A DNA stretch of 64,000 nucleotides from Ascidia mentula. Its lineage: Eukaryota; Chordata; Ascidiacea; Phlebobranchia; Ascidiidae. The stretch lies in assembly GCA_947561715.1 (NCBI GenBank), contig OX387197.1:26004266-26068265 (forward strand), given 5' to 3'. How positions within the stretch are numbered: position 1 is the first letter of the stretch; each line of letters starts with the position of its first letter. Positions 1 through 64,000 of the stretch are shown piece by piece. The notes beneath the pieces are model-generated. The model saw only the letters and a program-made list of their open reading frames with translations. It did no database searches and was not told the origin of the DNA. A program made the translations under genes and the position numbers.

Positions 1-2476
1 TAGAAAAAGACGTCGAACACACTGCAATAAGATAATGTGTCAAATTTGTGGTGCTTTCAAAAACATAGATTTGAGGTCATCGCGAATCACCTTTCGCAAC
101 CCATGCCTCACAGGAATTTGTTGAGTCATAATTGAGGAAACGAATTACACAGAATCACACGTTCGATGGACACAGAACCAACTTCCCAGGGGCCTTGTGT
201 TCACACAAGCGCCGAACCGTAAACTTACAGCGTCTTTCGGTCAAGTACTCAGTACAGGTGACGTTACCCCTCATTGGGCTTCTAACTTATCAGCAGTGTG
301 ACAAGAACGTTGTCACTGGCAGATAAAACTTTTCAAATACCACAGAATGCCAGCAAATATACGAAAAATAAACATTGCGTGCTGTGAAATGGTATCTTTT
401 TAATTATGTACACAAACTATAAAACTTTATTATTTTCCAAGTTGTAATATTTTAAGTTGTAACAATATTTGGAAAAAAATGAGTTTGAGTTGCTACTGTG
501 TTTTACATTATGCTATAATAGGTATATTCGAAATAGCGGTACTTTATATATACAGCATGTCGTACTACCAAAAGCTTCATTTTATGTTGACACATTTTTT
601 TATCCAGACAGCAGGAGATTTAGTGCGGATACGTAAACACATTGTAGTTGTTCCCATAGAAGTGGTTGTTAAACAGCGACGTGGTAAGAACCTGGATATT
701 TTTAACATCTGAAAGGCATTAAATCCGGGAAAAAGCGAATATTTACGTAATGTATTTTTTTAAAACAGACCTCGACGTCTCGTGTAAAGTTTGCCACACA
801 GAGTATGGGTTGGTTATAAGAAGCAAAGATTCCGTTTCGTTTGTCAAACTGTATCACAAAGTGAAACTATGAGAAGAAAAATGAAATAAAACTATACTAT
901 AACAGAAGTTGATATACTATCAGGTGTATACCGTTCCTAATTTTATGTTGTTGAAACCCAACAACGTTAAATCGAATTTCTTTGCCAACATGCAACGATC
1001 ACACAATGGTTGTCGTACACCCCTGTCCTGCATACATCAATATCATTTTAAAATAAATACCAAACCGTGACCTTGACGCACGTGCAAGGTCGCACAGAAC
1101 CACAAACCATGTCGACAAACATCACTTAAGACCTGCGAATGTAAACATGGAGGCCAAAATGGCCAATTTGAGGTCGACTGACTCACATCAAAGTGTAAGA
1201 TGAGGAAGAAGGTTTTCCTTTAAACGTGTCAAAACAAAATTGATTTTTAAGTTCCAAGCCGACACTCTTATTACCCATATTAAAGTAGCTTTCCCTACAA
1301 ATAAACAAACGAGTAAAGTTAGTGCAAAATAAAACAGGGTGTTACAAAAAATTTGGCCCAAATCCCTAAAACGTCTATTCTTTTCTGCTATAAAGACCCC
1401 TTGGCCCTTCCCCAGTTTCAAACCAATTCTTGTTCAATAATTACCCAAGAAACTGTAGTTTTTTATTCCCTCAGCACAAAGATCCTACAAATCCCAACAG
1501 GGCTTTAAGGCAACACGAACCTAACCGCCCACAGTTAGTATGTCACAACAATCTACCACATAACCAGAACAACACAATTGAACCAAAACTGAAAATGCGG
1601 CAATCTTGGGGCAAAGTGGACGCCAAAGACAACAAACTTAAGTTTTGTCGGGTCGCATTTTTTTGAGACACAAAAGACTTAGAATACAACTGTACAGATG
1701 AGCCGTACGGGATATTTAACACCATGGATGGTGAACTACGGGGTGTCTTTTTACAAACCGCTGAAACATGCAAAGGTTCGGGCAAACCCTTCCCAACCGC
1801 AAAGACGATCTTTCGACGCGCTGACAAGCCAGGAATCTCATTTGGGAACGGGTTTTTAATAACTGCCAGTCAAGGCTGAAGGCATACTCGTAGCATTATA
1901 TTAAACCAAGCTTGACACGGAATGCTTCGCTTCGCCACATTTATAAACGTATTTGAAACGTGACGATTTGAACACAGTCACTTTGGTCATGTCGAAACCA
2001 AGAAATTTGTTTGGTTGCAAAAACAGATGGATTAAGGAGTCAATTTCTTTGTTATTTTTACCACAATGCGCAATGACAACATGTTTGAATTCGGTTAAAT
2101 GCGCTATAATGATTGTTGTAACAACATATCTCGGCTGTACGAATGGATGTATTTACGTCCATTTCATGTAGCAGGAAAAAGCGTCAAAGCATTGATATGT
2201 TAAGCAACACACATACTATGTGTACACTGCAGTTCACGCCGCGTTCATATATTCCACGACAGTATACGAGTTATAAATCTCATTAAAATATGTATTCCAG
2301 CTGTGGGTTGTGTTTCGTAATCGACAAACGAAATGAAAACCACGATTCAGTGTCATTGGGAAGTTCGTAAGACGTCAATGATGTTGAAGAACAAATATCG
2401 CTGAATCAATGAAACCGTAGAGATTGACAATCCAAAGCGAAACCACTGGGGCGTTACGGCGAAATAAATTGCTCAC
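1..2476. other. No gene seen; probable KChIP intron
   Basis: I found no exon here that I can support on either strand. Short open frames lack splice signals or family resemblance. If the minus-strand first exons to the right belong to a KChIP gene, this is part of the intron leading to its shared EF-hand exons, which I looked for on the minus strand (an FTKxEL..LYRGFK-like motif) and did not find. Confidence 0.4.
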
Positions 2477-2585
2477 CTCGTTTAGTCTGAATCATTCCGT
2501 ACCTTCCGAGCAAACGGAACAACAGCAGAAGGCCAAGGAAAGTCAACAGCATTTCGAAGCCCTGCAAATCACCGGTGAACTTCAT
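2477..2585 (-). CDS. Candidate KChIP alternative first exon, membrane-helix type
   Basis: A 36-codon open exon starts at an ATG and ends in phase 1 at a good GTGAGC donor. The peptide runs MKFTGDLQGFEMLLTFLGLL, then a further hydrophobic stretch, then RYGMIQTKR. This matches the layout and many residues of the transmembrane-helix N-termini of KChIP isoforms (the KChIP4a and KChIP3x/2x type, with EGLEMIAVLIVIVLFVKLL followed by EQFGLIEAG). In mammals that helix holds Kv4 channel complexes inside the cell and slows inactivation. The open frame continues upstream, so a longer start cannot be excluded; I chose the ATG that gives the family's usual length. The EF-hand core would lie beyond the left edge of the window. 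The family call rests on remembered similarity. Confidence 0.65.
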
Positions 2586-4762
2586 GACTTTTGCTGAAAA
2601 CCAACTAAGCCTCGTATCCTGGAGGTTTCTCGCCGTCAAAATACCATTTCCACGCCATGCGCCGTCTAAAAATCGTTTCACGCATGCACGCGCTTCCTCG
2701 AGATAGAAGGTTCCTCGCAAAGAGTACGGGGGCACTTTTTTCTCGCCCAAGGTCGCGTTTTACTCCAGTAACTACCGCACACGGCCTCTGAAAGGAGACC
2801 AAACGAGCTCATTTGTTGCCAAACTTCATTTTAAGGCAATTATAGTCTGACTTCATTCTCAGGCAAACTCATCGAGTGTAGTTTTTCGTCGAAGAACAAA
2901 ACGGGGAATTCTCATTACCTTTGCCCAGATTTTAATTGCTGCTGTCATACCTTAGTACAATACAACGCATGGTTATTTATTTACCTATAATATAGTTTCA
3001 AACATGCGCATTAAGGTTTGGCTTCAACAAATCTTCACATTCCTTGGAAACGTATTCGCTCAACTATGCACAGTTTTATAATAAGTAAGTAATATGAATT
3101 CTGTGAGCTGCAGACAGATGGCAACTGTTTCGACGTAGAAGCTCGCGCCAGTGCAGCTTCGTTAACTCTTCTAAATGACGTTGCCGACCAAAAGGCCAGG
3201 CAAAGACTTGCACTTTGTGGTGACTATTCAATCACCATCACAATACAGTTTGTAATATCTCACAAACACCCCACCGCGCTGGGGTTTTACAACACAACGG
3301 TGACTATATAGGTCAAAGATGAACCTGTGACCATGCGGAGTTCAAAGATACAGGGTCGATTTTTTTCTGTTGTGATTGGGATTCCCCACTACCGTTAAAC
3401 GCATGTCAAGCGTTAGGTCAGGATTTAGTGAAACGAGTTTCAAACGTGGAGGTGAACCAGTGGTGCAGGAATAAAAGTAATTCACCTCGTGAATAAGAAA
3501 TACTACCTTCATCTTAATTACATGGACACTGTTGACTGCACGAGAATCTTTCGATTAAATGCAAAGTAATGCAACTGCTGATGAAAAAAATCTTCCCATT
3601 CTTATAAAATTTGCATGACTTTGCACCAAATGTGGTGGCTTGCACAGATTGCCACTTGCAAAGAAATATGTCTAAATTGTGGAGCTGCATCATGGGTTTG
3701 TTGATACCAAAGGTCATAAAGTCAACGTCGCCAGTGAAAGCTCCAAAAACTGTGTTTGTTTTTCACAACAAATGTTATGATAAATCGTTGCTTCCGAAGC
3801 CCGGAGGCATAAGATGTTTAGCGGGCCAATGAATAAAACACAAGGTGCACTTAATGGTTTTGTGGTAAAATATGAAGCGAACGCGCGTGTTCCTGCCTTT
3901 CATTATTCATGCGGCGATTGCCTTCTCCTCCCAGCCGGCCACAGCTTGTCATCACAATGCAAAAGATGGGCGGCATATTATGAAACGCAAAATCCTGCTT
4001 TAAGTAGGCGGCGGTTTTGCGGTTTAAGCATGACGTTTAGGGACACGGGGCATCTAATTGCCTTTTAATTATGTGTACCGGCACGTGAATCGGGGCAGTT
4101 GGCCCCATTCAAGATTGACGTCAATTGGCTCATGACGCAAGACGGATTAGCGTCGCTATGGCTACAGAAGTTATATATGGGTTGTATGAGAATAATCCCT
4201 TGCTGAGGAAGACTTTTTGTGGAGCCACGAAGAGCATTCATGGAAAGCAAAGCACAGATTTCTTTGTTATTAAGTTAAACACATTTCTGTTCAAAAGCTG
4301 TTCAACTGTTCAAAAACATTTTATGTCTTTCTTGTGTAAAAAATTTCATCTTCAAGATGTTTCGGTTGCGAAACTACGACACTCGCTCAGTCATTTCACA
4401 TTGCGATATTTGCATTCCTACTTAGAAAAACATGTACCGACAGAACAGAGCCATCACTGTCTTTGTACACAAGCTAGTGGGCCAGTGCGAGACTGACGCA
4501 TGTAGCAATGCTGCCCACTACCGAGAAAAAGTCAACAGCCGCAATAGCAGCTAGGTGTCGCAAGCAACCCCCCCCCCCCAAAGACACAATATCAGTACAA
4601 AAGCTGAAATAGGTGGAAATTTGACGACTTCAAAACCTATGTCATACAAGAACGTTTAAAGAAATGAAACGGCCCTAAAGCGACACAACGATAATTATTT
4701 TAATATATTTTTCAAGCAACTGGTTCAGTTTAAGGACATGGACAAACTACACATTTGCTTAC
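2586..4762. other. Non-coding stretch between candidate first exons
   Basis: No supported exon. An open frame at 4125-4496 (+) has no splice context and no recognisable family. A homopolymer of C lies near 4567. A TGACGTCA palindrome lies at 4116. The stretch probably holds promoter or intron sequence for the flanking minus-strand exons. Confidence 0.4.
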
Positions 4763-5210
4763 TTGTTTTTTTGCCCTCCAGCATGGCAAGAATCCTGTGT
4801 CCCAGACCGATTGCACAAGACCTTAAGTTATCCTGCAGAGGTTTGCAAACCTTGCACTTCCCATTGTTCCCGGAAGAGCTGCTATCGATCGACCCCAGTC
4901 TTCCTGATTGAAAAACTTTACCATGCGGATATTCTCCCCCGCAAGCTCCGAGTTCTCTCTCCTCCCAGTGAGAAAATCTTCGCTCATCAGGATTAGCAGG
5001 TGCGGACTTTCTTCTCGTTACAGCGAGAGGTTGCGCGTTTACTACGAGACTGTCGTGATCGATGCTTCCGCGCAAAAAGAGTGCGGTCTCCCCTCCGCAT
5101 ACTATGCGGTCCTCTTCCCCACTTTCAGATGAGCGCTGGTATCTCGATTTGAATGACGTCACAATAGATTCGCGACTGCGCGAGGGAGCACTTTGTGGAC
5201 GGTGCATCAT
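4763..5210 (-). CDS. Candidate alternative first exon, Ser-rich N-terminus (same gene as 2.5 kb exon?)
   Basis: A long open minus-strand exon of 149 codons from the MMHRPQSAPSR start, or 163 from an ATG 14 codons upstream. It ends in phase 1 at a GTAAGC donor, the same phase as the exons at 2.5 and 10.4 kb. The product is Ser- and Arg-rich and ends with a Cys-containing amphipathic stretch (CKVCKPLQDNLRSCAIGLG, then HRILAMLEGKK). KChIP variants differ mainly in such N-termini and several carry palmitoylated cysteines next to a basic amphipathic segment, so I read this as another KChIP first exon. The last part also faintly resembles the N-terminal helix of R4-type RGS proteins; no RGS domain is seen in the window. 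The exon is convincing; its family is uncertain. Confidence 0.5.
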
Positions 5211-5252
5211 GTACAAACAAAAGTGTCTTTCCTTCAAGCTCCGTTCAGTCAA

Positions 5253-8200
5253 GCTTTTAAAGTAATTATATTTTGTGTTTGGTCTTATTTAACAGAATGT
5301 GGTCATCAGCATCGAGTTTTGCTATCAACAAAAACAAGGGTCTGTAAATATTTTTATGGCGTTTTTCACAGTATGTTCCACAAACCCCAGGGTTTCATAA
5401 ATAGGAAGGGTTCCCTGAGCTATTAATTAATTTTGGCTACAGCTGATTTACTAGAAGTTTCTGATGTAATAAGTACCAACTTAAAAGAATACACCAAAAA
5501 AATCACACATATACACGTGCATATCGAACCTAACCAATTGACCCATGATGCGCGTTGTGTCGCAACAAAGAAAGGATTGTTTACCTTCATTATTACAGAA
5601 ACAATACAAAGTGAGATCATTTTGTTTCAAATAAACCAAACATTTTATATTTCATGGCGGACGACTGCGTTTTCGATGCATAAATTTATTTTCAAATTTA
5701 ATGCGGCCCGCGGGTTGTCTGCAATGCAGCCCTGCTGCAGGCTGACAGAGCTTAACGTGATTGATCAAGCGTCATAGATTGGTTGTGACGTAAATAAAGG
5801 ACAACGCCATAGGGATTATCTTCGATTATATACGTGCGAACTATTGATTAACTTTAACGATCCGGTTGGCAGATTACTTACCCGGATATTGATATAGGCT
5901 CATAATGGACAGTCAACAATACTAGTCTGGTGAACTTGGCTACAAACACAATCAGACAGGAAGAAAATATGTTTGTAGTTGTTTGGGTTTTTACAGTTTA
6001 TTTTGGAAATTATTTCACGTGTAATTTTGCGTGAAAACCCAGCCGATGCTTTCACGTTAGCTAAAGGATTAAACATTTAACCAAAATTAATTTTAACAAT
6101 TTTAATCATTGGAAGACTTTGCAAATCTTCACGACAAACAATATAGGCCAAATTCATTTGCAAACGTTTCGATCAAACGCATCTACAATTATTCTCAAAG
6201 GAGAATGTGGCAATTGGACAAAACAGTAAACAATATAACCTTGGTTCTCGTTACTGGAATTTGTTCCAATCTATTCCATCACGCGTGGGTTGCAACCTCT
6301 ATATACAGTTTATGCATACAAGACGACATCATGTCAATTTCTCCAAATACAACCTATGCCCTGATTACCAAATTATTCTGAAAAAAACGACTAACAAACC
6401 ATACAAGAACATTCTTATCTAATAAAAACACGAACCAATCAAGCAAAACCCATTTACACGTGACACAAAATCAATCCTTAAACACCTTCAGAAGACTGGC
6501 TGATCAAGACTGCTTTCAACTGGTAACACACAGTGAAATGAAGCTAGATTGTTTCTCACATCATAATTAAATAGGATAAACTGGCATTGTTGCGTAACAC
6601 TGACTTATATCACGTTACTTCTTCTGCACGTGACACAACGTGGCGGGAAAACGCTTCACAGATTGAATTTATACTTGGATGTTAGATGTATACTGTACAC
6701 AGCAGGCAGTTGGGTCATCGATTAAGTCTACAAAAGCAGCAGTATAGTTTTAACAAACAACGCAGGTAGGTATAAATATTCTGTTCACTGTAGTCTGTTA
6801 CTTTACCAATATTTCTAAACCTCAAACTCGCTATCCAAAATCGTGTTTTGGTAGCCACCCTTGTGATTAACGTTGGCAATGACTTTCAAAACAACTTACA
6901 AAGTCCAATGCAACGTATATTATTCAAGTCGAGCTAATGCTGGAGCCGCTTCAGTCCTACACAAATGCAACTTTTTGCCTCTTGCAAAGCGGAAGCAGGT
7001 GGTTTCCCTGATATAATTTGGATTGCAACCTGCGAGTGCACAATTTCTTATATTTGATTGACTTCAATCCTTTTCTGACAACTTCAATATGAGAACGCCA
7101 GCAATGTGTTATTTGTCTTTGCACTTAAAAGCAACTGTGAAGCGTCAATATGTCCGTGACGCCACGAAAAAGGAAGTTCCATTAAAAAAATCGATTAGTA
7201 AAATTGAGTGATCAATTTTCCTCCCATCTCGGTCTCACACGGTTTGCGGTATTGAACGTTCGATGTCTCGACCAGTACACAAGCAAAGATTAGCAAGATT
7301 TATTAGACTTTTCGAATCGATCTTGTAATGCGGCCTGGTGCAGCAGCCAATAGAAATTATTCCCATTACTCAGTCTTTATTTTTGTTCAATCCTCAAATA
7401 AACTTTTTTACACAGTTTTTTGTGTATTTTTTTGGGAAAATTTGTGAATACTAAACACATGCATACAAGTATAAACATTACAAAAACCTGCTATTTAAGA
7501 TTTATTTCATAATAACATAGTTTAGATGTCACACAAAGCGTTACGTTACGCCTTTAAAACAGAACCAGTAGACTGGCATCGCAATATTTTAACTGACGAA
7601 CTGACTATATTTCGGAAATACGCAATCATCGGCTGCCGCGCGATGGGGATAGAGGGTAGATTTGCTTTTGTAAAAATTACAATGTCCAGAAAATATCAAA
7701 TTCTGACGCGGAGGGAGAGGGCTTCAAAAGGTTTTGATGGCATATGATAATGCTTTAGGTATGTTGAGAGTTATTCTTCCAAGTTGGAAAACCACAACCA
7801 GATTTTTACCATTTGAACAAAAATGCCATAACCATTTACAGCGCATAAACTTTCTCCGAGGATTTTATTTTGATTAGACTGAAGCACATTACATGATAAC
7901 CTCTTGATGGACGAACGGCAAAATGTCTTAAAAAACAACTACCGTCGATACTCACTGTCCAATCCTTCACTAATCAGCAAGACAATCCAGTAATGGATTT
8001 CACATTCTCATGTAGTTGATTTCATCAAAGTTTAATGAGCTCTTGTCATGTAACACAAGTAAGGTTAAAGCTTTTGTTTAACATAAATTGATTAGCTTAG
8101 CGAGCATCGGACAGAACATTTGACCTTCAAAGCAGCAAAACCACGTGTTTTGACCTTGCGAGATGCCTGATTATGACGTAAGAGAATTATTGTGCTTGCT

Positions 8201-10344
8201 ATAATAGAGAAGTTCTACAGTGTTTTGTTTCGTCCATTGCGATAAAGATGTTTCTTCAGTAAAGTCTTCATTTGTTCTATTTCAATAAGTGATACTGATG
8301 ATGACTACATGCATAGGCGAAACATATTTCTATAAATTGAAAACCTTTTAAATCAATGACATTGGATTTATCACAGAAGTTGTAATAACTAGGTATGTTT
8401 TTGTACATATCATCTCACAAAAAGGTTATATCCTGTCTGTCAAAATAGACGTATAGTCTTCCACAAAAACAGCATGTAAACTTGCGAGATCAGGTATTGT
8501 TAGTTTAGAATATCAACAAAAACCACCACCCTTAACACGATAAAAAAGTGCTTACTGGTTGCTACAACATCAATAGTGCAAGCAACTTGCTGCACAGAGT
8601 AGAGTTTTCTGGAAAACCTTTATCACACGCGACAAGCCCAAGATAGAAATAAGTCGACTTTGTAATCGACACCTTTGCGCTTAATGCCGTGAATTAGTTT
8701 CGAAAGGCTTTAAGTCATCGCTCACAGAAACGCTTTCCAGCTTTTTGGTGACAAGAAATTCAAACTCTTTCAAACCGGACTAGAACATAACATGGCTCTT
8801 CTAGCAATGCAAAACCACTTTTGAACCACTTTTGTCATGCCTGAACCTTCATTGACCAGGCAAAATTAAACTCTTTGTTGTTACAAATCTAAAATATGAA
8901 CAAAGCGTGGAGACTGGCTCATTTCTTGGCAAATAATTTGGTGAAATAGTCACCTAGCCCGTATAATAGACAGAACTTTAACACACAAACAAAGACATTT
9001 CAAGGCCAATTTTCCCAACAGGTTTTATTTACTTTTCGGTTGGTTTAATCTGTGATGAAAAACCTCCTCAGCAGCGGTTTTCACCCTGGTAAGCAACGAA
9101 AGGTTCAATGCTAAAAAAATACTTTTCACACCAAACCGTGAAACCTGATTTACTTGCAAATATGAGAACTTCGTAATATTAAAGTCGGCGTAGCATTAAT
9201 TATGTACAATCGTGACATTAATAATGCATGCGGGAATCTCCTTCAACTGGCCTCTGTCCATTCCCTTTGGGCAAAGAAAATTTCTTCCACAACATTTCTT
9301 GCAACACTCTATTCAGTTTTTGGTTACCGTTACCATGGAACTACCGACCGAATGCTTTAATTATTAAGTAGGATTTGGCTTTCGTTTCACTCACGCAAAT
9401 GCCATAGCGTGAAGCGGAAACGAAAACTCTGTTTCAGTGAATTTTCTTCCAAAACGCGTGTAAAGCACAAGTGGTAAAACGAAACACGGCTCGTGCGAAA
9501 ATGTTTGAGAGCAAGTTGGTAAATTCTACAACTGATGTGAATACGCGTCATGTTTCTTTACTTATTATATTATTGCCCCCTCACCCCTACACTCACACCT
9601 ACGCACATAGGAAACACGATGTGTTGACAAAACAATTCACAATGTTTAACCTGTCAGAGAAGCTATTATAATTTGTAATGTAAGTCCTGTCACAACCAAT
9701 CATGTCGAACAACAATATTTTGAAATCCAAAAATCGTATCAGAAATCTAAAGTTACTATTCACAAAACACCGAAAACGTCTCACATATGATTCGGTAGCC
9801 GTATTTAGATTCGACAGAATATTGAAATATACCTACTTTCACGTCGCTAATAATAAGCGTGTTCAATCACGAAGACACTAAAAATAGTGCATTTAAAAAC
9901 AAGGGTCTCTATAGCAACAACATATAGGATGAGACACTTGCAGGTTTAATACAGTGCCAATGTTGAACTGCATTGCTTTGGTATGGCTACCAGGCATTAA
10001 ATTTACAACAGAACTGATCTTCTGGCAAAATTTAACGTATGCGTTTGTTTGTTTTTCTGACGATTCGTCTGACACACAACGAGATTTTATCAGGGTGTTA
10101 ACCTCGCATTTCAAACCAACACGACACTCAAAAGCACCAAAAAGAAAAAAGGACACGCTAAGTACCCTTGTGAAATCACGTGATGAGGTTAAAACACACA
10201 TTGGGAGGCGAATTTTAACTACATGTTGCACTGCATAGAAAATGCTTCAATGTAGAAACCTTTCCCAACGTCCCGACCTGAGCCATCTCATATTCATCAA
10301 ATACTATATCTTCACACGCAGCATCAACATAAATGCCCACTCAC
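5253..10344. other. Long non-coding stretch, probable regulatory or intron sequence
   Basis: No exon I can support. The longest open frame (5433-5777, +) lacks an ATG start at its 5' end and resembles no family. A degenerate hammerhead-like motif lies at 8294-8325. The stretch probably separates alternative promoters of one minus-strand gene. Confidence 0.4.
8285..8335 (+). repeat. Degenerate hammerhead-like repeat fragment
   Basis: It contains CTGATGATGACTAC and, 10 bases on, GGCGAAACAT. This is the same order (CTGATGA, short hairpin, GAAAC) as the better preserved motif at 41.4 kb, but helix I and helix II pair poorly. It is probably a worn fragment of the same class of Penelope-like repeat. 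Confidence 0.3.
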
Positions 10345-10549
10345 CTTCATAATCATCGTCGTCTGAATCCAAATTGCCTGGATTCGGCATGCAGCAAAAA
10401 TCCAAGCAGCGAAACACGAAGCACCGACTGATAATCCTCTCTACCGCACACTTGCGGTTTCGTCGACGGGTCCTGTGTGTTCGCCTGGGGACGCTCACGA
10501 ACCTGTTGTTTTCCTTCAAGTAGCCGTGGTTCACGTTCCGACAGTTCAT
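10345..10549 (-). CDS. Candidate alternative first exon, Cys-cluster and acidic N-terminus
   Basis: An open minus-strand exon of 68 codons from the first ATG, ending in phase 1 at a consensus GTGAGT donor. The product has a basic segment (RRTHRTRRRNRK), a cluster of cysteines in a hydrophobic stretch (ISRCFVFRCLDFCCMPNP) and an acidic end (SDDDDYE). Basic segment, then palmitoylation-type cysteines, then an acidic run leading into the core is the order seen in the N-termini of KChIP2 and KChIP3. With the exons at 2.5 and 5 kb it fits a set of alternative first exons that all splice in phase 1 to a common core. A second ATG at 10388-10390 would give only 15 codons. Other membrane-associated proteins are possible. 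Confidence 0.5.
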
Positions 10550-12279
10550 TGTTGGGTTTCGCAACAAAAGTTTTAGTTTATGTCAGAGTTACTAAAATAT
10601 TCCTGGCACCTGCGAATAAACAAAGCAACGCATTGCCAAAAAACGTTGTTTGTCACACATACATGTGCATTTTGCATACGACACCTAAAAAAACGCTTGA
10701 CCAATACAAAGTGTTCGCAGCAAAATACTTCCATTGAGGAAAATTCGTGTAACTTTATTGTATATATGAAGAATACCAAACAAAACTTTTGTTCCTATGT
10801 ATTTGTATACTAGTCCAGACACATGTCTAACCTCAATGCTACAGTTCGTGTGAAATGGTAATGAACGTAATTGTATTTAAGCTCAAGCGGGATTAGGAAG
10901 GCGCAGAAGTCATGCTACCCAAAGGTCTCTGTCAGTCACATATATAACCCAAGCAACAATGTTTTGAGTTTGCCTGGCAGTTTTGCCGGCAAGATCGTTC
11001 ATTTAGTCAGCACACCATGCGCACTGATGAGACCTTAGGTTAAAACATTGGCCAACTGCATGCAGATCACAGAATTTATATTATAGGATCCATGCTTATC
11101 TAAATCTTTAGACTGATCTGGTAAAATATTTTGACCAAATTCACCGGTTTTGTTATGCGCGCTTGATTCGCAGACTACAGCATTGTGGTTCTTCCCCTGA
11201 CAAAGGCAACATACGGTATTGTCATACGAAGGTTATGACATGACCAGAAACGGTTGATTGACATCTAACATCTACGTTTACAAACGAAAATTCCCTACAG
11301 TGCAGGTTGATATGCGTGAATAGCAAAGAACCAACAGAGCATAACAACGTATGCATTTTTCCTGTGAAAAAATTCCTCTGAATCATGAGCAAGCAATGAA
11401 TCAGAATAAACGATTGGTGAGCTAACTTCCTCGAATTTCATACACTCAAGCTTCGTAATTTGCCACTGATAACGTGCTTCAATTTGCACTGAAGGAAGAG
11501 ACCACTATATCAAAAGCACCTCGCTACCAAAAATACAAGAGCACGTTTCTCAACAGTTTACGTGGATTGCCAAACACTTTGATCCAAATACTCGTATACA
11601 ACGTTGTGCTATATAAGGAGTTTAGCATAAATACGTCTTATACGTTAGGTGGGTTTGTTTTTTTGGTGATCACAATATACATTTGCTTACTCATTGTAAT
11701 TGCATTTCGGGCCTCGAACAACAGATTCAAAGACCTACGCACATTATGGGTTTTCATCACGAAAAAGCAAATTTCTTCAACTCCAGTGTTCGGTGCTGAT
11801 ACATCTGCTTATCATTGATATTTTAGCTTTAAAACTCCTGCTTCACCTGGGTACAGAAATTTGCGCAAAAATGCAGCGCACTGTTAACCGACAACTCCAT
11901 ATGGTTCTGTGTGTATCGGGAAAAAGTGAACAAAACTTTACTTTTTTCACCGAAAACACATTTCACTTATATGTAAATGAGGTATAACTTTACCATGACT
12001 ATTATAATGGCTACCGCAGAAGTGCATTTGATCACAGAAAGCAGCAACCTCACTCGGTGAACTCGGGTCAATCCAAAACAAGCATGTCTCTTTCTTCACC
12101 TAGCAGCACCAAACAGGACGCTGCATAACTCTGCAGGCAATGCACGTGATTAGCAGCAGCTGAGCGCCTGATTTTGAACGGCGACACGCTGCTAGCTTGT
12201 TTTGTGACAACCCTTTACCCCCGCACTGTGGGAATTGAGATTGCGGCGGGTTGCGCTAGCCAAGCGTGGAAAATCAATC
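10550..12279. other. Non-coding stretch
   Basis: I see no supported exon. The open frames here (11295-11489 minus, 11474-11818 plus) lack family resemblance and splice context. Confidence 0.4.
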
Positions 12280-12282
12280 AAC

Positions 12283-12592
12283 CGTATCGCGAGGTCAGGA
12301 TTGAGAAGAAGGAAGATACTTTTGCATCGGGTCGCAAAGTTTTTTCCAAACTTGAACCACATTTTAGTCAATGTAACATAGAAATCTGTGCGAATATTAG
12401 CGCTACGATTTCGTGTAGTATTTCAACTTAAATATACAAACAAAAATAACAGGTGGTGGCCCTGTTCACGCCTAACCATTAAAAATCGCACAGATTTTTG
12501 ATTTACACATACTTATATGTGGATCAAGTTTGGAAAAACTTTGTGACCCGGTGTAGTAGTATTTTCCCGAGAAGAATTGCGGAGGTGGAGAT
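12283..12592. mobile_element. Foldback MITE-like inverted repeat
   Basis: Two arms of about 105 bases face each other around a spacer of about 90 bases. The left arm includes AAACTTGAACCACA and AATCTGTGCGA; the right arm, read on the other strand, includes AAACTTGATCCACA and AATCTGTGCGA, with further matching around CGGGTC(G/A)CAAAGTTT. Arm identity looks like 70-80 % by eye. There is no coding capacity. This is the form of a non-autonomous foldback element, or of a locus that makes a hairpin RNA. I could not fix the termini or a target-site duplication. Confidence 0.6.
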
Positions 12593-14962
12593 GTATAAAT
12601 ATTTGGAGTTTCCAAAACGAGGCTTCGCTATTCGTCCAGAAGGAAAATCCATCGAATTCACTTAAAAAGTATGTACATAATGAGACCATGACTATGATTT
12701 TTAAATCCTGTCTTTACATTCAATGTGTATCGCAGAATAACGCACACCTGTCTGTATTCTTCGTTGTCCAGATGCCACATATCGAACAAACATTCACCAG
12801 TTTGTTTCAGAAAAAACATCAACTATCGGAAGGCAATGTTTTCGGCAAAAAGCATCGCCGAAAGCTTACATACTAATATAATTCCAGTTCATAATTTCAA
12901 CTTTACCCGAAAACAACAGGTTGAGAACCTACTCCGGAAAGATGCAACTTAACTTTGATGTTTGAATTGTAAAAATCGATATTCCCAATTTAGCCGCTAC
13001 ACGTCCAGCTGCATCGTTAACAAGTTGCGCTCAAACTGCCAACCGATAACAACATGTACTGTGGATTTGTCCCGACAAGCTGTACGTGGTTAGCCGATAA
13101 ATCGGTACTGGATAGAGTTCTACTGTCGTCCATCAAATGCACCACGGTGTGTTGAACGCATATACTGACAGACTTGGAAATTCTGATTCCATAGTTTAAT
13201 GAGTTGTAGAAAATTGCCGGTAATTCAAATCTAATTGAAAAACGGTAAAGAAAATCCAAGTCTGTTTACAGGTAATGTTTATTTTCTTGTGCAATGGATT
13301 GCCAATAAACGTTAATAGCAGAGTTATGGGCAAAACACCGGCCTGTACAACAAATCTTCAACCTGGCCCGCCAGTGGCTACTTAAGAATAAATTGGCGCA
13401 AAAGCTGCAATTTAATGTAAATTTAGTGCACGTCTTTTTGGTCCACTTAATACTACAATGGGTCAGTGGCTCACCCGTTCAAATTTTAATTCCAGAACTG
13501 TGGTTCTACAGCTGCACAAAATTCTTTCTTCGAGTAGAACTTCTCGTAACAACTTGTCTCGCTAAATAACAGCATTTAAAGAACATCTGTGCACACAACG
13601 CGATTTCACGGGGAAATCAGTGGTTAACCCCGGACACCAAAAAGAATGACCTACCGCGGTTTAAACCTGCCTGTACCCAAAATTAATTGGGTTATAATTG
13701 ATTCCCTCAACTGCATAGCCTAACGAAACATGACAGGCAAGTTACTTTCTTTGAAATAGGGAACACAGCGAGCGGTTTGTAGCGTAACTTGCCCCTTATG
13801 CGATGGTTGATAACCTGCAATCACTTTTGAATGGAAAGAAAAAAATATTTAAAACTTAGTTTATGCTGTGCTGTTGATTACATATCTGTACGGATGACAA
13901 TCAGAAAATACAAGAAATTTGACAATATTTTGAAAAATCCAACGTTTCTCTAAACAAGGAATCATTGAGCACACTGCAACTACCTTTGCCTGTATCTAAT
14001 TCAACCTAACCTAATACAAAGCAACAAAAGCTCCCACTTACAGCCTGATGTTTCCATAATGATTTCCTAATCCCGGCAACATATCCAAGGACAACGGTCT
14101 TAGCACCTACAAACCATTTCTCTCGGCGCTAGCAACCCTATTTTAATCACTTACCGCCATCGCAACGCCCACCGTTACCAAGGGGCGCATGGCTACCGAA
14201 TTACAAATGCATTTCAATCTTTAGAAAAACGAATTGAATGCGTCACAATCAAGCTTATGTTCTTTTCAGATTATTAGATAATGATGCATTGTCCTTTGTT
14301 CAACGGAGGCCTCATTAGGAAGTTACGTAAAGTACAGTACAAGCCTACTTATTCCTTTGTGGTGGCTAATTGCACTAATAAAATCGATCAAGACACATCG
14401 GAATAAAGTTATGTTGCTTTCGTAAACCTGTGACTTTTTTCCAGCATAACAAGTGTTGAGGTCACGCCTCATTGCATACGGCGGCAACAATGCGCTTGCA
14501 TGACACAGTCGCGTGATGCGTGGAATGTGCCGCAGTCCTATCAGCGTGATTATTAATTGTGTGCGTGTTACTTTAAAATGCAATTACTTCCTTATAAATG
14601 TGTGTGTGCTTGCCTTGCTTTCCATTCTATGATTTGCAACTATACGAACAAATACAAAGAAACACAACGACAAGTATAGAAACGAATTGATTTTGCGTTC
14701 GCCCGTTGAAAAAACGTCAATATGTACCCAGGCCCGAAAATATAAAACAATCGCAGTGGCTGCAGCTCGTTCATGCGAAAATTTTGTGTTTTTTCGCATG
14801 ATTTTCTAGAATTAAGATGCAAAATGCTTTGAGCGCATTTCTAGCGACCAAGTCGGTCCACTTCAGTTAGCAATGTCCCAGTTTTGGCATTTCCTTTAAG
14901 TTAACAATTGTGTTTGTTTTGTAGAATGCCGTGATTGTTACAAAGGCTTGAACAAATATAAC
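12593..14962. other. Non-coding stretch
   Basis: No exon or RNA gene that I can support on either strand. Confidence 0.4.
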
Positions 14963-14970
14963 AATATAAC

Positions 14971-15151
14971 CAGTGGTGGGATTCAGCCGGTTCGCACCGG
15001 TTCTGTAGAACCGTCCCACGAAATTTTATGAGATCGGCGAAGCGGTTAGCATTACTGGTTACTGTCAATGGATTTTTGCATCTTCGAACCCGCTGAAAAA
15101 TATGACTTTTGTGATAGAACCAGCTGACAAAAAATTTGAATTCCACCATTG
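14971..15151. mobile_element. hAT-like MITE with terminal inverted repeats
   Basis: The element is 181 bases long. It starts CAGTGGTGGGATTCA and ends TGAATTCCACCATTG, which are inverted copies with two mismatches in 15. It is flanked by 8-base direct repeats, AATATAAC on the left and AATATAAG on the right, agreeing at 7 of 8. An 8-base target duplication and CA..TG ends are typical of hAT transposons. It is too short to code and must have been moved by a transposase from elsewhere. The slight decay of termini and target repeat suggests it is not recent. Confidence 0.8.
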
Positions 15152-15159
15152 AATATAAG

Positions 15160-16509
15160 TATACTTAAACTCAATTGGTAAAATAGACACCAAGACTTTT
15201 CTGTTGTCGAATTATTGTATTGTTTTGTAAATAGCAAAAATAAACGGTTAATTGACATAATGCGGAAAATCATAATAAGGAAGTTTACAGTAACGGTCAT
15301 TATTAAATAATCTCAACTTTTCAGACCAATCAGATTATAGCACAGGAATATATTCGAGTTAAGCGAAGCCAAAGATGAATTGTTATTGCCCATATAAAGT
15401 AGAGACAGCAGCATGAAGTTGAAGGCAAAACGGATCACAACAAAACTTGAATCGAAATTTTTGGTTCTCGGGGGTTTGTGAGTTTAGAAGGTAATCCTGC
15501 ATAAATCACTCGAAAAAACTGCAGAAATGAGGCAATAGTGGTGTAGTAATCACACTGTGGCTTAGAGCGAAATATCGGGTAGAGCAAGCAGTAAAGGTGA
15601 TTAGAAAATAGCAAGCAGGTGGTAACAGTACGCTACTACATAGAGAGGAAATAGGTTTCAACGTGTCAGATTATCGACAATTCTATGAATCGTGTATACA
15701 CTGTATTCAGTTATTATTGCGAATAGTAGAGAGTTTACAGGTCAGTAAAAATAGCAAGCAGGGGCAAAGGTTTTAACGTTTCACAATATCGGCATTTTTC
15801 TAAAAATAATGTTCAGTGCATATACAACCGCCAGGCGAATTCCATAGTTATATATCAGTCAGTAACTTTCAATGACAAACACGATTTTTTTGTTGTACGA
15901 CAGTAACGTCACCAGCCTGCGCAAGTCCACAAAAATGCTTTTATGATGTCATACTTAAGTGAATGAAAAGCTGTAAAAAATTTTTTTCCAACGATGAAAT
16001 CGCCTGAATGCGTTACAAACAGGCTCAGGTTGCTGTTATATGCACACAAGTGTAAGACAAAAAACGTGGCTGCATGCAGCGAAAATTAGATCTAGGCTGT
16101 GTTACACCATAGTATATAACACCTTGTTAGGCCACAACTAAAGCATTGATACCTTGGAGCTGGTAAATTTCCTTAAGGCCGGGACACAGCGAACAACTAA
16201 ATCACTTCTTGGATTGTTTGTTTTTGTTGAATTGGAACTTGGTATATCACAGATTTAACAAGATGTGGCCTGTATTATTTAGTGCAGGCACTGGCAAAAA
16301 CCCACATTTTCATGGGCATTCTCTTATGGCACGTGGGTAGGCAAACCGATGATATGTCTTTGACCATCATCGTTACCGAAGGAAATACAGAAGGCAACAT
16401 TGCCACAGTGCTTCAGGTAACAGCTGGGTGTTCCAATCAAGCGAATCTAGTGCTTCAGGTGCAACAGCACATGTAGGCGAAGGCGAATCTTAGCACAGAT
16501 TCCACTGTT
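15160..16509. other. Intergenic stretch before the zinc-finger gene
   Basis: I see nothing that can be supported as a gene. It includes the 3' flank of the minus-strand zinc-finger gene. Confidence 0.4.
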
Positions 16510-19500
16510 TCAATCCATCTTACTCCGGATCGACTTTCGACCAGATCTGTTTTTAACTTTCTGCGCCGTCGTAGTGACGTCAACTGATGACGATAAAGTT
16601 GTGGGCGTGACTAAGCATTCCATATTGTCATGGTGATATTCATACTTTCCTGTAACGTCATCTACAGCTTCGGGGGTTTTACGAATGAAGAAACGACTGT
16701 TGCCAATAATATCGTCGTTGACGTCACGGTGAACGACGTCAGCAATGTCGGGTGATGACGGCATGATGGGGCGGATTGATTTGCGGGCTGTGTTTTTAAG
16801 TTTGGCCGGAGGTTGGTCCTTTCCTTCCACTTTGTTCGCGGTGGAATTGAAACAAACCTCAGACCATGGGAATGTATTTCCCGCCTTCACCGGGGATTGT
16901 TGATTCGACCGGAGAAGAGCTTCATGCATTTTCTTCTTCTTCGCCAAACGCAGCTTGTCTCTCTTCGATACCTTGCCGCGATTCGGTAAAGTCTTACTGA
17001 ACATCGCTCTCTTTTCTTTGGTCAGAAGGTGGCGATTCTTTCCGCCACTGCTGGTCAACTTCTTCACATTCGCCTTCACCGGCGAACACTTTTTGGGCGT
17101 TTTCTTGGCGACCATTGAGACGTCAGAATCAGTACTGCGACGTCGACAAGGATTAACTTTCAAAGGCGAAATTTCCTCTTCAAAATCATCGGAAGAATCA
17201 TCGATTGACTGAAGACGTGAAGATTTTAATTTACTCAACTGAACAGAACTTTCGCGCATTGTCACCCTCTGTGACGTCACTAATGACGTCAGGTTCTTGT
17301 AATATTCCCTTGCAGAATCTTGCACCGAGGGCAAAGTGCTCAGCACCTGGTCAACCAAAGTCCTTGCGTTTGTTGTGGATGAGTTTTTTGAGTTCGATGT
17401 GCGGGACGAAATGCTCTTGCGCGCCGTCCTGCGGTTGCTTATCGATGCGCATTGAGCCACATGCTGCTGCGGTGAAGGGAGGGAAGTAGTCACTGCAAAA
17501 AATATGCTTCAAGGTACCGAAATTTTATCCGAACAATTATAGAACAATAAGCATTAGGGAAAGTGCGACTTTCCCAACATAAATAAACCAACACACAAGT
17601 TACTTGGGAGAAATAAACGGAGAAGAGCAGTGCTCGGCAACCTTTTTACCATGACGTTTAGGAGTTATGACGTCACAATAGAATTGCGCAGTCACAAAAA
17701 TGGAGTTTAACCATAAAGTCTGGATCAGCTTCAGCGAATATTCAACTGTTGTCATCAAAAGTTTGTCAAAATATAAAGTTAATCAGGGTTTTTAAAAATA
17801 TTGACTGGTTGTGGTCATATTTTAGCACACAGTTGTGGAGCACTAGACTAGACTACAAAAGCTGGTTGCAGGAAATGTCACCAGGTTGAAAGTTTGAAAC
17901 TAATATTATGAACGTAATTGTATAACAGCCAAATACTTACTTGCTGTTTTTGGCGCCTCCCTCCTCAAATTAATGTTGTGTTTTTGGAAAAGGTGAATAA
18001 CAGCAACTTTAAGATTTGAGATGGGATGATTGCAGATTAAACATTCATATGGCTCGCATGCACCTGGGCTTTCTACACACAATGCAAAAAGTCGATGAAC
18101 AAACACTTCGAAACATCATATTCAAAATAACTGGAATACTTTCTGAGTAACTTTATAAAAATACAAATTTGTGTACACTGGACATGATGTTAAAAATAGG
18201 TTAAAGATATTTTCAGCACAATAATAAATTTCGAATCTTGAAAAAATAGACATTGCAATTCAAAACAGCCCTGAAAACTGTGAGGCTAACAAAGTCTGAG
18301 GCATACTGCCCATGTTATTGTAAATTTCCCATGGCAGTGGGAAATTGGGGGTAATTCAATCACAGTACAACATGGCCAATTTCCTGTAGACACTATGTTT
18401 AATTTGCTTGGTACTCACACGACAAATAAACAAAACAGTTAAAATAAATTTAAAATCTAGCCATGTTTGGCAAATGATAAGGTGAATTATCCTAAAGCTT
18501 AATAAAGTATTGATGTGTTAGTACTTCCCACCTGTCATACACAAAAACTTCTTCAAGGGTTCAGGAATTGGCAAGGGAATGGAAAAATCTAAAACCAACA
18601 AAGTACAATAAAACTCATTCAATCGTGGAACAGTATTGACCATATATATGTTTGTATTAAGTATTTACCCGAATTTAAGGTTATTATAGGGTATTGGGTA
18701 TATATACTGTACAATGGTTTCCCTTTTATGCATCAAATGTAGCAGCTAAAAGTGTGAATTTTCCCTATGGCTACATCTTGTTTGTAAAATACCTAAGTCG
18801 CTTGTAAAATACCTAAAATTAAAATTTTACATAGAGAAGTTTTTACAAATAATATATTAACCAGCAATTAACCATTTGTGCAAGCTATTCATAATTTTAT
18901 AAACAAATGTTTGATGCTAATATACATATGATTCAGTGTTAAGTACAATCAAGTAAAAACTATCGATTTGTGAAAGCTGGATGGTTTGCTGTACTTTGCA
19001 TTAAACTAATAAAAACCACACATGAACCAGTAACAAATGGGGATCACAAAAAAACAAACCAATGAAGCATGTACTTGTCTGAGTAAACTTTTCAGTGGTC
19101 TTGTGGGGCGTCTGCGTAGTTTGATCAAGTTTTTTGACAACTTTGGTTTCTTCTTCTACTTCTTGTATTTCTTCGTCTTCAACCACGACAAGCTCCACAT
19201 CATCGAGAGATGAGCTAACGTGGTTGTTCGTCACTTCTGGCTCAACATGAACCGCTTTGGATACCTCAGATGAACTTGAAATGTTGTTTTGTTGGGACTC
19301 AAACACTCTACAGTGGAAAAATAAGTTTGGTAAAGTGAGGTGCAAGCTTTGCAAAATCATTAAATACTTGCCCTGAATGCGATGTCTTTAAATGAATTAA
19401 AGATTCCAAAAACATTCCATCTCCTTGAAATGTTTGTGAGCAAAGTTTGCAATGAAGCTCATTGACAGGGTTTGCATTTGCAGCCTATGAATAAATATAT

Positions 19501-19651
19501 TTTAAAACGAATGGTGGTAGTTTTAGCTTAGTTTGTATAAAACCTTGAAAGAAATAAAGCATGGGTAACTTGCCTTATCCCTACAATACTCCAGAATCCT
19601 ATTAGATTCCTCAGTCATATTTGCATCAAAGTTGAGCATGGGTATTCTCAT
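16510..19651 (-). CDS. Two-zinc-finger, basic Ser/Lys-rich nuclear protein
   Basis: Five exons (19574-19651, 19372-19484, 19075-19307, 17941-18072, 16510-17492) join in phase into 512 codons. Exon 2 has a C2H2 finger (CKLC...HLKTSH) and exon 4 a second (CLIC...HLFQKH, C-x2-C-x12-H-x4-H). Exon 3 is acidic (VVVEDEEIQEVEEE). The long last exon is rich in Ser, Lys and Arg with many S/T-P and basic patches (KKTPKKCSPVKANVKK, KKKKMHEALLR), as in chromatin or mitotic proteins. I do not recognise the family. The first two introns need GC donors (GCAAGT): with a GT choice for intron 2 the reading frame of exon 3 is lost. The gene starts about 450 bases from PDHB, in the opposite direction, so the two may share a promoter. 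Splicing is inferred without cDNA. Confidence 0.75.
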
Positions 19652-20104
19652 TGATATTTTTTAAGTCACTAATCTATAACAACAAAACCATCAAAACAGT
19701 TATGTATCGTAGCTTGTAACCTTGCAGAGTATTGTGTGGTTATCAAAAAGCTAAATCATTTGCACTATAAAAAATTAAAATGAACTCTACAAATAACGTT
19801 TAGCTTTATCTATGTGATCAAAACGAATCAATTTTCGTCAAATCTTTTTGACTTTTCAGAGAACCTTTTTCTAAAACGAGATTACTAGGTCATGCTTGAG
19901 CAGTTTCTCAAAATAAATTCCCAACAGTGAGCAACTGACTGTCACGGGTCAGTGGGTTTCATTGACTTTCCCTGCGTCGAGTTTGTGCGCCATTGAGTTT
20001 CGCCGTAACCCTGGTAAAAGAACGACCTTAGTCGCAACTAAAAGTTAAAATATATGTGAGAGAAAACATAACACCGTACTTTTTTGCACCAGAACACAAT
20101 CAAG
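19652..20104. promoter_or_regulatory. Shared divergent promoter region, zinc-finger gene / PDHB
   Basis: About 450 bases separate the start codons of two genes pointing away from each other. Both 5' untranslated regions and any core promoters must lie here or in unseen upstream exons. I see no clear TATA box in a fixed position. A bidirectional promoter is an inference from spacing only. Confidence 0.5.
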
Positions 20105-22711
<2,607 letters not shown>

Positions 22712-24122
22712 TTGTTGTATTTTGTTCAGACAGTTCCAAAATTAGAATTTATGTTTTGTTATGTCGAATACCACAAGCAATTACAAGCATTTTTTTGAGG
22801 GGTTTTTGATAACAAGATTTTTTTATGCGGCCTTTGAACCACATAAAATTTTGTATTCTGCCAGTTTTTTTGGTGACAACACTATAGTTTAAACCATAAG
22901 ACTCTGGTAACTAAAATGTTGTCTGTTTTCTTTTGTTGATTATAAAATACACAAAAGTAGAGAATATGTTTTTGAGTACAGTGTTATATCGTTTATAGTA
23001 ACATTTCTTGGAAAATGTGAAAAATACTGAAACTTATACAGATGTTTTAAAACAATTTTTTATTTGGGGGAACATGTCACATATTTACCGCACACTACTC
23101 AAAACAAGACAAAATAGTAATTGGATTACATCAAAATTGATACTGAACCAATTCATAAATTCTAGTGCACTCGGAAGATATGTTGCACACAAAAATAGAG
23201 TGCAAGTATGCTTTGTTTAGGAGCTGCATTCATCTAAGGATAAAGGGTTTTGAGAGAACAGCACTGACAGCAATTTCCCCTTACCGTGCGTCCACCAGAC
23301 TAAACTCAAAGGAGGCAGTTTACTAGTTGAATGGGCAATTTTCTTAAATTCACAAGGACACACAATGTAATTACAATTGGACAAAAATGCTGTGTTAATT
23401 TTTCTTGCATTAAGATTTTTTGTAAAACTGAAGTTGTTTGTGTTAATCACAGAACTACTCATATTACACCATGGAAACAATGTTTTCAAAATACACAAAT
23501 AGGTTGAGAACAGACAATAATTTTTTACTATAAATGCAGGAACAGCAATTTAATTTGAAAGGGCAGCACAATATTATAAATAAGAGAGAACATTATTAAA
23601 ACTTGACCCAAACCAACCAATAGACCCCAGGAAAGTTTGGGCTTGCAAGGTAAAGGTCCAATTATATCCCTGTCTGGTGAACTAAGTGTGGTAGATTGGT
23701 CTGCAGTATTACCTACTCTCTGGCATACTTTTGTGTCCATTGCTTAGCTGTAATAAAATATTGTGTTTTATTTTGGTTTCAGACTTTTTCTTTAATTTTT
23801 ATTTTTCTTCAATTTGTAAAACCCAGAAATTACAACCGGCATTAGTCTTGAATAAAATACAGTGCAAAATTGACTTTGCTGACACAAAGCTACATGTTGA
23901 CGTTAACAAAACTTTTTTCATTTTTAACTTACAATGATCACCAATAGAAATGATATACAATGTTGAATTGAAAACTGTACTACAATGCACGTGCAGGGTG
24001 TCGATTTATGCCTTTTTCACCATTCTAAGTGTTCGACACGCGATGCCACTGTTTGACATGGGCGGAGTAAAAATAATGTTAAGTTACCATAATGCAGTAA
24101 CACAAACACACCAACGCTATTG
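22712..24122. other. Convergent 3' flank between PDHB and UBE2N
   Basis: It holds the 3' untranslated regions of two convergent genes. I found no further exon. Short frames at 23217-23498 (minus) and 23528-23740 (minus) have no recognisable family. Confidence 0.5.
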
Positions 24123-26251
<2,129 letters not shown>

Positions 26252-28054
26252 GACTGTGATATTTAAAGTCTAAAGTACACTTAACCCTTGGCAGGGTTTA
26301 AACCTCACTATATTTTTTTAGGAAAGAAAATACAATTTATTATTTGACATAAAAAACAAAAATGTACGAGCAAATTAACATTTTCTGCATGATTCAAACT
26401 TTACAACAATATCATTACAGGTTTATCACAAAATAGTGTGAAAATCTGGCAAGGTGCCTAAAATATATTTTGTCATGTGAAGGTATAAAATAATGATGGC
26501 AGTTTAAATTGAATGAAGAATGACATGTTACAGCAGAAAAATGGTGTGTAATATTAAGGTTACAAGTATTATTGCACAAACAAGATTCATTTATTTTTAG
26601 TCATCATATGTTACACACAAGATTAAATGGTTTTTCTTGATATATTTACGACATTTACGCAATATATTGGTATGTAGGTAAATAGGTTGTGGGTGGGGTC
26701 CACAATGATCAGGCACAAACGCACTGTGATAATTAAACACAAAACCCCAAAATATTAGGAAGTAATAAAGTTAAACTTTAAGCAAAAATTCCCAAAAAGT
26801 ACAGTATTACAATTTCAGCACGACTACATGCGTACATTACTTCAAGTAAACCAACATATATAAAATAGAATGTAGCAAAAATATTTACACAGAGTTCTAG
26901 AAAACATGACAGGAAATAAACCTTGAACCGTTTGCCTGATCCGCAACACCACAGTCCCAGATTTCTTGACCACGAAGGTGTGTCAGACGGGATAGATGAG
27001 ATAAAAATTCAAATGGTAGCAGTCCGTCTACGTTAAAAAATAATATATGAATATAATTAAAGAATTTTCAAATGCAAGCACAACGAAACGCTGGCTGCTA
27101 GCGGTGCATGTTTATAATAACAAAATAACTGTGTCTTCGTGACGTCGTAATGTATATTTGAGAAATAAATAATTTGGATTTTACGCACCTCTTCACGCTG
27201 ACTAACATGCACAGAACTCCAAAATATATTTTGTAACGATAATTTACCTATAATTCTGAAACAAATGGCTTGCACATTTTGCAGAAATTATAGCAAGGTT
27301 CAATAAGGCTTTTTGACAACAACTCATGCCATTATTAGAACCAGTTCAAAAATGTCTTGGCTACTTAAACATGAAGCCTACATTCAAGAAAGTTTGACAA
27401 ATAATAATCATTCCATGGTTGAAAGGCACCCCCTAAATTTAAATTTCCGTTTTGTCATAACTCTAGTCTGCTGAAGTTTTTGCCCTCACACCCCCTGAAA
27501 GACCTTCGTATAGCCTCTGCTAACCGCAGTTTGGGAACCACCAGACAATTTCATTCGCACAGTTGGAATAAAAAACATTTATTTTTGCTGGCAAAGTTAC
27601 TGCACACATGAACAATAAACATATAGGCTACATACATCGGCATTGTTCCGAGCACCATTAAAACCATGAAAGGGTTACAAAGTCACCCAGACAAAAATTG
27701 TTGTGGATAGAATCTATTCAATTGAAACAATTGTTATTCCTGCACCATTTTTGTAGTCTAAAGTACTACATAACTTACCTCAAAAATTATACATCTATCC
27801 GGAATATCCGACAACCAGGCTTTTCTTACGTATACTACTCCTTCGAGAGTGTTTTTACGTGCACTGTATGGCATTTCTCGCGCTTTGTACGAACGTTCGT
27901 GTTTTATTTAGTTTGTGTTCGTTTAACCTTGACATATTATTTAATACAAAACACATCATTTAACTTTGTTGTCATGCACATGTAGATGCAGATTTTAAGG
28001 CAGATGTGTTGGCAATAAGTTTTCAGACGGGTGTATCGATATGTTGGAATAAAA
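26252..28054. other. Intergenic region between UBE2N and DMTF1
   Basis: The two genes point away from each other, so both promoters lie here. I found no coding exon. A TTTTCAG acceptor-like site at about 28020-28026, 28 bases before the DMTF1 ATG, could be a 5' untranslated exon boundary or a spliced-leader trans-splice site. Confidence 0.45.
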
Positions 28055-31000
28055 ATGTGTGATCCAAATGACAATACCTCGGACTTGATCTTAGAACATT
28101 ATGGGACTATGGATACGGAAAACAAGTCATTGTTTTCTGACTCCGATATGATGTCTGCAACCGGCCCGTCAAAGTCGGTTCTTGATTTATCAATAATGGG
28201 AGTGCGAAAAAGAAAAGGTACAATAGATAAACTGTCAATTAACTAATATACTGTCGTGGCTAGAAATAAAGAACCTATGGGGTATTCACTCATTTAAGAT
28301 ACATTGGCATTTTTTTCTTTGTTTGATTTAAGTACATATAGTCATTTAAATGCTACATCGCTATACATTGATGGAAAGAATTACCATGACAAGTTTCACA
28401 ATTTAATCGGAAATCCACGCACAAACAAATTAGGTATTGCATTAACACACAAAATATATGTCTGTGCAATATCCTCACATTCAATGTTTAAAAAATCCTC
28501 TTTGGGCGCACAAACTTCAATTTGGCATTAATGAGACCCTCAATAATTGAAAACAGAATGCACAATGTCAAACAAATCTTAAAATAATTTAACCATTCTA
28601 TTGTTTGCAATTATTAACAGAGTGCCACATTTATTGTTTTAGCTCAGGACATTTTTCCGTATCCAAAAGACTACAAAGTCCAAAGGAAGTCTGTGGAGAA
28701 AATCCATCTTTCTGTTGATTCTCCTTCCCTAAATTCAACACAGCCTCGTCATGATTCAGTTTTCCTGACAGAAGATGACGATGACACGGAAAAATACCTT
28801 ACCAACTCTTCAAAAAAGCACAAGCAATCCAAGAAAAGAAAAAATGAGGTCTTTTGAATACAAACACAATTTTATTTGACCCAAAATGTTTTTGAAACAC
28901 TGCAGCCTATTGCTTGCATTTTTCAACTACACAAACTTTATGTATTTTTTCATGTATTTTGTCAACAGAATGAAAGCAATAAATCTGACCAGAGTGAGGT
29001 GCAGGTATTCGAGTCTTCATCTGTACAAGTTGAAACAGGTTTGTGGCTTTCTAAAGTTTGACTCAGCATTATCAGAGAAAAGTTAATTATAGATTATGAA
29101 TGCCAGAATTGCATTCCAAAAGTTAAAATGCCATTACCTCCTTATGGTAAATTGTCTTAAGGTCGTTGCATTACTTTTGATCTGTTCCACTATTTTTCAA
29201 TGTCACAATGCACCCCAATTTTTTCTTTTTGTTGCTGCAGATGATTATGGAGACCTCGTTGTTACTCTTTACCCTACTTCAGATGGGGGACCAACTTTGC
29301 GCAAGGACCAAAATGTAAAAAAAATAAATGAAAGTTTGTTGAATTTCTGCATTAAAGACTTACTTTTTGAATGTTCACCCTAATCATCATGTTGCCAGTA
29401 AAGTTTTTTTAAGACTGTGCTCTTAATATTCCAGGGTGAAGATCCGTCTCAGTCTTCCTACCTCAAAGAAGATCAGCCTGCAACTATTTATTTATCTGCT
29501 GATTATTTAAACTCAGACAATAATGCATCTATTCCAACGTAAATATGTTTCTAAATGTTCAAAGAATAATACAAATACACTGTTTTTGTGTGTTGGTGCA
29601 TTACCAATTAGTCACACACAATGAGTGCCATTGATCTTGAAAATATCTTTATGATTTCCAGGCAATCTATCCAGAGTTCAGATGAAGGTGTTGTTTATTC
29701 GTTGGCCCCTTCCCCAATTACAGCCACAACACAAACAACCCAAAGAAAGACCAGTCCTAAATCGAACACCAAAGCCCAAAAACACAACGTAAGTCTGTTT
29801 GATGTTGTTGAAATGTCTTTCATGTGTTTGAGTAAATTTTGCAAAAATTCAGCAATTGCAAAATATATCACAAGTTTGTTGTTTAACTTTGTTTAACACA
29901 ATTTAATTTTTATTTTTTAGTTTAATGTTGAAGCTTTCTGTTTAGTTTTCACCTGGGTCGGTTGAAACTGTGAAGGATCCGGTACGAAATGTGTGGGTTA
30001 CTGTAAAAGAACACAAGGAACAGTTGAAACAATGGGGTCACACTTGGACGAAGGGAACTTGGAGCAACGAGGAAGTTCAGATTCTCAAACAAAACATAGA
30101 AACATATTGTGAGGTAAACTGCTTCTTTCTTGGTAATTAGACGGTATTGCATCTTAACGATTCCAAGGATAATTACTGTGTGACTTTAAAATCTACATAA
30201 ATATTGCACCCTTGAAACAAATCAGAGTAAAACATGGCAGGTGTCCAAGTTGTTGTTGTTGGTCTCTTTGAATCTGTAATCAAATAAGCTGAATGTAAAA
30301 TCAGCAAAGCTTGTTCTGCTGGTGAATGAAAAGTGACTTCAAATTATAAATTAATCATGAGTCCAATGTGCAGTTTCACATAAACTGTCGGTTTTCACAG
30401 AAAAACAACATAAAGAATGTGGTCGATTTAATTTTCACAAGCGACAAGGAGACACGTAAAGATTTCTATCCTTCACTGTGCAACGGGTTGAACAGACCCT
30501 TGTTTGCGGTTTACAGAAGAGTGAAGCGAATGTACGACAAGAGAAACTATAAAGGAAAGTGAGTAAAACTTTTGGAAACATTTTATCTGTAGGTTTCTCA
30601 TCAATAAACTTCCAACAATAATTTATAAATGTTTTTTAGCAATCTTACTTGTGTTTAATTTAATTGATGGATTTGTATTGCTTTGTCTTGGTATTTGTGA
30701 ATAAATTTGCAAATCACGGATACTAGAAAAGTAACAGACAACCATAATGCGTGCATCAGACTTGTTGGTATGGCAACGCAATAAAAGGTGTCTCGTTTGT
30801 GCCAGATACTCTGAAGAGGAGGTTAACAAACTAAAGGAGTTGCGGAAAATGTACGGGCACGATTGGTCGGTGATTGGACAGGAACTCGGTCGTAGTTCGG
30901 ATTCAGTTAAAGACCGATGTCGTCTGATCAAAGACGATCTAACTACAGGTTGGAATAATTATTTTTTGTTTCGTCACAAACGCGCTTTGTTAGCTTTCGT

Positions 31001-34000
31001 TTTTTTTTGCTAAAGTAACTGTGGTTGAGATTGGTGACTTTGTGGTGGCATGTAACACAGAAAATATTGTGACCGCCTCAATTACAATTCCGTTTAGTAG
31101 GCTTCGCTTGTCCGGGACGTTTCGTGGGCAACCTTCAGTTTGACTGAATTGAAGCTCGCGCGAGTCTGATGCTAATCTAGAACGAAATCGCTCACAGATC
31201 GATAACCTTAACATCTTTGTCCACCGTGTTCGTGAAATTAGCGAAAATCTCGCCGGGTCTTCATACTTTCCGATATCCAATAACCGGCAATACTGTGGTA
31301 ATCCTAATGAAAGTTCTTGACTTTCTCTTTTTGTGCTTCCGTGAATACAAACCAGGGATGGGCGAACTTATTGTAAACTCGCATTCCAGAAATAGGTTGG
31401 CCACTGGGTCACGTGAGTAAAAGTGCACAAACAGTTTTGACGCAAGTTCATGAACTGCCCCCTTTACAATAATTCACAACAATTTAGTGTAAACGTTGCA
31501 ACCGTAAAAAAACAGGCAATGAAAAATTGAATTTAACTGTTGTATAAACACCGTTCTAAAGCGCCATTAGATTATGCCAACTCCTGGCGGACCAGACTTA
31601 ATAATATAAGAGACCAGATTGGTCCGCGGACCGTAGCTTACCCCTCTATGCTATAGACGCATGAAATATTGCTGTGTTCAGGTCGTTGGACGTCTATGGA
31701 GGAGAGCAAGCTTGACTTTGCTGTTCACGCCGTCACCAACACCAGCTTAGGCGAATCTGTTACTGACGGTGTTTCCTGGCCCCTGGTCGCAGAAATTGTA
31801 AGTATTTGATCACATAATCAGCTTTACGGTAGACCTACACTATAGCTAAAAACCACCTGTGCTTATCTCTATATAAATGCCACCAGTTTTGTCATTTAAA
31901 ACCTATTATAAGTTAAATAATTAAATATACGTGATCGGAAGGCAAGGGACTGGAATTTTGCCGGTTTTCACAAAGTTCAATTCTTTTCACATTAAATGGA
32001 TTTCTTTCGAATACTTTTACACCATTTTCTTTGCACTTTAGTTTAGGTTTTTGTTTAAATCACGTTGTTGGAAATTTTAATTACTCCGCAAATGCAGAAA
32101 GAACAACTGACTTAGAATAAACCGAATGTAACAGTGAGCTGCACGACTATGAACTGATATTAACTTCCTCAGGTGAAAACACGCACTGAGAAGCAATGCC
32201 GGACTAAGTGGTTAAATTACTTGAACTGGAAGCGAATGCAGGGAGACCCGTGGACGAAGAACGATGACAAACTTCTGGTGGCAAAGTACGTGTATTGGTT
32301 GAGACGATTTTGTTATGATTTAGAGGCAATACTTTATTGTAACTGGTGTATTGACCACGGATGTACTACCAGCCTTATGGTAATCACTGCTTTACATTAT
32401 GGCAAAAAAAAACATTTTCAAGCGCTTGTGTCGAAAACGCGTATACGTTTCCTCAGAAAGGTTTTGATCGTTCGTCCCTTTTATGTGAAAATTTATGTAC
32501 GAGATATTTGTTCGCAGAATATCTGATACCGACGTTGGAGCAGAGAATGAGGTGGATTGGTCGGGCATGTGTGGGGATTGGAAAAGCGCACGATCCCCAC
32601 AGTGGCTTCGACTCAAGTGGAACGGATTAAAAAAGTTGATACCGGAAAACGAGGAAAATTTCACTTTTAAAGGTAAGTTACAGTCAGTTCAAGAATTTCT
32701 TGTTGGTTGCTATATAACGTATACAAATTGACGCTGATTAAATTTTGTTGGGGTTCTGTCTTGCTACGTCGCATTTAGAACGAAGCAATAGAAAATCTTT
32801 AAATCCGTGATCTAATCTGTATGTAGCTTGTGTGTTGGTTTTGCATCGAAATTTAAAACGTAATAACTTGACGTCATCGTTTTATGTCCATCAGAGACTG
32901 TGACGTATCTTAAAAATCACTTCTCCACCTCGAACGCAACCAGAACATGGGAAAAAACGAAAAAACCTTCCTCCGATCGTCTGAAGCAAATCCACGGAAA
33001 GCAACACAAAATTAGTGCCGCAGATTTGCGTAAGTTCGAGATTTGCATCAAGATGGATGGCCAACTTTATGTTTTCTAAATTATTGCTGAATGCTGCCGG
33101 GCATGTTTTCTTGTTGCAATACGGATACTGATGAAGGCTGCTGCATCGAAACGTCGATACAATAAAATTTATGTTTTCCGTCACAATCCCTAATGCACAA
33201 GAAAAAATGGATGCAAACAGATTCCGCACAGTTTTAGATTTTTTCACTTTTATTTCAATTCCTTGCATCCCACACGGTCCGATAAACGCGCATTGGTTTT
33301 AAAACGTAAAAATGTAGCATCTTCTTTGATAAAACTTCGCACGAAAAAAGCACATCCCTGTTTAACAAAATATACACGTTAAAAAGTACAGACAAAAACG
33401 TGTTTCAATTTTCGAATTGATTTACAAGAAAGATTAATTCCTTTGCGCTTTGTGGTCTGGATGGCACGCAAACATGTTCTACTGATTGTAAGCTTGCAAT
33501 AAACCTTGACCAACAACTTGGGTGATTTTGAGTTAATTTAACCGTGAAATTGTACAGGAGCACTTCGTAGCAATGGAGTCCACATTCTGAGCAAAGAGGA
33601 ACTTGAACAAGACGACAGTGGGAACATCACCACCAGCGTGATCAGCCAATCGGAAGACACTACGTCAGCGCCACTCTTCATACAAACCAACGACCCCGAC
33701 CACTTGGTGTCGCAAGAGCTCCTTGAATCGTCCACGAATGTGGGGAGTCCCCATGACAGATTTCGTCTTCTCACGGTAAATTATGACGTCACGTCGTGTG
33801 TTTTCAAATTAACGGCGGTTTGTGGAACTCCATATGCGACCCATGTGTATTATGTGTATTGTCCGAGTCGGGAGAGAATTTGTGTTTTACTGGGTATTGA
33901 AACGCAATGAAATGTTGGGTTTGGAAATAAGACCAGGCCTACTTGCACGTAGCTTGTTGTTAATTGATATTTGCACTCAAGTCTGCTACGTCGGCTGCTT

Positions 34001-36360
34001 TCTGTTCAACAATTTCCTGTTGTTTATACAACATGTCGCTATTTAAATTAAGCTTAGGGTCCAGTCATTCCACCTTCTATTTAAAATTTTGGCGACAAAA
34101 AACAGCCCAATTCCTTCATTCGTTGATGATGTTTTAATTCAATGATTTTCTAAACAACTTGTGTGTGTTTCAGGATGCAAACGACGGGAGCAACAAACCT
34201 CAATTTAACGAATGTGAGTCTTTGTTGTAGAAAATTGTTCATTGGAAACCATCATTGATGTCACTGAAATTCTTTCAGTTTGTGTCTGTCATTAATTAAA
34301 TTTTGATAACTGTCGTCTGACTTATTCAACCGTTGGCTAACTTTATAAAATGGCCGGATAGTTTGGAAACACACGTTGAGAAATGAAGAACTCCAACTAA
34401 ATAATTATGACTACATGATTAGATCATTTTATTTTCCTTTCTATTCGGCAGCTCTCATATGCGATGGAGGTGGGAGCCAACTTCCTCTTGGAACTTACAG
34501 AATTACCTCCACCTCATCCGATGGAATTTACATCATACAAGCGGCAGATACATCGTCCAGTGACGTAAGTACAATACATACAGTGTGTAGGATACAGGTC
34601 GGTAATGTTAAGAGTGAATATCCCGGGTCAAATCAGTAGCGGTTTAATTGACTTTTCTGCTTGGCCATGTGTTGACCTTCACACGTCCTCGTGCAAACAA
34701 AGTTGTTCTTATGTTCCAATAAGGACGCCTAAACATTCGTAGGTATGTAAAAACTTAATTTGACTTTCAACGTTTAGTGTTTACGTCATCTCAGATTATT
34801 TTGTTGCCATGTTTTAAATAAATTTTTTAACAAGCAACCACATATTAATTATGGCCGTCGAACTTATCCCACGGAAGCAGAATTTCTGTTCTTACTGAAA
34901 ACTTAGATATTCTTCGTTTACTCTGGGCTTAAGAAATATAATAAGGAAACCAGTCGATACCGTGAACACTTTGCTTGAACCACACAAAAACCACAACCTT
35001 GCCGCAATTTATCTCGACTAAATCTGCAAATTCCTCACCAACAGGAAGTGACGTTAACGACTGATGACGATCGTTCCATAAACATCACACTTCCATCAGA
35101 AGTACTTAACACTATGCTCAAGCTCGACAGCTCCAAACTTGCCACTGACGTAACCGAAGTGACGTCATCATGCACTGGTAGTGACGTGGCATTCGACGCG
35201 AACGTGGATTCAGGTAATTCATATCAGCATGTTACCATTGTTCCTCAACTATTTAAACTATAAGTGATAGTGAACAAGGTGGTTCAAAATAATTCAGCAA
35301 TTACATGTTTATGCCAAAAAACTTTTCGCCATGTTTCATCGGTATCTGCAGTGACGTCATATGTAATGACGTATATATTTTTCCAGTTTATTTAACGTCT
35401 TCAGACATTCCGGTGTTAGGAAGTGTGGCTCATGACGTCACAATCGGATCTCCTGGTCACAACGATTCAAACTCGTGTTGTTTACAAGAGGAATTAAGCC
35501 CGCTTGCAGGTTGGTCAATTTTACACGTTGTTATCCTATGTTAAAGTGGCTGCCCGTGTACAGTTTACCTCATACAGTAAACCCCGGTTTAACCTCGTTC
35601 TGATTTGGAATCCTTTCTGCCCAAGACATCCTTGTGACTTGCAGACGAAAATTCACAAGTGTTGGCAACGTTTCGCACTACTTACAGTAAGCGCTGGAGG
35701 ATACACCAGACAATTGACTATGACGTCATACGGGCATTGATAATTGGGGTTATTTTGTCAATGGAGTGATTGCCATGTTATTTCCTCGCGTCTTTCCTCC
35801 CAACAATGCTGTTCACGCCTTGCGTTAGTTATTTTCTACAGTCGAATTCGTTACCTAATATGAATTATACGGTTTCACAAACACATCCGGTAAACTGCAC
35901 TTACGTCTGTTGTGTGACACACCAGTGCAGTAATAACCAATATATACATGGGTACAAGGTTTTTTAGTTTACGTTTGTGCGATTGCGGCAATCGAATTAG
36001 GATGCAAAGCAAGCAGCTACAAATCATTTGCTTTCCCAATTTGATCCGAATTCAGAATCTGAAATAATTAAGCCGGTTTACCCTAAAAAAATGTTGTAAA
36101 TCCAGCCAAATTAGGCAAATATCCGGATTAGCCGAATTTAGTAAATTTGTTGTGTTAGCTTCTTGCGACATTACGACTAAAAGTGTTCATAAAACTTATA
36201 GATCTTCCACTTATAATTGTATTTGGTCTCACGGGTTTGTTGAATTAAACGTCTTATGAAGGTTTCTAGGGTGGCCTTGGTTATTGTAAGGTTACCATGT
36301 ATTATTATTTCATGTAGCTGAAAAGTAAATTCTGTTTTTTGTGCAGAAAACCTCCTGTGA
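28055..36360 (+). CDS. DMTF1: Cyclin-D-binding Myb-like transcription factor 1
   Basis: Nineteen coding exons join in phase into 796 residues; human DMTF1 has 760. Exons 1-6 (28055-29788) encode an acidic, Ser/Thr-rich N-terminus with a lysine-rich patch ([12 protein letters not shown]). Exons 7-12 (29946-32672) encode the Myb-like repeats with signature segments [76 protein letters not shown] and [17 protein letters not shown]. Exons 13-19 (32895-36360) form a Ser/Thr/Asp-rich C-terminus ending SPLAENLL. DMTF1 is a nuclear DNA-binding protein that in mammals activates ARF and binds D-type cyclins. The start is the first ATG of exon 1, preceded by an acceptor-like site. The right-hand tandem duplication begins inside exon 8, three bases after its start, so most of the gene is copied downstream. 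Confidence 0.96.
33110..33170 (+). repeat. Hammerhead-like repeat fragment in a DMTF1 intron, unit 1
   Basis: CTGATGAAGGCTGCTGCATCGAAACGTC has the CTGATGA and GAAACGT boxes with a shortened middle. The unit-2 counterpart keeps a longer hairpin (GGC...GCC). The flanks do not form a convincing helix I, so this is a worn repeat copy, not a likely active ribozyme. Confidence 0.4.
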
Positions 36361-37468
36361 CGTGTCGGGGAAAACCCTTTCTCCAGTTTCTCAAGTTTAC
36401 CTTCTCCTCATCGTGACGTAACTACTTCCCGAAGCGTCAGTGTGCTTTGTGATGCAATAATGTCAATTGTTTTTTCAATTATTTGTTTGTTTTTTGTCAT
36501 CCTTGAACAAAAGGATATTTGTGCGCCCGTACATTGACGTAATAATTAAGGATTCGAACTTGGCGAATTGTTTTGCTTCAAAGTCTGTAAAAGTTGTGAA
36601 CGTTTTCAAACAATATCAAAGCCGTCCATCACAGTAAGTTAACCGAGTTTGTTCGTTTGGCTGCAGCCTCCAATCTGGAATATTTCCTCCACGTCTTTCC
36701 TCCCAACAAACGTTTTCGGTTTCTTTGAAAGTAACAAAGTTTGTTATCCCAATGAACAATGGGTGTACTGTGACGTAATAATGACGCGCATAAGTTTGCA
36801 GTATCAGGCCAGGAAGCTGAACAAAGAGCTAGTATATGACAGCAAAGCTTTTTGATGCGATGCAGTACAATGCCTGGTGTTGAGAGGTTTATAACGTTAG
36901 TTAAAGTGATTTTTTACTATATGCTGTAAGACTGAACTGGATTAATTAAATTGCTTTTCCAATACAGATTAAATTAATAGATGTCAGGGTATTATTGCCA
37001 AGCATAATGCTAATCTATATTTATGTAAAAAGCATTTAATGTAGATTTTCGATTCAATTAGTTTTCTATCGTGGTGCAGTTACATTAAATAAAAAGTGTC
37101 GTTTCCACCAAGTTCAGATTTGGGTCTAAATAATAAAGTTAAACCACCTCAAAACAAAGCAATAAACAATTCGCAAATGTACGAGACGGAATAATTTTGT
37201 TGGTTTCCTCTACGGATAGCCATGGATGTGGTGGTAATTTCATAGATGCCGGGGCGCTGTGAAATGAAAACTCATAAAGTTGTATGACAGAATAATCTTG
37301 CTGATGGCCGATGACTTGCACTATACAAAATTTTCGAAATACAAAATAAAGACGGTCTGACGATCCTAATTTCCAAACACCCACTCATTTTGCACAATTT
37401 CTGATCCGACATAATTTTTTTTTTGCAAAACTCTACTATCGACATTTTGTTTTGCAGCATTACAAAGT
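36361..37468. promoter_or_regulatory. DMTF1 3' flank and lectin-receptor upstream region, unit 1
   Basis: It holds the 3' untranslated region of DMTF1 and the upstream region of the lectin gene. The part at 36700-36908 is clearly related to 42668-42890 upstream of the MRH gene; both contain AATGGGTGTACTGT, ACGTAATAATGACGCGC and TGTTGAGAGGTTTATA. A TTTTGCAG site ends 11 bases before the lectin ATG, so either a 5' untranslated exon lies upstream, perhaps in the shared block, or a spliced leader is added there. Confidence 0.6.
36700..36908 (+). repeat. Shared 5' module of the two receptor genes (lectin copy, unit 1)
   Basis: It aligns with 42668-42890 at about 70 % by eye, in the same orientation and in each case upstream of a receptor start codon (about 560 and 190 bases before the ATG). 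Conserved parts include a CRE-like ACGTAATAATGACG. Its unit-2 copy is at about 53530-53735. Confidence 0.65.
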
Positions 37469-39348
37469 ATGAATTTACTTTTCGTGTTGTACTTAACACT
37501 ACTGCCTGTTGTCTTCTCCCAAACTTGGCACAAGCATGGAACAAGTGAATATTTGATTGGGTCAAGAGCGGATAAAGTCAACAGCTCTTCTGAAGCAGAA
37601 ACTGCATGTCAAGGATGGAATGCTCATGTAGCCAACGTCAAAACAAACGATACTTTTCATTTTTTAGTGGCTAAGATTGGAAATCTCACTGGCAAGTCTT
37701 TTGTCTGGAGTAAACTCACAATTGTAATGCAAACTAATCACTATTTCTTTTAATGTATTGAATAACTCTGGTTTGTAATGCTATGATATCAATTACGTGG
37801 ATCAGTATACTGATATAGTCCATACAGGTTGTGAGATTCAAAACTGCTTTAAATCATATGTGTACGGTTAAACTAATGTTGTCAAAGTAATCAAGTATTG
37901 TCATTTCTTTGAAGAACGACCCTACTCCTATTTCATTGGAGCGAAACGAAATGGGAGTACAAACAACTTTAAGTGGACAGATGGATCTAGAGTTGATAAT
38001 CCACAGTGGAGGGTGTGGAGGTTTGGGGGTAGGACATTCAGTGAACCAAACAACGACGGTGGACATGAAGATTGTGTGACAATGGGTTGGAGATGGGAAC
38101 CCGGAGACTTGAGGTGGATGGATTATCCATGCGACCAACCGGCTCGATACATTTGTGAAAGGCGGTCAGGTTAGATACTTTGGGTCAAAAACCATAGCCG
38201 AGGAAATGACATAGAAACTTACAACTTGTGAATAGATAGTTTTTCTGCAAATAAACACTGTTTTCCTGATGACATGTTGTTGCAGCAACGACATCGACCA
38301 CGACGGTTAACACTGCAGCGTTAAGAACAAGTACAACAACAACAACATCCAAGCACGCCAAAGGAAGTACCACGTCTGTTGGGATAGAGTTATCCAGCGG
38401 TACCAACGAATTGACCAAGAAAACAACCGTACTGATTACCACGACCGGTAAACCAACAGACATAGTTGTAACAGTCTTATGCACTAGCACAATAAGTATT
38501 TATAAATACTGTTGAATATACCCAATTAATTTAAACTTTTCATAAACTACACCCAAAAACAGTGTTTAATTTCCAACCAATATTGTAGCATCCAACAGCA
38601 CCAACTTATCAGCTATCATTGGTTGGACGCTGGCTTGCATTGCAGTGATTGCCCTAATTTGCATGGTTGGATATCATGTGATGAAGCAAAGACGAAAAAC
38701 AAGGCGAGATCAAAAATTGTTGTTTGTTTATTATCTGAAGAGTAAACACTGTTTTTAGGGATGTTGGATTGGAAAATCCCACCGAAGTCACATTTGCAGC
38801 AGCGGCAGGTGAGTGAACAGTCTACGGTGACCAACGCTTTATTTGCATGTTATATAATTTTTTGTTAATTTGGACGCATTATCAAACGGCGATGATCTCG
38901 ATAGTCTATTATTTAATACACAAGTTATTCTGTTCCCCATCAGAAGTCGATTTGGATAATCAATTCTTTAGTCTGCTGTGTCTGCGATGTTTTTAGACAG
39001 CCTGTAAACATGCGTTTTTATTCTTTGTCGAGGTTGACTTTACAAGCCGAGTGCACTAAAAAATACACGTCACCAGAAAATCATCAACTCATCAACTTGA
39101 AATTATGTTTTGTGTTTTTGATTTAATCACTTCTTGTCTCAACATCTGTAGATAACGGACAACCAGACGATGCGTACATTTTGCCACAAGCCATCCCATT
39201 GACCAATAACCAACCAGCACGGCAGAACCATCCTTCTAACCAACACCAACCAAACCCTGACATCAACCATTACGAAACCACGCAAGATCCTCAATACGTG
39301 AATATTAAAACTACTGATGGGAATTCAGAATACATGAATTTCAAGTAA
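37469..39348 (+). CDS. Type I C-type lectin receptor with Y-x-N signalling tail, unit 1
   Basis: Six exons (37469-37691, 37915-38169, 38286-38447, 38589-38703, 38759-38808, 39152-39348) give 333 residues. Order: signal peptide (MNLLFVLYLTLLPVVFSQ), C-type lectin domain at about 20-159, Thr-rich stalk, one membrane helix (IIGWTLACIAVIALICMVGY), basic stop-transfer (KQRRKTR), tail. The domain has the four core cysteines, an EPN motif (mannose-type calcium site) and WMD where WND is usual. The tail has YILP, YETT, YVNI and YMNF; the last two are Y-x-N, the context bound by Grb2-family SH2 domains when phosphorylated, so a signalling role at the cell surface is likely. Ligand unknown. Introns 1 and 4 need GC donors (GCAAGT, GCGAGA); the lectin frame across intron 1 excludes a GT site. 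The 55-base intron 4, if retained, ends the protein early without the tyrosines. Confidence 0.9.
38942..38996 (+). other. Possible alternative terminal exon of the lectin receptor, unit 1
   Basis: An acceptor-like CCCCATCAG is followed in phase 1 by EVDLDNQFFSLLCLRCF and a stop. In unit 2 the corresponding stretch stays open longer, through FNQPVNMRFYSLSRLT. If used, it would replace the tyrosine tail. The unequal ends in the two units argue against strong constraint. Confidence 0.25.
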
Positions 39349-40907
39349 AGTTCCAGAAAACGAAAAACAATTATCACTGCATACTTTCAAAGTTTTAATT
39401 ATGTTTGTTGATTCTAATTAAATCATGATTAAAGGGCTTCGATCCTAATAAGTCTCATCAGTGCAGCTATGTTGTGACTTTGAACGACCTTGTCAGCTAA
39501 ATAGATGACATAGACATTATTGGCTCAATTGCTTGTACTTGTCTTGAAATGTTGGTATTGTGTTTTTATGATGTAGTTGATTTTTTAATGTAAGCCTTGC
39601 ATTGCTGCATTGCGTCGAACTACTTCCTTATGGGAAGTTCCTCCTGCCAACGTCGTCATCAATTAAGTAAAGCTTGATTGTTACGTAGGAGCCGTGCAGC
39701 TTCCCGAACTAATACTCACGCGGTTCTTATGATTGGTATTTACTCACTGCAGCACGAATATCAACTTAGCCATTGTGCCTTGATCCACTACACGTTGATA
39801 AACAAAGATTTGCTCTGTTTGTTGTGTACGAGTGAAGTGCAAGAATAAAAATGTATTTGGGATTTGGGATTTGTGATGCAAGAACTCGTTTGAAGCAGAT
39901 CTTGACCTACTTACGATTAATTTCAGGACAATCACGTATTTCTTTACCCTGCCAGGCCTGTTTAGTTTTATTTATTTTCTGTTTAGTTGACGAAGAAATG
40001 TAATAATCCAGTAATAGACCAAATCAACTCGGAAAACCGTCCTCCGGATTAAACTCATGCGACTGTTGTGCATCTTTGGTCATCGTGATTCATTTGCTGA
40101 GTTGAGCAATGGCTTTCATTTCCTATGCAGATACTCGATATGGTAACTGTGTTATGTGTGGAGTTCTGTGCGATCGACGCAAAATATGGCCCACATTTGC
40201 GTTACATTTAGTTCTGGTTGCTTTTTTTTGCTCAATCGCGCTTGAGAATATTAAAACCAAAGCCATTGTAATCACGCTTTCTACGCATTTCCAAGTTGTG
40301 ATGCCCAGCAAAACGACATAGGAAAAAAAGAACTAATTTCCAGTTTAGGTCAATTTCACAAAGGACAATTTAGTAGGAAATACTTGCTGAGCTGGTGGCA
40401 GGTGACAAAATTGTAACCAGTAGAAGCAACGACATTATAGTTGTGTTATAACCCATGTATATAGATAACTTATGCAACCAAATTAGCTACGTAAATAAAC
40501 TTAAATTAAACACAGGTAGTTCCTTCGCAAAAATGAAATAGGGTCAAATTAAATACAGGTATTTTTATTTGCAAATTAGTAATGCAAAATTGCGCAAACA
40601 ATTCCATGAATTGCGCAATCAACGCTGGAAAACTTGGTCTATTTTGTTTGTTTGTCGAAATGCAACCACAGAAAAAGCAAACAAGAACGGGTTTCTGGTG
40701 GAATACGTTTACGCGGAGGAAGTGCGGTTCACCAATCGTGCGAAACAATGGCAAAGAGCGTGTTAATTTTGCAGTGAGGGCTAAGGAGTCATTTCCAGCC
40801 GTGTACTTTACGTTAAAATTAGTTTGATGAATTGCTTTGTCACTTTGAACAACCTGGAATAAATTATCCATATCAGCTTTAATCTATTGCCTTTTTGCAA
40901 TTGTTAG
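39349..40907. other. Lectin-receptor 3' flank and spacer, unit 1
   Basis: I see no gene. From about 40569 the sequence becomes related to the MRH gene region at 43218, which marks the start of an internal paralogous block. Confidence 0.5.
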
Positions 40908-41032
40908 GTAGTCAAAAAACCCAACATGAAAGGACACACCAACCAACCAACGAGCAGTTTCAACAACCACATTACGTGAACTCTCCAAGAACCGTGCACT
41001 ACCAAAACGACACTGATTATGTTAACTTTTAA
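40908..41032 (+). pseudogene. Orphan Y-x-N tail exon, unit 1
   Basis: A complete copy of the last MRH-receptor exon, preceded by the same TTGTTAG acceptor and open to its stop. It encodes SQKTQHERTHQPTNEQ followed by YVNS, YQND and YVNF ends. No MRH exon stands in front of it. It accepts phase 1, which is the phase leaving exon 5 of the lectin gene 2.1 kb upstream, so a lectin transcript could in principle splice to it instead of its own tail. Otherwise it is a relic of an older duplicate. Confidence 0.7.
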
Positions 41033-41256
41033 TTAGATAAGGTTTCCATTGCACTCGGTTGAATAGTCGTATAAACCTGCCATAGTCAAAGTGTCATAAT
41101 TTGAGCCTCCCAAAATACAAAACATTACAGAAATAGCTGGTGTTTCAAAATAGAATCCTCCAATAATTTTTGTGTTGTTTTTCCAAAATTTATGCAACTA
41201 AAGTGACCTTTGTATGGCCTTGGTTGGTATTTGAAATGAGAATTGTAACCCCCTAA

Positions 41257-41495
41257 GCTGCTGCGCTTCGATGTTGTTGTCACGTGACATGCCTCCGGCT
41301 TGTTGCTCGTTGTTGCTGCTGCTGTTTCCCTTTTGCCTGCTCAGTCCTTTATTACCCCGACGCTTTTCTTGCATGCGCTCATTGTAGTACTGATGATGAA
41401 CCCAGTTAGTGTTCGAAACGTTTACTAATGATTAACATCATTTTAGCTTTGGCTTTCATTTTCAAAGTTATCAACTCCAAATATTTTGCACCCAA
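41257..41495 (+). mobile_element. Short Penelope-like/retroposon insertion with hammerhead motif, unit 1
   Basis: The 239 bases are flanked by a perfect 11-base target repeat, GTAACCCCCTA, at 41246 and 41496. The related site at 46620 has a similar sequence once and no insertion, which confirms the ends. It contains CTGATGA, a hairpin (GAAC loop GTTC) and GAAACGTT, bracketed by TAGTA and TACTA. That is the type I hammerhead order with the minimal ACGT helix III known from Penelope-like retroelements. The minus strand keeps a 50-codon open stretch (YYNERMQEKRRGNKG). Confidence 0.65.
41385..41427 (+). ncRNA. Candidate minimal hammerhead ribozyme, unit 1
   Basis: Helix I TAGTA/TACTA pairs at 5 of 5. 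The core boxes CTGATGA and GAAA are intact, helix II is GAAC/GTTC around a 9-base loop, and helix III is the two-pair ACGT form seen in Penelope-like elements, followed by T as the cleavage base. One unpaired T sits between CTGATGA and helix II, which departs from the strict consensus. Such minimal forms usually act as dimers. Activity is not shown. Confidence 0.5.
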
Positions 41496-41506
41496 GTAAC
41501 CCCCTA

Positions 41507-43076
41507 CTTTGTACATATCTTGTAGAATGTTTCTCGTAACTTTTTTTTTTAATGAAATATTTTCTCTGTAAAGACCCTGTTTTGACATTTTCACGCAGGT
41601 ATTCTAGTAGTTATCACATGTTGAACCACGAATTTCCGTTTTCCCTTATAAAGAGAAAAAATCCCCAGTCGTCACTTATCAACAGTGGTTGGCATCTCTC
41701 GCGGTAATTGATCGCCTCTCACCTCATAAACTGAAGCGCATTTCAGTGTGTGGTGAACGTAGCAGATGAGCGGAGAACCAAGAAATATAGTTACGAGAAT
41801 TTTCGACGTCAAAATGTCAACAGGCTGGTATTAAGTAAACGTTTTGTTGTCTGGTGTAATAACGTAACACGATAACGCATTCCAACAGCAAGACAAGGAT
41901 GTAAACAATCCTGTGGGTTAGAATGTAACTCTTTTGGAAAACGTACTTAAACTTACGTGCGAGGTTCACTGCAATCCCTTGAACTTTATAAGCACGTTTC
42001 TCGGTGACTTGTGATTGTCGTGTTACAACACAGATGCCATGCTATTGTGAACCCAGAAGATGTGCAAATAGTAACGCGTTTTCTTGGATGCATTGTACTG
42101 TGGTATAGTAGCCTTATAGCATATATTACAAGAATGTCATTTATCCTTTTGTCAAACAATTGTTTCATTCCTTTTCCAAATTTTATTTGAATTTTCTGGC
42201 ATTTCAATTAAAAAGACCCGGTGTCTCATTAATCATTGACGTAAATTGTGTCGTTTTTCTAATGAGGTTCTGCCAGGGTTCATGCAATGAAGCTGTTGGA
42301 TTTGTTCGTAATGATGCAGGTTTTGGTGTGGTTGTATCTGGTTTTGTCGATGTTGTGTCATTGCTTAATTGGTTGCTTCAAGATCTTTAGTTCTAACATA
42401 GTTTTACATTTCCAACAATATCATGGTCGGATGTTATGACGTTAGCAGAGCATTTAGCCGCTAGTAATAATCCCCAACGCGTTTGAACGTCAGATCTAAA
42501 TCCGAAATCTCAAGCCAAAATTTGCTTTCTGGCGTCAACAAACTGAAAAAGGTCTTTGTCAAACGGATTTTCATTTTCTACGAAAGATCCTGATACTGAG
42601 GGTCACATTAAGGTAGCCACGCGGTTAAGAATCTTCATCCTGCAAACTATGCGGGATTTTCCTCCAACAAAAGTTTTTGGTTTCGATCCATTTCTATGCA
42701 GTCATTATTCAACGAAGGTTAGTTGCTCAAGTAAACAATGGGTGTACTGTAACGTAATAATGACGCGCACAAGCTTGTAGAATCAGACCAGTAAGTTATG
42801 TTACCGGTAAGAACCAAGTTAAGGCAGCAAAGCTTTTATTGCGGTACAATATAATGTCTTGTGTTGAGAGGTTTATACCATTAGTTATAGTTCTTTTCAA
42901 CACATGGTCGGTCAGATTGAACAAATCACAGCCTTCTCAGGCCATGTCAGGCAAATAATCTAAATTTTGCAAATGAGCATTCGATGCTTTACATAGTTTC
43001 TTGTTTATATTTTCCTTAGCCATAAGATCACTATAGGGCAGACATATTGCACTTGGTTTGGACACAAGCGTTGATT
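41507..43076. promoter_or_regulatory. Upstream region of the MRH receptor gene, unit 1
   Basis: I see no coding exon. It includes the second copy of the shared 5' module (42668-42890). A TTTCCTTAG acceptor-like site at about 43012-43020 precedes the MRH ATG, so a 5' untranslated exon may lie in the shared module. About 103 bases near 42138-42240 are missing from unit 2. Confidence 0.5.
42668..42890 (+). repeat. Shared 5' module of the two receptor genes (MRH copy, unit 1)
   Basis: The partner of 36700-36908. It has the same order of AATGGGTGTACTGTA, ACGTAATAATGACGCGCA, GGCAGCAAAGCTTTT and TGTTGAGAGGTTTATA. The unit-2 copy is at about 59490-59708. Confidence 0.65.
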
Positions 43077-46000
43077 ATGGTAATTTATCCGGGTATGTGT
43101 CGTGTGTTGCTGCTGGTATTACCCTTTCTCCCTACTTCTCTTTCAAAAACATGTGCAAGAAGTGGAACTTGTATGTGAGTACCACAAATATCCTATGTTT
43201 ATTTATGTAAATTAGTAATGCAAAAAAGTGCAAACAATTCCTTCAATTGCGCAATCAACGCTGGAAAGCTTGGTCTCTTTTGTTTGTTTATCAAATGCAA
43301 CCACAGAAAAAAAAAAAAGACTTATTCCGTACATATTTTTAGGTGTTCGATGTCCGACAACAGCGGAACCATTGACCTGCGGAGTATTGGTTCGACCAAC
43401 GGCACCCCAAGGTGGTCAATCCGCGACCAACCGTGGACTTTCAAATACAATCCATGTGTTGGTTTCACTTCTCCACAGTTCACTGACCTTGCTGTAAGTG
43501 CTGGCATGAAACTACACAAACGTTAGTTGCCACACGTGTCACTAAACGTGAGGCAGTTATATTGCTTACATGCTGCGCGCATAAGCAAGAAGGTTGTGTT
43601 CGTACAACAATAGGGTTGCCAGAAGTCCTGGCTTTCGCACACATTCCTCGTATGTTGTTGTTAAAATCTCATAGATGACTTAAAACAATATTTCAAAACT
43701 GTCAAACAATGTTCAAATTTTTGGAAGTTGTTTGCTGCGAACAAAAAAATTCGTGCGAAAGCGATACTATTGTTGCGTTACGTCATAGAAGGTGCTTTGG
43801 TCTTGCGAGTGCTGACAGCCTCATGCGTTTAGGAATGGAAAAAATTGTAAAACTGGTTTAGTATAGTATTGCATTAAATAGGGGACAACAGCAGAAGTCA
43901 ATTTGTGTAAACAAACAACGTCTCTCTTCAATGTAATGGCAGAGGGAACGACGTAAGTTTGAAGCCTGTATACATTTTAATGCAGGTTCACCAGCGAAAC
44001 AACACAAACCCTGCAGAGGAATTCGACCTCGGTGTTCAAACAAGCGAAACGTTTGTAACTGATTTTCAAGGGGCCGTTTCCATCACATACCTTTCAAAAG
44101 ACAAATTCAGGTAATATTCACATCTGCTTCTCTCCATTAAATTAATAGCTTGGTTTTCATGTTTTAATCATTCATGTTTCAAGTATTTTATTCGTTGGAA
44201 ACACTAGGCAGCTAATGTTTCGTTGTAGATTCATTTTATATTGATATAACTAAAGCGCATCATTACAAACCTCACCACGATATTTTAAACAAAATTTAGC
44301 TTGTTAACATTTGGAAATGATAATATTTTGTACTGCGGTTGCTTAGATCCTTTTAATAGTGCAATATATGTTGTAAATAAATGCAAAACATTTGGGATTC
44401 GGAACCACACTATTCTGTGCATAAACCGCCATATGTGTCTTTCGGTTAAAACATTCTCACGGGTTTTTAATCAAACTTTATTGTTTTTAGACTTACTCGT
44501 GTTTTTCTGGTTTGCGAACCCGCTGTCACCGACCATAATCTGCGGTTCATCGGTGAACTCGTAATAACCGAATACGTAAGCTCAATAAGCGACCTCCATG
44601 TGTATATCATTGGTTTAACTTCTCACTTCCCACCAACATTTCCTTTGAATATAAATTTCTCAAATACATCAATGTCTGGGAAACCCGATCTATACGAGTT
44701 CAATGCACAGAGGTTTCATAAATCGACGTTTTTTATTTACGTTGCAGTATTTCATCTTAACAAGTCCCTGCGCGTGTCCAGGGGCTTGTGACGTCAAAGG
44801 AATTATTCGTAAGTCTCTTTATTTCTTTTTAAAGCAATTCAAAGGGCATTACCTTAAACCACATCCGTCTTAGACTTTACCTCAATAAATCACCGCTGAT
44901 AGATTGTAAACATTCTCAATGCAAATGAAGTAATGGTTTTGAAACAAAGTCAAAAACAAAAGAGTGTCGTGGTCTACATATAGTGGCTAGTAAACAACTT
45001 GCTAAGCGACCTTCACAATTACAACCCATAATGCTCAGAATATTGCAGCTGAGTTCGCCATTGCAATAGGGCGATCCTACCTTGCTATGTCACACAACAT
45101 GAGACACTTTTTTTAAATTGCACAATTAATTTCTGCCTTAAATTTTAACTTAAATTGTTCTTTACGTTACATATGGCACACTATCACTCTGATAAATCTT
45201 ACAAAAGTATTTGCGGCTTCAGTTAGAAGCATATTTGCATTATATAACATGACCATTAACCGTACCTAATTTGAATCCTCCCCAATTTACAGAAGAGACA
45301 ACAACAAAAGCTGAAACAACAACAAAAGTTGCTGCAATAGCTACAGCAACAGCGTCAGATGTCCTACTGAAGCACTCAACAGAAGTAGAAAACAGAATCA
45401 CAGCACAAACCCAAGGTAAACGTAGAACAGGAAACAACAAATATTGGATTTGGTGTAACGATTGCAAAAACAGAGATATTGCTTTTCCAAAGTAAACTAC
45501 ACACATTTTGTTTAAATTTGAATGAAATGTGGGACATATGTAACTAAAAGACGATATTTTATTTTTCTGTGATATTTTTCAGCTATTAGTGGGCTAATTT
45601 ACTGGAAAACGCTGACCATCATTGGTTGGGTGATTGCTGGTGTTTCCGTAACTGTGACCTTGTGCATTACTATCTTCTGCGTAACATCACAAAAATCCAA
45701 TAGAAGGTAATTAATTGGAAGGCTAACAGTGTCGTTTTGTATGGTGTCAGTTACGTAATGGTGGCAAATTTATACACGGTGCTACATTAAAACAACTTTG
45801 ACAAACTTCCGATTAACTCCTTCACACAGCATGTTATATTTGCAGACCCGTCCTTTCCGAGGAATCCAAAAGACAGACAGGCATGTTTTATATAAGTTTT
45901 TTATTATAATTGAAGTGGGTTTGAGGATAAATGTTAAAGTTACTCGTGCTCCATGACTTTAACTCATAGTTTGAAAGCAGGAAACCAGTTTGCCATTAAT

Positions 46001-46410
46001 CATCATTGATCATCATGGTGTTTAAGCTTTATAAAAATATATATCTGTTACAAATGTTGATTACAACGGATTTCTGGTGGAATACGTTTACGCGGAAGGT
46101 ACGGTTCACCAATCGCGCGAAACAATGGCAAAGTTCGTGTTTCACTTTTGCAGTGAAAGCTTCAAAACATTTCCAGGCACCTACTATACGTTAGAATCAT
46201 TTTGATGAATCGCTTTGCCACTTTAAACAACAAGGAATGAATTATCCATATCAGCTTTAATCTATTGCCTTTTTGCAATTGTTAGGTAGCCAAAAAGCCC
46301 AACATGCAAGGACACACCAACCAACCAACGAGCAGTTTCAACAACCACATTACGTGAACTCTCCAAGAACCGTGCACTACCAAAACGACACTGATTATGT
46401 TAACTTTTAA
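43077..46410 (+). CDS. Type I MRH-domain receptor with three Y-x-N tyrosines, unit 1
   Basis: Nine exons (43077-43174, 43343-43493, 43986-44110, 44491-44575, 44748-44808, 45293-45415, 45583-45706, 45846-45880, 46286-46410) give 308 residues. Order: signal peptide (RVLLLVLPFLPTSLS), an MRH domain at about 28-174, a Thr/Ala-rich stalk, a membrane helix (IIGWVIAGVSVTVTLCITIF), a tail. MRH landmarks are SGTIDLRSIGSTNGTPRW, PWTFKYNPCVGF, VHQ, FDLGVQTSETF, RVFLVCEP and IGELVITEYYFILTSPCACP. Candidates for the sugar-binding Q, R, E and Y are present; the Cys usual before the Q is His. The three tail tyrosines lie in YVN, YQN and YVN, so the tail suits SH2 adaptors and not the sorting signals of lysosomal M6P receptors. 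The last intron needs a GC donor (GCATGT) to keep frame. Confidence 0.87.
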
Positions 46411-47221
46411 TTAGATAAGGTTTCCATTGTACGTGGTTGAATAGTCGTATAAACCTGCCATAGTCAAAGTGTCATAACTTGAGCCTCCCAAAATACAAAA
46501 CTTTACAGAAACAGCTGGTGTTTCAAAATGGAATCCTCCAATATTTTTGTGTTGTTTTGCCAAACTTTATGCAACTTAAGTGGCCTTTGTATGGCCTTGG
46601 TTGGTATTTTAAATGAGAATTGTAACCCTTACTTTGTAAATATCTTGTAGAATGTTTCTTGCAATATTTATTGAATGAAATATTCTCTGTAAAGACCCTT
46701 CTGCTTCTGCAACTTTTATTCCGCAAAAAAGGTTTTCCTGAAACATTTTCTTGGATGCATTGTACTGTGGTATCGTGGCCTCATAGCATTTATTGCAAGA
46801 ATGTCGTTTATCCTGGTGTTATTTTGACTGAAAAAGCGTTCGTAGTTATGTTTCCCGTAATACAACAGGTAAAGCGAAATAATTACTTTCGTTATTTTAT
46901 CGCGCTGTGACACTGACGCTTTGGAAAGGAATTACGTAAAACAGGAGAAAGGGTTTTTCCCGAGCACGTCATTAACGGATTTGTGTCGATTATGCGTTAC
47001 CTGGGAAAAGTGAAAGATGACGTGACTACAGGGTTAAACCACGACGTTTAACGTTGTTTGTAATCTAGCAGTATGGGTTATACGAAACGTTGGCTAATAA
47101 ACAAAATCAGCACATTGGTTTTACCGTTACATAAACCTTCGTTTTAAGTGAACCTGTTTAGAACTTAGATTCGATATTTGTTTTAACATCATAAACGTTG
47201 GCTTCATACGTTCCAAGGTTC
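46411..47221. other. MRH 3' flank up to the duplication junction
   Basis: No gene seen. The sequence is related to the orphan block downstream of 41033. The last bases before the junction show no similarity to DMTF1 intron 7, which fixes the breakpoint. Confidence 0.6.
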
Positions 47222-50200
47222 AACAACATAAAGAATGTGGTCGATTTAATTTTCACAAGCGACAAGGAGACACGTAAAGATTTCTATCCTTCACTGTGCA
47301 ACGGGTTGAACAGACCCTTGTTTGCAGTTTACAGAAGAGTGAAGCGAATGTACGACAAGAGAAACTATAAAGGAAAGTGAGTAAAACTTTTGGAAACATT
47401 TTATTTGTAGGTTTCTCATCAATAAACTTCCAACAATAATTTATAAATGTTTTTTTAGCAATCTTACTTGTGTCTATTTTAATTGATGGATATGTATTGC
47501 TTTGTCTTGGTATTTGTGAAATAAATTTGCAAATCACGGATACTAGAAAAGTAACAGACAACCATAATCCGTGCATTAGACTTGTTGGTATGGCAACGCA
47601 ATAAAAGGTGTCCTGTTTGTCAGATACTCAGAAGAGGAGGTTAACAAACTGAAGGAGTTGCGGAAAATGTACGGGCACGATTGGTCGGTTATTGGACAGG
47701 AACTCGGTCGTAGTTCGGATTCAGTTAAAGACCGATGTCGTCTGATCAAAGACGATCTAACTACAGGTTAGGAATAATTATTCTTTGTTTCGTCACAAAC
47801 GCGCTTTGTTAGCTTTCGTTTTTTTTTGCTAAAGTAACTGTGGTTGAGATTGGTGACTTTGTGGTGGAATGTAACACAGAAAATATTGTGACCGCCTCAA
47901 TTACAATTCCGTTTAGTAGGCTTCGCTTGTCCGGGACGTTTCGTGGGCAACCTTCAGTTTGACTGAATTGAAGCTCGCGCGAGTCTGATGCTAATCTAGA
48001 ACGAAATCGCTCACAGATCGATAACCTTAACATCTTTGTCCACCGTGTTCGTGAAATTAGCGAAAATCTCGCCGGGTCTTCATACTTTCCGATATCCAAT
48101 AACCGGTAATACTGTGGTAATCCTAATGAAAGTTCTTGACTTTCTCTTTTTGTGCTTCCGTGAATACAAACCAGGGATGGGCGAACTTATTGTAAACTCG
48201 CATTCCAGAAATAGGTTGGCCACTGGGTCACGTGAGTAAAAGTGCACAAACAGTTTTGACGCAAGTTCATGAACTGCCCCCTTTACAATAATTCACAACA
48301 ATTTAGTGTAAACGTTGCAACCGTAAAAAAACAGGCAATGAAAAATTGAATTTAACTGTTGTATAAACACCGTTGTAAAGCGCCATTAGATTATGCCAAC
48401 TCCTGGCGGACCAGACTTAATGATATAAGAGACCAGATTGGTCCGCGGACCGTAGCTTGCCCCTCTATGCTATAGACGCATGAAATATTGCTGTGTTCAG
48501 GTCGTTGGACGTCTATGGAGGAGAGCAAGCTTGACTTTGCTGTTCACGCCGTCACCAACACCAGCTTAGGCGAATCTGTTACTGACGGTGTTTCCTGGCC
48601 CCTGGTCGCAGAAATTGTAAGTATTTGATCACATAATCAGCTTTACGGTAGACCTACACTATAACGAAAAACCACCTGTGCTTATCTCTATATAAATGCC
48701 ACCAGTTTTGTCATTTAAAAGGTATTATAAGTTAAATAATTAAATATACGTGATCGGAAGGCATGGGACTGGAATTTTGCCGGTTTTCACAAAGTTCAAT
48801 TCTTTTCACATTAAATGGATTTCTTTCGAATACTTTTACACCATTTTCTTTGCACTTTAGTTTAGGTTTTTGTTTAAATCACGTTGTTGATTACTCCGCA
48901 AATGCAGAAAGAACAACTGACTTAGAATAAACCGAATGTAACAGTGAGCTGTACGACCATGAACTGATATTAACTTCCTCAGGTGAAAACACGCACTGAG
49001 AAGCAATGCCGGACTAAGTGGTTAAATTACTTGAACTGGAAGCGAATGCAGGGAGACCCGTGGACGAAGAACGATGACAAACTTCTGGTGGCAAAGTACG
49101 TGTATTGGTTGAGACGATTTTGTTATGATTTAGAGGCAATACTTCATTGTAACTGATGTTTTGACCCCGCATGTACTACCAGCCTTATGGTAATCACTGC
49201 TTTACATTATGGCAAAAAAAAAAACATTTTCAAGCGCTTGTGTCGAAAACGCGTATACGTTTCCTCAGAAAGGTTTTGATCGTTCGTCACTGTTTACGTT
49301 AAAACTTATATACGAGATATTTGTTCGCAGAATATCTGATACCGACGTTGGAGCGGAGAATGAGGTGGATTGGTCGGGCATGTGTGGGGATTGGAAAAGC
49401 GCACGATCTCCACAGTGGCTTCGACTCAAGTGGAACGGATTAAAAAAGTTGATACCGGAAAACGAGTCGGAAAATTTCACTTTTAAAGGTAAGTTACAGT
49501 CAGTTCAAGAATTTCTTGTTGATTGCTATAACGTATACAACCTGACACTGATTAAATTGTGTTAGGGTTCTGTCCTGCTACGTCGTTATAAATCCGTGAT
49601 CTAATCTGTTTGTAGCTTGTGTGTTGGTTTTGCATCGGAATTTAAAACGTAATAACTTGACGTCATCGTTTTATGTCCATCAGAGACTGTGACGTATCTT
49701 AAAAATCACTTCTCCACTTCAAACCCAACCAGAACATGGGAAAAGACGAAAAAACCTTCCTCCGATCGTCTGAAGCAAATCCACGGGAAGCAACACAAAA
49801 TTAGTGCCGCAGATTTGCGTAAGTTCGAGATTTGCATCAAGATGAATGGCCAACTTTATGTTTTCTAAATTATTGCTGAATGCTGCCGGGCATGTTTTCT
49901 TGCTGCAATACGGATACTGATGAAGGCTGCTGCATGGTGGCCGAAACGTTGTTACAGTGAAATGGATGTTTTCCGTTACAATCCCTGGACAAGAAAAATT
50001 TGATGCAAATAGATTCCATGCTAAATAAGATTTTTCCATTTTTATTTCAATTACTTGCATCCCACGGTTCGATAAACGCGAGTCCGTTTTAAGATTTCAA
50101 CGGATTTGAAACGTAAAAATGTAGCATCTTCTTTGATAAAACTTCGCACGAAAAAAGCACATCCCTATTTAACAAAATATACACGTTAAAAAGTACAGAC

Positions 50201-53191
50201 AAAAACGTGTTTTAATTTTCGAATTGATTTACAAGAAAGATTAATTCCTTTGCGCTTTGTGGCCTGGATGGCACGCAAACATGTTCTACTGATTGCAATA
50301 AACCTTGACCAACAACTTGGGTGATTTTGAGTTAATTTAACCGTGAAATTGTACAGGAGCACTTCGTAGCAATGGAGTCCACATTCTGAGCAAAGAGGAA
50401 CTTGAACAAGACGACAGTGGGAACATCACCACCAGCGTGATCAGCCAATCGGAAGACACTACGTCAGCGCCACTCTTCATACAAACCAACGACCCCGACC
50501 ACTTGGTGTCGCAAGAGCTCCTTGAATCGTCCACGAATGTGGGGAGTCCCCATGACAGATTTCGTCTTCTCACAGTAAATTATGACGTCACGTCGTGTGT
50601 TTTCAAATTAACGGCGGTTTGTGGAACTCCATATGCGACCCATGTGTATTGGAGTCGATACGTTGTTTTATTATATCCGTTTTTTCCCTTTTGTCCGAGT
50701 CGGGAGAGTGTTTTATTGGGTAATGAAACGCAATGAAATGTGGGGTTTGGAAATAAGACCAGGCCTACTTGCACGTAGCTTGTTGTTAATTGATATTTGC
50801 ACTCAAGTCTGCTACGTCGGCTGCTTTCTGTTCAACAATTTCCTGTTGTTTATACAACATGTCGCTGTTTAAATTAAGCTTAGGATCCAGTCATTCCACC
50901 TTCTATTTAAAATTTTGGCGACAAAAAACAGCCCAATTCCTTCATTCGTTGATGATGTTTTAATTCAATGATTTTCTAAACAACTTGTGTGTGTTTCAGG
51001 ATGCAAACGACGGGAGCAACAAACCTCAATTTAACGAATGTGAGTCTTTGTTATAGAAAATTGTTCATTGGAAACCATCATTGATGTCACTGAAATTCTG
51101 TCAGTTTGTGTCTGTCATTAATTAGATTTTGATAACTGTCGTCTGACTTATTCAACCGTTGGCTAACTTTATGAAATGGCCGGATAGTTTGGAAACGCAC
51201 GACGAGATATGAAAAACTCCAACTAAATAATCATGACTACATGATTAGATCATTTTATTTTCCTTTCTATTCGGCAGCTCTCATATGCGATGGAGGTGGG
51301 AGCCAACTTCCTCTTGGAACTTACAGAATTACCTCCACCTCATCCGATGGAATTTACATCATACAAGCGGCAGATACATCGTCCAGTGACGTAAGTACAA
51401 TACATACAGTGTGTAGGATAAAGGTCGGTAATGTTAAAAGTGAATATCCCGGGTCAAATCAGTAGCGGTTTAATTGACTTTTTCTGCTTGGCCATGTGTT
51501 GACCTTCACACGTCCTCGTGCAAACAAAGTTGTTCTTATGTTCCAATAAGGAAGCCTAAACATTCGTAGGTATGTAAAAACTTAATTTGACTTTCAACGT
51601 TTAGTGTTTACGTCATCTCAGATTATTTTGTTGCCATGTTTTAAATAAATTTTTTAACAAGCAACCACATATTAATTATGGTCGTCGAACTTATCCCACG
51701 GAAGCAGAATTTCTGTTCTTACTGAAAACTTAGATATTCTTCGTTTACTCTGGGCTTAAGAAATATAATAAGGAAACCAGTCGATACCGTGAACACTTTG
51801 CTTGAACCACACAAAAACCACAACCTTGCCACAATTTATCTCGACTAAATCTGCAAATTCCTCACCAACAGGAAGTGACGTTAACGACTGATGACGATCG
51901 TTCCATAAACATCACACTTCCATCAGAAGTACTTAACACTATGCTCAAGCTCGACAGCTCCAAACTTGCCACTGACGTAACCGAAGTGACGTCATCATGC
52001 ACTGGTAGTGACGTGGCATTCGACGCGAACGTGGATTCAGGTAATTCATATCAGCATGTTACCATTGTTCCTCAACTATTTAAACTATAAGTGATAGTAA
52101 ACAAGGTGGTTCAAAATAATTCAGCAATTACATGTTTATGCCAAAAAACTTTTCGCCATGTTTCATCGGTATCTGCAGTGACGTCATATGTAATGACGTA
52201 TATATTTTTCCAGTTTATTTAACGGAGTCTTCAGACATTCCCGTGTTAGGAAGTGTGGCTCATGACGTCACAATCGGATCTCCTGGTCACACCGATTCAA
52301 ACTCGTGTTGTTTACAAGAGGAATTAAGCCCGCTTGCAGGTTGGTCAATTTTACACGTTATTATCCTATGTTAAAGTGGCTGCCCGTGTACAGTTTACCT
52401 CATACAGTAAACCCCGGTTTAACCTCGTTCTGATTTGGAATCCTTTCTGCCCAAGACATCCTTGTGACTTGCAGACGAAAATTCACAAGTGTTGGCAACG
52501 TTTCGCACTACTTACAGTAAGCGCTGGAGGGTACACCAGACAAGTGACTATGACGTCATACGGGCATTGATAATTGGGGTTATTTTGTCAATGGAGTGAT
52601 TGCCATGTTATTTCCTCGCGTCTTTCCTCCCAACAATGCTGTTCACACCTTGCGTTAGTTATTTTCTACAGTCGAATTCGTCACCTAATATGAATTATAC
52701 GGTTTCACAAACACATCCGGTAACCTGTACTTACGTCTGTTGTGTGACACACCAGTGCAGTAATAACCAATATATACATGGGTACAAGGTTTTTTAGTTT
52801 ACGTTTGTGCGATTGCGGCAATCGAATTAGGATGCAAAGCAAGCAGCTGCAAATCATTTGCTTTCCCAATTTGATCCGAATTCAGAATCTGAAATAATTA
52901 AGCCGGTTTACCCTAAAAAAAATGTTGTAAATCCAGCCAAATTAGGCAAATATCCGGATTAGCCGAATTTAGTAAATTTGTTGTGTTAGCTTCTTGCGAC
53001 ATTACGACTAAAAGTGTTCATAAAACTTATAGATCTTCCACTTATAATTGTATTTGGTCTCACGGGTTTGTTGAATTAAACGTCTTATGAAGGTTTCTAG
53101 GGTGGCCTTGGTTATTGTAAGGTTACCATGTATTATTATTTCATGTAGCTGAAAAGTAAATTCTGTTTTTTGTGCAGAAAACCTCCTGTGA
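47222..53191 (+). pseudogene. 5'-truncated DMTF1 duplicate
   Basis: Copies of DMTF1 exons 8-19 follow the junction (47222-47376, 47624-47766, 48501-48616, 48983-49095, 49331-49488, 49684-49818, 50357-50574, 51000-51039, 51278-51390, 51872-52040, 52235-52339, 53178-53191). The acidic N-terminus, the first half of the Myb region and the acceptor of exon 8 are missing. No ATG lies in frame upstream of exon 8; the first internal Met is in [11 protein letters not shown]. Despite this, splice sites and frame are kept in all twelve exons, with one in-frame addition (NESENF for NEENF). It could be a recent, still open pseudogene, or be transcribed from within unit 1 as a Myb fragment. Confidence 0.85.
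49895..49965 (+). repeat. Hammerhead-like repeat fragment in a DMTF1 intron, unit 2
   Basis: CTGATGA, a GGC...GCC hairpin and GAAACGTT occur in order. It is the fuller version of the fragment at 33127, but the flanks do not pair as helix I. Confidence 0.4.
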
Positions 53192-54300
53192 CGTGTCGGG
53201 GAAAACCCTTTCTCCAGTTTCTCAAGTTTACCTTCTCTTCATCGTGACGTAACTACTTCCCGAAGCGTCAGTGTGCTTTGTGATGCAATAATGTCAATTG
53301 TTTTTTCAATTATTTGTTTGTTTTTTGTCATCCTTGAACAAAAGGATATTTGTGCGCCCGTACATTGACGTAATAATTAAGGATTCGAACTTGGCGAATT
53401 GTTTTGCTTCAAAGTCTGTAAATGTTGTGAACGTTTTCCAACAATATCAAAGCCGTCCATCACAGTAAGTTAACCGAGTCTGTTCGTTTGGCTGCAGCCT
53501 CCAATCTGGAATATTTCCTCCACGTCTTTCCTCCCAACAAACGTTTTCGGTTTCTTTGAAAGTAACAAAGTTTGGTATCCCAATGAACAATGGGTGTACT
53601 GTGACGTAATAATGACGCGCATAAGTTTGCAGTATCAGGCCAGGAAGCTATACAAAGAGCTAGTATATGACAGCAAAGCTTTTTGATGCGATGCAGTACA
53701 ATGCCTGGTGTTGAGAGGTTTATAACGTTAGTTAAAGTGATTTTTTACTATATGCTGTAAGACTGAACTGGATTAATTAAATTGCTTTTCCAATACAGAT
53801 TAAATTAATAGATGCCAGGGTATTATTGCCAAGCATAATGCTAATCTATATTTATGTAAAAAGCATTTAATGTAGATTTTCGATTCAATTAGTTTTCCAT
53901 CGTGGTGCAGTTACATTAAATAAAAAGTGTCGTTTCCACCAAGTTCAGATTTGGGTCTAAATAATAAAGTTAAACCACCTCAAAACAAAGCAATAAACAA
54001 TTCGCAAATGTACGAGACGGAATAATTTTGTTGGTTTCCTCTTAAGGATAGCCATGGATGTGGTGGTAATTTCATAGGTGCCGGGGCGCTGCGAAATGAA
54101 AACTCATAAAGTTGTATGACAGAATAATCTTGCTAATGGCCGATGACTTGCAATATACAAAATTTTCGAAATACAAAATAAAGACGGTCTGACGATCCTA
54201 ATTTCCAAACACCCACTCATTTTGCACAATTTCTGATCCGACATAATTTTTTTTTTGCAAAACTCTACTATCGACATTTTGTTTTGCAGCATTACAAAGT
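53192..54300. promoter_or_regulatory. Lectin-receptor upstream region, unit 2
   Basis: The counterpart of 36361-37468, including the shared 5' module at about 53530-53735 and the TTTTGCAG site just before the ATG. Differences from unit 1 are few. Confidence 0.55.
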
Positions 54301-56168
54301 ATGAATTTACTTTTCGTGTTGTACTTAACACTACTGCCTGTTGTGTTCTCCCAAACTTGGCACAAGCATGGAACAAGTGAATATTTGATTGGGTCAAGAG
54401 CGGATAAAGTCAACAGCTCTTCTGAAGCAGAAACTGCATGTCAAGGATGGAATGCTCATGTAGCCAACGTCAAAACAAACGATACTTTTGATTTTTTGGT
54501 GGCTAAGATTGGAAATCTCACTGGCAAGTCTTTTGTCTGGAGTAAACTCACAATTGTAATGCAAACTAATCACTATTTCTTTTAATGTATTGAATAACTC
54601 TGGTTTGTAATGCTATGATATCAATTACGTGGATCAGTATACTGATATAGTCCATACAGGTTGTGAGATTCGCAACTGCTTTAAATAATATGTGTACGGT
54701 TAAACTAATGTTGTCAAAGTAATCAAGTACTGTCATTTCTTTGAAGAACGACCCTACTCCTATTTCATTGGAGCGAAACGAAATGGGAGAACAAACAACT
54801 TTGAGTGGATAGATGGATCTAGAGTTGATAATCCACAGTGGAGGGTGTGGAGGTTTGGGGGTAGGACATTCAGTGAACCAAACAACGACGGTGGACATGA
54901 AGATTGTGTGACAATGGGTTGGAGATGGGAACCCGGAGACTTGAGGTGGATGGATTATCCATGCACCGAACCGGCTCGATACATTTGTGAAAGGCGGTCA
55001 GGTTAGATACTTTGGGTCAAAAACCATAGCCTATGAAATGACATGAAAAATTACAACTTGTGAATAGATAGTTTTTCTGCAAAAAAACACTGTTTTCTTA
55101 ATGACATGTTGTCGCAGCAACGACATCGACCACGACGGTTAACACTGCAGCGTTAAGAACAAGTACAACAACAACAACATCCAAGCACGCCAAAGGAAGT
55201 ACCACGTCTGTTGGGATAGAGTTATCCAGCGGTACCAACGAATTGACCAAGAAAACAACCGTACTGATTACCACGACCGGTAAACCAACAGACACAGTTG
55301 TAACAGTCTTATGCACTAGCACAATAAGTATTTATAAATACTGTTGAATATACCCAATTAATTTAAACTACACCCAAAAACAGTGTTTAATTTCCAACCA
55401 ATATTGTAGCATCCAACAGCACCAACTTATCAGCTATCATGGGTTGGACGTTGGCTTGCATTGCAGTGATTGCCCTAATTTGCATGGTTGGATATCATGT
55501 GATGAAGCAAAGACGACAAATAAGGCGAGATCAAAAATTGTTGCTTGTTTATTATCTGAAGAGTAAACACTGTTTTTAGGGTTGTTGGATTGAAAAATCC
55601 CACCGAAGTCACATTTGCAGCAGCGGCAGGTGAGTGAACAGTCTACGGTGACCAACGCTTTATTTGCATGTTATATAATTTTTTGTTAATTTGGACGCAT
55701 TTTTAAACGGCGATGATCTCGATGGTCCATTGTTTAATACACATGTTATTCTGTTCCCCTTCAGAAGTCGATTTTGGTAATCAATTCTTTAGTCTGCTGT
55801 GTCTTCGATGTTTTAATCAGCCTGTTAACATGCGTTTTTATTCTTTGTCGAGGTTGACTATATATGCCGAGTGCACTAAAAAATACACGTCACAAGAAAA
55901 TCATCAACTCATCAACTTGAAATTATGTTTTGTGTTTTTACTTTAATCACTTCTTGTCTCAACATCTGTAGATAACGGACAACCAGACGATGCGTACATT
56001 TTGCCACAAGCCATCCCATTGACCAATAACCAACCAACACGGCAGAACCATCCTTCTAACCAACACCAACCAAACCCTGACATCAACCATTACGAAACCA
56101 CGCAAGATCCTCAATACGTGAACATTAAAACTACAGATGGGAATTCAGAATACATAAATTTCAAGTAA
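54301..56168 (+). CDS. Type I C-type lectin receptor, unit 2
   Basis: Six exons (54301-54523, 54747-55001, 55118-55279, 55410-55524, 55580-55629, 55972-56168) are complete and in frame with the same layout as the unit-1 gene, including the two GC donors. The lectin domain keeps EPN and the four cysteines. Exon 2 differs from unit 1 at six bases, all altering residues (Ser to Arg, Lys to Glu, Thr to Ile, and Asp-Gln to Thr-Glu just after the third Cys), with no silent change. The tail keeps YVNI; the last motif is YINF instead of YMNF, still Y-x-N. A second functional receptor with altered binding is likely if the duplication is real. Confidence 0.88.
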
Positions 56169-57824
56169 AGTTCCTGAAAACGAAAAACAATTATCACTGC
56201 ATACTTTCAAAGTTTTAAACCTGTTTGTTGATTTTAATTAAATCATGATTAAAGGGCTTCGATCTTAATAGGTCTCATCAGTGCAGCTATGTTGTGACTT
56301 TGAACGACCTTGTCAGCTAAATAGATGACATAGATATTATTGGCTCTATTGCTTGTACTTGTCTTGAAATGTTGGTATTGTGTTTTCATGCTGTAGTTGA
56401 TTTTTTAATATAAGCCTTCCATCGCTGCATTGCGTCGAACTACTTCCTTATGAGAAGTTCCTCCTGCCAACGTCGTCATCAATTAAGTAAAGCTTGATTG
56501 TTACGTAGGAGCCGTGCAGCTTCCCGAACTAATACTCACGCGGTTCTTATGATTGGTATTTACTCACTGCAGCACGAATATCAACTTAGCCATTGTGCCT
56601 TGATCCACTACACGTTGATAAACAAAGATTTGCTCTGTTTGTTGTGTACGAGTGAAGTACAAGAATAAAATGTATTTGGGATTTGTGATGCAAAATCTTC
56701 CAGTTCGTTTAAAGCAGATCTTGACCTACATACGATTAATTTCAGGACAATCACGTATTTCTATACCCTGCCAGGCCTGTATATTTTGATTTATTTTCTG
56801 TTTAGTTGATGAAGAAATGTAATAATCCAGTAATAGACCAAATCAACTCGGAAAACTGTCCTCCGCATTAAACTCATGCGACTGTTTTGCATCTTTGGTC
56901 ATCGTGATTCACTTGCTGAGTTGAGCAATGGCTTTCATTTCCTATACAGATTCTCGATATGGTAACTGCGTTATGTGTGGAGTTCTGTACAATCGACGCA
57001 AAATATGGCCCACATTTGCGTTACATTTAGTTCTGGTTGTTTTTTTTTTGCTCAATCGCGCTTGAGAATATTAAAACCAAAGCCATTGTAGTCACGCTTT
57101 CAACGCATTTCCAAGTTGTGATGTCCAACAAAACGACATGGGAAAAAAAGAACTAATTTCCAGTTTAGGTCAATTTCACAAAGGACAATTTAGTAGGAAA
57201 TACTTGCTGAGCTGGTGGCAGGTGACAAAATTCTAGCCAATGGAAGCAGCGACATTGTAGTTGTGTTATAAACCATGTAATTTGAGCAATCAAGCCATAT
57301 ACATAACTTATGCAACCAAACTAGCTACGTAAATAAACTTAAATTAAACAGGTATTTCTTTTGCAAATGATAAACAAAATCTAAATAAGCATAATTACTT
57401 TCAATTAATCAGTAAACAAAGTTAACCTAAACATAAATAACCTATTTAGTGCACTTAGGCAATCCAGCCATTCCTATGTTTATTAATGGAAATTAGTAAT
57501 GCAAAATTGCGCAAACAATTCCATGAATTGCGCAATCAACGCTGGAAAACTTGGTCTATTTTGTTTGTTTGCCGAATTGCAACCACAGAAAAAGCAAACA
57601 AGAACGGATTTCTGGTGGAATACGTTTACGCGGAGGAAGTGCGGTTCACCAATCGTGCGAATCAATGGCAAAGAACGTGTTAATTTTGCAGTGAGGGCTA
57701 AGGAGTCATTTCCAGCCGTGTACTTTACGTTAGAATTAGTTTGATGAATTGCTTTTTCACTTTGAACAACCTGGAATAAATTATCCATATCAGCTTTAAT
57801 CTATTGCCTTTTTGCAATTGTTTG
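56169..57824. other. Lectin-receptor 3' flank and spacer, unit 2
   Basis: No gene seen. It includes about 80 bases near 57370-57480 that differ from unit 1 by an insertion or deletion, then the start of the paralogous MRH block. Confidence 0.45.
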
Positions 57825-57949
57825 GTAGTCAAAAAACCCAACATGAAAGGACACACCAACCAATCAACGAGCAATTTCAACAACAACATTACGTAAACTC
57901 TCCAAGAACCGTGCACTACCAAAACGACACTGATTATGTTAACTTTTAA
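57825..57949 (+). pseudogene. Orphan Y-x-N tail exon, unit 2
   Basis: It matches the unit-1 orphan exon and stays open, with a few replacements (QPIN for QPTN, QQQHYVN for QQPHYVN). The base before it has changed the acceptor from TTAG to TTTG, so it probably can no longer be spliced. This supports reading the orphan exons as relics, at least in this unit. Confidence 0.7.
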
Positions 57950-58173
57950 TTAGATTAGGTTTCCATTGTACTCGGCTGAATAGTCGTATAAACCTGCCAT
58001 AGTCAAAGTGTCATAACTTGAGCCTCCCAAAATACAAAACTTTACAGAAATAGCTGGTGTTTCAAAATGGAATCCTCCAATAATTTTTGTGTTGTTTTGC
58101 CAAAATTTATGTAACTAAAGTGACCTTTGTATGGCCTTGGTTGGTATTTGAAATGAGAATTGTTACCCCTAAG

Positions 58174-58412
58174 CTGCTGCGCTTCGAAGTTGTTGTCACG
58201 TGACATGCCTCCGGCTTGTTGCTCGTTGTTGCTGCTGCTGTTTCCCTTCTGTCTGCTCAGTCCTTTATTACCCCGACGCTTTTCTTGCATGCGCTCATTG
58301 TAGTACTGATGATGAACCCAGTTGGTGTTTGAAACCTTTACTGATGATTAACATCATTTTAGCTTTGGCTTTCATTTTCAAAGTTATCAACTCCAAATAC
58401 TTTGCACCCAAG
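58174..58412 (+). mobile_element. Short retroposon insertion with worn hammerhead motif, unit 2
   Basis: The same insertion as at 41257-41495, so it predates the tandem duplication. Here the hammerhead boxes read GTTTGAAACCTT, which changes the minimal helix III and one helix II pair, so a ribozyme fold is less likely. The minus-strand open stretch is kept. Confidence 0.6.
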
Positions 58413-59897
58413 TAACCCCCTACTTTGTACATATCTTGTAGAATGTTTCTTGCAACTTTTTTTTTTTAAAGAAATATTTTCTCTGTAAAGACCCTGTTTT
58501 GACATTTTCACGCAGGTATTCTAGTAGTTATCACATGTTGAACCACGAATTTCCGTTTTCCCTTTTTAAGAGAAAAAATCCCCAGTCGTCACTTATCAAC
58601 AGTGGTTGGCATCTCTCGCGGTAATTGATCGCCTCTCACCTCATAAACTGAAGCGCATTTCAGTGTGTGGTGAACGTAGCAGATGAGCGGAGAACCAAGA
58701 AATATATTTACGAGAATTTTCGACGTCAAAATGTCAACAGGCTGGTATTAAGTAAACGTTTTGTTGTCTGGTGTAATAACGTAACACGATAACGCATTCC
58801 AACAGCAATTCAAGGATGTAAACAATCCTGTGGGTTAGAAAGTAACTCTTTTGGAAAACGTACTTAAACTTACATGCGAGGTTCACTGCAATCCCTTGAA
58901 CTTTATAAGCACGTTTGCTCGACTTATTGTTGTCGTGTTACAACACAGATGCCATGCTATTGTGAACCCAGAAGATGTGCAAATAGTAACGCGTTTTCTT
59001 GTATGCATTGCACTGTGGTATCGCAGCCTTATAGCATGTATTGCAAGAATGTCGTAAATTGTGTCGTTTTTCTAAGAAGGTTCTGCCATCAGGGTTCATG
59101 CAATGAAGCTGTTGGATTTGTTCGTAATGACACAGGTTTTGGTTTGGTTTTATCTGGTTTTGTCGATGATGTGTCATTAGTCGATTGGTTGCTTCAAGAT
59201 CTTCAGTTCTAACATAGTTTTACATTTCCAACAATATCGTGGTCGAATGTGATGAAGCATCCAAACGCTAGTAATAATCCTCAAAGCGTTTAAACGTCAT
59301 ATCTAAATCCGAAATCTCAAGCGAAAATTTGTTTTCTGGCGTCAAAAACTGAAAAAAAGTTTTTGTCAAACGGATTTTCATTTTCTACGAAAGATCCTGA
59401 TACTGAGGGTCACATTAAGGTAGCCATGCGTTTTGCTGAGCGCGGTTGAGAATCTTCATCCTGCAAACTATGCCGGATATACCTCCAGCAAAAGTTTTTG
59501 GTTTCGATTCACTTCTATGCAGTCATTATTCAACGAAGGTTAGTTGCTCAAGTAAACAATGGGTGTACTGTAACGTAGTAATGATGCGCACAAGCTTGTA
59601 GAATCAGACCAGGAAGTTATGTTACCGGTAAGAACCAAGTTAAGGCAGCAAAGCTTTCATTGCGGTACAATATAATGTCTTGTGTTGAGAGGTTTATACC
59701 ATTAGTTATAGTTCTTTTCAACACATGGTCGGTCAGATTGAACAAATCACAGCCTCTTCAAGCAATGTCAGGCAAATAATCTAAATTTTTAAAATGAGTT
59801 TTCAATGCTTTACATAGTTTCTTGTTTATATTTTCTTTAGCCATCAGACCACTATAGGGCAGACATATTGCACTTGGTTTGGACACAAGCGTTAATT
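58413..59897. promoter_or_regulatory. Upstream region of the MRH receptor gene, unit 2
   Basis: The counterpart of 41507-43076, with the shared 5' module at about 59490-59708. No coding exon seen. Confidence 0.5.
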
Positions 59898-62800
59898 ATG
59901 GTAATTTATCCGGGTATGTGTCGTGTGTTGCTACTGGTATTACCCTTTCTCCCTACTTCTCTTTCAAAAACATGTGCAAGAAGTGGAACTTGTATGTGAG
60001 CATCACTAATTTCCTATGTTTATTTATGTAAATTAGTAATGCAAAAAAGTGCAAACAATTCCTTGAATTGCGCAATCAACGCTGGAAAGCTTGGTCTCTT
60101 TTGTTTGTTTATCAAATGCAACCACAGAAAAAAAAAAGACTTATTCCGTACATATTTTTAGGTGTTCGATGTCCGACAACAGCGGAACCATTGACCTGCG
60201 GAGTATTGGTTCGACCAACGGCACCCCCAGGTGGTCGATCCGCGACCAACCGTGGACTTTCAAATACAATCCATGTGTTGGTTTCACTTCTCCACAGTTC
60301 ACTGACCTTGCTGTAAGTGCTGGCATGAAACTACACAAACGTTAGTTGCCACACGTGTCACTAAACGTGAGGCAGTTATATTGCTTACATGCTGCGCGCA
60401 TAAGCAAGAAGGTTGTGTTCGAACAACAATAGGGTTGCCAGAAGTCCTGGCTTTCGCACACATTCCTCGTATGTTGTTGTTAAAATCTCATAGATGACTT
60501 AAAACAATATTTCAAAACTGTCAAACAATGTTCAAATATTTGGAAGTTGTTTGCTGCGAACAAAAAAATTCGTGCGAAAGCGAAACTATTGTTGCGTTAC
60601 GTCATAGAAGGTGCTTTGGTCTTGCGAGTGCTGACAGCCTCATGCGTTTAGGAATGGAAAAAATTGTAAAACTGGTTTAGTATAGTATTGCATTAAATAG
60701 GGGACAACAGCAGAAGTCAATTTGTGTAAACAAACAACGTCTCTCTTCAATGTAATGGCAGAGGGAACGACGTAAGTTTGAAGCCTGTATACATTTTAAT
60801 GCAGGTTCACCAGCGAAACAACACAAACCCTGCAGAGGAATTCGACCTCGGTGTTCAAACAAGCGAAACGTTTGTAACTGATTTTCAAGGGGCTGTTTCC
60901 ATCACATACCGTTCAAAAGACAAATTCAGGTAATATTCACATCTGCTTCTCTCCATTAAATTAATAGCTTGGTTTTCATGTTTTAATCATTCATGTTTCA
61001 AGTATTTTATTCGTTGGAAACACTAGGCAGCTAATGTTTCGTTGTAGATTCCTTTTATGTTGATATAACTAAAGCGCATCATTACAAACCTCACCACGAT
61101 ATTTTAAACAAAATTTAGCTTGTTAACATTTGGAAATGATAATATTTTGTACTGCGGTTGCTTAGATCCTTTTGATAGTGCAATATATGTTGTAAATAAA
61201 TGCAAAACATTTGGGATTCGGAACCACACTATTCTGTGCATAAACCGCCATATGTGTCTTTCGGTTAAAACATTCTCACGGGTTTTTAATCAAACTTTAT
61301 TGTTTTTAGACTTACTCGTGTTTTTCTGGTTTGCGAACCCGCTGTCACCGACCATAATCTGCGGTTCATCGGTGAACTCGTAATAACCGAATACGTAAGC
61401 TCAATAAGCGACCTCCATGTGTATATCATTGGTTTAACTTCTCACTTCCCACCAACATTTCCTTTGAATATAAATTTCTCAAATACATCAATGTCTGGGA
61501 AACCCGATCTATACGAGTTCAAAGCACAGAGGTTTCATAAATCGACGTTTTTTATTTACGTTGCAGTATTTCATCTTAACAAGTCCCTGCGCGTGTCCAG
61601 GGGCTTGTGACGTCAAAGGAATTATTCGTAAGTCTCTGTATTTCTTTTTAAAGCAATTCAAAGGGCATTACCTTTAAACCACATCCGTCTTAGACTTTAC
61701 CTCAATAAATCACCGCTGATAGATTGTAAACATTCTCAATGCAAATGAAGTAATGGTTTTGAAACAAAGTCAAAAACAAAAGAGTGTCGTCGTCGACATA
61801 TAGTGGCTAGCAAGTAAACAACTTGCTAAGCGACCTTCACAATTACAACCCATAATGCTCAGAATATTGCAGCTGAGTTCGCCATTGCAGTAGGGCGATC
61901 CTACCTTGCTATGTCACACAACATGAGACACTTTTTTTAACTTGCGCAATTAATTTCTGCCTTAAATTTTAACTTAAATTACTCTTTACGTTACATATGC
62001 CACACTATCACTCTGATAAATCTTACAAAAGTATTTGCGGCTTCAGTTAGAAGCATATTTGCATTATATAACATGACCATTAACCGTACCTAATTTGAAT
62101 CCTCCCCAATTTACAGAAGAGACAACAACAAAAGCTGAAACAACAACAAAAGTTGCAGCAATAGCTACAGCAACAGCGTCAGATGTCCTACTGAAGCACT
62201 CAACAGAAGTAGAAAACAGAAATACAGCACAAACCCAAGGTAAACGTAGAACAGGAAACAACAAATATTGGATTTGGTGTAACGATTGCAAAAACAGAGA
62301 TATTGCTTTTCCAAAGTAAACTACACACATTTTGTTTAAATTTGAATGAAATGTGGGACATATGTAACTAAAAGACGATATTTTATTTTTCTGTGATATT
62401 TTTCAGCTATTAGTGGGCTAATTTACTGGAAAACGCTGGCCATCATTGGTTGGGTGATTGCTGGTGTTTCCGTAACTGTGACCTTGTGCATTACTATCTT
62501 CTGCGTAACATCACAAAAATCCAATAGAAGGTAATTAATTGGAAGGCTAACTGTGTCGTTTTGTATGGTGTCAGTTACGTAATGGTGACAAATTTATACA
62601 CGGTGCTACATTAAAACAACTTTGACAAACTTGCGATTAACTCCTTCACACAGCATGTTATATTTGCAGACCCGTCCTTTCCGAGGAATCCAAAAGACAG
62701 ACAGGCATGTTTTATATAAGTTTTTTATTATAATTGAAGTGGGTTTGAGGATAAATGTTAAAGTTACTCGTGCTCCATGACTTTAACTCATAGTTTGAAA

Positions 62801-63235
62801 CCAGGAAACCAGTTTGCCATTAATCATCATTGATCATCATGGTGTTTAAGCTTTATAAAAAATATATATCTGTTACAAATGTTGATTACAACGGATTTCT
62901 GGTGGAATACTTTTGCGCGGAAGGTACGGTTCACCAATCGCGCGAAACAATGGCAAAGTTCGTGTTTCAGTTTCGCAGTGAAAGCTTCAAAACATTTCCA
63001 GGCACCTACTATACGTTAGAATCATTTTGATGAATCGCTTTGCCACTTTAAACAACAAGGAATGAATTATCCATATCAGCTTTAATCTATTGCCTTTTTG
63101 CAATTGTTAGGTAGCCAAAAAGCCCAACATGCAAGGACACACCAACCAACCAACGAGCAGTTTCAACAACCACATTACGTGAACTCTCCAAGAACCGTGC
63201 ACTACCAAAACGACACTGATTATGTTAACTTTTAA
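59898..63235 (+). CDS. Type I MRH-domain receptor, unit 2
   Basis: Nine exons (59898-59995, 60162-60312, 60805-60929, 61310-61394, 61567-61627, 62117-62239, 62407-62530, 62670-62704, 63111-63235) are complete and in frame, 308 residues. Signal peptide, MRH domain, Thr-rich stalk, membrane helix and the YVN, YQN, YVN tail are as in unit 1. In the exons of the signal peptide and MRH domain I count four silent changes and one replacement (Leu to Arg in ITYxSKDK). The stalk and membrane exons add one silent change and two replacements (Ile to Asn, Thr to Ala). The tail exon is identical. This looks like a constrained gene, in contrast to the lectin gene next to it. Confidence 0.86.
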
Positions 63236-64000
63236 TTAGATAAGGTTTCCATTGTACTCGGTTGAATAGTCGTATAAACCTGCCATAGTCAAAGTGTCAT
63301 AATTTGAGCCTCCCAAAATACATAACTTTACAGAAATAGCTGGTGTTTCAAAATGGAATCCTCCAATATTTTTGTGTTGTTTTGCCAAACTTTATGCAAC
63401 TAAAGTGACCTTTGTATGGCCTTGGTTGGTATTTTAAATGAGAATTGTAACCCTTACTTTGTAAATATCTTGTAGAATGTTTCTTGCAATATTTATTGAA
63501 TGAAATATTCTCTGTAAAGACCCTTCTGCTTCTGCAACTTTTATTCCGCAAAAAAGGTTTTCCTGAAACATTTTCTTGGATGCATTGTACTGTGGTATCG
63601 TGGCCTCATAGCATTTATTGCAAGAATGTCGTTTATCCTGGTGTTATTTTGACTGAAAAAGTGTTCGTAGTTATGTTTCCCGTAATACAACAGGTAAAGC
63701 GAAAAAATTACTTTCGTTATATTATCGCGTTGTGACACTGACGCTTTGGAAAGGAATTACGTAAAACAGGAGAAAGGGTTTTTCCCGAGCACGTCATTAA
63801 CGGATTTGTGTCGATGATGTGTTACCTGGGAAAAGTGAAAGATGACGTGACTACAGGGTTAAACCACGACGTTTAACGTTGTTTGTAATCAAGCAGTATG
63901 GGTTATACGAAACGTTGGCTAATAAACAAAATCAGCACATTGATTTTACCGTAACATAAACCTTCGTTTTAAATGAACCTGTTTAGAACTTAGATTCGAT
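63236..64000. other. MRH 3' flank, unit 2, to window end
   Basis: Matches 46411-47181 with few differences. No gene seen. Confidence 0.6.

Follow-up and report, generated by a model that had tools for sequence, protein, structure and literature searches.

Two neighboring receptor genes with unrelated ectodomains and similar tyrosine-containing tails, found in a 64,000-nucleotide stretch (the window) of Ascidia mentula chromosome 1, raise the question of how such heads and tails came to be combined. A sequence-only reading had proposed one adjacent pair of such genes. Both gene types were present, but the range 37469-63235 contained two lectin/MRH pairs rather than one because it spans a tandem duplication. 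A 16.8-kb unit is repeated three times in tandem, with an identity of 95-97% and, in blocks, 84-98%. In each unit, a gene with a C-type lectin domain (CTLD) is accompanied by a receptor gene whose ectodomain is MRH-like; two copies of each type (A and B) lie in this range and a third (C) just beyond it. Lectin copy A (37469-39348) and MRH copy A (43077-46410) each encode a signal peptide, a CTLD or an MRH-like domain, respectively, a Thr-rich stalk, one transmembrane (TM) helix, and a tail exon (Table 1). Introns were predicted from paralogues, reading frame, and splice signals. On this basis, the three lectin and three MRH gene models are all open, and each intron has a GT or GC donor and an AG acceptor. 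One GC donor was needed per gene type, and two in lectin C.

Some exon choices were rejected. A TM exon ending at 38741 was discarded because the paralogues show a conserved GC donor (GT in L077) at the place of 38703. Similarly, a frameshift in lectin C was discarded because a model with a 50-nt juxtamembrane exon leaves all three lectin copies open; the frame of this exon is also kept in L070 and L076. For the MRH gene, an extra exon near 43910-43953 was rejected because it has no in-frame AG acceptor and has a stop in the copy C frame, and the direct join of exons 2 and 3, which aligns with the MPR domain, also argues against it. Two other elements accompany the genes. First, a 5′ module, probably a promoter or leader region, lies upstream of both gene types. 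It was noted earlier as shared and proved both real and local: it had seven matches genome-wide, one of them short, and every one was inside the array. With only seven matches, a transposon was rejected as its source. Second, a spare tail-1 exon, 91% identical in DNA to the MRH-gene tail region, is a possible alternative tail or a remnant.

Table 1. Features of the receptor array (window coordinates)
Feature	Position	Strand	Description
5′ module, lectin A	36755..36914	+	upstream of lectin A; 76-80% identical to MRH-gene module
Lectin A exon 1	37469..37709	+	signal peptide and first half of CTLD
Lectin A exon 2	37915..38169	+	second half of CTLD; EPN motif, WMD replacing WND
Lectin breakpoint	38264..38270	.	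CTLD-a DNA left, CTLD-b DNA right, inside intron 38170-38285
Lectin A exon 3	38286..38447	+	Thr-rich stalk (module 2), phase 1-1
Lectin A exon 4	38589..38703	+	transmembrane helix (module 2), GC donor
Lectin A exon 5	38759..38808	+	juxtamembrane exon, phase 2 to 1
Lectin A exon 6	39152..39348	+	tail 2 (AYIL, HYET, YVNI, YMNF) with stop
Spare tail-1 exon	40908..41032	+	between lectin A and MRH A; phase 1, open, three YxN
5′ module, MRH A	42734..42891	+	upstream of MRH A
MRH A exon 1	43077..43174	+	signal peptide
MRH A exon 2	43343..43493	+	DNA identity 86.5% to native MRH gene L018/L036
MRH A exon 3	43986..44110	+	conserved Gln; codon of conserved Arg continues into exon 4
MRH A exon 4	44491..44575	+	conserved Glu; last codon is conserved Tyr
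MRH A exon 5	44748..44808	+	end of MRH-like domain
MRH breakpoint interval	44971..45299	.	MRH-cluster DNA left, CTLD-a module 1 right
MRH A exon 6	45293..45415	+	Thr-rich stalk (module 1)
MRH A exon 7	45583..45706	+	transmembrane helix (module 1)
MRH A exon 8	45846..45880	+	juxtamembrane exon, GC donor
MRH A exon 9	46286..46410	+	tail 1 (YVNS, YQND, YVNF) with stop
5′ module, lectin copy B	53586-53738		counterpart of lectin A module
Lectin copy B	54301..56168	+	exons 54301-54541, 54747-55001, 55118-55279, 55410-55524, 55580-55629, 55972-56168
Spare tail-1 exon, copy B	57825-57949		acceptor AG replaced by TG
5′ module, MRH copy B	59555-59712		counterpart of MRH A module
MRH copy B	59898..63235	+	exons 59898-59995, 60162-60312, 60805-60929, 61310-61394, 61567-61627, 62117-62239, 62407-62530, 62670-62704, 63111-63235

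Comparison with the rest of the genome showed that both genes are patched from two families. The stalk, TM, and tail exons of the MRH gene (module 1) are 82-85% identical to those of CTLD genes 0.4 to 0.6 Mb away, and the source of its ectodomain is an MRH cluster ∼0.5 Mb away (26.57-26.63 Mb), whose native genes (all three that were read) have a different TM and lack the module-1 tail. The lectin gene is chimeric too: the nearest relatives of its ectodomain are in the CTLD-a cluster (25.35-25.66 Mb; 85-88% DNA identity for exon 1), and those of its module 2 are on CTLD-b receptors (26.13-26.18 Mb). Heads and tails have therefore been traded between families. The switches are sharp. For lectin A, matches to L054, L056, and L037 end at 38264 and those to L070, L075, L076, and L077 begin at 38266-38270, placing the join within ∼6 nt in a phase-1 intron. 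For MRH A, the match to L018/L036 ends at 44971 and those to L054, L056, and L037 begin at 45299-45300, placing the breakpoint within ∼330 nt. The same switches recur in copy B (55101 / 55098-55100 for the lectin gene and 61633 / 62123 for the MRH gene) and copy C (71854 / 71859-71860 and 79038 / 79268, respectively). This means that the mosaic predates the triplication, and an assembly join error was rejected because the joins are identical in all three copies. Each join lies where the ectodomain meets the stalk, within a phase-1 intron or at its edge, and hence the reading frame was kept. As in an exon-shuffled receptor, the ectodomain and the 3′ part have different genomic relatives and are joined in an intron of the same phase.

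The distribution of the modules points the same way. In an exon map covering 43 of the 78 sequences, with the parental clusters read in part, the CTLD-a ectodomain was joined to module 1 in three complete genes and to a close module 2 in the array only; CTLD-b was joined to module 2 in five genes and to module 3 in two; and MRH was joined to module 1 in the array only and to the native TM in all three native genes covered by the map. A whole-genome search for module-1 tails found five on the plus strand of the CTLD-a cluster plus two weak antisense matches, seven (one partial) in the array, and none in the MRH cluster, where there were eight MRH exon-2 matches and seven native 3′ exons. At the protein level, the MRH A TM exon is 79-86% identical to that of three CTLD-a receptors, tail 1 is 86-94% identical to the tails of four CTLD-a-cluster loci, and tail 2 is 89-94% identical to seven tails, from the CTLD-b cluster and a 24.49-Mb copy. 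Three other CTLD-a-type loci show a weak resemblance to tail 2 (39-45%), and module 2 may therefore have distant relatives on CTLD-a ectodomains. The tails, previously described as convergent, are instead related by descent: one DNA module, module 1, is joined to CTLD as well as to MRH ectodomains, and modules 1 and 2 share homology in their TM exons (E 1.2e-5). Nor is the family small, as had been supposed, since the first lectin exon alone has at least 66 matches in one neighboring cluster. The idea of a receptor family built by exchange of ectodomain exons was upheld by the shared 3′ modules and the sharp switches in A, B, and C. We consider it likely that the two are type I receptors made chimeric by exon-block exchange between three neighboring chromosome 1 clusters, with putative glycan binding and Grb2/GADS-type signaling.

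The MRH tail has three tyrosines, each of them in Y-x-N, and ends in DYVNF in A; the same three are present in B and C. The lectin tail has four, two of which are Y-x-N in A, and ends in EYMNFK (A), EYINFK (B), or EYMDFK (C), which leaves lectin C with one Y-x-N. The last lectin-tail Y-x-N is also Y-x-D in L070 and several CTLD-b tails. The Thr-rich stalk, single helix, and Y-(V/M/I)-N-F tail end described earlier are found in copies A and B, and lectin C departs at the tail end. The consensus for an ITIM or ITAM is [SIVL]xYxx[ILV] or paired YxxL, respectively, and neither was found in tails 1 and 2, where YVNI has P at −2 and there is no paired YxxL. The SH2 domain of Grb2 binds pYxNx (PMC10968029), and Botryllus ampullae express Grb2 and GADS homologues (PMC12065747). 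By their motifs, these tails may signal through Grb2. A doubtful but still quite possible alternative is that they do not, the tyrosine motifs serving endocytosis/sorting or signaling of the Y-x-x-phi type, in which case the Asn at +2 would be a by-product of the N-rich composition of the tail. The YVNI of tail 2 and the DYVNL end of tail 1 in L054, L056, and L043 fit Y-x-x-[ILV], given as the core motif of Botryllus FcoR tails in PMC12065747, and in a residue shuffle Y-x-N did not exceed chance in tail 2 (2/4; P 0.10) and was at chance level in tail 3 (P 0.32). Tail 1 argues against this alternative: its 3/3 Y-x-N is above chance (P 0.00036), and Y-x-N is kept in the three MRH copies, L054, L056, L037, and L043 despite other changes. 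The earlier claim for Y-x-N holds as a count in both proteins (3/3 in MRH, 2/4 in lectin A), but enrichment does not extend to the lectin tail.

It could also be that the chimeras are by-products of unequal recombination in an unstable tandem region and that at least some copies, perhaps all, are unexpressed relics, open merely through recent duplication. Within the array, A and B are recent duplicates (dS 0-0.07), copy C has a stray partial MRH exon 2 adjoining its spare tail exon, a fourth MRH copy is partial, and in copy B the acceptor AG of the spare tail exon is replaced by TG. We regard this as unlikely for three reasons. First, all six genes are open with intact splice sites, though copy C is at a dS of ∼0.1 from A and B. 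Second, two indels leave the frame intact, one of 6 nt relative to the native MRH gene and one of 18 nt in the stalk of MRH C. Third, purifying selection was detected in the MRH ectodomains (dN/dS of 0.07, 0.41, and 0.46 among pairs; p 0.012 for A-B, 0.048 for A-C, and 0.019 for B-C) and in CTLD B-C (p 0.013), two of the three CTLD pairs having dN/dS of 0.31 and 0.42. It was not seen in CTLD A-B (w 0.93, nine differences), and none of the TM-plus-tail comparisons was significant. Against the native relative, the MRH ectodomain gave w 0.61 (p 0.074), and the MRH C stalk (w 1.6-1.7) showed no visible constraint.

The chimeric receptors had been credited with two sugar-binding folds. The CTLD of the lectin gene is certain: lectin A exons 1 and 2 match Pfam PF00059 at E 4.6e-17, with 63.1 bits against a cut-off of 22.6. 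The Pfam scan, which like the genome search used an earlier lectin model different only in the short TM-to-tail stretch, found a CTLD in the lectin gene only and no Ig or sushi domains in either protein; matches to RIFIN (E 4e-5, below cut-off) and DUF4834 in the stalk and TM were set aside as low-complexity matches. The mannose-type Ca2+ site of a CTLD consists of EPN plus WND. EPN and a downstream Glu/Asp are present in A, B, and C, and the site is imperfect in having WMD for WND. The MRH fold of the second ectodomain had been listed as seen and is better called probable, because a profile-profile match is joined by Gln, Arg, Glu, and Tyr residues kept in all five aligned sequences. No MRH family match was found in Pfam for any of the five ectodomain sequences, and a single-sequence HMMER search of the PDB gave nothing significant. 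A PDB profile search gave seven matches, namely two Tako8 and three Na/K-ATPase sequences, all by chance, and two ERLEC1. In hhalign, the ectodomain matched CD-/CI-MPR domains at P 0.0019, though the probability was only 14%; the score of 25.4 was reached by none of 150 column shuffles (best, 22.7) and compares with 14.3 for the reversed control. The alignment puts in register a Cys, the Gln, the Arg, a Cys, the Glu, the Tyr, and the final Ala-Cys, and the four invariant residues are aligned to those of CD-MPR, which we take to be the sugar-contact set of the MRH or P-type lectin domain, a flattened beta-barrel fold. An unrelated Cys-rich beta domain would agree with the missing Pfam matches and with ERLEC1 appearing at E 1.4-1.6 among the seven profile matches, but it is rather improbable given the hhalign result with its shuffled and reversed controls, the key residues in register with MPR domains, and the same register in the ERLEC1 alignment.

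Parts of this arrangement are known elsewhere. Clustered CTLD receptors with tyrosine tails and paired signaling variants are found in the mammalian NK complex and Dectin groups; those are type II with an N-terminal tail, whereas the present genes encode type I proteins in which the tail comes last. MPRs and MRH lectins are intracellular sorting or ER quality-control proteins. The ectodomain here resembles CD-MPR, CI-MPR, and ERLEC1 in profile and in its Gln-Arg-Glu-Tyr sugar-contact set but belongs to a receptor whose tail has several tyrosines, and the pair formed in CD-MPR by Cys106 and Cys141 is without counterpart in the alignment. Similar in organization are the fester co-receptors (FcoR) of the Botryllus schlosseri fuhc allorecognition locus, which, according to PMC12065747, likewise form a large, clustered multigene family of tunicate type I receptors with long tails, several tyrosine motifs including Y-x-x-[ILV], and alternative signaling motifs at one locus. 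FcoR differs in having Ig and sushi ectodomains and tails with ITIM and hemITAM, as opposed to CTLD and MRH here, and the word "lectin" is absent from the main text of that paper. Ciona CiCD94-1 and the Botryllus CD94-like lectin are likewise ascidian membrane receptors of blood cells with one CTLD; however, the Botryllus protein is type II, the Ciona form reportedly does not bind carbohydrate, and the accessible part of the source (PMC5465252) makes no mention of a Y-x-N module. Amphioxus FrLRR (PMC10199209) is a chordate immune-type receptor ascribed to exon shuffling and linked to Grb2 and phagocytosis. It is a single GPI-anchored, tail-less gene with Slit-type exons on another scaffold, whereas here whole ectodomain blocks were traded among neighboring clusters onto tyrosine tails. 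In literature without most subscription journals and bioRxiv, no report of tunicate MRH lectins or of Ascidia mentula lectin receptors was found, and among the matches listed there was none of such exon-shuffled tunicate or C-type-lectin receptors.

A working model follows from the domains and motifs. Each ectodomain would bind glycans present on microbes or other cells. The EPN of the CTLD and the Gln-Arg-Glu-Tyr set of the MRH-like domain make mannose-type glycans the probable ligands. Clustering of the receptors would lead to tail tyrosine phosphorylation, the pYxN sites would recruit Grb2/GADS-type SH2 adaptors, and this would cause uptake or hemocyte activation. Roles in glycan recognition and self/non-self discrimination are conceivable, and exchange would let unrelated recognition folds serve one signaling tail, diversifying an innate receptor set in the germline. 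More broadly, and tentatively, at a little under even chances in our estimate, this is a modular germline head-and-tail receptor system, in which neighboring CTLD and MRH-like ectodomain clusters and four or more stalk/TM/tail modules trade whole phase-1 exon blocks, placing new folds on established phosphotyrosine tails, and a spare tail exon behind the lectin gene allows a tail switch through splicing. Lysosomal sorting and ER quality control are the main settings in which the MRH fold is known. If the reading is right, this would be, to our knowledge, the first MRH-fold lectin made into a tyrosine-signaling cell-surface receptor, and it suggests that this carbohydrate-binding fold can become a signaling receptor. 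In our view, the gain of new recognition folds by innate receptor families that retain their signaling partners usually has to be deduced from comparisons that are old and blurred. For the chimeras described here, relatives of both parents are still found no more than ∼0.6 Mb away on chromosome 1, both breakpoints are placed, and the other combinations survive, and therefore ectodomain exchange becomes directly testable in a close relative of vertebrates.

A blastn comparison of window positions 36400-47300 with 13 loci showed that each receptor gene of the array matches different gene clusters of chromosome 1 along its length. The first part of the lectin gene, 37450-38264, matches the CTLD-a cluster (25.35-25.66 Mb), at 86.6% in locus L054 and, from 37485, at 87.6% in L056. 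This matching ends at 38264 in L054, L056, and L037, and earlier in the more distant L064 and L066. From 38266 to 39428 and beyond, the matches are to the CTLD-b cluster (26.13-26.18 Mb) and a copy at 24.49 Mb; among loci carrying this stalk-to-tail block (module 2), L070 gave 84.0% from 38270 and L077 gave 80.5%, reaching 94% over the tail. Positions 40686-42422 match the 3′ flank of the CTLD-a cluster (L037 and L043). The front part of the MRH gene lies in a segment, 42997-44971, that matches the MRH cluster (26.57-26.63 Mb; 80.8%, 86.5%, and 73.5% in three blocks of the native gene L018/L036), and its later part in one, 45299-46753, that matches module 1 of the CTLD-a cluster (L037, 82.1%; L056, 81.8%; L054, 84.8% to 46417). 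L039 gave no blastn match to 36400-47300. When copies B and C were compared with nine loci, the lectin switch point was 55101/55098-55100 in B and 71854/71859-71860 in C, and the corresponding MRH intervals were 61633-62123 and 79038-79268. A genome-wide repeat at 40251-40576 (at least 37 matches outside the array, with 40 of 170 candidates scored) is positioned at another join, between the module-2 and spare-tail segments, and may mark a recombination point.

Features of the receptor array (window coordinates unless a chromosome is named)
Feature	Position	Remarks
Window	G000:C1:26004266-26068265	
Array unit, first copy	30404-47222	
Lectin A exons	37469-37709, 37915-38169, 38286-38447, 38589-38703, 38759-38808, 39152-39348	
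MRH A exons 1-5	43077-43174, 43343-43493, 43986-44110, 44491-44575, 44748-44808	
MRH A exons 6-9	45293-45415, 45583-45706, 45846-45880, 46286-46410	
Spare tail-1 exon	40908-41032	3′ of lectin gene; open, phase 1

Heads and modules were mapped with 16 exon queries against 43 of 78 sequences. In these 43, the CTLD-a head with a close module 2 (three copies) and the MRH head with module 1 occurred in the array only. CTLD-a with module 1 is complete at 25.484, 25.513, and 25.644 Mb and broken at 25.460 Mb; about six CTLD-a loci have a more distant module, and three further ones show weak tail-2-like matches (39-45%). CTLD-b is joined to module 2 at 26.130, 26.139, 26.144, 26.151, and 26.182 Mb (at the last two, only the second CTLD exon was found) and to module 3 at 26.092 and 26.147 Mb. 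At 26.173 and 24.493 Mb, module 2 lies in the examined sequence and the ectodomain outside it. MRH with its native TM occurs at 26.571, 26.587, and 26.633 Mb. Genome-wide, tail 1 was found in the CTLD-a cluster (five on the plus strand and two weak antisense) and the array (seven, one partial). None of its matches fell in the MRH cluster, which has eight exon-2 matches and seven native 3′ exons; another exon-2 match is on C2. The CTLD-a cluster has at least 66 first-exon matches (120 of 802 candidates scored).

The sequence-only reading had proposed ectodomain exchange between receptors with convergent tails. This interpretation is supported in part. Exchange is strengthened by the cluster-by-cluster segment matches, well past what that reading had to go on, but "convergent" is the wrong word, because the TM exon of modules 1 and 2 is inherited from a common ancestor; the whole module is common by descent and has since diverged. 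With the TM exon included, the modules aligned at an hhalign E of 1.2e-5 and a score of 34.0, against at most 25.5 in 120 shuffles that kept the TM part and the remainder separate. Tails 1 and 2 by themselves aligned just around [DQ]P[QH]YVN (P = 0.0072, without shuffle control). Y-x-N occurs at 3/3 tyrosines of tail 1, 2/4 of tail 2, and 1/4 of tail 3 (residue shuffle P = 0.00036, 0.10, and 0.32).

The lectin ectodomain is certainly a CTLD by sequence: it matches PF00059 (E = 4.6e-17), and at E ≤ 0.001 a PDB search gave 18 distinct sequences whose names place them in the C-type lectin family. It has EPN, with WMD in place of the usual WND. For the second ectodomain, Pfam yielded no MRH family and a single-sequence PDB search yielded nothing. 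A five-sequence profile reached the MRH lectin ERLEC1 in the right register at E = 1.4-1.6, ranked below chance matches to a designed propeller. Against CD-MPR and four CI-MPR domains, the profile scored 25.4 (P = 0.0019, probability 14%; 150 column shuffles, ≤22.7; reversed profile, 14.3). Gln64, Arg103, Glu125, and Tyr131, aligned with MPR residues, are invariant in 5/5 sequences, three of them native genes and two of these almost identical. An MRH fold is therefore probable.

The second unit copy (47222-64047) is 95-97% identical in blocks. The third, 64047 to about 81000, has blocks of 84-98% (94% in the region of the lectin gene and 90-91% across most of the MRH gene), and a further, partial copy is present. 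Thus, the range first read as one receptor pair spans two of three lectin/MRH pairs; both gene types are real, and the paired-receptor observation holds with these corrections. Besides its lectin and MRH genes, each unit carries a Myb/SANT gene (30404-36600 and 47222-53400; PF00249 match in the second copy), presumably DMTF1/TTF1-like, which therefore duplicated together with the receptors. An exon at 20361-20864 matches PF02779 (transketolase, pyrimidine-binding), and resembles pyruvate dehydrogenase E1 beta. Directly after the array, on the minus strand, C1:26089006-26108263 (L013 and L014) holds further CTLD-b-type exons, one gene having the third tail type; in its relative at 26.147 Mb, the end of the tail carries the motifs Y-V-N-K and D-A-Y-M. 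According to the assembly report for kaAscMent1.1 of Ascidia mentula, chromosome 1 is the longest scaffold, at 27,920,005 bases (PMC11109543).

The copy A models, projected onto B and C by alignment, are open in 6/6, with AG at every acceptor. The two genes have the same intron phases here: 1 between ectodomain and stalk and between stalk and TM, 2 between TM and juxtamembrane exon, and 1 between juxtamembrane exon and tail. GC is the donor at the TM exon of all three lectin copies, at the juxtamembrane exon of lectin C, and at the juxtamembrane exon of all three MRH copies; every other donor is GT. GC donors recur at TM/juxtamembrane exon ends (window 38703, 38808, and 45880; copies B and C; L054, L070, L076, and L077), alternating with GT among paralogues, and might have a role in weak or regulated splicing. 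The spare tail-1 exon, a possible alternative tail, has an AG acceptor in A and C and TG in B. Read-through past the CTLD-exon donor (38166-38175) meets an immediate stop (S-G-stop), preserved in several paralogues, so a retained intron would yield a secreted lectin. Upstream of both genes is a 5′ module of about 160 bp, 76-80% identical between gene types, whose seven genome matches (one of 54 bp) are all inside the array. A leader exon is likely since an AG acceptor-like site precedes each start-codon exon, and we infer a promoter common to both genes.

For the MRH ectodomain, w was 0.07 for A-B (Fisher p = 0.012), 0.46 for A-C (p = 0.048), and 0.41 for B-C (p = 0.019), and 0.61 (p = 0.074) against a native MRH gene. 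For the CTLD it was 0.93 for A-B (9 changes, p = 1) and 0.42 (p = 0.059) and 0.31 (p = 0.013) for the other pairs. TM plus tail (0.55-0.64 where defined), the lectin stalk (0.79 and 0.79; A-B identical), and the MRH stalk (0.17, 1.60, and 1.74) gave nothing significant. Several of these p values are borderline, and the copy pairs are non-independent; all pairs considered, the ectodomains look maintained.

Probably, recombination at the ectodomain-stalk intron fits a membrane/tail block that already exists with a new ligand-binding head; in the MRH gene it perhaps occurred within the stalk, at its ACA-rich Thr codons. Grb2 recognises the motif pYxNx (PMC10968029), Botryllus ampullae reportedly express homologues of nearly the whole ITAM/ITIM pathway, Grb2 and GADS among them (PMC12065747), and amphioxus FrLRR, a receptor attributed to exon shuffling with Grb2-linked phagocytosis, is a chordate precedent (PMC10199209). 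Exon-shuffled, tyrosine-tailed receptors are a known kind, and it is the ectodomain here that is unusual; the chimaeric receptor would bind glycans and would signal via phosphotyrosine adaptors.
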